DNA from: Subsaximicrobium wynnwilliamsii
Lineage (GTDB): Bacteria; Bacteroidota; Bacteroidia; Flavobacteriales; Flavobacteriaceae
Length of the DNA stretch: 32,382 nucleotides
Reading direction: 5' to 3'
Assembly: GCF_007997225.1 (NCBI RefSeq)
Contig: NZ_VORM01000034.1
Location: 1-32,382 of the forward strand
Positions 1 through 32,382 of the stretch are shown here, in pieces. Position 1 is the first letter of the stretch. Every line of letters begins with the position of its first letter. The notes beneath the pieces were generated by a model. That model ran no database searches. It saw nothing but the letters and a program-made list of their open reading frames with translations, and had not been told where the DNA came from. The translations under genes and the position numbers were made by a program.

Positions 1-170
1 TAATGCTAAACGGAATTTTACAGGAACGTACCATAAAATCAAGAAAAAATATCTGCAACTTTATCTAAACGAGTTTGTTTACAAGTTAAATCGAAGATAT
101 TTTGGTGAGCGAATCTTTGATAGACTAGTAATAGCAAGCATTACAGCTAATGGACACTAAACGGATATAC
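1..170 (+). mobile_element. IS1595-family insertion sequence, right end (partial)
   Basis: This is the right end of an insertion sequence that begins outside the window. It holds the C-terminus of an ISXO2-like transposase. It then ends in a presumed terminal inverted repeat at about 152-170, which reads GTATATCCGTTTAGTGTCC on the minus strand. The same nine outer bases, GTATATCCG, start the IS at the other window edge (32259), which supports the boundary. The IS interrupts a lipoprotein gene on the minus strand. The exact end and any target duplication cannot be fixed because the other half is not visible. Confidence 0.7.
2..160 (+). CDS. IS1595-family (ISXO2-like) transposase, C-terminal fragment
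   Basis: The open frame runs from the window edge to TAA at 158-160 and gives the last 52 residues of a DDE-type transposase. The fragment contains a YLQLYLNEFVYKLNRR stretch followed by FDRLV, which I recognise as the end of the ISXO2-like catalytic domain in Bacteroidota IS1595 elements. The catalytic residues lie upstream and are not in the window. The gene would act in cut-and-paste or copy transposition of its IS. The start is missing only because the window begins here, so integrity cannot be judged. Confidence 0.75.
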   Translation, partial: NAKRNFTGTYHKIKKKYLQLYLNEFVYKLNRRYFGERIFDRLVIASITANGH

Positions 171-300
171 AAAGTTCTAATGTCGTATTATCAACATATT
201 CGTATTTTCCTTCGTAGTCTAAAAGACTTTCATATTCAGATTTTTCTTTTGTTGACGAACAACCAATAAGTAAAGGAATTATTAAAAGTATTTTCTTCAT
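157..300 (-). pseudogene. Lipoprotein gene, 3' end removed by IS1595 insertion
   Basis: The start chosen is the ATG at 300. It gives a classic short lipoprotein signal: MKK, a hydrophobic run, then lipobox LIGC with the acylated Cys at residue 13. About 30 residues of charged mature sequence follow. The frame then enters the IS terminal repeat at about 170 and stops at 157, so the protein is cut to 47 residues. The remaining mature sequence (KYEYVDNTTLEL) reminds me of N-termini of small flavobacterial lipoproteins, but I cannot name a function. The gene is the last visible member of the minus-strand cassette array, because a palindrome (342-474) lies immediately upstream of it. Confidence 0.6.
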
Positions 301-341
301 TTGAATTCTGTTTTTGGATAAGCAGGATTTTTTTTCAGCTT

Positions 342-474
342 GCACATAACGGTTTGGCTATGCCCACTAAGGGGTTTCGAAGCTCCACCGTTTCAATTTA
401 TTACTAATTTCTATTCTTGCATTAACTCTCAACTTACCACTAAAACCCTTATTGGGTATAGCCTTTGTTGTGCC
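342..474 (-). repeat. Cassette-boundary palindrome 1 (attC-like)
   Basis: This imperfect inverted repeat has ends GCACATAACGGTTTGGCTATG and, on the other strand, GCACAACAAAGGCTATACCC. The arms pair over about 30 nt with bulges, around a central spacer. It lies between the stop of the STAND gene and the truncated lipoprotein gene. It matches the other ten boundary palindromes in its end motifs, so I infer that it is a recombination-type cassette end and not a simple terminator. Confidence 0.6.
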
Positions 475-522
475 TTCGTGCTTTTACTCTTTTATTTCTT
501 GTAGTCAAATTTATAAACTAAA

Positions 523-3500
523 TTAATCTGTCCATCCGATAAAATCCCTTTTCATTTCTACTTGTTTATCTTGTCTTGCCCATTCAATTTCTTGCTCAAA
601 GTTCTTTATATGTTCAGCATAGTCAAGCGGGTTCGGCAAAGTCTTAATCATCTCAATAATTGAATTACTAAAATTGATATGACCTTCGATTCTTGGGACA
701 CGGCTACCAGAAAAAGCACCATTCTTTTCTAACCAAAGACATTTCATAAACTCAATATCTTTGTTAAGCTGCAAAAATCCCTTTAAAAAACGTAACACTT
801 GGTCATTGAAGCTGTATGTAACTACATTTAGAATGATATGAATATGTTGCTTTGAGCCATAGTGTTTAGAAATAAATCTACTGATGTAGGTGTAAACTTT
901 TTCTAATTGCTTTTCGTCCAATTTTAATCCCTTAAATAACGCATTTGCCTGATGTTCAAAATTGGAAAAAATAGGAGCCTTTGCAATGATTATTTCGAGA
1001 GATTTATCAAGGATATCCACATATTCAGGTAGACCCCAAACAAAAGTCAGATTTGAACTATCGAATTTGAACTGAATAAAGGAAACGTCTTTTGTGACTT
1101 CGGTTAAATACTCAACTAAAAAGAAATGGTCTAATGATGAAACAGCAGCCATTTCTTTGCCATCATGGTCATAGTGAGGGTCTCGTTTTTTATGAAGATA
1201 GAATACCTGTTTTAGCAAACCAATTTTCTTGTTGAAATGATTGACACACTTTTCACAAGTTTGACGGTCAAATGTGATGTCAATGCTGTCTACTTTTGAT
1301 AATAATATTTCCGTAATATAGGTTATAACATTTTCGTGATTTAGTGCTGATGGTGGTAAAAGCGATTTTGAAAGATGAAACTGCTTCTCAAATTTTATTT
1401 TCTTATCAAATTCGTAGATATAAAACCTATTGCTTACAGAAAAGAGAAAACCAATGAACTCTTGTAAATAGAATTCATCAATTGCATTTTCATCAATTGC
1501 ATCAAAAAATATTTGTTTCCAAAACTGCTTTTGTTTGTATTCATATCTATTTATGTGCTTGTATAGCTCTTTATGTTTAACCAATTCTTTTCTTATTGGA
1601 TATTGAATAACGCTTCCATAATTTAGCTCAAAAGAATGCTTGCCTAACATTATTAATTCAAGCGATTTGTAGTAAATTTTACTATCAGATTCAGCAAGAA
1701 CCTGAAACAAAAGGCTTAAACTAGAGTCAATCCAAAATGTGTCTCTGCTTTTAGCGGCATCTTGATAAATTGAATCCAATCGGTTAAAAACCGTTTCTAT
1801 AAAATTTATATCCTTGTCCGCAACAAAAGTTTTAATTTCCGCTTTCTTCTTTACGTCTCTTTCCTCAAACTTGAGTTTCTCATCGTCAAACTTTGAACTA
1901 AATATTTTTGCGATTCCCATTGAATCTGAGTTCAAAAACAAGTCCCAATCCATTAGAGGCTCAATATTGTGTTCTTTCAGTGTGTTAACATATTCATGGA
2001 CCAGTTTGCAATGAGCATAGTTTTCGGGCTTCAAATTAGTCTGGAAAAAAGCTGTAATGTCGGATTGTTCGTCAGCGTAAATAGTAGAATCAAAACTTTT
2101 TACAGTCCAAGCATACTTATGCAGTGTAGCTAAAACTGTGGCTTCATTTTTTACAAACAAGCAGAACATCCTTTCCAAAACTATTTTCCTGAGTTCCATG
2201 AGAGAGTTGTTCTTCACTAAGGCGAAATTGTAAATCATCATTTGTCCGCCACTTTTTCCTTCCGTCTGATGAAACTCCCAACCGAGGTAGGAAGGAACAA
2301 TTGAAAGAAATAATTTCTCCGCCATTGCTTTTTCTCTTTCAGAAAAAGAGTCCTTGTTCAGGACATTAAGCAATGTGAGTTGTCGAGGATAGCCATACCT
2401 GAAGTCATAGCGATGGAATGCGAGATGCTCTTTCAGGTGCTTTAGCACTTCAGGAACTTGCGAAGGTTGCTTGAACATCAATTTTAACCCCAACTCTATA
2501 GCTTCTTTCGTAAATGGAGTGTTGTGATTCCAAAAGTTGATTAGTAACCTCAAATATTCAGGAGCCAAAACGAAATCGTTTACTTCATACGTGTATTTGA
2601 TGTCCTCAAGTTCTGTGTTTTCAATCTCTAAATTGTCTATCCATTTTCTGATAAACAAAAGAGTATCCATCTCTCTGTAGAACCAAAATATTTCATAGAA
2701 CTTGAAAAGCTTGGCTTCGTCTGATTCAATCTGTTTATGAAAATTTGAAATCAAACTTGTTACTCGGTCTTTCAATTCGACAAATCCAAAAGTGTTGATT
2801 ATGTCTATGAGTGTTTTGTTTATTTTTTTATCGTATTTAGCAATGAAATAATTCAACCAGTCAGAATAATTTATGGAAGCAGAATTTTCATCCACAAAGG
2901 TTTTATAGAAAACATAAGTTGCTAATACTTGGTCTGAAATCTTTGCTGCTTCATTGTGGAATATATCAACCAGTTCAACTTTTTCTAACTCAAGATAAGT
3001 TTCCCACAACTCATTCCAGTCAATGCCAAAATGCTTCGTTAAAATTTGTTTTATTTCCTCATTGCCTCTGTCCAATACCCCGAAAAAAGAGAGAATACCA
3101 AGTGCTTTAAGATTCTCGGGTTTATCTAAAAACAAAAGGTCAGTTTTCACTTTCTGAAAATACTGGTCATACAGAGTGAAAGCATCATTTAGAATACCGA
3201 TGTCGTTATTTTTCAAAATGGATGAAACTGCCATTAAAGCAAGGCGACTATTGCCTTTAGATAGTGAGAGGATTCTCTCTAAAACCAAAGGATCTAACGA
3301 AATATCTTTGGGAAGTGATTTGTTTATTATTTCCGTTATCTGTTTGTCTTCAAGGGGCTTTACTATTAGTTCATTGTAAAGGGCATCAAGCAGATATTTG
3401 TTGAGGTCATTCCGTACATAATCCCTTACAGTAATTACAATTTTTGTAGTTCCCTTTTCTCTGCCATTTATAAACTGTAAAAGGTAATCCAGATTTGGTA

Positions 3501-4317
3501 ACGCCTTGTTTGCGTCATCAAAAAAGATGAAATATTTATTTGATGGTAGGATAAAGTTGTTCAAATCCTCCCATAATGGAACAGGGCTGCTTGCAATAAC
3601 ACGTGGTTCATAGCTAAGTTCCCTTTCAAAAATTTCTGCTAAGTGAACAGCAAGTTTTGATTTACCTACTCCTTGACCTCCTGTAATTATCAGAATGTCA
3701 TTTGAGAGTAAGGATTCTTTTGCTTGTTTGATTTCGACTTCTCGACCTGCAAACGGATTTATTAAAGATGGTTGTAAACCCTTTTCAGTTGTTTTAAGAA
3801 AGTCGGGCAAAGTGTAAAGCGTGCCTTTTGTTGTCGTTACTCCGGCTATGTATTTGTCCGCTAAACCCGGATAATAAACCAACCTGAAAGGAATTTCTTG
3901 GATGGAATAGATTATAAGTTCCGCTTTCGGATTATGTTTTTTAACTTTTCTCTGTAACTCTTTATGTTCATTTGGTTTTATTTTTTCAGTGAAAGCTAAA
4001 AGGACTTTTGATACTTTAGACTTGTCAACTTTGGTTTTTTTTACATCAAAACAATGGTCAACATCCTTTTTCAATTTTTTGAAAAAAGTCTCGCCTGTAG
4101 CAAGCCTTTCTTGGGTCGTGTATTCGCAGAAAATAAAATTATCCTCCTCCTCAAAGAAGCTGTCTGGGCTTCCTTTGCTTGTTTTATTTTTTCCGGTAAC
4201 GGCCCCTGGTGAACTGATGAATTTATACCCTTCCAGATGCAAAAGGTGATTCATTAGTTTTTGAAATGTTGCTTGGTCAACACTTGAAAGATATTTTTCT
4301 ATAATGGTTGTAACCAT
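523..4317 (-). CDS. STAND-type NTPase with N-terminal PD-(D/E)xK-like nuclease domain
   Basis: The protein has 1264 residues. Residues about 1-150 look like an Mrr/PD-(D/E)xK-type nuclease: GSPD with Asp52, then a hydrophobic strand ending in Glu65 (FCEYTTQ). A P-loop NTPase follows, with Walker A GGQGVGKS (213-220), Walker B FIFFDD (Asp267/268) and a sensor-like arginine at 298 (ITVRD). The remaining 900 residues are helical and repeat-like, as in sensor regions of STAND proteins. This order of effector, NTPase and long C-terminal sensor is that of antiviral STAND (Avs-like) proteins and of nSTAND3-type proteins. I infer phage-triggered nuclease activity, which is not proven. The ATG at 4317 follows an AT-rich leader. 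The gene is a single-gene cassette between palindromes 1 and 2. Confidence 0.7.
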   Translation of the reverse strand: MVTTIIEKYLSSVDQATFQKLMNHLLHLEGYKFISSPGAVTGKNKTSKGSPDSFFEEEDNFIFCEYTTQERLATGETFFKKLKKDVDHCFDVKKTKVDKSKVSKVLLAFTEKIKPNEHKELQRKVKKHNPKAELIIYSIQEIPFRLVYYPGLADKYIAGVTTTKGTLYTLPDFLKTTEKGLQPSLINPFAGREVEIKQAKESLLSNDILIITGGQGVGKSKLAVHLAEIFERELSYEPRVIASSPVPLWEDLNNFILPSNKYFIFFDDANKALPNLDYLLQFINGREKGTTKIVITVRDYVRNDLNKYLLDALYNELIVKPLEDKQITEIINKSLPKDISLDPLVLERILSLSKGNSRLALMAVSSILKNNDIGILNDAFTLYDQYFQKVKTDLLFLDKPENLKALGILSFFGVLDRGNEEIKQILTKHFGIDWNELWETYLELEKVELVDIFHNEAAKISDQVLATYVFYKTFVDENSASINYSDWLNYFIAKYDKKINKTLIDIINTFGFVELKDRVTSLISNFHKQIESDEAKLFKFYEIFWFYREMDTLLFIRKWIDNLEIENTELEDIKYTYEVNDFVLAPEYLRLLINFWNHNTPFTKEAIELGLKLMFKQPSQVPEVLKHLKEHLAFHRYDFRYGYPRQLTLLNVLNKDSFSEREKAMAEKLFLSIVPSYLGWEFHQTEGKSGGQMMIYNFALVKNNSLMELRKIVLERMFCLFVKNEATVLATLHKYAWTVKSFDSTIYADEQSDITAFFQTNLKPENYAHCKLVHEYVNTLKEHNIEPLMDWDLFLNSDSMGIAKIFSSKFDDEKLKFEERDVKKKAEIKTFVADKDINFIETVFNRLDSIYQDAAKSRDTFWIDSSLSLLFQVLAESDSKIYYKSLELIMLGKHSFELNYGSVIQYPIRKELVKHKELYKHINRYEYKQKQFWKQIFFDAIDENAIDEFYLQEFIGFLFSVSNRFYIYEFDKKIKFEKQFHLSKSLLPPSALNHENVITYITEILLSKVDSIDITFDRQTCEKCVNHFNKKIGLLKQVFYLHKKRDPHYDHDGKEMAAVSSLDHFFLVEYLTEVTKDVSFIQFKFDSSNLTFVWGLPEYVDILDKSLEIIIAKAPIFSNFEHQANALFKGLKLDEKQLEKVYTYISRFISKHYGSKQHIHIILNVVTYSFNDQVLRFLKGFLQLNKDIEFMKCLWLEKNGAFSGSRVPRIEGHINFSNSIIEMIKTLPNPLDYAEHIKNFEQEIEWARQDKQVEMKRDFIGWTD

Positions 4318-4356
4318 ATTCTTTTATTATCGTATAATGTGTTTGTTCTGCATGAG

Positions 4357-4490
4357 GCACAACGTTTATGTTTAAGAATAGTTGCTGGTTTGTATGCGAG
4401 GATTTTCCGCAGGAAAATCAGACGTTACAAACACACAACGACCTTTGATTAAGCACATAACCGCAATTATTTTTATACGGTGTTGTGTGC
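4357..4490 (-). repeat. Cassette-boundary palindrome 2 (attC-like)
   Basis: The arms are GGCACAACG...TTTAAGAATAGTTGC and, on the opposite strand, GCACACAACACCG followed by TATAAAAATAATTGC. They pair with bulges around a spacer that has its own small hairpin (GATTTTCCGCAGGAAAATC). The element fills the whole gap between the 342-residue gene and the STAND gene. Confidence 0.6.
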
Positions 4491-4499
4491 AGTGTTTTC

Positions 4500-5528
4500 T
4501 CACTTTTCGTTTTTCAATCTACTTATTATTTCAATTATTCTATCTGGCAATTTTCCTTCGAAATATTCTAAAATTAATGGATTTCCAGTTAAAAAATGAC
4601 TTGTTAATTCAACCCAATCCTTAATTTCAATTTCTCCATTCACTTTAAATAACTTTTGAGATAGAGTTTTTATTTGTGAACCAGTTTTGTCATTATGATT
4701 AAAATCCGTTTCACGCCTTTGTAAATATTCATTTTCTGTGTAAAAATGTATAGCTCCGTCAAAATGTCGAAATGTTCCAGTTAGTTTGTCAAATTCTGCG
4801 TGAATATATTTGGCAGGATAATATTCAATTCCGTTTTTGATTATTTTTTCGGTTTCTTGTTTGAATTCCTCTGCTTGAAAAACTTTGATATTCTCTTTAG
4901 TGTACCATTTAATATTAAGTGAATGAACATCGTTGAAAAACAATTTAATATCAAATTTTTCTAAATCTAAAGGTGGCGTTAACTTAACTATTCCATCTTC
5001 TATATCCGAAATATTTTCTTCAAATTTTGCTCCATACCAAGTGTCCAATTCTATTAACATTCGGTTGTCAACATTTATTCTCACTCTATCAAAATCTAAA
5101 CTTATGTATTTATCATTTTTGGATGAACTATAATTCCAATAAAGTTCAATAAATCTCGGTGCAAAAGCGTTTTTTTCGTAATGACCTCTTCTAAAATAAG
5201 AATTAGCCATTGCCATAAACATATCAGATATTAAATATCCGGAAGCAAATCGTTGTTTTTTGAATTCCTTTTCCAAAACGTCAAAAGATACTAATTCCTC
5301 TTTATCTACTTGAATTTTGTTATTTAGTAAGTTGACCAAGTTTGGATAATTCGCAACAATTCCTATTGTAGGAATATATTCAATATTTTTTTCTGAAATT
5401 ATAATTTTTTTCTTTTTGCAATACTGCAAGAAATTTTTAATAAGTTCTGAATTTTCCGCCAATTCCTTTTCTTGTTCTTCAATCAAGAATTTCCTGTATT
5501 TCTCTATTCTTTCTTCTCTTTCTGTCAA
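4500..5528 (-). CDS. Hypothetical protein, 342 aa, cassette gene
   Basis: I do not recognise this protein. It is soluble, with no signal peptide or membrane segment. It begins with a highly charged helix (EREERIEKYRKFLIEEQEKE), and its middle and C-terminal parts mix short strands and helices. The only start that fits is TTG at 5528: an in-frame TGA lies two codons upstream, and the next ATG is about 100 residues further in. The gene fills a complete cassette between palindromes 2 and 3, and its stop is only 9 nt from palindrome 2. It could be a sensor, immunity or metabolic protein; nothing visible decides. Confidence 0.6.
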   Translation of the reverse strand: MTEREERIEKYRKFLIEEQEKELAENSELIKNFLQYCKKKKIIISEKNIEYIPTIGIVANYPNLVNLLNNKIQVDKEELVSFDVLEKEFKKQRFASGYLISDMFMAMANSYFRRGHYEKNAFAPRFIELYWNYSSSKNDKYISLDFDRVRINVDNRMLIELDTWYGAKFEENISDIEDGIVKLTPPLDLEKFDIKLFFNDVHSLNIKWYTKENIKVFQAEEFKQETEKIIKNGIEYYPAKYIHAEFDKLTGTFRHFDGAIHFYTENEYLQRRETDFNHNDKTGSQIKTLSQKLFKVNGEIEIKDWVELTSHFLTGNPLILEYFEGKLPDRIIEIISRLKNEK

Positions 5529-5549
5529 TTTTCAGGCGGTTTTTACATT

Positions 5550-6496
5550 GCACACAACGTGTGGTGATCGAGTAGACAAGGGGAGTTTCACCCCAAGCCT
5601 CTCACAGAACCGTGCTTGAAAGTCTCCCCTCACACGGCTCTTCTAATTTAATTTACAAATATAAGCTCATCCTTTTGCAAGTTGGCAAATCGTAAATATA
5701 ATTAGCCCATCCCTTCGCTCCACTTCCATTACAGTCCCGATAGCTATCGGGATCATCACTACTACGAATGAGTCTGCCACTGCATACAGCATTGGTATTC
5801 TGCCTTTAGGTTGTGCCTATTGTACATTTCCCTTAACATTTGTATGCAGCTTCCCAAGTTCCGTAAATAAGCCCAAATAAAGTTCTTGCCATCTGAATGA
5901 CGCCAGCCTTACAGAACATAAATAGGCACTCTCTGTAATTAATGTTATCTCTAACATTACTTTTCACTCCGTACAGCCATTCACGCCAGCTGGCTCGTTC
6001 GCTAAAAATGTCCGGAGGACATGTTCTTTACGCTCCGCCCTGTAGCTTTTGACTGGAGGCAGCAACTTCTCGACACCTCATCAATGGTTCTCCGCCTCAG
6101 GCGGATCAACTCCCCTGCCTGCCGGCAGGCAGGTTTATTCATACCTGCTAATCTCTTGGACTAGATTCTCCTAAACGCTCAGTACCAAGACTATTAATCA
6201 AAGCACCTTTAGGTGGTTTAGAGCCATCGCCTATACGACGACTCTGATGGACCTACCATCATCTTATCTACAGCATGCAGCCAGTTTAATGCCGTGACTG
6301 CTTCTTGGCACACTATGAAACGTAGCGTGTAAAAAGACGCTATCGTTTCGAATTATACACGAGCCGAATTTTTAAATTTTTCTTTTTATCTTTATTTTAC
6401 TAAAAGCCAAATTTAAAAATTTGGCGGTCTTCGAAAAGACACAAAAACCATTTGGAAAGCCTATAATAGCTATGTTTTATATACATTGTTGCCCAC
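5550..6496 (-). repeat. Cassette-boundary palindrome 3, split by a group II intron
   Basis: If the intron (5567-6313) is removed, the joined sequence is a 200-bp imperfect palindrome. One arm is GCACACAACGTGTGGTG/TATGAAACGTAGC. The other, read on the minus strand, is GGGCAACAATGTATATAAAACATAGC. The arms align along their length. The spacer holds a second inverted repeat (CCGAATTTTTAAATTT with AAATTTAAAAATTTGG) shared with palindromes 5 and 9. The insertion point lies 8 nt from the conserved CGTTG end. Confidence 0.6.
5567..6313 (-). ncRNA. ORF-less group II intron, copy 1
   Basis: Read on the minus strand, the element starts GTGTGCC at 6313, matching the group II 5' consensus GUGYG. It ends ...CTACTCGAT at 5567, an AY end with a bulged-A candidate 7 nt from the end. 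Domain V lies at 5607-5640: GAGCCGTGTGAGG paired around a GAGACTTTC loop region to GCACGGTTC, with the AGC triad. Domain VI follows with a TGGGG/CTCCCC stem. At 747 bp there is no room for, and no trace of, a reverse transcriptase ORF, so splicing or mobility would need a protein supplied in trans. A near-identical copy lies at 9601-10333. This copy differs by an insertion containing the palindrome CCCGATAGCTATCGGG near 5737. The class (IIA, IIB or IIC) was not resolved. Confidence 0.85.
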
Positions 6497-6509
6497 AGTT
6501 TTTTCCGCT

Positions 6510-7205
6510 TTACTTTTCAAATATAGCAACAGCTCGAACTGGCGAACCTGTTCCTCCTTTAATTTTTAATGGAAAACCTATAAATCTAAATCTTCCTCTT
6601 CCAATCAATAAATTCAGGTTTATCATATTCTCGTAATGTGTAAAATTCAATTCTCCACAAATATGGTGAACCTCTTTATTTGAAATTCCAGGAACTCCAG
6701 GTGACATAGTTTCAACTCCAAAAGCAGATATTTCTTTTTCTCCTAACCATCGAGCAGTTTTTGTCGAAATTCCCGGACCATTTGACCAGTCTTTTCCGTT
6801 AAAACACTTTCTATAATGGTCTGTATAAATTAATACTGTATCTCCTTTTTCTATTTTTAAACCAGTTTTTTCACAAGCATCTTCGATTTCGTTTGGTTCA
6901 ATTAATTCTTTAAGTTTTTTATGAGAAAAATCTAAACAAATTCCTTCTGTGTAAAACATCGATAAAGGCATTTTGTCAATTGATTTACCCTTATATTGAA
7001 TTGCCATATGATTTATAGCGTCAACGTGCGTTCCCGTATGTTCTCCTAATTCTAATTTGTGAACAGCAGGCGTTTTAGTTTCGGGATTTTTTATTCCATT
7101 CCATTCTTCGTGAGAATTATGAACTGTCATTTTTACTTGCGGAAGGTCTTTATAAACTGGCATTCCTTCGTAGATTTCTTGACTTAAATCAATAATTTCT
7201 GTCAT
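6510..7205 (-). CDS. Cyclase-family (kynurenine formamidase-like) metal hydrolase
   Basis: The protein has 231 residues, a full length for the cyclase/KynB-like family (Pfam Cyclase). It opens with the usual IIDLSQEIYEGMPVY. Its metal-binding signature is His56-TGT-His60-V-Asp62-AIN-His66; the family consensus HxGTHxDxPxH usually has Pro where this protein has Ile64. FGVETMSPG is a second family hallmark near the C-terminus. Relatives hydrolyse amide or lactone-like bonds, for example N-formylkynurenine. No tryptophan-catabolism neighbours exist here, so the substrate is unknown. The ATG at 7205 is clear. The gene forms a single-gene cassette between palindromes 3 and 4. Confidence 0.85.
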   Translation of the reverse strand: MTEIIDLSQEIYEGMPVYKDLPQVKMTVHNSHEEWNGIKNPETKTPAVHKLELGEHTGTHVDAINHMAIQYKGKSIDKMPLSMFYTEGICLDFSHKKLKELIEPNEIEDACEKTGLKIEKGDTVLIYTDHYRKCFNGKDWSNGPGISTKTARWLGEKEISAFGVETMSPGVPGISNKEVHHICGELNFTHYENMINLNLLIGRGRFRFIGFPLKIKGGTGSPVRAVAIFEK

Positions 7206-7230
7206 TCAGTATCGTGGTTTTTTAAATTGT

Positions 7231-7430
7231 GGGCAACGGTAAGGTTATGACAAGTAGGGCGGATGATAAGCGATTACTTTCCGCCATGCACTTAGCAAAA
7301 CCTTTGGGTTTTGTTTTTTCTTTTTTTTCTGGACAAAGCAAAATCTCAAAGATTTTGCGGACTTTGCAAATACGCCCAAGCCTTTAAATATAGCACTTTC
7401 TGCCCTATTTGTTATAGCCATTGTTGTCAT
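7231..7430 (-). repeat. Cassette-boundary palindrome 4 (attC-like)
   Basis: The arms are GGGCAACGGTAAGGTTATGACAAG followed by TAGGGCGGA, and on the opposite strand TGACAACAATGGCTATAAC followed by AAATAGGGCAGA. They pair over more than 30 nt with two bulges. The spacer contains an AAAATCTCAAAGATTTT hairpin. A further 160 nt between this element and the GNAT gene show no gene that I can support. A 61-residue open frame within the element is low-complexity and was rejected. Confidence 0.6.
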
Positions 7431-7596
7431 TAGTAGCTACCGCAAGAGTAAGTACGTTCCGCTTAGGCTAATAAATTATTTTTCTATTTTTCCATGACCG
7501 AGTAAAGTCCTTCGCATCAGTTGCGTTTGAGTGAAGTCCATTTACTTAATACTTATCAAAAATGAGGCCCTAATTATTTGTTATGGTGGCGTTTTT

Positions 7597-8109
7597 TTAC
7601 CATGGCAACCCGTTTAATTCAATTTTATCAGCACATATTTTTTCATCTCTAGTCAAAAGCATTGTACTTGCTCCCCACAATTTTACTCCGCTTGATTGTT
7701 CAAAATAAACGGGGCAATCAATTTTGTACCAGTTGAATTTTTCATAAAAAGGAATTAAAGCATCGGCACAAAGTAAAAGACCCATTTCACAGCTTAAACT
7801 TGTAAAAATTAGATTTTCTATTTCTCTTAAAACTATTGAAGCATAACCCATACCGCGAAATTCTTTTGGGGTCATAACGTTGTTTAGACCTGCAATTTTA
7901 ATTTTTTTATTATCAATACTAATTTCTCTTAGAACAATATTATAGAAAGTAACTATTTGTTCATTATCGTAAAATATTATTGTTAAATTGGGTGTTTCCC
8001 ATTCGGTTTCTTTAACAATAGGAATGTGTCCAAATTCATCTTCGATATACGAGCTTAATTGATTCCTTAACTTTTCTGACAATTCAGTATATTTCTTTAT
8101 TTCAATCAT
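7597..8109 (-). CDS. GNAT-family N-acetyltransferase
   Basis: The 170-residue protein has the GNAT fold signature. Motif A is at about residues 85-105, with the acetyl-CoA pyrophosphate loop RGMGYAS after a strand ending NNVMTPKEF. Motif B includes LIPFYEKFNW. It ends in GLPW, as many small GNAT enzymes do. The general arrangement is reminiscent of aminoglycoside 2'-N-acetyltransferase-like GNATs, but substrate assignment is not possible from sequence alone. It shares a cassette with the broken CYTH gene upstream: no palindrome separates the two, only about 55 nt. The start at ATG 8109 is unambiguous. Confidence 0.75.
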   Translation of the reverse strand: MIEIKKYTELSEKLRNQLSSYIEDEFGHIPIVKETEWETPNLTIIFYDNEQIVTFYNIVLREISIDNKKIKIAGLNNVMTPKEFRGMGYASIVLREIENLIFTSLSCEMGLLLCADALIPFYEKFNWYKIDCPVYFEQSSGVKLWGASTMLLTRDEKICADKIELNGLPW

Positions 8110-8163
8110 TTCTGCATAGTTAGCTCAAAGACTAATTTTTGGTTAGGCTTTTAAACCTAATTC

Positions 8164-8693
8164 TTAAATCGTGTTTTTTTTCAGTTCTACAGTTAAGTCG
8201 CTATAAGACTTGTCAACTAAATTATTTTGGTTAACTCAAAAAAGTTGAAATACTTGTCGCATTATTCTTGCAGTTCTTCAATTGTAAATTCATCTTTACT
8301 GTCTATTGCCTCCACCTCTAAAAATGTTCCTAAATTCTCCACAAGGTCAAAGTGAAATTTAATATTATCAATAAAATATATTTTTCGTTTTTTATCAACT
8401 ATAACTTTTACTCCAAGTTGTCTTTTTAGTATATTTTTCAAAGCAACATTTGGTTCGTGTTGATATAAAATTATTGTAGATTCTTTTGAACCTGAAATAT
8501 TCTCTCTGTCATAATTTATTAACGAGTTTTCAATATTCCCTTCTCTTAATTTTAGTCTTCCTAATTCCGTGTTGAAATATGTGTCAATTTGATGGTCTGT
8601 TCCTTGAAATTTTGGATTTAGCGTAAGTAGTTTGTTTTCATATTCTTCAAGTTCACTTACTTTCGCCTTAAATTCAAAATTCTTAATATTCAT
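8164..8693 (-). pseudogene. CYTH-domain (class IV adenylate cyclase-like) gene with stop and frameshift
   Basis: From ATG 8693 the frame encodes a CYTH (triphosphate tunnel) protein: FEFKAK near the start, DTYFN, RLKLREGNIE, then KRKIYFIDNIKFHFD and FLEVEA. It stops with TAA at 8262 after 143 residues. The C-terminal helix continues immediately in the same frame (CDKYFNFFELTK). After a one-base shift, the family's terminal SYSDL motif appears, ending at 8164. Intact relatives are about 170-180 residues. CYTH proteins bind triphosphates or polyphosphate with metal ions; this copy has lost the last strands and helix and is probably inactive. A sequencing error could mimic one lesion but hardly both. 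Confidence 0.75.
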
Positions 8694-8736
8694 TTCTACT
8701 TAGTTTTCTGTTAGTTGGATTTTTTTTGCTATTAAT

Positions 8737-8930
8737 GACAACGTTCTTGTATATAACTATTAGCGTGGAATTTAGCGATAATTTTTCGGTTAAGCACGAG
8801 CCGAATTTTTTAATTTTCTTATTATCTTTTTTCTCAATAAGCCAAATTAAAAAATTTGGTGGACTTGCAAATATGCCTTAACTACGATTAAGCAACTAAC
8901 TAGCTATGAGATATATACGGTGTTAGCAAC
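8737..8930 (-). repeat. Cassette-boundary palindrome 5 (attC-like)
   Basis: The arms GACAACGTTCTTGTATATAAC and, on the other strand, GCTAACACCGTATATATCTC pair imperfectly. The central spacer has the GAGCCGAATTTTTTAATTTTC / CCAAATTAAAAAATTTGG inverted repeat also found in palindromes 3 and 9. With flanking bases it accounts for most of the 320-nt gap between the CYTH pseudogene and the DUF6090-like gene. It keeps an uninterrupted version of the intron target region (ATATACAAGAACGTTG). Confidence 0.6.
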
Positions 8931-9013
8931 TGGCTTTTCTTGCTAGCTGTTTGTTCAAACTCCCTATCCTCGCTATTAATTTTGAACTATCTTACTTTAT
9001 TAGCAAAAAGTAT

Positions 9014-9556
9014 TCATTCACTTATAATTACCTCAATCTCCTCTTGTATTGTTATTTCTGTACTAATAATATCAAACATCATTATTTTTAAAATTTCCTT
9101 TTTATCAATCCCAGTATCGTTTAGATTTGAGTAAACTAAGTTCATCACATAGTTGCTTTTTGCTTTCAATATTTCCTTTTCCTCTTCAATATTCGCTAAA
9201 CTAGAGATTTTATCATATTCCATTAATTCAATTTTTGAATTAGAAATAGCTTTCCAAGAACTTATTTTGATTGAAGGAATACTAACCCCATTGACTTTCA
9301 TCAGAATATCTAATATCGATATTTTGTCATCTTTTTTATAAAAATCAAGAGTGTCAATCAATGTCTCTTGAAGGGCAAATTTTTCAATTATATCATTATT
9401 AGTTTCGGTTAATTCTTTATTAATTGATGCTGATATTCGATTAATATAATTTTTATCTTTTCTATCTTCATTCCAATTATTGATGTATATAGCAATTAGA
9501 ATTCCAATTATTATCGGAACTATTTCTTTAAAAAATGCTTTGATATTCTTTTTCAT
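9014..9556 (-). CDS. DUF6090-like single-pass membrane protein
   Basis: The 180-residue protein opens with a short basic segment, then one membrane helix at about residues 12-27 (IVPIIIGILIAIYINN). It continues straight into WNEDRKDKNYINRI, the signature of the DUF6090 family common in flavobacteria (usual form: INNWNE after a hydrophobic helix). The rest is helical and probably periplasmic. It ends about 40-60 residues short of the longer members I recall. Function is unknown in the family. ATG at 9556. It is a complete single-gene cassette between palindromes 5 and 6. Confidence 0.65.
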   Translation of the reverse strand: MKKNIKAFFKEIVPIIIGILIAIYINNWNEDRKDKNYINRISASINKELTETNNDIIEKFALQETLIDTLDFYKKDDKISILDILMKVNGVSIPSIKISSWKAISNSKIELMEYDKISSLANIEEEKEILKAKSNYVMNLVYSNLNDTGIDKKEILKIMMFDIISTEITIQEEIEVIISE

Positions 9557-9583
9557 TTAATTTTCGTTATTTGTTTTCAGCTT

Positions 9584-10437
9584 GTTGCTAACGGTTCGTG
9601 ATCGAGTAGACAAGGGGAGTTTCACCCCAAGCCTCTCACAGAACCGTGCTTGAAAGTCTCCCCTCACACGGCTCTTCTAATTTAATTTACAAATATAAGC
9701 TCATCCTTTTGCAAGTTGGCAAATCGTAAATATAATTAGCCCATCCCTTCGCTCCACTTCCATTACAGAAACTTCATCACTACTACGAATGAGTCTGCCA
9801 CTGCATACAGCATTGGTATTCTGCCTTTAGGTTGTGCCTATTGTACATTTCCCTTAACATTCGTATGCAGCTTCCCAAGTTCCGTAAATAAGCCCAAATA
9901 AAGTTCTTGCCACCTGAATGACGCCAGCCTTGCAGAAAATAAATAGGCACTCTCTGTAATTAATGTTATCTCTAACATTACTTCTCACTCCGTACAGCCA
10001 TTCACGCCAGCTGGCTCGTTCGCTAAAAATGTCCGGAGGACATGTTCTTTACGCTCCGCCCTGTAGCTTTTGACTGGAGGCAGCAACTTCTCGACACCTC
10101 ATCAATGGTTCTCCGCCTCAGGCGGATCAACTCCCCTGCCTGCCGGCAGGCAGGTTTATTCATACCTGCTAACCTCTTGGACTAGATTCTCCTAAACGCT
10201 CAGTACCAAGACTATTAATCAAAGCACCTTTAGGTGGTTTAGAGCCATCGCCTATACAACGACTCTGATGGACCTACCATCATCTTATTTACAGCATTCA
10301 ACCTTTTATTGCCATGGCTGATTCTTGGCACACTATGATTAGTTACGTGGTTAGACACTAAAGTTAGCACATAAATACTGAATAGAAAATTCGCTAGGGT
10401 TTTTACAAGTAATTCATAACCAAATAACAACCATGCA
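9584..10437 (-). repeat. Cassette-boundary palindrome 6, split by a group II intron
   Basis: Without the intron (9601-10333) the ends join to a 121-bp imperfect palindrome: TTGCTAACGGTTCGTG/TATGATTAGTTACG against GTTGTTATTTGGTTATGAATTAC on the other strand. The intron sits 7 nt from the CGTTAGC end, equivalent to its place in palindrome 3. Confidence 0.55.
9601..10333 (-). ncRNA. ORF-less group II intron, copy 2
   Basis: This copy is almost identical to the one at 5567-6313 and in the same orientation. It has a 5' end GTGTGCC at 10333, domain V at 9641-9674 (GAGCCGTGTG ... GCACGGTTC) and a 3' end CTACTCGAT at 9601. It is 14 bp shorter because it lacks the CCCGATAGCTATCGGG insertion, and it shows scattered base changes (for example near 10250-10320). 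It encodes no intron protein. The flanking exons share TCATA before and CAC after the intron with copy 1, which fits targeting by intron-exon base pairing. Confidence 0.85.
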
Positions 10438-10441
10438 CGGC

Positions 10442-11131
10442 TTAGTGATTGCTTTTTTTATTTCGTAATTCAGTTATTTTCCACAATTTATAATCCAATT
10501 TGTACATAGATTTAAATGCCAAACATATTTCCTCAATCATTTTGCCAAAATCCTCTTCAGGTTTCCATTGAACTTTAAAAAATCCAATATCAATATCATT
10601 ATGCTTTTCTGTATATGATAAGAAATACTTTCTGAACATTAAAAACATCGTGTCTTTATAATTTTGAAATAATTCGGGGTATTTTCTTTGAACATCGATA
10701 GAAAAAAATGAATTTTCCTCGTATTCAAATCCGCTGAATTTTTTTAGTTCAAAAAGTTCCGACCAAAAATCATCTCTCATATTTTTTAGATTTTCAGCGT
10801 GAAGGAAAGAAGTTCTTAAATAGATTCCTTCTAAATCAGTCGCTAAATAATAAGTTCCGTTTGTTTTTATCGATTTAATTATTAAAGATGGCCCATATAA
10901 ATTGAGGTGCATTTTACTTGTGTCAAAATCATCTTTAAAATTGCCGTATCTTATCGCTAAATCAGCAATTTTCCCAAGTACGGCGGAAGTTTCGTAAGTC
11001 ACATTTGTAAATTCTTCTTCACTCTGAATTTCCTCTGTAAATATGGATGCTCTTTGCTGATTAAGAATTTCAGTCCAAAGGTCGAATTCTTTACAATTTT
11101 CTATAATTATCTTATTTAAACGAATATTCAT
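10442..11131 (-). CDS. Hypothetical protein, 229 aa, cassette gene
   Basis: I do not recognise this protein. It is a soluble mixed alpha/beta protein without signal peptide or membrane segment. Its most distinctive stretches are NQQRASIFTEEIQSEEEF near residue 25 and a C-terminal half rich in aromatic residues (FFKVQWKPEEDFGKMIEE). The ATG at 11131 fits, and the stop lies 4 nt from palindrome 6. It forms a single-gene cassette. Nothing around it hints at a partner. Confidence 0.6.
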   Translation of the reverse strand: MNIRLNKIIIENCKEFDLWTEILNQQRASIFTEEIQSEEEFTNVTYETSAVLGKIADLAIRYGNFKDDFDTSKMHLNLYGPSLIIKSIKTNGTYYLATDLEGIYLRTSFLHAENLKNMRDDFWSELFELKKFSGFEYEENSFFSIDVQRKYPELFQNYKDTMFLMFRKYFLSYTEKHNDIDIGFFKVQWKPEEDFGKMIEEICLAFKSMYKLDYKLWKITELRNKKSNH

Positions 11132-11147
11132 TAAATTTCTTAAATAT

Positions 11148-11273
11148 GTGGCAACGGATTTGAGTGCTATTAATTGCGCTTTCTCAAAGCATTAATTTAT
11201 TAATAAAACCGGATAGAAAATCTGCAAGGATTTTCTCAAGCAGTAGATAACCAAGCAATTAACAATACGCGGC
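11148..11273 (-). repeat. Cassette-boundary palindrome 7 (attC-like)
   Basis: The ends are GTGGCAACGGATTTG and GCCGCGTATTGTTAATTGC (opposite strand). The best pairing is GTGCTATTAATTGCG with GCAATTAACAATACGC, plus an inner hairpin made of AGAAAATC and GATTTTCT. It is the least regular of the set, with the outer ends out of register, but it has the same size and position. Confidence 0.45.
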
Positions 11274-11291
11274 TTTTTTAGGTGCAGTATT

Positions 11292-13061
11292 TTATTTCTC
11301 TTGTTCAATTACATTCCATTTTCTAATAATACTCAAAATAAGATGTAGATTGTCCACGCAAGCAAAGATCATTTGATAACCTTGAATGATACTCGGCTTG
11401 TTTCTATCTATTAGAATCAACTTGAATGAATTTTCAATTTCACTACTTGGCAAATGAGCATCTCCATGTCTTAATTCATAAACACCTACAAAAGAGCTTA
11501 ATATTTTTCGAGCGTCTTCTTTTGGGATTTTAATAGCCAAAAGATTTTCAACGGTTTTTAAAGAACCCCATTTCGTTTTTTTAGGTGGAGTTGCTATTTT
11601 CTGAAGTGATTCAATATCAATGTCATCGACAATTATTCTAGCAATGTCTTTTGCAAGAGAGAATAGTCCTTTATCATCAACTGCTCTAAATCGACTTATA
11701 GAATTAATAATTTCGTTAATAGAATGATGTCCTCTGAAAAAATCAATATTTAAGTTTTGTTTTGATGCCTCATTTATTTGATTTATTACTTTTTCAATAA
11801 AGTCTTCTGGAGCTAAAGTTGAAGCTGGTACAGCTTTTACTTGAGAATCATACAATTCTTTAGATATTCCACCTTCTGGAGAAATGTTATGACCTACCCA
11901 AATTTGTTGTTGCCAAATTGGTAAATTACCAACGTCTTTTGCATAAACTGTTATTAGACCTAAATCATTCATTCCAAAATGAACTCCAAATGATGGAGCA
12001 CAGGAAATACTGCCAGTGTTTTTTGAATACCAACTTAAAAACCCACCTCTTTTTAATATTAGTGATGAAACTAATTCAGGGCTAAACCAAAGCCATTTAC
12101 CTCCTTTCTTTAATTCTTCTCCACTTTCTTTGTTTCCTTCTGCATCAACAATATAAAACATGTCAATTTGTTGTTCTTCTCCCAAAACAACAGGGCTTGA
12201 TTTAGCTGGATTAATCCATTCGTATTTCCAAAATTCTGCTATAATTCGATACAACTTTTTCCCTTTGAAACTTTTTTCATGAAATTCAGATTTTATATTC
12301 GAATCTGTAGGAAAAGAGGTCATATCAGGTATATCTTCTGCTTCATCTACGTCTGTTCGACTTGCATGAGAAATTGCTATTTTTTCTCCAAAAGAAAAAC
12401 CGCCTTCATGAATTTCTAGAACTCTACATTCCCAAACATCCTTTCCTTCTTTCGTGCTTTTAGAATCACCACGCCATGATAGTATTTCTCTATTGGAAAA
12501 AATTTCGTCTCTGCAGAAATATGAAGTTATATACAAACCACAATTTCTAGCACACAAATAATCCTTAAGAAATTGATTTTTGATTTGAATTAATATTGGA
12601 CTTCCTTCTTTATTTCTTTCCAGTTTTGCAACTTCAACATAACCTCTTCTTGGACAAACCCAAATATCTTTTTCTCTTTTTAATCCTAGATTAATAACTA
12701 AATCTTGATGAAGATGCCATTCATTATTGTCATAATTGTTATCAAAATTTTGATTTAAAACTAAATGTATTCCTTGAAAATCGGAGTTTTCAAACATTTC
12801 TGATTGCGAATACTCACCATATAAATAATTGAAACTATGCGCATGATTTATTCCAACATCCATCCAATCTAAATCTTTAGTCATTGGTTTTTTACTTACA
12901 GGAAGCATTAATGTTCCATGACCAATAAAATCGTCGATATATCCAACTTCACCAAATTCAATATTGTTACGAATTGATTTGTCCGAACGAAGAGGAATCC
13001 AAACGGATTTGTCTAATTTCCGTTTTTTCAAATCTTTCATTTCAAACCATAGTTGATTCAT
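11292..13061 (-). CDS. Large unknown cassette protein with possible C-terminal HEPN motif
   Basis: I do not recognise the N-terminal 450 residues, which are beta-rich with many aromatic residues. Near the C-terminus the sequence YELRHGDAHLP contains Arg-x4-His, the pattern of HEPN RNase active sites. It lies between helices, as in HEPN domains, about 55 residues from the end. The open frame extends to a TTG at 13121, but that start lies inside palindrome 8. I prefer the ATG at 13061 (MNQLWF), giving 589 residues; an ATG at 13040 is possible. Some HEPN proteins with large sensor domains (for example ApeA) are abortive phage-defence factors, so defence is plausible. This rests on one short motif. 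Confidence 0.55.
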   Translation of the reverse strand: MNQLWFEMKDLKKRKLDKSVWIPLRSDKSIRNNIEFGEVGYIDDFIGHGTLMLPVSKKPMTKDLDWMDVGINHAHSFNYLYGEYSQSEMFENSDFQGIHLVLNQNFDNNYDNNEWHLHQDLVINLGLKREKDIWVCPRRGYVEVAKLERNKEGSPILIQIKNQFLKDYLCARNCGLYITSYFCRDEIFSNREILSWRGDSKSTKEGKDVWECRVLEIHEGGFSFGEKIAISHASRTDVDEAEDIPDMTSFPTDSNIKSEFHEKSFKGKKLYRIIAEFWKYEWINPAKSSPVVLGEEQQIDMFYIVDAEGNKESGEELKKGGKWLWFSPELVSSLILKRGGFLSWYSKNTGSISCAPSFGVHFGMNDLGLITVYAKDVGNLPIWQQQIWVGHNISPEGGISKELYDSQVKAVPASTLAPEDFIEKVINQINEASKQNLNIDFFRGHHSINEIINSISRFRAVDDKGLFSLAKDIARIIVDDIDIESLQKIATPPKKTKWGSLKTVENLLAIKIPKEDARKILSSFVGVYELRHGDAHLPSSEIENSFKLILIDRNKPSIIQGYQMIFACVDNLHLILSIIRKWNVIEQEK

Positions 13062-13115
13062 TTGTTCTATTTTAGCATGCTGGCTGGTTGGGCTGGGCGG
13101 ATTCAAGGTGCTTAC

Positions 13116-13247
13116 GCACAACGCCCCCGTGTAAGCTTAGTTGCGTTATCTCTGGGCACTAATTTAGTAATAAAAACGGACTTTGGTGCCAGCGAGGTTT
13201 TTCAAAGATTGTAGGTAGTAGCAATTAAGTATACTCGATGTTGCCAG
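13116..13247 (-). repeat. Cassette-boundary palindrome 8 (attC-like)
   Basis: The arms GCACAACGCCCCCGTGTAAGC plus TTAGTTGCG pair with opposite-strand GGCAACATCGAGTATAC plus TTAATTGC, with a 3-nt bulge. Length is 132 bp. It starts 9 nt beyond the stop of the TIR gene, so in gene order it directly follows that gene. Confidence 0.6.
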
Positions 13248-13255
13248 TAGTAGTT

Positions 13256-14503
13256 TTACCTTTCATTTAATCTTCGAAGACTTTCAACTTGTCTTTGCTC
13301 ATAATCTAATTGCATTTCAAAATCGTCAGGCCATTCTTTTCTTCCGTTCGTTCTAATAATTATGAATTTTCCCTGTTCAATATCAATTGGGTTATGTTTT
13401 TTAAGTTTTACAATAGCATTTTTATGTCTATCAATGTAATCGAGTTGCATTTCAAAATCATCAGGCCATTCTTTTTGACTTTTTGATTTTATTATGTCAT
13501 CCTGATTATCATAAAAATTAAGTTCTAAGTTTTCTTCAGTTTGTTTAGTCCTCTTAGGTTTTTCATTGACTGTAGAGTATACTACAGTTTCTAAAAGTAC
13601 TTTTAAATCCTTTAAAGAATTATCTCGTTTGCGTTCCCAAACTGAATTATTAATTGGCTTTAAATCCAAAAAATCTTCAATTACGTTTTTTAGACTATTA
13701 TATTTTGCTTTTTCATTTATTTTCATTCCATTGGTTGTCGGAATTACACCTTTAACATCACTATAATCGAAAGGTGGTATTAAAACTGGAATATGATTAT
13801 TTGTCTTTACCCAAGTTGCACCCATTTCGCATAGACTTACTACACTAGAATAAAAATTTTCAGATAAAATAAAAACAACTAAGACATTGCTATTCAGTCT
13901 TTTTCTTATGTCCTCAAGGAAATCATTTCCTAACCTCACTCCGTATCCTTCAAAGGATGAACAAAATATTTTATCGCTTGGAACTCCAATGGCTTCAAAA
14001 ATATCAATTAATTTCTCCACGTATTTCGAATCTAAACTGGAATGACTAATAAAAATTTCTTTCATTTCTTTTTTTCGATTTAAAGTATCGTGTTCAGTAG
14101 TTGATTCTGAATAATACTCTACTGTTTTCATAAATTTTGTCTTTCTCTTTAATAGATTAAGAACAACCAATTTTTTCTTGGTTTGATTTAATGTATGGAC
14201 ATATTTATTTTTAACCACATCAACTTTTTCGCCAGCGAAAGCGTTAACTATTGGTTTGAAATCAATTCTATTAGTACCCTCAAATTTCGTCAAAAACTCA
14301 TTTTCAAAAATCGTAGCTAATCTAATTTTTAAAAACTCTTGAACCTCTTCTGTCCAATAAATAAATTCTCGTTCTAGTGATTCGAGATTGTCGGGATTAA
14401 CAGGTAATAGTTTAAATTTTTTATGTAAATCTTTACCCTCTTGAATATAATTTTCAAGTTCTTTAATAAATTCATTTCTCGGGAAGTCTATTTCTATCTC
14501 CAA
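13256..14503 (-). CDS. TIR-domain protein with duplicated C-terminal motif
   Basis: The protein has 415 residues. Residues 1-147 are helical and unknown. Residues 148-275 form a TIR domain, starting KEIFISHSSLD and including FILSENFYSS and CEMGATW; Glu226 is in the position of the catalytic glutamate of NAD+-consuming TIRs. The tail carries an exact 13-residue duplication, KEWPDDFEMQLDY, at 344-356 and 389-401. I have seen similar motifs at the ends of other Bacteroidota proteins. Bacterial TIR proteins commonly deplete NAD+ or make cyclic ADP-ribose signals in anti-phage defence, so I infer a defence effector. The start is TTG at 14503: an in-frame TAG lies four codons upstream and no earlier ATG exists. 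Confidence 0.8.
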   Translation of the reverse strand: MEIEIDFPRNEFIKELENYIQEGKDLHKKFKLLPVNPDNLESLEREFIYWTEEVQEFLKIRLATIFENEFLTKFEGTNRIDFKPIVNAFAGEKVDVVKNKYVHTLNQTKKKLVVLNLLKRKTKFMKTVEYYSESTTEHDTLNRKKEMKEIFISHSSLDSKYVEKLIDIFEAIGVPSDKIFCSSFEGYGVRLGNDFLEDIRKRLNSNVLVVFILSENFYSSVVSLCEMGATWVKTNNHIPVLIPPFDYSDVKGVIPTTNGMKINEKAKYNSLKNVIEDFLDLKPINNSVWERKRDNSLKDLKVLLETVVYSTVNEKPKRTKQTEENLELNFYDNQDDIIKSKSQKEWPDDFEMQLDYIDRHKNAIVKLKKHNPIDIEQGKFIIIRTNGRKEWPDDFEMQLDYEQRQVESLRRLNER

Positions 14504-14521
14504 ATTTGTTTTTTTCTATTA

Positions 14522-14722
14522 CTGGCGACGGTTTTATTATAAGAATAGTAAGGCGGAAAAAAGACGACTACCATTCGGTAAAACACAAGCCGAATTTTTA
14601 ATTTTTTCTTATTATTTTTTCTTTACTAATAATCCAAATTTAAAAATTTGGCGACTTCGCAAAAGTGCCTTTGCCATTGGGTTAAGCACTCATTGCCCTA
14701 TTATTATTATACTTTGTTGAAC
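14522..14722 (-). repeat. Cassette-boundary palindrome 9 (attC-like)
   Basis: The arms GGCGACGGTTTTATTATAAG and, on the other strand, TTCAACAAAGTATAATAATAA pair imperfectly. The spacer repeats the GCCGAATTTTTAATTTTTTC / CCAAATTTAAAAATTTGG inverted repeat of palindromes 3 and 5. It lies just upstream of the TIR gene, and its outer end runs into GAAC at 14719-14722, where the IS91-like element appears to start. Confidence 0.55.
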
Positions 14723-14848
14723 TAATCCTCGTACCTCGGAAGCTTTTTAGCTAGTTATAAAAATACATTAACTTAGTGACTCACAAAAACCTTAAGAAGA
14801 TGTATTTAAAAAAAAGCAAAGACCATTTTAGAAACGGCCCTTGAACAG

Positions 14849-15709
14849 GTGCCCGAATTTAGAGAACTAACAGTTGCCCTAGAAAAAAGTTTTGCCATAA
14901 ACGGTAAGGCAACCACCACCTTAAACAACTACCTGCGCTGCCTTGCCCATCTAACGATCTATTTTGAAAGCAGCCCCGAGAACCTTACAGAAGAGCAGAT
15001 CAACGACTATCTCTTTTATTGCCAAAACCTTCACAGGACGCCATCAGAAAGTTTTTTTAAGCACACCATTTATGGGCTTCGGGCCACTTATAAGGTGTTG
15101 GGGCTTGATAAAAAACGTATCCGGCTTCCACAGATAAAAAGGCAAAACAGCCTTCCTGTCCTTTTGAACAAACAAGAAGTTCGCGAGCTGTTGAATGCTC
15201 CAAAAGACCTGAAGCACCGTTTGATTCTTGCCATGCTCTACGGTTGTGGACTGCGCAGTTATGAGCTCTGTGACCTGTTGCAATCGGATCTGGATTTTGA
15301 CCGCAGAACTGTGCTGATAAAAAAGAAAAAGGGAAAAACAGACCGCTATGTTCCTCTTAGCGCTCACCTTGTTCGAGGCCTGAAAAAGTATTTTGATACC
15401 GAACATCCCATAAAATACGTTTTCAACAGTTAGGTCACAAACGACGGTGCCGCACAGGCTCTTACCACAGGGGCCATCCAGTGGGTCATTAAAGAAAGTC
15501 GTTCAAAAGTTAACACGCAGAAGAAGTTTACGGCCCATACGCTTCGTCATTCCTATGCCACCCATCTGCTCGAGGACGGGCTGAATATAATGAGCCTGAA
15601 AGAGCTGTTGGGGCATGCCCGTATTGAGACCACCATCATGTACCTTCAGGTCTGCAGCTCCGAGAGCTCGGTCAAGTTCAGTCCGTTGGACACCTTGTTC
15701 AAAAGCTAA
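14849..15709 (+). pseudogene. IS91-associated tyrosine recombinase, interrupted by TAG
   Basis: The frame encodes a XerC/D-like integrase of about 286 residues with a SAM-like N-terminal domain and a complete catalytic set: Arg136 (GCGLRSYEL), His230 and Arg233 (HTLRH), His256 (LLGHAR) and nucleophile Tyr265. A TAG at codon 195 (15431-15433) splits it, with the same frame resuming at once. The GTG at 14849 may not be the original start. An ATG at 14800 would be in frame if a run of eight A residues (14808-14815) were one base shorter, which would restore an N-terminus YLKKAKTILETALEQ. So there may be two lesions. It reads away from the cassette array like an integron integrase. However, its tight coupling to the transposase shows it belongs to the IS. 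Confidence 0.75.
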
Positions 15710-16857
15710 TGCATCCCAAACATAGAGTGGCAGATGTGTTGAATCTGGAAGTGGGCCATCTGCAGAAAATAGCGCATACCAGTTGGAATGAACGGGCCCT
15801 ACATGCGATCAGAAAATACCGCACCAAGGCTCTTGGCGGACGTTTGGACTGGTGCATGAACTGCAGGAAGTTGCACTTACAGTTCAATTCCTGCCGTAAC
15901 CGGCACTGTCCCACATGCCAGGGACATAAGCAGCATCAGTGGATTGAGGCCAGGAGGAGAGAACTTCTTCCGGTGCCTTATTTTCATGTGGTCTTTACAC
16001 TTCCCGATACACTAAACCCTGTTGCAATGCGCCATCCCAAAGAACTCTACAGGATATTGTTTGATAGCGTCTGAGAAACATTATGTGCCTTTGGGAACAA
16101 TCCCAAACATCTGGGAGCCAAACTAGGGATGATCGCCGTACTGCACTCCTGGGGGCAGAACCTGGGCCTGCATCCCCATCTGCACTGTATCGTTCCCAAG
16201 GGCGGTGTCTCAAAAGCGGGATTTTGGAAAAAGGGAACGGGAAAGGATGATTTTCTGTTCTCGGTAAAGGCAATGAGCTTCAAGTTCCGGGGCCTGTTTG
16301 CATCCAAGTTACGAAAGGCACTTCCCCATTTGCCAAAAAGTCTATATGATGACTTGTTCAGGCATAATTGGGTGGTCTATTCCAAACCTCCCTTTGGCAG
16401 ACCAGAGCACGTCATTGAATATTTGGGAAGGTACACGCACAAGATAGCCATCAGCAACCATCGCATCCTGTCAATAGACAAAGAGAACGGGACGGTTGCA
16501 TTCAGTCTAAAGGTGTACAGGAAAGGCGGGAAGAAAACAATGATAACACTGGACACAAAAGAGTTTATACGGCGTTTTCAGCTCCATATCCTGCCCAAGG
16601 GATTTACACGTATTCGCCATTATGGATTTTTGAGCAGTAGTTGGAAAAAAGAGAGATTACCACTTCTACAGCTTCAGTTGGCAGACGTGGGCCTCAAACA
16701 TATAGAACCTCCTGTCGCAGAAGAAAAGTCATTGCACCACTGTTGTCCAAGTTGTAAAAAGAAGACCCTGGTCACCTTGTTGACTTTTGGCAGTCGCGGC
16801 CCACCAAAGAACTATGAACAAATCATAAACCGTAAACTGCTGAAGTACAATGCTTAA
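15709..16857 (+). pseudogene. IS91-family HUH transposase, interrupted by TGA
   Basis: The full frame is about 382 codons. The N-terminus has a zinc-binding cluster (Cys49, Cys52, Cys62, His66, Cys67, Cys70; CRNRHCPTC). The HUH motif is His157-Leu-His159 in LHPHLHCIVPKGG. The catalytic tyrosine region is IEYLGRYTHKIAISN, with Tyr238 and Tyr242 as candidates. These define an IS91-type rolling-circle replication initiator. A TGA at codon 122 (16072-16074), where relatives have Trp or similar, interrupts the reading frame, which otherwise continues unchanged to 16857. Its ATG overlaps the recombinase stop (TAATG), indicating translational coupling. Confidence 0.85.
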
Positions 16858-17077
16858 AATGGCTCAAAAAGAGCCCTGGCATACTGATGCCTAAAACGAA
16901 AAAAAAAGACAAAAAATAGATGATCTCTACAGTCAACAACGGAAATCACTGCGGAAAAAACTTTTTTGGGCAGCATTCTAAAATCAAGAGTGCTATAAAG
17001 TGCAGTAAAACGTCGTTCTAATTCTCCAAGGCTCACTGCAAACTTCTCGAATTACCCCTTATTTACAAAGTCCGGAT

Positions 17078-17136
17078 CAGTCAACATAGCATATAGCGCT
17101 GGCCTATCGGCGCGCCATATGCTTAGTTATTAGCTG
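17078..17136 (-). repeat. Compact cassette-boundary palindrome 10 (attC-like, 59 bp)
   Basis: On the minus strand, CAGCTAATAACTAAGCATATGGCGC and the opposite-strand CAGTCAACATAGCATATAGCGC pair along their whole length with small bulges, around a loop of about 12 nt. It lies 7 nt beyond the stop of the PIN-domain gene. Its size and shape are closer to canonical integron attC sites than those of the other members. Confidence 0.6.
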
Positions 17137-17142
17137 TAGTTA

Positions 17143-17886
17143 TTATACTATATTTTTACTTTTTAAAATTCCGAAAGCTATTTTAAAATTTGAAAAATAT
17201 TCAATGTTATTAATTGTAGCTTCATTACTAATTTCTGTCACAAATTCTTTTTTGTTTTCATTGGCGTAATCGGATACATTGCTTGATATAAAATAATAAG
17301 GGTAACTTTTATCTGTATTGGTATTTCTAATTTCTAAGCAAGTAGCCCATATGTAGCAATCTTTATATTCTCCTTTTTTTTGTGCAGGCGGAATTTTATT
17401 CATAGTCCGAAAATGGGCAAACTCTTTGAAAGTGTCATCTTCTTCAACAAAAATCGTATTACTTATTATTGCGTGTGTAATTTGGCACAAAAGCTCTTCT
17501 ATTTTATAAATTGATAAATCTATATCTGAAATTGTTTGAGATGTTAAATTCACTTTATTTATAAATCCAATAAATTTATTATGGGATTTTGATAGTTTTT
17601 TACTTTCAGATTCTAATCTCTTTGACCAATTTTCTATATGATTGTTAAATTCAGTTATGCACAATTCCGATGATAAACTAATTATATCGTTAGACACAAT
17701 TTTATCCTTTATTTCAATAACCTTACTTAATGTATCTACTTTATTATTTCTATCTGGTAAAGGAAGTCTAACAATGTCTAAAAGAGAACAAGTGTCCCAA
17801 AAAAGCACAGGTTTTTTATGTATGTCAATTAAATTTATGACTTCACTTTTATTCTTTTTTTGGGCGTTATTAATTATTAACATAGT
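17143..17886 (-). CDS. PIN-like domain nuclease (DUF4935-type)
   Basis: The chosen ATG at 17886 gives 247 residues; an upstream start at 17919 would overlap the preceding gene more deeply. The acidic residues of a PIN RNase are in order: Asp30 in LFWDTCSLL, Glu in SSELCITEF, Asp in KKGEYKDCYIW and Asp in SSNVSDY. The KGEYKDCYIW stretch resembles the conserved KGEFxDxxI of DUF4935 PIN-like proteins. PIN proteins cleave RNA with metal ions and occur as toxins and as defence effectors. The gene overlaps the end of the upstream 216-residue gene by 17 nt, so the two are translated together. They may form a toxin-antitoxin or sensor-effector pair. Confidence 0.7.
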   Translation of the reverse strand, partial: TMLIINNAQKKNKSEVINLIDIHKKPVLFWDTCSLLDIVRLPLPDRNNKVDTLSKVIEIKDKIVSNDIISLSSELCITEFNNHIENWSKRLESESKKLSKSHNKFIGFINKVNLTSQTISDIDLSIYKIEELLCQITHAIISNTIFVEEDDTFKEFAHFRTMNKIPPAQKKGEYKDCYIWATCLEIRNTNTDKSYPYYFISSNVSDYANENKKEFVTEISNEATINNIEYFSNFKIAFGILKSKNIV

Positions 17887-18520
17887 GCTCAAGTATAGAA
17901 ATGCCGTACTCATAATCAATAACTATTTTTGACACTAATTCATCATCATTCCAATCACACGCTTCAAACAACCACCTTTGTAACAAATCAGGTGTTAATT
18001 TTGATTTTTCTTTAAAAGAAATGCATAAAAAATTAGCCCATCTCTCAAAATCCATAGGATGTGTGTTTCCAGTAGAATGATTACAAGACTTTTCCCATTT
18101 TTTCAGAGATTCAAAAACTGTTGTACCAGCTATAATTTCGATGTTAAATTTACCTTCTGAAATAGTCAAAGAAGAGTCTGCTCCAATTGTTATTGGTTTT
18201 ATACATTTTTCGTAGAATTCATCCAATATTCCATTGTACTCATCGAAGGACAATGACCCTGATTTTGTCGGCACTATATTATTTACTTTCAGTTCATTTT
18301 CCCATATGACAAACCAAACATAACCTTTGACGCCATTTATCTCTGGTGACTCAAAACAGCTTATTTGTTCTTTTGGTTTACTGACATTTTTTGAATAATC
18401 AGAAGCCAATTCTTCTAAGAATATCCATTCTGGTGGCGAACTTAAAATAACTTTATTAAGTATATCTTCTAATTCGGTTTGGGAATTATTTTTTATTATT
18501 AAATCTTTAAATGTTTTCAT
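17870..18520 (-). CDS. Hypothetical partner protein of the PIN nuclease
   Basis: I do not recognise this 216-residue protein. It is acidic and soluble, with no signal peptide. Its C-terminal third contains WANFLCISFKEKSK and a final acidic helical segment (DWNDDELVSKIVIDYEYG). The gene starts at a clear ATG (18520), and its stop overlaps the start of the PIN gene by 17 nt. The two share one cassette bounded by palindromes 10 and 11, so the pair was probably acquired together. It could be the antitoxin, immunity or sensing half of a two-gene system; this is inference from gene order. Confidence 0.65.
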   Translation of the reverse strand: MKTFKDLIIKNNSQTELEDILNKVILSSPPEWIFLEELASDYSKNVSKPKEQISCFESPEINGVKGYVWFVIWENELKVNNIVPTKSGSLSFDEYNGILDEFYEKCIKPITIGADSSLTISEGKFNIEIIAGTTVFESLKKWEKSCNHSTGNTHPMDFERWANFLCISFKEKSKLTPDLLQRWLFEACDWNDDELVSKIVIDYEYGISILEHYVNN

Positions 18521-18554
18521 TTCGATAAATTTTCATTTTCTTTTTTGTTAATTA

Positions 18555-18718
18555 CAGCTAACAGACTATATCCTAACAAATATATACTTTTATCTGACAA
18601 TTGAAATGGACAAACAAATAATCAACCCCACTTTAGAAGTGTGGTTTATTGAACTTAAAAAAATTTAAGTGTTAGGCATTAAATAAAATAATGAAGCTAT
18701 ATACTCAATGTTAACAAC
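18555..18718 (-). repeat. Cassette-boundary palindrome 11 (attC-like), array edge
   Basis: The end CAGCTAACAGACTATATCC pairs with the opposite-strand end TGTTAACATTGAGTATATAGC, with a 3-nt bulge. The 164-bp element includes an inner inverted repeat (CCCCACTTTAGAAGTGTGG). It lies upstream of the PIN pair and is the last such palindrome, marking the right edge of the array. From 18719 to 18969 I see no gene, only a 35-nt repeat of the XRE upstream region at about 18825-18860. Confidence 0.5.
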
Positions 18719-18824
18719 TTAGAACATGCCATAATCAAATCTTCCAAGATGTATTAGAATCATGCGCTATTACCTCAATTGCATATGGTACTATGTATTG
18801 TTTCCGTTAGGTACTGAAGAAGAC

Positions 18825-18860
18825 GAATTCACAAAACAATGGCGGCAAAAGAAATAGGCA
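18825..18860. repeat. Direct repeat of the XRE gene upstream region
   Basis: The segment with TCACAAAACAATGGCGGCAA is repeated, slightly diverged, at about 19471-19503 (TCACAAAACAATGGCGAAAA), just before the intact XRE gene. I infer that a third copy of an XRE unit once followed and was lost, or that this is a shared promoter element. Confidence 0.45.
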
Positions 18861-18969
18861 TTCAGCCTATAAATTTCAAATTAACCATCAAACAAGAAGT
18901 TATTATTAGAATTACAATAAAGGGATTTGTATAGTTTTTAGATTTGCTAATTTTGAAAAAATGGAAAAA

Positions 18970-19215
18970 TTAATCACATCCATTATTCTTCAAATTAAAA
19001 TCAAACAGTTCTTTTGAGTGTATTTCTAGGCCTTTGGAAAGCTCAAGTACTGTTGACAATTGAATATTTCTTGAGCCTTTTTCTATTTTGCTTATATCAC
19101 TATAATCGATATTTTACCGTGTAGGAAGCTCACGCAGACTCAAATTACGAGATAATCTCAATGCTTTAATGTGACTACCCAACAACTTCAAAAACTCATC
19201 CTTATTTATCCACAT
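18970..19215 (-). pseudogene. XRE-family regulator, broken paralogue
   Basis: The 82-codon frame from ATG 19215 to TAA 18970 encodes a small Cro/XRE helix-turn-helix protein (LRLSRNLSLREL, then ISKIEKGSRNIQLSTVLELSKGLEIH). It has one internal TAA at codon 34, inside the helix-turn-helix. It is clearly paralogous to the intact gene next door (19206-19445), which shares FELARGLDVHPKELLDF at the matching position. Its ATG overlaps the end of that gene by about 10 nt, so they were once translationally coupled tandem duplicates. Probably non-functional. Confidence 0.7.
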
Positions 19216-19445
19216 GTGAATTTAAAGTCTAATAATTCTTTAGGATGAACATCTAACCCTCTGGCCAACTCGAACAATGTTGTAAGTTGAATACTAACTT
19301 GACCTTTTTCTATTCTACTAATTTGACTATGGTCAACATCGCATAATTGAGCCAATTCGCGATAACTTAATTTTCTTTTTTGTCTATGATCTGCTAACAA
19401 CTTTCCAAATGAAATTAGAAATTCCGTTTTATCATTTATATTCAT
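19206..19445 (-). CDS. XRE-family transcriptional regulator
   Basis: A 79-residue single-domain DNA-binding protein starting at ATG 19445 (MNINDK). A longer frame to 19487 would need a TTG start. The helix-turn-helix is RQKRKLSYRELAQLCDVDHSQISRIEKG, split as turn SYRELAQLC and recognition helix HSQISRIEK, followed by the typical TLFELARGLDVHPKELL tail. Such small regulators repress their own or neighbouring operons. It lies between the cassette array and the SusC/D locus with a broken duplicate downstream. The target is unknown; the A/T-rich leader at 19446-19500 could hold its own operator. Confidence 0.8.
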   Translation of the reverse strand: MNINDKTEFLISFGKLLADHRQKRKLSYRELAQLCDVDHSQISRIEKGQVSIQLTTLFELARGLDVHPKELLDFKFTCG

Positions 19446-19553
19446 CTTGGTATAATTTTGAGAAATATCCAAGAACTCACAAAACAATGGCGAAAAAACA
19501 AATAGTTACGATTTGAACAATTTGTCAACGTAAAATATCTTTACAACTGTCAT

Positions 19554-19829
19554 TTAAGTTAGAAAACAATTCGTTATCAAAAAGTCTTTTAGTGTAATAT
19601 TAATCATCTTACAAAACCTATTGATGGTTTGTATTGAAATCCCTCTACAGTCATTCGTGTTTTGCCAACGGCTAATCATTTGTATATCCACAAAATGAGT
19701 TTCAGCAAATTTTTATTGATTTTTATTTACAGTCATCCTTAGCTCTTTTACCCTCAAAGCTACCTTTTTATTAAATTCAATATCTTCTGCTTTCAAAATA
19801 TCACAACACTTATATTGACTTTCAAGCAC
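19554..19829 (-). pseudogene. Second broken XRE-type regulator
   Basis: Reading from about 19829 (possible GTG) to TAA 19554 gives 91 codons. They encode VALRVKELRMTVNKNQ, a TAA, then KFAETHFVDIQMISRWQ, RGISIQTINRFCKMIN and ITLKDFL. This is the pattern of a Cro/CI helix-turn-helix domain with one nonsense codon in helix 2. It was too broken to show as an open frame. It is not closely similar to the 18970-19445 pair, so it is a separate decayed regulator. Start position is uncertain. Confidence 0.6.
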
Positions 19830-19905
19830 ATAATGTCTTACTTACTATTTTTATCGGACAACAATAATTTTAATATTAAAAACAGTTGATGGTTATTATT
19901 TCTGA

Positions 19906-20223
19906 CTAATTCTTGCTGTTATTAAAATTTTCAATATCATTTTTATTTATTGAGTCATAGATTATGGCAAAATCTTTTATACTAAACCCCATAGCTTCGA
20001 TAATTAAAACTATAGTCGTAGAGTTTGGTCCTGATTTTGATTTTGCGTTAAAAGCGTCAGAAACAGTGGCTTTTCTGATATCAGCATCCAAAGCTATTTT
20101 ATTGTAACTTTTGATTATATCCAAGTCATCATCCTCAACTTTAGAATATTCAATATTGATTGTTAAAAGTCTATTTAAAGCAATGGCAATCTTTATTTTG
20201 ATATTTCCTGAATTTAATTCCAC
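19906..20223 (-). CDS. Small XRE-like DNA-binding protein
   Basis: The 105-residue protein starts at GTG 20223. A helix-turn-helix is visible at about residues 40-60 (YNKIALDADIRKATVSDAFN), followed by the tail SGPNSTTIVLIIEAMGFSIKDF, which is typical of XRE regulators ending in a dimerising helix. It is divergent from the candidate RNA and uptake locus. Its upstream region contains a strong inverted repeat (20246-20287) that is a reasonable autoregulatory operator. The regulated target is inferred from position only. Confidence 0.65.
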   Translation of the reverse strand: MELNSGNIKIKIAIALNRLLTINIEYSKVEDDDLDIIKSYNKIALDADIRKATVSDAFNAKSKSGPNSTTIVLIIEAMGFSIKDFAIIYDSINKNDIENFNNSKN

Positions 20224-20245
20224 CCATGCAATTAACTATAAATCA

Positions 20246-20287
20246 AATAATTTATCGGTACGCTTTGGCGTATCGATAAATTATATT
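20246..20287. promoter_or_regulatory. Inverted repeat, candidate operator
   Basis: The arms AATTTATCGGTACGC and GCGTATCGATAAATT pair with one mismatch over 15 nt around the loop TTTG. The element lies between the XRE-like gene start (20223) and a divergent TAnnTTTG promoter (20318). No T-run follows on either strand, which argues against a terminator and for a protein-binding site. Confidence 0.5.
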
Positions 20288-20290
20288 ATA

Positions 20291-20325
20291 TTTGATAGAA
20301 TATTATATTGTATTTAGTATTTTTG
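20291..20325 (+). promoter_or_regulatory. Bacteroidota-type promoter candidate
   Basis: TATTTTTG at 20318-20325 matches the -7 consensus TAnnTTTG. A TTTG at 20291-20294 is a plausible -33 element about 23 nt upstream. It would start transcription near 20332, just before the structured segment. Confidence 0.45.
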
Positions 20326-20331
20326 CGATTC

Positions 20332-20503
20332 TTCGTATTTAAAAAATTTGAAGCCATCGCTTTGAATCTCATGTTAGAAAACTGGTAATTTTTGCAGAGA
20401 GATGATAAGTAGATAGGCTCACGTCCCGGGCGTGAGCTCTCTTATCTCTGCACGGTATACCAGTACCTCTAACGTGGTAAGTTGAGTTTCACGCCCTTTT
20501 TTT
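20332..20503 (+). ncRNA. Structured RNA candidate upstream of the sigma factor gene
   Basis: Nested helices are directly visible. GTTAGA (20373-20378) pairs with TCTAAC (20468-20473); ACTGGTA (20381-20387) with TACCAGT (20458-20464); GCAGAGA (20394-20400) with TCTCTGC (20445-20451); and CTCACG (20418-20423) with CGTGAG (20431-20436). GGGCGTGA (20428-20435) can instead pair with TCACGCCC (20489-20496), which is followed by seven T residues like an intrinsic terminator. The long stem with a central bubble recalls 6S-type RNAs. The competing pairings would also suit a leader attenuator. I cannot assign a family. The region from 20504 to 20610 shows nothing else I can support. Confidence 0.5.
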
Positions 20504-20610
20504 AGCATATTCTAAAATTTGAAAACATAGGGTGTTTTAATCAAAAAACACATGGAGCTCAACGTTTATTAGGGAAATCATTAGAAAATCCCTTTAAAAA
20601 CCGATGGCAC

Positions 20611-21144
20611 ATGTATAAGGGCAAACAACATCCCAGAAGTCTGGAAGGGTTCAAGTCCCTTTTTGATACCCTCTACCCGCCCTTGTGTTTGTTTGCCAAC
20701 AAATACCTTAATGATATGGACACCGCTGAAGATATTGTTCAGGAGGTGTTTATCAAGGTATGGGAACAGGACATCCAATATATAAACTTTTATGCTGCTA
20801 AATCTTTCTTTTATAAGTCTGTTAGAAATCGTTGTTTAGACTATCTTAAAAGTAAATATCACAGGAGTGTCATACAATCTCCAGATATAGACTTTGAAAA
20901 AATAGTTACGGAAGAGTTCTTTCTTACCCAATTAACAATTATTGACACCTATTCCCAACTCGAAACTGCAATAAAGCAACTGCCCACCAAATGTGAAAGA
21001 ATCATTAGGTTGAGCCTAAACGAATATACTATCAAAGAGATAGCTGATGAACTAGCCATAAGTAAAAACACCGTTAAATCCCAAAAGCGTATTGCATACG
21101 AAAAGTTAAGGCACTCTCTTGGTAGCCTATTAAACATTTTTTGA
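20611..21144 (+). CDS. FecI-type ECF sigma-70 factor
   Basis: The 177-residue protein has region 2 (DTAEDIVQEVFIKVWE, residues about 37-52) and region 4 (LPTKCERIIRLSLNEYTIKEIADELAISKNTVKSQ), with no region 1 or 3: an ECF sigma factor of the Bacteroidota SusC/D-linked class. It directs RNA polymerase to the downstream locus when released by the FecR-type anti-sigma encoded 60 nt downstream. The ATG at 20611 is used. It reads in line with the anti-sigma, SusC, SusD and peptidase genes, a standard cell-surface signalling set. Confidence 0.9.
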   Translation: MYKGKQHPRSLEGFKSLFDTLYPPLCLFANKYLNDMDTAEDIVQEVFIKVWEQDIQYINFYAAKSFFYKSVRNRCLDYLKSKYHRSVIQSPDIDFEKIVTEEFFLTQLTIIDTYSQLETAIKQLPTKCERIIRLSLNEYTIKEIADELAISKNTVKSQKRIAYEKLRHSLGSLLNIF

Positions 21145-21203
21145 TTTTTTTTGCACCCTCCTTTAAACTTTTGTCGTTTTAGTGTTAAAACCAAAAGTCT
21201 GGC

Positions 21204-22373
21204 ATGACACTACTCGATAAAATATACCAACTCACTAAAAAGCTATCAAAAGCCTTACTTGACAATAAGGGCTTCGGTGATTTGGATGAGTCTGATTTAT
21301 TTTCAGATGATGCCAAAAAGCATATAAAGCAACATTTATCCGAAGAGGAAATTAAAGAAAATTTAGAGCTACTGAATAAAATTGATAAGGAGTTAGGTTG
21401 GGAGCACGTAGAGAATAGAATTTCTCATTATGGTAAAGTAAAATCCAACAAACGTCTTTCAAAATCATCTTTTTACAAAATAGCAGCTGTTGCTGTCCTT
21501 TTTATATCGATAGGTTATATAGCTTATAACGGTCTTACCAATGAGACACTTTTGGAAGTTGAACAGGTCAATTTTCCAGCCGGAAAGAATAAAGCCATTT
21601 TAACCCTTGAGGATGGAGTTGATGTTGCACTTGAAAAAGAAAGACCATTTAAAAAAGGAGCTGTACATAGCAATGGAGAGCGTTTGAAATATTCCAAAAC
21701 CAGTACTAATTCTAAAATAGCTTTCAATTATCTAACAATACCCAGGGGAGGTCAATATCAAATTGAACTATCTGATGGAACGATAGTGTGGTTAAATGCC
21801 GATAGTAAACTAAAATACCCTGTGGCATTTAAAAGCGGAACTACCCGCACCGTAGAACTGTTATATGGGGAGGCCTATTTTGATGTATCACCTAGTACTA
21901 GTCATAATGGTGACACATTTAAGGTTTTGACAAAGGATCAGGAGGTAGAAGTCCTTGGTACCAAATTTAATATTAAGGCTTATAATGATGAGCGATACAT
22001 TTATACCACTTTGGTTGAAGGCCAAGTAAATATCCTTGTAAACGGCCTATTGACACGGTTAAGTCCATCAGAACAAACAGCACTCAACATCGACACACAA
22101 CAGTTGACCAAATCCATAGTGAATGTAGATTATCATATCGCTTGGATAAATGGGTATTTTAATTTTAAAGACACCTCGTTAAAAGAGATTATGCAGGTCA
22201 TTTCCAGATGGTATGATGTGGACATCACTTTTGAATCACAAGCTTTAGAAGACGTAAGATTCAGCGGACTTCTCAGTAAAACACAGAACATTGAAGATAT
22301 ACTAAACGGAATCCAAAGCACAAAATTTATAAATGCCTATGGGATAGAAAACAAGACCATTATAATTAAGTAA
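21204..22373 (+). CDS. FecR-family anti-sigma factor
   Basis: The 389-residue inner-membrane protein has a cytoplasmic sigma-binding N-terminus (1-90), one membrane helix at about 92-109 (IAAVAVLFISIGYIAYNG), and a periplasmic FecR domain with RGGQYQIELSDGTIVWLN and LLYGEAYFDV. A C-terminal DUF4974-like domain includes GYFNFKDTSLKEIMQVISRWYDV. It receives the signal from the STN domain of the downstream SusC and controls the upstream sigma factor. The full length and undamaged motifs suggest it is functional. Confidence 0.9.
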   Translation: MTLLDKIYQLTKKLSKALLDNKGFGDLDESDLFSDDAKKHIKQHLSEEEIKENLELLNKIDKELGWEHVENRISHYGKVKSNKRLSKSSFYKIAAVAVLFISIGYIAYNGLTNETLLEVEQVNFPAGKNKAILTLEDGVDVALEKERPFKKGAVHSNGERLKYSKTSTNSKIAFNYLTIPRGGQYQIELSDGTIVWLNADSKLKYPVAFKSGTTRTVELLYGEAYFDVSPSTSHNGDTFKVLTKDQEVEVLGTKFNIKAYNDERYIYTTLVEGQVNILVNGLLTRLSPSEQTALNIDTQQLTKSIVNVDYHIAWINGYFNFKDTSLKEIMQVISRWYDVDITFESQALEDVRFSGLLSKTQNIEDILNGIQSTKFINAYGIENKTIIIK

Positions 22374-22465
22374 ATAAGGAAAGGGAATAGAGCTAGAACC
22401 TGAACAGTACACAGCTAAATCCCCTTAAACATCAATCGGTATTACACCAACTAATATGCAAATTT

Positions 22466-25400
22466 ATGCAATTAAAATTAACAAACACGCTTTTCTTTCA
22501 ATGGAAAGAAATCTCAAAGTTTATCGTGAAAACTTTACTACTCCTATGCTGTACAACTGTTTTTAGCCTTTCGTCAAGCGCGATTTTTTCGCAAAACGAG
22601 AAAGTCGTCATTGATTCAGATAAAACCATGACCATTTACGAGGTTTTAGAATTGATAGGAAAGCAAACAGAATGTACATTCATCTACCAGTCTGATATAT
22701 TTAAAGATGTACCAGATATAGCCATTAGGAAAGGGGTCATCAAGGTTATGAAGTTATTGCAGCAATGTCTTCCAGAAACAGAATTCAAAATCACAACCAC
22801 AAAAGACAGCTATATTACCATTATACGTAAGGCGCCTAACCCGCCTAGGCAAGTCCAAATCCAAATCAAAGGTATTATTACCGGTGTTGAGGGTTTGCCT
22901 ATTCCTGGTGTTTATATTTCAATTGACGGCTCGACCAATTACACGACATCAGATTTTGATGGTTCTTTTTCACTAGTGGAGTCGTCAAATGAAACCCTTA
23001 AGTTTTCATTATTGGGTTATCAAACCCAGTTCGTTAAACTAGATGGTCGTACAACTATAAATGTCACACTTATTGAGGATGTTACTGCATTGGATGTGGT
23101 TACCCTCAATGCTGGCTATTATTCAGTTAAGGAGAAAGAGGCTACTGGCAATATCTCCAAGATTGAACAAAAGGACATTGAAAACCAACCTGTAACCAAT
23201 CCCCTAGCAGCAATTCAAGGTCGCGTGGCAGGTGTAGAAATAACCCAGACCTCTGGACTTCCTGGCGCGGGGTTTGAGATCAAGATAAGAGGTCAAAACA
23301 GCATTAGAGCCAATGGAAATGATCCCTTATACATCATAGATGGTGTACCCTATGCATCCTCTACCATTGGTGATGTTCAAACTTCATTAATTATACCAGG
23401 CTTTGGCATTAGCCCATTGAACAATATTAACTCCGATGACATCCAAAGTATCGAAATCTTAAAGGATGCCGATGCCACCGCAATTTACGGTTCGAGGGGC
23501 GCCAATGGTGTGGTTCTTATAACCACAAAAAAAGGCAAATTTGGGGCGACTGAATTTAATATCGCCACGACCTCTGGTTTCGGGAGTATCGCCAATAGAA
23601 TTGATTTATTGGGAACGCCCGAGTATCTAGCAATGCGACGAGAGGCTTATGAAAATGAAGGTATTGACCCTTTACCTTTCAATGCCTACGATATCAATGG
23701 CACATGGGATGAAAATAGATATACAAACTGGCAGAAAGAACTTATTGGCAAAACTGCTAGGCTTGAGAATGTTCAAGCGTCATTCTCTAGCGGCAATGCC
23801 CAGACCCGATTCTTAATAAGTGGTAATTATAATAAACAGACCAATGTTTTTCCGGGCGACTTTTCAAATCGTCAAATGTCTGTATTAAGTAGTATCAACC
23901 ACAAATCAAAGAATGAAAAATTGGCCTTACAATTCTCAGCCAATTTTTCATCAAACAACAATGACCTGCCCGCAACAAGTTTGGTTAGAGAGGCATTGCT
24001 CTTAGCGCCAAATGCACCAACACTTTACAATGAGGATGGCTCTTTAAATTGGGAAGACTCTACTTGGAATAATCCCTTAAGAAACTTAGAAGGAAAATAT
24101 GGTTCAAATAGCACGAATCTCATTAGTAATCTAACAATTGATTATGAATTATTTAAAGATTTCAAGTTCATCACTAGTTTGGGCTATACCCAAAACAATT
24201 TATCCGAAATAAGGACGGTGCCCTCAACAATCTTCAACCCAGCCTTCGGCCTAGGCCCGGAGATCTCCTCAGCCATTCATAATGATGCCAACCGTAAGTC
24301 TTGGATTATTGAACCACAATTACACCATAATTTTAAAATTTTTGATACCGATGTACAAACCTTGGTTGGGCTAACCTTTCAAGAAGAATCGAGCCACCAA
24401 CTGAGCCAAATCGCTTCGGGATTTACAAATAATGTTTTGATTGAAAATCTAGCAGCAGCATCCCAACTGTTTGTTTTGGCAGACAATCCCATAGAATATC
24501 GATATAATGCTTTTTTCGGACGTGTCAATCTAAATCATAAGCAAAAATATATTCTCAACCTTACAGGCAGAAGAGATGGTTCGAGCCGATTTGGCCCTAA
24601 TAAACAGTTTGCCAATTTTGGTGCTGTAGGAGCGGCTTGGATTTTTTCGAATGAAGATTTCATTAAAGAGACTTTTCCCATATTAAGTTACGGAAAAATA
24701 AGGGGCAGTTATGGTACATCAGGCAATGACCAAATAGGAAATTATGAGTATTTGAATACCTTTTCATTTGGAAATACATTTTATCAAAATACCATCGGGC
24801 TTCAACCAACGCGATTGTTCAATCCTGATTTTAGTTGGGAAGAAAATAGAAAATTGGAAATCGCTGTTGAGCTCGGTCTGTTTAAAGATGTAGTGCTTCT
24901 AAGCAGTAGCTATTATAGAAATAGGTCTTCCAACCAATTAATTGGTGTCCCACTCCCCGCAACGACTGGTTTCAATAGCATCAATGCGAATTTGGATGCG
25001 ACCGTTGAAAACCGTGGTTTGGAATTTCAGTTGACAAGTCAAAATATTAAAACGGAACATTTTTCATGGTCATCTTCTGTCAATCTAACGATTCCGAAGA
25101 ACGAGCTTTTGAGTTTTCCCGATTTGGAAGGCTCATCCTATGCCAATCAGCTAGTCATTGGCCAACCCTTGAATATTGTAAAGGTTTACGAATCTCAGGG
25201 TGTAAATCCTCAAACCGGTTTGTTTGAGTTTACAGATTTCAATAATGACGGCAATATTTCCTCTCCACAAGATAGACAAATTGTCAAGGATCTTAATCCT
25301 GAATACTATGGTGGGTTTGAAAATAGCCTTTCCTACAAAAACCTCTCCCTCAACGTTCTCTTTCAATTTACCAAGCAGCTTGGTGCCCACTATCTTGCAG

Positions 25401-25768
25401 GTGGTAATTTCATTGGCGCTATGAGCAACCAGCCTGTTGAAGTTTTGGATAGATGGCAGAATATAGGGGATGTTACCGATGTACAACAATTTACTACCGG
25501 TTTGGATCCCGAAAGTGCTTTAGCTTTTATTAATTATACCCAGAGCGATGCGGGTATTACAGATGCCTCATATATCCGTCTCAAAACGGTAGCACTTTCT
25601 TACCAACTCCCAACAATACGCCAACGTGTTAATTGCGAAGTCTTTTTAAGAGGACAAAATCTATTGACCCTAACTAAGTATAATGGTTTGGACCCAGAGA
25701 CGAGATCTAGAAACACCATCCCCCCACTAAGGTTTATCACACTAGGAACGAAATTCACATTTAAATAA
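22466..25768 (+). CDS. SusC/RagA TonB-dependent transporter with STN signalling domain
   Basis: The 1100-residue outer-membrane protein has a signal peptide (hydrophobic LLLLCCTTVFSLSSSAIFS), an STN domain (about 48-118, TMTIYEVLELIGKQTECTF) and a carboxypeptidase-regulatory-like domain (about 130-205, GLPIPGVYISIDG). The plug (about 225-350) includes IRGQNSIRANG and PLYIIDGVPY, and the 22-strand barrel ends in FITLGTKFTFK. The STN domain marks it as a transducer that talks to the FecR-type protein upstream. It pairs with SusD to bind and import oligomers, peptides or glycans. Peptide import is favoured by the peptidase gene in the operon, but this is inference. Confidence 0.93.
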   Translation: MQLKLTNTLFFQWKEISKFIVKTLLLLCCTTVFSLSSSAIFSQNEKVVIDSDKTMTIYEVLELIGKQTECTFIYQSDIFKDVPDIAIRKGVIKVMKLLQQCLPETEFKITTTKDSYITIIRKAPNPPRQVQIQIKGIITGVEGLPIPGVYISIDGSTNYTTSDFDGSFSLVESSNETLKFSLLGYQTQFVKLDGRTTINVTLIEDVTALDVVTLNAGYYSVKEKEATGNISKIEQKDIENQPVTNPLAAIQGRVAGVEITQTSGLPGAGFEIKIRGQNSIRANGNDPLYIIDGVPYASSTIGDVQTSLIIPGFGISPLNNINSDDIQSIEILKDADATAIYGSRGANGVVLITTKKGKFGATEFNIATTSGFGSIANRIDLLGTPEYLAMRREAYENEGIDPLPFNAYDINGTWDENRYTNWQKELIGKTARLENVQASFSSGNAQTRFLISGNYNKQTNVFPGDFSNRQMSVLSSINHKSKNEKLALQFSANFSSNNNDLPATSLVREALLLAPNAPTLYNEDGSLNWEDSTWNNPLRNLEGKYGSNSTNLISNLTIDYELFKDFKFITSLGYTQNNLSEIRTVPSTIFNPAFGLGPEISSAIHNDANRKSWIIEPQLHHNFKIFDTDVQTLVGLTFQEESSHQLSQIASGFTNNVLIENLAAASQLFVLADNPIEYRYNAFFGRVNLNHKQKYILNLTGRRDGSSRFGPNKQFANFGAVGAAWIFSNEDFIKETFPILSYGKIRGSYGTSGNDQIGNYEYLNTFSFGNTFYQNTIGLQPTRLFNPDFSWEENRKLEIAVELGLFKDVVLLSSSYYRNRSSNQLIGVPLPATTGFNSINANLDATVENRGLEFQLTSQNIKTEHFSWSSSVNLTIPKNELLSFPDLEGSSYANQLVIGQPLNIVKVYESQGVNPQTGLFEFTDFNNDGNISSPQDRQIVKDLNPEYYGGFENSLSYKNLSLNVLFQFTKQLGAHYLAGGNFIGAMSNQPVEVLDRWQNIGDVTDVQQFTTGLDPESALAFINYTQSDAGITDASYIRLKTVALSYQLPTIRQRVNCEVFLRGQNLLTLTKYNGLDPETRSRNTIPPLRFITLGTKFTFK

Positions 25769-25776
25769 TCGCTAAC

Positions 25777-27177
25777 ATGAACTTTATACATCTAAATTTA
25801 AGAAATTATCCATTGATTGTCTTTTTGGCGATTTGCCTCACCTCAATCGCTATATCCTGTGAAGATTTTGTAGAGGTTGATCCTCCAAATAACCAGCTTA
25901 CTGGAGAAACTATATTTAGTAATGCCACCACGGCAAACACTGCGTTTGTAAATATCTACGGAAAACTAAGAGACAATGCACTCACCACTGGTGGCCTTGC
26001 TGGTCTTCCTTACCTCATGGGATTATATACTGATGAGCTTGAATTGTTTAATCAAAATTTGCAGCAACAGGAATTTTACAGTAATAACGTAACCCCATCC
26101 AATTTCTTAATCCAAAATTTATGGAATGAAAGCTATAACTTGATCTATGCTACCAATACGATTATAAAAGGTGTTGAGAATTCCAACTCCTTGTCTTTGG
26201 AGGATCGAGAACGCTTTTTGGGCGAAGCCTACTTTACCAGGGCATTTATACACTTTTATCTTGTTAATAGTTTTGGAACTATTCCTTACATAAAAACAAC
26301 CGACTTTTTAATAAATAAAAATGTAACTAGGGATGACATTGGCAGTGTCTATCAAAATATTATAGATGATTTAATACTTTCCAGATCCTTGTTATCACAA
26401 AATGAAAATACATCTATAACAAATCTAAGACCCAACCAATTTACGGCATCAGCATTATTATCGAGAGTTTACCTCTATACCGAGCAATGGCAGTTGGCAT
26501 TAAACGAGTCGGAAGCACTAATTGCAAATTCAAATTATACTTTAAACACAGATACCGAACAAGTTTTTTTTAAAACAAGTAACGAAACGATTTGGCAGTA
26601 TGACTCGGGACAAAGTAGTAGTAACACCCTAGACGCACAAACCTATATTTTTACGAGTAGCCCACCTCCAAATAGTGCATTAGCGCCGAATTTGGTCAAT
26701 AGTTTCGAGCCCAATGACCAAAGATTTACGGATTGGCTAGGTTCTGTTTCTGCAGGAACTGATATCTGGTATTATCCATTTAAATATAAACTCAACACAG
26801 TCACTAGCGCTACACAAGAGTGTACCATTGTTTTTCGATTGGCAGAATTCTATTTAATCGCTGCTGAAGCCAATGCGCAATTGGGAGCTATTTCTAATGG
26901 TCTCAACCGTCTTAACGCCATTAGAACTAGGGCTAATTTAGAACCCGTTACGAGTACTAATACCAATAGCCTTTTAAATGCCATTTATCGAGAAAGAAAA
27001 ATAGAGCTTTTTACGGAAATGTCACATCGGTTTTTTGATTTAAAGCGAACTGGACGAATCGATGAGCAATTATCGCAAATTAAACCGAACTGGCAGTCTA
27101 CTGATAAATTGCTTCCACTACCGGAATCTGAACTGATTTTAAACACTAATTTATTACCTCAAAATGATGGCTACTAA
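25777..27177 (+). CDS. SusD/RagB-family outer-membrane lipoprotein
   Basis: The 466-residue protein has a signal ending in lipobox AISC (Cys28), then EDFVEVDPPNNQLTG, the usual SusD start. TPR-like helices and the C-terminal RANLEP / IYRERKIELFTEMSHRFFDLKR block are the RagB/SusD hallmark. It forms the lid of the SusC transporter and binds the substrate at the cell surface. It starts 9 nt after the SusC stop, and its end overlaps the peptidase start by 14 nt, so the three genes form one transcription unit. It is slightly short for the family. Confidence 0.92.
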   Translation: MNFIHLNLRNYPLIVFLAICLTSIAISCEDFVEVDPPNNQLTGETIFSNATTANTAFVNIYGKLRDNALTTGGLAGLPYLMGLYTDELELFNQNLQQQEFYSNNVTPSNFLIQNLWNESYNLIYATNTIIKGVENSNSLSLEDRERFLGEAYFTRAFIHFYLVNSFGTIPYIKTTDFLINKNVTRDDIGSVYQNIIDDLILSRSLLSQNENTSITNLRPNQFTASALLSRVYLYTEQWQLALNESEALIANSNYTLNTDTEQVFFKTSNETIWQYDSGQSSSNTLDAQTYIFTSSPPPNSALAPNLVNSFEPNDQRFTDWLGSVSAGTDIWYYPFKYKLNTVTSATQECTIVFRLAEFYLIAAEANAQLGAISNGLNRLNAIRTRANLEPVTSTNTNSLLNAIYRERKIELFTEMSHRFFDLKRTGRIDEQLSQIKPNWQSTDKLLPLPESELILNTNLLPQNDGY

Positions 27178-29824
27178 GAAACACTTTCTCGTAAAAAATT
27201 TTTATTTGTTTTTAGTCTTTTTTTTAACAATGGTCTGCCCGATGAACGGGCAGACCATTAAAAATAAGGTGGTTGAAGAAAGTGATTACCATTTATGGGG
27301 CTATCTAAAACAAGATCAGCTATCAAATTATGGTAAATGGGCTTCCTTTCACATGAGCTATGAATCAAATAAGGACACTTTGTTTATAAAAAGTATTGAT
27401 ACGCATAAGCTTTTCGCGATACCAAATGGATATAATAGTAAATTTAGCTTAGACGAGAATTGGGTAGCATTCCAATCTTATGATGGCTATGTTGGTTTAC
27501 TCAATCTCAGAAATGGCAAACGGGAGCATTTTGAGGATGCTACAATTTACGATTGGTCTAATTCAGGACACTATTTGTCTCTTTATTTTCAAGTAGAGAA
27601 AAAGTTAATAATAAGGGATATTAGAAGTGGATTCTCAAAAACATTTTCAGGCATTACCGATCATCATTTCAATCATAAAGGTAATATTTTGGCTTATATC
27701 CAAGAGATGGATGGCATGAATAAAGTGGTTAAGATTAATTTAGAAAACAACTTTTCAGAACATCCAATTTACAGATCACCTGATAAAATTCAGAATTTGA
27801 AGTTGCATGAAACTAAAGAAAGCCTCATTTTCTTGGAAGAATATAGTCATCCAGACTATATCGAAAAAAGTCATGTTATTCATTTTTATAACAACAAACT
27901 CAACAGTTATGACCCGAGACTGGAAAAGGACTTTCCTAAAGATAAATACGTTTCTAGAAACTTAATAATCAGTGTGTCAGATTTTTTTATATCAAAGCAA
28001 GAGCATAGGATATTCTTTCCAATCCAAAAATGGACGAGAGTATCAGATACCTTTGCGTCAAGGAATGAAGATCAGGTGGAGATTTGGCATTATAAGGATA
28101 CAGAAGTGTTTCCCAGGCAGGAAAATTTCAATTTTAGTGTTATAGGCGCCAAACTCGCCGCATGGGATTTAAAAGACAATAAAATTGATGAAATAACCAA
28201 TAGTTCACAAGGACTGTATGTTTTAAATGAAAGCCATACGCATGCACTAATTTATAGCGACTCAGAATACTTACCACTATTTAAACATCAAGGATTATAC
28301 TCTGACGTTTATATATTTGATTTGGAAAAACATCAAAAATCCCTCTTTCTAGATAAACTAAATTTAGAAAACCCCATCCTTTCATCTCCTAAAGGTAGAT
28401 ACTTCAATTACTTTAGGGACAATAATTGGTGGATTTACGATCTTGACTCACAAAAGCATTTTGCAATTACAAAAGCAATAAAGGAAAAAATTACAAAGGA
28501 TTTCAGTTTAACGAGTCGTGAGACTATACCATTGAGTTTTCCCGTTTGGTCAAGGGATGAAAATGAAATTTTTATTTCTGGAGTAAATAATATTTGGAGG
28601 ATGAATCTTATTAACTCCACAACAGCACAATTAACAAATGGTTTTAAACACGGATATAGTTATGAAATTTACAATGGACCGAGAGCTAGTCAAAACGCTA
28701 GAGCCATACATCACAATAAGGTATCGATTATCGAAAATCCAAAGGAAATAATTGTAAAAAAAACCTCATTACAATCTAAGTTCTCAGGTTTTGAAATTCT
28801 TAACGAAAATAGTCAAAATGAAACTTTAGTCTATGGAGATATCCTTACAGATGAGTTGTTTTCTTCGAAAAACAATAAAACAATGGTTTTCAGACAACAA
28901 AGATATGACCAATCCCCACAACTGAAATTATATAAAGACGGAGAACTATCAGATCTATACCAAAGCAATACCCATGAACATAAATTCTATTGGGGCAGTT
29001 CGAAACTCATTCAATATAAGGATTCTAAAAACAAACCGCTTCAAGGTATTCTTTATTATCCATCAGATTATGATTCTGAAAAGCAATATCCACTCATAGT
29101 TATTCCCTATGATCAACAAACAAGATATTATAATCAATTCATTCTGCCTTCCATGGCTGCCGATGGAGAATTGCTCACGAGTGTCCTTAATTTAAAAGGA
29201 TACTTCGTACTACTCCCAGATATCAATTATGAAGAAGGCAATGCCGGTATATCAGCTTCGAACTGTATCGTTTCTGCTACAAAAAAAGCAATGGAGCTTG
29301 AAAACATAAATCCAAATGGCATTGGTATTATGGGGCATTCTTTTGGGGCGTATGAAACCTATTTCACAATAACGCAAACAAATTTGTTTTCGGCAGCCAT
29401 TGCTGGGTCTGGATTTTCTGATTTGTTTACTTTCTCCCTTTCCATTCACCCTGGATTTAGAAATCATCCCGAAACGAATTATTTTGAATTTGGACAAATA
29501 CGAATGAATAAACCATTTTATGAAATGAAAGATCTGTACTTGAAGAACTCCCCGATATTTCAATCAGATAAAATCAATACACCACTACTGTCATGGTCTG
29601 GAAAAAATGATTCTAGAGTGTTTTGGAATCAATCTTTATATATGTATTTGGCTTTAAGAAGAATGGAAAAAGAAAACATCATGTTAATTTACCCAAATGA
29701 ATATCATGTATTGACGAAAAAAGAAAATCAACTGGACTTAACCAGTAAGGTTTTAGACTGGTTTGATTATCATTTAAAAGGTCATGAACCGAAAGATTGG
29801 ATTACAAATACGAATCAGTATTAA
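27164..29824 (+). CDS. Secreted S9-family (prolyl oligopeptidase-like) serine peptidase
   Basis: The 886-residue protein starts with a signal peptide (hydrophobic FYLFLVFFLTMVCPMNG). A long beta-propeller-like region follows (about 40-590), then an alpha/beta-hydrolase domain. The catalytic triad is readable: Ser726 in GHSFGAYE, Asp816 in SGKNDSRV and His848 in NEYHVL. This is the layout of dipeptidyl- or acylaminoacyl-peptidases of family S9. The domain is periplasmic or surface-exposed. As the third gene of the SusC/D operon it probably trims the imported peptide. The start overlaps SusD by 14 nt and the coding sequence ends just before a bidirectional terminator. Confidence 0.85.
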   Translation: MMATKKHFLVKNFYLFLVFFLTMVCPMNGQTIKNKVVEESDYHLWGYLKQDQLSNYGKWASFHMSYESNKDTLFIKSIDTHKLFAIPNGYNSKFSLDENWVAFQSYDGYVGLLNLRNGKREHFEDATIYDWSNSGHYLSLYFQVEKKLIIRDIRSGFSKTFSGITDHHFNHKGNILAYIQEMDGMNKVVKINLENNFSEHPIYRSPDKIQNLKLHETKESLIFLEEYSHPDYIEKSHVIHFYNNKLNSYDPRLEKDFPKDKYVSRNLIISVSDFFISKQEHRIFFPIQKWTRVSDTFASRNEDQVEIWHYKDTEVFPRQENFNFSVIGAKLAAWDLKDNKIDEITNSSQGLYVLNESHTHALIYSDSEYLPLFKHQGLYSDVYIFDLEKHQKSLFLDKLNLENPILSSPKGRYFNYFRDNNWWIYDLDSQKHFAITKAIKEKITKDFSLTSRETIPLSFPVWSRDENEIFISGVNNIWRMNLINSTTAQLTNGFKHGYSYEIYNGPRASQNARAIHHNKVSIIENPKEIIVKKTSLQSKFSGFEILNENSQNETLVYGDILTDELFSSKNNKTMVFRQQRYDQSPQLKLYKDGELSDLYQSNTHEHKFYWGSSKLIQYKDSKNKPLQGILYYPSDYDSEKQYPLIVIPYDQQTRYYNQFILPSMAADGELLTSVLNLKGYFVLLPDINYEEGNAGISASNCIVSATKKAMELENINPNGIGIMGHSFGAYETYFTITQTNLFSAAIAGSGFSDLFTFSLSIHPGFRNHPETNYFEFGQIRMNKPFYEMKDLYLKNSPIFQSDKINTPLLSWSGKNDSRVFWNQSLYMYLALRRMEKENIMLIYPNEYHVLTKKENQLDLTSKVLDWFDYHLKGHEPKDWITNTNQY

Positions 29825-29827
29825 AAA

Positions 29828-29851
29828 AAGAGGAGTCATTTGACTCCTCTT
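29828..29851. terminator. Bidirectional intrinsic terminator
   Basis: A perfect 11-bp stem, AAGAGGAGTCA and TGACTCCTCTT, has a 2-nt loop and A/T-rich flanks on both sides (A-run before, TTAAAATT after). It lies between the convergent S9 peptidase (ends 29824) and DUF6520-like gene (ends 29874), and serves both. Confidence 0.8.
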
Positions 29852-29873
29852 AAAATTCGAACTAGTTACAACC

Positions 29874-30143
29874 TTATTGAGGTCTATAAACCGTGAGTGG
29901 ACAAATGGTCGCATTTGGATTACTTTTCCCAAAGGCCTGTGGTCCATTTAAGCCATTTGTACAGATTGGGCCAATAATTGTACTACAAGTTACTGGAACC
30001 ATGCATGGCGATGGTGAATCAATATAACCTGCGATTACACTTAGTGCAGCTTCTCCCTTATTGCCTGACGTGCTAAAAGCAGAAGTCATTGCAAATACAA
30101 TTGCCAGAACTGGCATCAAAAATTGAATTTTACGAGTTTTCAT
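29874..30143 (-). CDS. DUF6520-like small secreted peptide
   Basis: The 89-residue product has a signal peptide (MKTRKIQFLMPVLAIVFAMTSAFS) and a small mature part with four cysteines (PSPCMVPVTCSTIIGPICTNG and ATICPLTVY). Both match the flavobacterial DUF6520 family as I recall it (usual start MKTRKxKFLMPV). These peptides are of unknown function and often occur with MauE-like and thioredoxin-like genes, as with the MauE-like gene upstream here. The four cysteines suggest disulfides. It is convergent with the S9 peptidase. Confidence 0.75.
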   Translation of the reverse strand: MKTRKIQFLMPVLAIVFAMTSAFSTSGNKGEAALSVIAGYIDSPSPCMVPVTCSTIIGPICTNGLNGPQAFGKSNPNATICPLTVYRPQ

Positions 30144-30202
30144 GATTAAAAAATTTAAATTAATGACCTACTCTATTATACAGGTTTTCAGTCTTACTCC
30201 TG

Positions 30203-30216
30203 CTATCGGCCGATAG
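30203..30216. promoter_or_regulatory. Perfect 14-bp palindrome upstream of the DUF6520-like gene
   Basis: CTATCGGCCGATAG is fully self-complementary. It lies between the stop of the 356-residue gene and the start of the DUF6520-like gene. It might be an operator, a weak terminator or a processing site; nothing seen decides. Confidence 0.35.
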
Positions 30217-30237
30217 ATACTATTTTTAACTTTTAGA

Positions 30238-31308
30238 TTATTCTCTCATTTTAAAATGGGTTGGTTTTAACTTATAAAGTGATAGTGAGTTTCCAATCAA
30301 TGACACAAAATATTCATCGTGAACCTCAAATTCCCTTAATTTCGATTCATTTAAGTTATAAACGTAGAAACTAAGTTCATAGGTGGACTTTGTCCAATCA
30401 TAAATATCTATAATCGCAGCTTGATTATGCATCACTTTCTCTTCAAATTTTCCGATTCTATCTGAGTGGATCAGCATGAGGTTATTTGTCATATACGCGT
30501 TTTTATTAATATATACTGGCGGGGCATTCATTGTGATTTTCAGTTTTTTAATGTTAGTTGATAGTGAAATTTGAGCAGTTCTTACGGTGTCGATAGTTCG
30601 CATTCGCGTTTCAAGCTCTAGATCATTGTTCATTATCATGAACTCATTCCGGTAATAATAGACATAGCCAATAAATTTATCGTCATCAGAAACTACCATT
30701 ATACCATCCACATCAAATACACCATCAATCTGCTTTTCCAGAAGATCTTCTTTAAATAGTATATCCGAGGATTTATCTAAATCCACTATTCCTAGTATAG
30801 ATTCAAAAGTTCGTGAACTTGTAGACTTAACAAAGAGTGTAGTTGAATCCATGGGAATAGCTTTGGAAAAATAAATATCACGCTCATCCCATAAGTTTGC
30901 TTCCCACATTCCAATTTTTCCTCGGAAAACTGCTGGTACTGTTCCATCAAGAAGAAAAAAATATGGACTGACTATTTTAATCTCCGCTGAACGAAATGGC
31001 AAATTCTTTTTATTGAGATTTATTTTAATATGCGTGGTATCTTGAGAAGCCAAGTCAATTTTCAAGAGATGTAATGGAGCTGTTCGATTTCCCAAATAAA
31101 GCTGGTTATCGACATATCCCGAAATATAGTATGAGTTATAACCTAAATCGAGATCATATAACTTTGATATGGGATGGTGCGGAAATCGTCTGGTAAAGGC
31201 ATTGTTACGATGCACTTGATCTTCTGACATAAGAAATAATACAACAACCACTGAGATACTCAAAACCCCAATACTCAAAAGTCTGATAAATGTGGATGCC
31301 CTAAACAT
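30238..31308 (-). CDS. Membrane-anchored protein of unknown function (DUF6520/MauE cluster)
   Basis: The 356-residue protein has one N-terminal membrane helix (residues about 8-28, LLSIGVLSISVVVVLFLM). It continues as a beta-rich extracytoplasmic domain with repeated strand-turn patterns, possibly a beta-propeller. I do not recognise a named family. Its ATG lies within the end of the MauE-like gene (8-nt overlap, ATGTTTAG), so the pair is translationally coupled. It probably cooperates with the MauE-like and DUF6520-like products in the cell envelope, which is inferred from gene order only. Confidence 0.65.
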   Translation of the reverse strand: MFRASTFIRLLSIGVLSISVVVVLFLMSEDQVHRNNAFTRRFPHHPISKLYDLDLGYNSYYISGYVDNQLYLGNRTAPLHLLKIDLASQDTTHIKINLNKKNLPFRSAEIKIVSPYFFLLDGTVPAVFRGKIGMWEANLWDERDIYFSKAIPMDSTTLFVKSTSSRTFESILGIVDLDKSSDILFKEDLLEKQIDGVFDVDGIMVVSDDDKFIGYVYYYRNEFMIMNNDLELETRMRTIDTVRTAQISLSTNIKKLKITMNAPPVYINKNAYMTNNLMLIHSDRIGKFEEKVMHNQAAIIDIYDWTKSTYELSFYVYNLNESKLREFEVHDEYFVSLIGNSLSLYKLKPTHFKMRE

Positions 31309-31753
31309 TGGATATTGTATTTGGTTTCAATGAATCCCTTTTCAAGATTAGAATGCTTAGTATCGCCAAGACGACAAAGCCCGAATTGAAAATAAGATGT
31401 TCTGTCCATCCAAGGCTTTCTAATACACCACCACAAGAACAAGGAATGTAATCGCTGAAATTCAGAATAATGATGATATAGGCCGTGAACATAACCATCA
31501 AAGCATAACTCGCATATAATCCCAAAAGAATCTGTTTTGTAAACAATAATAGACCTGCAAGAATAAATTCAATTGAAGGAATACCCCATGAAACATATTC
31601 TGCGTATGCAGTCAAAATTGGAGATTGTCCCAATTGGGTTTTGAAGTTTTGGAAATCAAGTAATTTGCTTGTCCCCGCATAGATGAACAAAATTGAAAAT
31701 AAAATACAAGCGATTTTTGGTATGTATTGATAAATTGATTTAGAGCTTTTCAT
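31301..31753 (-). CDS. MauE/DoxX-like redox-associated membrane protein
   Basis: The start is placed at ATG 31753 (MKSSKS), giving 150 residues; the earlier start at 31783 adds only polar residues. There are four membrane helices. KLLDFQNFKTQLGQSPIL after helix 1 and the redox motif CSCGGVLE after helix 3 are the MauE/methylamine-utilisation family pattern. Family members pass electrons for disulfide formation in the periplasm. That fits the neighbouring four-cysteine DUF6520-like peptide. It overlaps the 356-residue gene downstream by 8 nt. Confidence 0.8.
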   Translation of the reverse strand: MKSSKSIYQYIPKIACILFSILFIYAGTSKLLDFQNFKTQLGQSPILTAYAEYVSWGIPSIEFILAGLLLFTKQILLGLYASYALMVMFTAYIIIILNFSDYIPCSCGGVLESLGWTEHLIFNSGFVVLAILSILILKRDSLKPNTISNV

Positions 31754-31848
31754 ATCCTTTAATTTGATATGATAAAGATGCACACTAAAATTTATTTCTA
31801 AGAAGCAATTTAATGACCACTAAGGATTAACAAACACCTCCCTTAGAA

Positions 31849-32258
31849 TCAATCATTATCCTCTATGGAGTTGTTCCGAAGCGCACTTGGAGAATACCCG
31901 TAACGTTTTTTAAAAGTCCTGGAAAAATGCGGCATACTTTTAAAGCCAGTCATATAGGCTATGGATTTTAGGGGAAGATCACTGTATTGTATCATCATTT
32001 GTGCCTTGCGCAATCGTTCCTGCACCAAAAAACGATAGACTGTAGTCCCGTAAAGCTCTTTAAAGCCGTACTTCAATTTAAACTCATTGGTGCCGATTTG
32101 CAAGGCGAAATCCTTTAAGGAGGGAAAGTCCATTTCCAAATTGTTTACTAAGATATCATGCCCCTCCCTGATCTTTCGTATATCTTCAAAAGTCAATCTG
32201 AGCTTTGTTTTTTTTTGTGTTTTCGTTTGATTTGCTGAAGACGTATAGCTGCCAAATT
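31849..32258 (-). pseudogene. AraC-family regulator, 5' end removed by IS1595 insertion
   Basis: The frame holds a complete AraC-type DNA-binding domain at the C-terminus: LKDFALQIGTNEFKLKYGFKELYG (first helix-turn-helix), then LPLKSIAYMTGFKSMPHFSRTFKKRYGYSP (second). An open frame can be started at TTG 32196. However, coding continues upstream in the same frame (QFGSYTSSANQTKTQKKTK) up to 32258, where the IS terminal repeat begins, and there is no ATG. So the N-terminal sensing domain, usually 150-200 residues, is missing. It lies upstream of and in line with the MauE-like operon and may once have controlled it. Confidence 0.75.
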
Positions 32259-32382
32259 GTATATCCGCAAACAGCCCTAAAATGAAATAATTATCTTATA
32301 TTCACTTGATATTAAAACAGTTGATTATGAATATATTTGATTTTGGAGTTCATTTCACAGACGAAAAGAGCTGCCGTACACA
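32259..32382 (+). mobile_element. IS1595-family insertion sequence, left end (partial)
   Basis: The IS starts at GTATATCCGCAAACAGCCC (32259), whose first nine bases match the repeat at the other window edge. It contains the start of a transposase gene at 32327. It continues past the window in the same orientation as the copy at 1-170. It has cut into the AraC gene. Confidence 0.7.
32327..32382 (+). CDS. IS1595-family (ISXO2-like) transposase, N-terminal fragment
   Basis: The ATG at 32327 starts MNIFDFGVHFTDEKSCRT and runs off the window. FGxHFTDExSCR is the N-terminal signature I know for Bacteroidota IS1595/ISXO2-like transposases, where a zinc-ribbon follows. It is too short to judge integrity. 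It is probably the same or a closely related element as the fragment at 2-160. Confidence 0.75.
   Translation, partial: MNIFDFGVHFTDEKSCRT

Follow-up and report, generated by a model that had tools for sequence, protein, structure and literature searches.

The window, a stretch of 32,382 nucleotides from Subsaximicrobium wynnwilliamsii, very probably belongs to a large integron-type cassette array on the chromosome, a kind that occurs in Flavobacteriales and in some other Bacteroidota. With similarly high confidence, the array is assigned to a gene-capture integron system in which the recombinase FlaInt, an attI site behind its gene and attC-like sites would exchange cassettes. The interpretation as an integron-like array with its own recombinase is supported by features read from the sequences themselves: the cassette architecture, the complementarity between R'' and its own cassette's start (the R'' rule), a covarying hairpin, the order of integrase, attI and array on one strand, and an integrase without the insert that marks IntI.

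Sites, cassette genes and insertions in the window

The sequence-only reading had placed eleven imperfect palindromes between the minus-strand genes, an observation that was confirmed: a minus-strand R' box, GTT or GTC, lies within about 8 nt of each position, with first bases at 350, 4363, 5558, 7237, 8742, 9592, 11155, 13122, 14529, 17085 and 18562. Eight of the sites (350, 4363, 5558, 7237, 8742, 13122, 14529 and 17085) have an R'' that matches their own cassette start. Sites 9592 and 11155 have recognisable arms and a degenerate R'', and the left arm of site 18562 could not be placed with confidence. The features are as follows.

341..476, minus: attC-like site (R'' to R'), 3' end of cassette 4363-350; R'' GCACAAC against own start GTTGTGCC, score 9
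523..4317, minus: cassette gene, 1264 aa, nSTAND3 NTPase domain (Pfam PF20720, E 7.8e-12)
4354..4491, minus: attC-like site, 118-nt class; R'' score 10; arm model; in alignment A5
4500..5528, minus: cassette gene, 342 aa, no match in Pfam search
5549..6497, minus: attC-like site split by a group II intron; R'' TGTGGGCAAC at 6488-6497 against own start at 7237, score 10
5567..6313 (about), minus: group II intron in site 5558, without an RT-sized ORF (Rfam RF01999, 108 bits; RF00029, 64.5 bits)
6510..7205, minus: cassette gene, putative cyclase (Pfam PF04199, E 1.8e-34)
7228..7432, minus: attC-like site, 185-nt class; R'' score 10
7597..8109, minus: cassette gene, GNAT acetyltransferase (Pfam PF13527, E 4.6e-8), sharing a two-gene cassette with 8262-8693
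8262..8693, minus: cassette gene, CYTH domain (Pfam PF01928, E 9.5e-15)
8733..8931, minus: attC-like site, 185-nt class; R'' score 9
9014..9556, minus: cassette gene, 180 aa, no match in Pfam search
9583..10450, minus: attC-like site split by a second group II intron; R'' degenerate
9601..10333 (about), minus: second group II intron, in site 9592 (Rfam RF01999, 105 bits, and RF00029)
10442..11131, minus: cassette gene, 229 aa, no match in Pfam search
11146..11289, minus: attC-like site, degenerate R'' without own-start match, arms recognisable
11292..13121, minus: cassette gene, 609 aa, no match in Pfam search
13113..13249, minus: attC-like site, 118-nt class; R'' ACTGGCAAC against own start at 14529, score 8
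13256..14503, minus: cassette gene, TIR domain, SpbK-like (Pfam TIR_2, E 4.6e-7; PADLOC spbK, E 1.2e-44)
14520..14725, minus: attC-like site, 185-nt class; R'' score 8
14849..16857, plus: IS91-like element (tyrosine recombinase, Zn_Tnp_IS91, Y2_Tnp; Pfam) inside cassette 17085-14529
17076..17138, minus: compact attC-like site, about 60 nt; R'' TACAGCTAA against own start, score 9
17143..18520, minus: two-gene cassette, 216-aa protein and PIN_12 protein (Pfam PF16289, E 3.5e-12)
18553..18714, minus: probable first boundary of the array, R' at 18562 matching R'' at 17130; fold weak, left arm uncertain

The array account of the sequence-only reading thus stood, including its statement that the window holds no cassette integrase; it had missed the introns, the R'' rule and the recombinase's lack of the IntI-specific domain. 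The first intron lies in cassette orientation with its insertion point, CATA^CAC, in the L' arm, and the second, 96% identical to it, has the same target. All three intron copies found share the orientation of the cassettes and a CATA^(C/T)AC target in L'. Like group IIC-attC introns, they are group II introns sitting in cassette recombination sites; those introns, however, are described in excerpts of PMC7923331 as opposite in orientation to the cassettes and targeting TTGT/T at R'', and none of the three copies conforms to that definition. Two introns that do lie in cassette direction, a group IIB one and an unusual group IIC one, are also reported there (PMC7923331).

Sites were detected with arm HMMs, together with a test of R'' against its own cassette start. 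The models were trained on the genome's own sites after 3 of 79 site calls had been dropped (one without a placed R'', L103, and a misplaced R' in L088). In this genome they found 140 sites, which lie on 30 of 41 loci, and none in a Markov-shuffled copy; these counts, drawn from the 41 loci, are lower bounds, and in the window 6 of the 11 sites were recovered, one with R' misplaced. No locus of the 41 has sites on both strands. Several other contigs carry sites resembling 8733..8931 (72–83% identity). A covariance model from the window sites, as earlier proposed, was built from eight of them (R1, arms only) and gave four matches in the window, three on known sites, one shortened and one on the opposite strand. 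Site 341..476 scores 47.7 bits with R1, which was abandoned as its matches were few and mostly weak. A stem-only scan, with many matches in shuffled DNA as well, was replaced by the arm HMMs and the R'' test.

Architecture of the sites and the R'' rule

In integrons based on IntI, too, R'' is complementary to its own cassette's start. The same hallmark is seen here: the 5' half of the site pairs with its own cassette start, not with the adjoining R' box. In the window the match is found in 8 of 10 cassettes (scores 8–10 of 12), against 9 of 100 non-own combinations scoring at least 8, as counted from the score matrix; the search stretches for two of these cassettes are long because of the introns. 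Across the genome's loci, R'' matches its own start at 9 or 10 of 10 positions in 100 of 110 cassettes, compared with 8.6% of other pairings; when distinct pairs are counted once, the figures are 53 of 63 and 2.2%. Own-start matches number 77 of 107 at homologous loci in relatives (other pairings 2.7%), 24 of 29 in the named genomes, and 199 of 277 in a relative assembled as a single contig, where distinct pairs give 108 of 131 (2.5%). The shared end motifs noted earlier are not mere copies of each other, R'' being specific to the cassette.

The sites span about 118 or about 185 nt, in two classes. The earlier observation that the core departs from canonical attC was borne out, GTTRRRY being present in only 6 of 140 sites of this genome, 12 of 136 at homologous loci and 2 of 38 in the named genomes. 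IntI-type attC sites have the R'' box RYYYAAC, which is found in 9 of the 140 sites, and GTTR is found in 133. (In excerpts of PMC7923331 the R'' box is printed as RYYYACC.) The R''-L''-L'-R' stem is conserved, with a covariation of 0.326 against 0.087 in shuffled alignments (0 of 500 shuffles) and 108 cells changed on both sides of the stem against 30.9 (sd 4.2) after shuffling. Two stem columns, 5 pairs apart, have no standard pair in any of 48 sequences and form invariant A-C mispairs, where attC has extrahelical bases. The bottom strand folds more stably in 124 of 140 sites, compared with 43 of 133 control segments.

These results bear on the idea that the palindromes are transcription terminators or other repeats, with units shuffled by homologous recombination. 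The palindromes do follow genes, and similar sites on many contigs could recombine homologously. Moreover, although 336 of 929 ends of homologous blocks lie within 15 nt of a site boundary, against 1.9% of random points, these coincidences arise mostly from repeats within genomes; in ten matches between this genome and others (one genome per species in the comparison set), no more than 2 of the 20 ends come within 60 nt of one. The R'' match nevertheless counts against repeat exchange, because homologous exchange of whole repeats would not yield it. Furthermore, 48 of the 110 cassettes at the genome's loci lack an ATG ORF of 60 aa and still bear sites, and sites occupy one strand only over 262 kb in the single-contig relative. 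A terminator reading was rejected on the R'' rule and the strand bias, and the explanation as a whole retains only the slightest probability. Nor were palindromes found only as terminators at conserved loci and off unit boundaries, the outcome named in advance as contrary to an array; the block ends at site boundaries, with the limits just given, speak against that outcome.

FlaInt, attI and the direction of the arrays

The sequence-only reading had suggested a cassette system with its own recombinase, and such a gene is present on another contig of the same genome (C121), with attI 27 nt past its stop codon, followed by an array of the same site type. At homologous loci in relatives, sites were found at 28 of 40, all 136 on the integrase strand and downstream, and hence none in 144 kb upstream; at the named loci they were found at 9 of 80, again all (38 of 38) downstream on the integrase strand. 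In the single-contig relative, 278 plus-strand sites and no minus-strand site extend over 262 kb, starting 0.8 kb behind the integrase, which is the only match to the integrase query at E 1e-5 within 300 kb. The attI motif, TATATTT(g)T....ATATAAC.A|GTT, lies behind the integrase gene in 21 of 21 close homologues; at 13 of these loci the R'' of the first cassette is also matched, and all 13 cassette starts differ. Part of the attI sequences contain TATATTTG, which we take to resemble the Bacteroidetes -7 box and which could belong to a cassette promoter (Pc), as IntI-type integrons have beside attI. A Pfam S24-type repressor adjoins the integrase here and, among 83 other loci, only in the nearest relative, and was rejected as a general control.

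FlaInt is XerA-like, passing the cut-off of family NF040815 narrowly (221.9 against 220), and carries an extra N-terminal domain of about 85 residues, which may be related to the HARP / XPB-DRD / UvsW-N domain. Six columns are invariant in 30 of 30 homologues and presumably are the catalytic residues R, K, H, R, H and Y. XerA acts on dif; compared with archaeal XerA and XerC-like recombinases, FlaInt is set apart by the N-terminal domain, an NPLD/SPLD C-terminal tail and the cassette array.

Movement of the cassettes by the tyrosine recombinase of the IS91-like element in the window array, or by host XerC/XerD, which recombine the hairpin-folded CTXphi genome (excerpts of PMC7790495, PMC4792948), is scarcely credible. 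The IS91-type recombinase was rejected in this role: the element lies inside one cassette in the opposite direction, with its recombinase frame interrupted by a stop. FlaInt, in contrast, heads the arrays at the 28 of 40 loci and the 262-kb array. CTXphi-type elements resemble the present system in that their hairpin is recombined by a patchless Xer-type enzyme, yet they lack a cassette array, an integrase of their own and an attI platform (same excerpts).

We infer that recombination takes place at the sites. FlaInt, a tyrosine recombinase family of its own encoded in the direction of the array, would catalyse strand exchange at C^GTT or G^TT between attI and the attC-like sites, so that circular cassettes would enter at attI and might leave the array or change place in it. 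The strand used would be the bottom one, folded into a hairpin, whose pair of invariant A-C mispairs (T-G as read on the bottom strand) may mark polarity as the extrahelical bases do in attC. Binding of this folded site may be aided by the N-terminal domain, which would take over the role of the I2 helix.

Relation to IntI integrons and distribution

A roughly 42-residue insert specific to IntI is absent from 28 of 28 FlaInt homologues and present in 29 of 29 IntI, the spacing from KGxKxR to HxLRH being 64–65 and 106 residues, respectively. FlaInt therefore lacks the additional domain of IntI (I2 / patch III region); it scores 212 bits with TIGR02249, under the cut-off of 265, and its alignment with VchIntIA breaks over chain residues 197–247.

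An ordinary CALIN of a canonical IntI integron, in which an IntI from elsewhere acts on divergent attC sites and the XerA-like recombinase is a bystander, would share the R''-L''-L'-R' plan and the GTT core, and the phylum does contain canonical IntI, with matches above the TIGR02249 cut-off in 105 of 395 genomes. However, this genome has no IntI match over the cut-off, and none of the 108 genomes with an IntI match is listed from its order, whose share of the 395 is not stated. Together with the rarity of GTTRRRY and the position of the XerA-like gene and attI at the head of the arrays, this makes a CALIN highly improbable.

The FlaInt system is like sedentary chromosomal IntI integrons in its one-direction cassettes with one imperfect palindrome each, its GTT core, its attI next to the integrase and its very large arrays; the Vibrio cholerae superintegron, of this IntI type, holds 179 cassettes in 126 kb (excerpts of PMC11551772). 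Gene-less cassettes also occur in Vibrio, by the title of a paper alone. The system differs from IntI integrons in the missing insert, the clade of the integrase and an R box that is not GTTRRRY. Class 1 integrons are not known to have attI behind the integrase gene, unlike the arrays described here. Archaeal integrons, like these arrays, are reported to have it there (excerpts of PMC9668308).

We read the FlaInt system as a parallel or ancestral integron class. At a little under even odds, it could be a second integron type, separate in origin from IntI integrons, that serves Flavobacteriales as their chief means of capturing cassettes, in arrays exceeding the V. cholerae superintegron in size. 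Its XerA-like recombinase would lack the I2 helix and solve single-strand cassette recombination differently, through two invariant bottom-strand T-G mispairs as polarity marks and, in most members, an N-terminal domain that binds forks or junctions. An origin of FlaInt and IntI integrons in one lineage, from a patchless ancestor or by loss of the I2 region in descendants, is comparably probable; this alternative concerns where the system came from and leaves its function as described. The site plan, the GTT core and an (S/N)P(L/V/I)D-like C-terminus are common to both in the sequences compared, and in the tree, which left out IntI_L232 (an odd 814-aa frame), the IS91 fragment of the window and IntI_L235 (lacking a box), both stand apart from most XerC/D. 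Against a single lineage, IntI (100/99) and FlaInt (88/85) form distinct clades with other recombinases beside each. A joint clade is rejected only marginally (p-AU 0.046), and is for that reason left undecided.

All 23 genomes of the genus that were scanned carry sites, as do 63 of the 196 genomes of the order. Among these 196, tallied by hand with an integrase cut of E <= 1e-43, 38 have both integrase and sites, 16 the integrase only, 25 sites only and 117 neither (Fisher p 6e-12). Many Bacteroidota carry this cassette family, whose arrays reach hundreds of cassettes. A chain scan suggested arrays behind the distant homologues Arundinibacter L276 and Rufibacter L284 (sites of about 53 nt), as a lead only, because the sites are palindromic and the minus-strand control is not independent. 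No description of such a system was found in the open-licence PMC literature, preprints excluded. Excerpts of PMC8618304 and PMC2426708 list Bacteroidota among phyla with integrons, and in excerpts of PMC9024848 Bacteroidetes are credited with In0 alone at first and afterwards with a single complete integron, in Salinibacter ruber M1.

The arrays would constitute a large reservoir of gene capture in Bacteroidota, with cargo that includes a candidate anti-phage gene (the SpbK-like TIR protein), and tools based on IntI would overlook it or file it under integrase-less clusters. In current models the I2 helix enabled IntI to recombine folded single-stranded attC (excerpts of PMC7790495, PMC4792948); a widespread integron class without I2 would therefore make its origin and need directly testable. 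FlaInt arrays are akin to the integrons known for spreading resistance genes, but their recombinase is without a part thought necessary.

Composition of the cassette array

The window constitutes the complete contig C61 (32,382 bp). The draft genome to which it belongs totals 4.9 Mb over 132 contigs, and its named relatives point to a member of the Flavobacteriales as the source. The eleven palindromes of the sequence-only reading all coincide with R′ boxes on the minus strand, R′ being the last of the four arms (R″–L″–L′–R′) of an attC-like site and its GTT being taken as the cassette boundary. The one- or two-gene units proposed between the sites were also seen, comprising nSTAND3, a putative cyclase, GNAT with CYTH, a TIR protein, a PIN protein and several unknowns.

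350, 4363, 5558, 7237, 8742, 9592, 11155, 13122, 14529, 17085 and 18562, window, minus strand: R′ box starts
13256–14503, window: TIR-domain cassette gene, SpbK-like (PADLOC spbK, E = 1.2e-44)
14849–16857, window: IS91-like element inside a cassette (tyrosine recombinase, Zn_Tnp_IS91, Y2_Tnp)
5567–6313 and 9601–10333, window, and approximately 14496–15238, locus L097: group II introns, in the cassette direction

The TIR gene is, from its sequence match, a cassette-borne candidate for anti-phage defence. The recombinase frame of the IS91-like element is interrupted by a stop. The right part of the window (20.6–27.2 kb) holds an ordinary sigma factor, FecR, TonB-receptor and SusD set.

The group II intron, of approximately 740 nt, is present in three copies, two in the window and one on contig C54, all inserted at CATA^(C/T)AC in the L′ arm of three different sites. 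Neither window copy contains a minus-strand open reading frame (ORF) longer than 63 amino acids (aa), and introns lacking an ORF of reverse-transcriptase size would need a helper protein encoded elsewhere. Group IIC-attC introns, as described in excerpts of PMC7923331, target TTGT/T and are oriented against the cassettes, other introns being noted as exceptions; the introns described here, lying in the cassette direction at a different target, apparently form a distinct lineage adapted to these sites.

Site structure and cassette pairing

Arm models trained on 76 sites of the same genome and run on 41 of its loci (the window and 40 fetched stretches) identified 140 sites on 30 loci, and none in shuffled DNA. 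The span from R″ to R′ falls into two dominant length classes, of approximately 118 and 185 nt. The R′ box is GTTR in 133 of the 140 sites and is preceded by C in 137; strict GTTRRRY occurs in 6 of the 140, in 12 of 136 sites from relatives and in 2 of 38 from named genomes, in agreement with the earlier view that the core is unlike the canonical one.

The L″/L′ stem covaries strongly among 48 diverse sites (108 double changes versus 30.9 after shuffling, 0 of 500). Standard pairing is absent from all 48 of these sites at two stem positions that lie five pairs apart, with A in L″ and C in L′, equivalent to T-G on the bottom strand. Both mispairs recur in the 140 own-genome sites (127 and 130), in relatives (128 and 116 of 136), in named genomes (34 and 34 of 38) and in relative G002 (268 and 245 of 278), a conservation that may partly reflect the search, because the models used to find the sites had been trained on the own genome. 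The bottom strand gives the better fold in 124 of 140 sites, versus 43 of 133 control segments. The A-C mispairs may stand in for the extrahelical bases of attC.

In integrons, R′ is cut near its first base and the remainder of the box goes with the next cassette, so that the start of a cassette is the pairing partner of its own R″. In eight of the ten window cassettes, the 3′ R″ is reverse-complementary to the opening bases of its own cassette (scores of 8 to 10 out of 12), and the other two fail the match; a score of 8 was reached by 9 of 100 other combinations. Across the 41 loci, 110 consecutive pairs averaged 9.1 matches out of 10, with 100 scoring 9 or 10, against a mean of 6.0 for permuted pairs (maximum 6.52 in 20,000 trials); 8.6% of other pairings scored at least 9. 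Compared with the R′ beside it, R″ averaged 6.2 (22 of 140 scoring at least 9). With distinct pairs counted once, 53 of 63 scored at least 9, versus 2.2% of other combinations.

The longest ATG ORF of at least 60 aa runs with the site direction in 60 of the 110 cassettes and opposite to it in 2; the remaining 48 lack such an ORF. One repeated type, starting with GTTGTAAAAA and carrying the R″ GTTGTGAAAA, accounts for 21 of the 110 cassettes (at L101, L082, L085, L084 and other loci), with R′ and the following R″ approximately 330–375 bp apart.

Among 504 pairs of homologous blocks (at least 250 bp at 75% identity or more) from this genome and relatives, one genome per species, 336 of 929 block ends lie no more than 15 nt from a site boundary, versus 1.9% of random points, a count in which within-genome repeats weigh heavily. 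For the ten blocks common to this and other genomes, the distance to a boundary is 60 nt or less at 2 of 20 ends. One such block (L096/L216; 1,139 bp, 83.5%), which on one side stops 13 nt from a boundary, is a probable shared cassette.

The probable recombinase and associated arrays

A candidate for the dedicated recombinase that had been proposed, with none visible in the window, was found on another contig, with an attI and sites behind the gene.

L102:8903–10084, contig C121: tyrosine recombinase, 393 aa

GTTGTACAAT begins 27 nt behind its stop codon and has its exact complement in the R″ of the site that comes next; two further sites follow before the contig ends. The attI motif TATATTT(g)T....ATATAAC.A|GTT lies behind all 21 close homologues, mostly 27–36 nt from the stop codon. 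In 13 of these a cassette is confirmed by R″, and all 13 starts differ. An S24-peptidase-type repressor adjoins the integrase divergently at L102:8077–8778 and L199:18393–19067; it was found in this genome and the nearest relative only (one match among 83 other loci), and damage-linked control of the integrase is possible. Three homologues (L211, L212 and L213) are approximately 305–312 aa long and lack the N-terminal domain, and arrays are nonetheless present.

In relatives, 28 of 40 homologue loci carry 136 sites, and 9 of 80 named loci carry 38 (uncultured Lutibacter, Algibacter onchidii, Winogradskyella ursingii, Seonamhaeicola aphaedonensis, Zunongwangia mangrovi, Flavobacteriaceae S0862 and three MAGs); every site is downstream of the integrase and on its strand. 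In the single-contig genome G002, the integrase (1,836,321–1,837,493) is followed by 278 plus-strand sites from 1,838,281 to 2,100,648; no site lies on the minus strand or in the 22 kb preceding the integrase. At 262 kb, this array is larger than that of V. cholerae, given as 126 kb with 179 cassettes in excerpts of PMC11551772. A further single-contig genome (G006:C1) has three integrase copies of a second subgroup; sites lie behind both copies fetched (L214 and L215), and two of the three, including that of L215, have an in-frame stop within the match.

Distribution and relation to integrons

Integrase matches at E ≤ 1e-40 occur in 22 of 23 genomes of the genus (at 51–69% identity in 15 of the 22 genomes other than this one). 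The covariance model R2 finds sites in 23 of 23 genomes of the genus, with at least 141 candidates each in this genome and G002. Across the order, 63 of 196 genomes have sites, and the integrase (E ≤ 1e-43) is present in 54 of 196. In a hand count in which the two sets of 196 are taken to be identical, 38 have both, 16 the integrase only, 25 sites only and 117 neither (Fisher p = 6e-12, kinship ignored). In a search of the phylum, 105 of 395 Bacteroidota genomes gave a canonical IntI match above the cut-off, far more than the one complete Bacteroidetes integron mentioned in PMC9024848.

By sequence tests of cassette build and order, the system looks like an integron, and it is outside the IntI family by that family's defining feature, the IntI-specific insert. 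An origin independent of IntI integrons has a fair probability. Homologues at 34–37% identity, which also lack the IntI insert, seem to stand at the start of arrays whose sites have other sizes, approximately 53 and 118 nt, in Rufibacter (L284) and Arundinibacter (L276); such arrays would extend the system beyond the Flavobacteriales.
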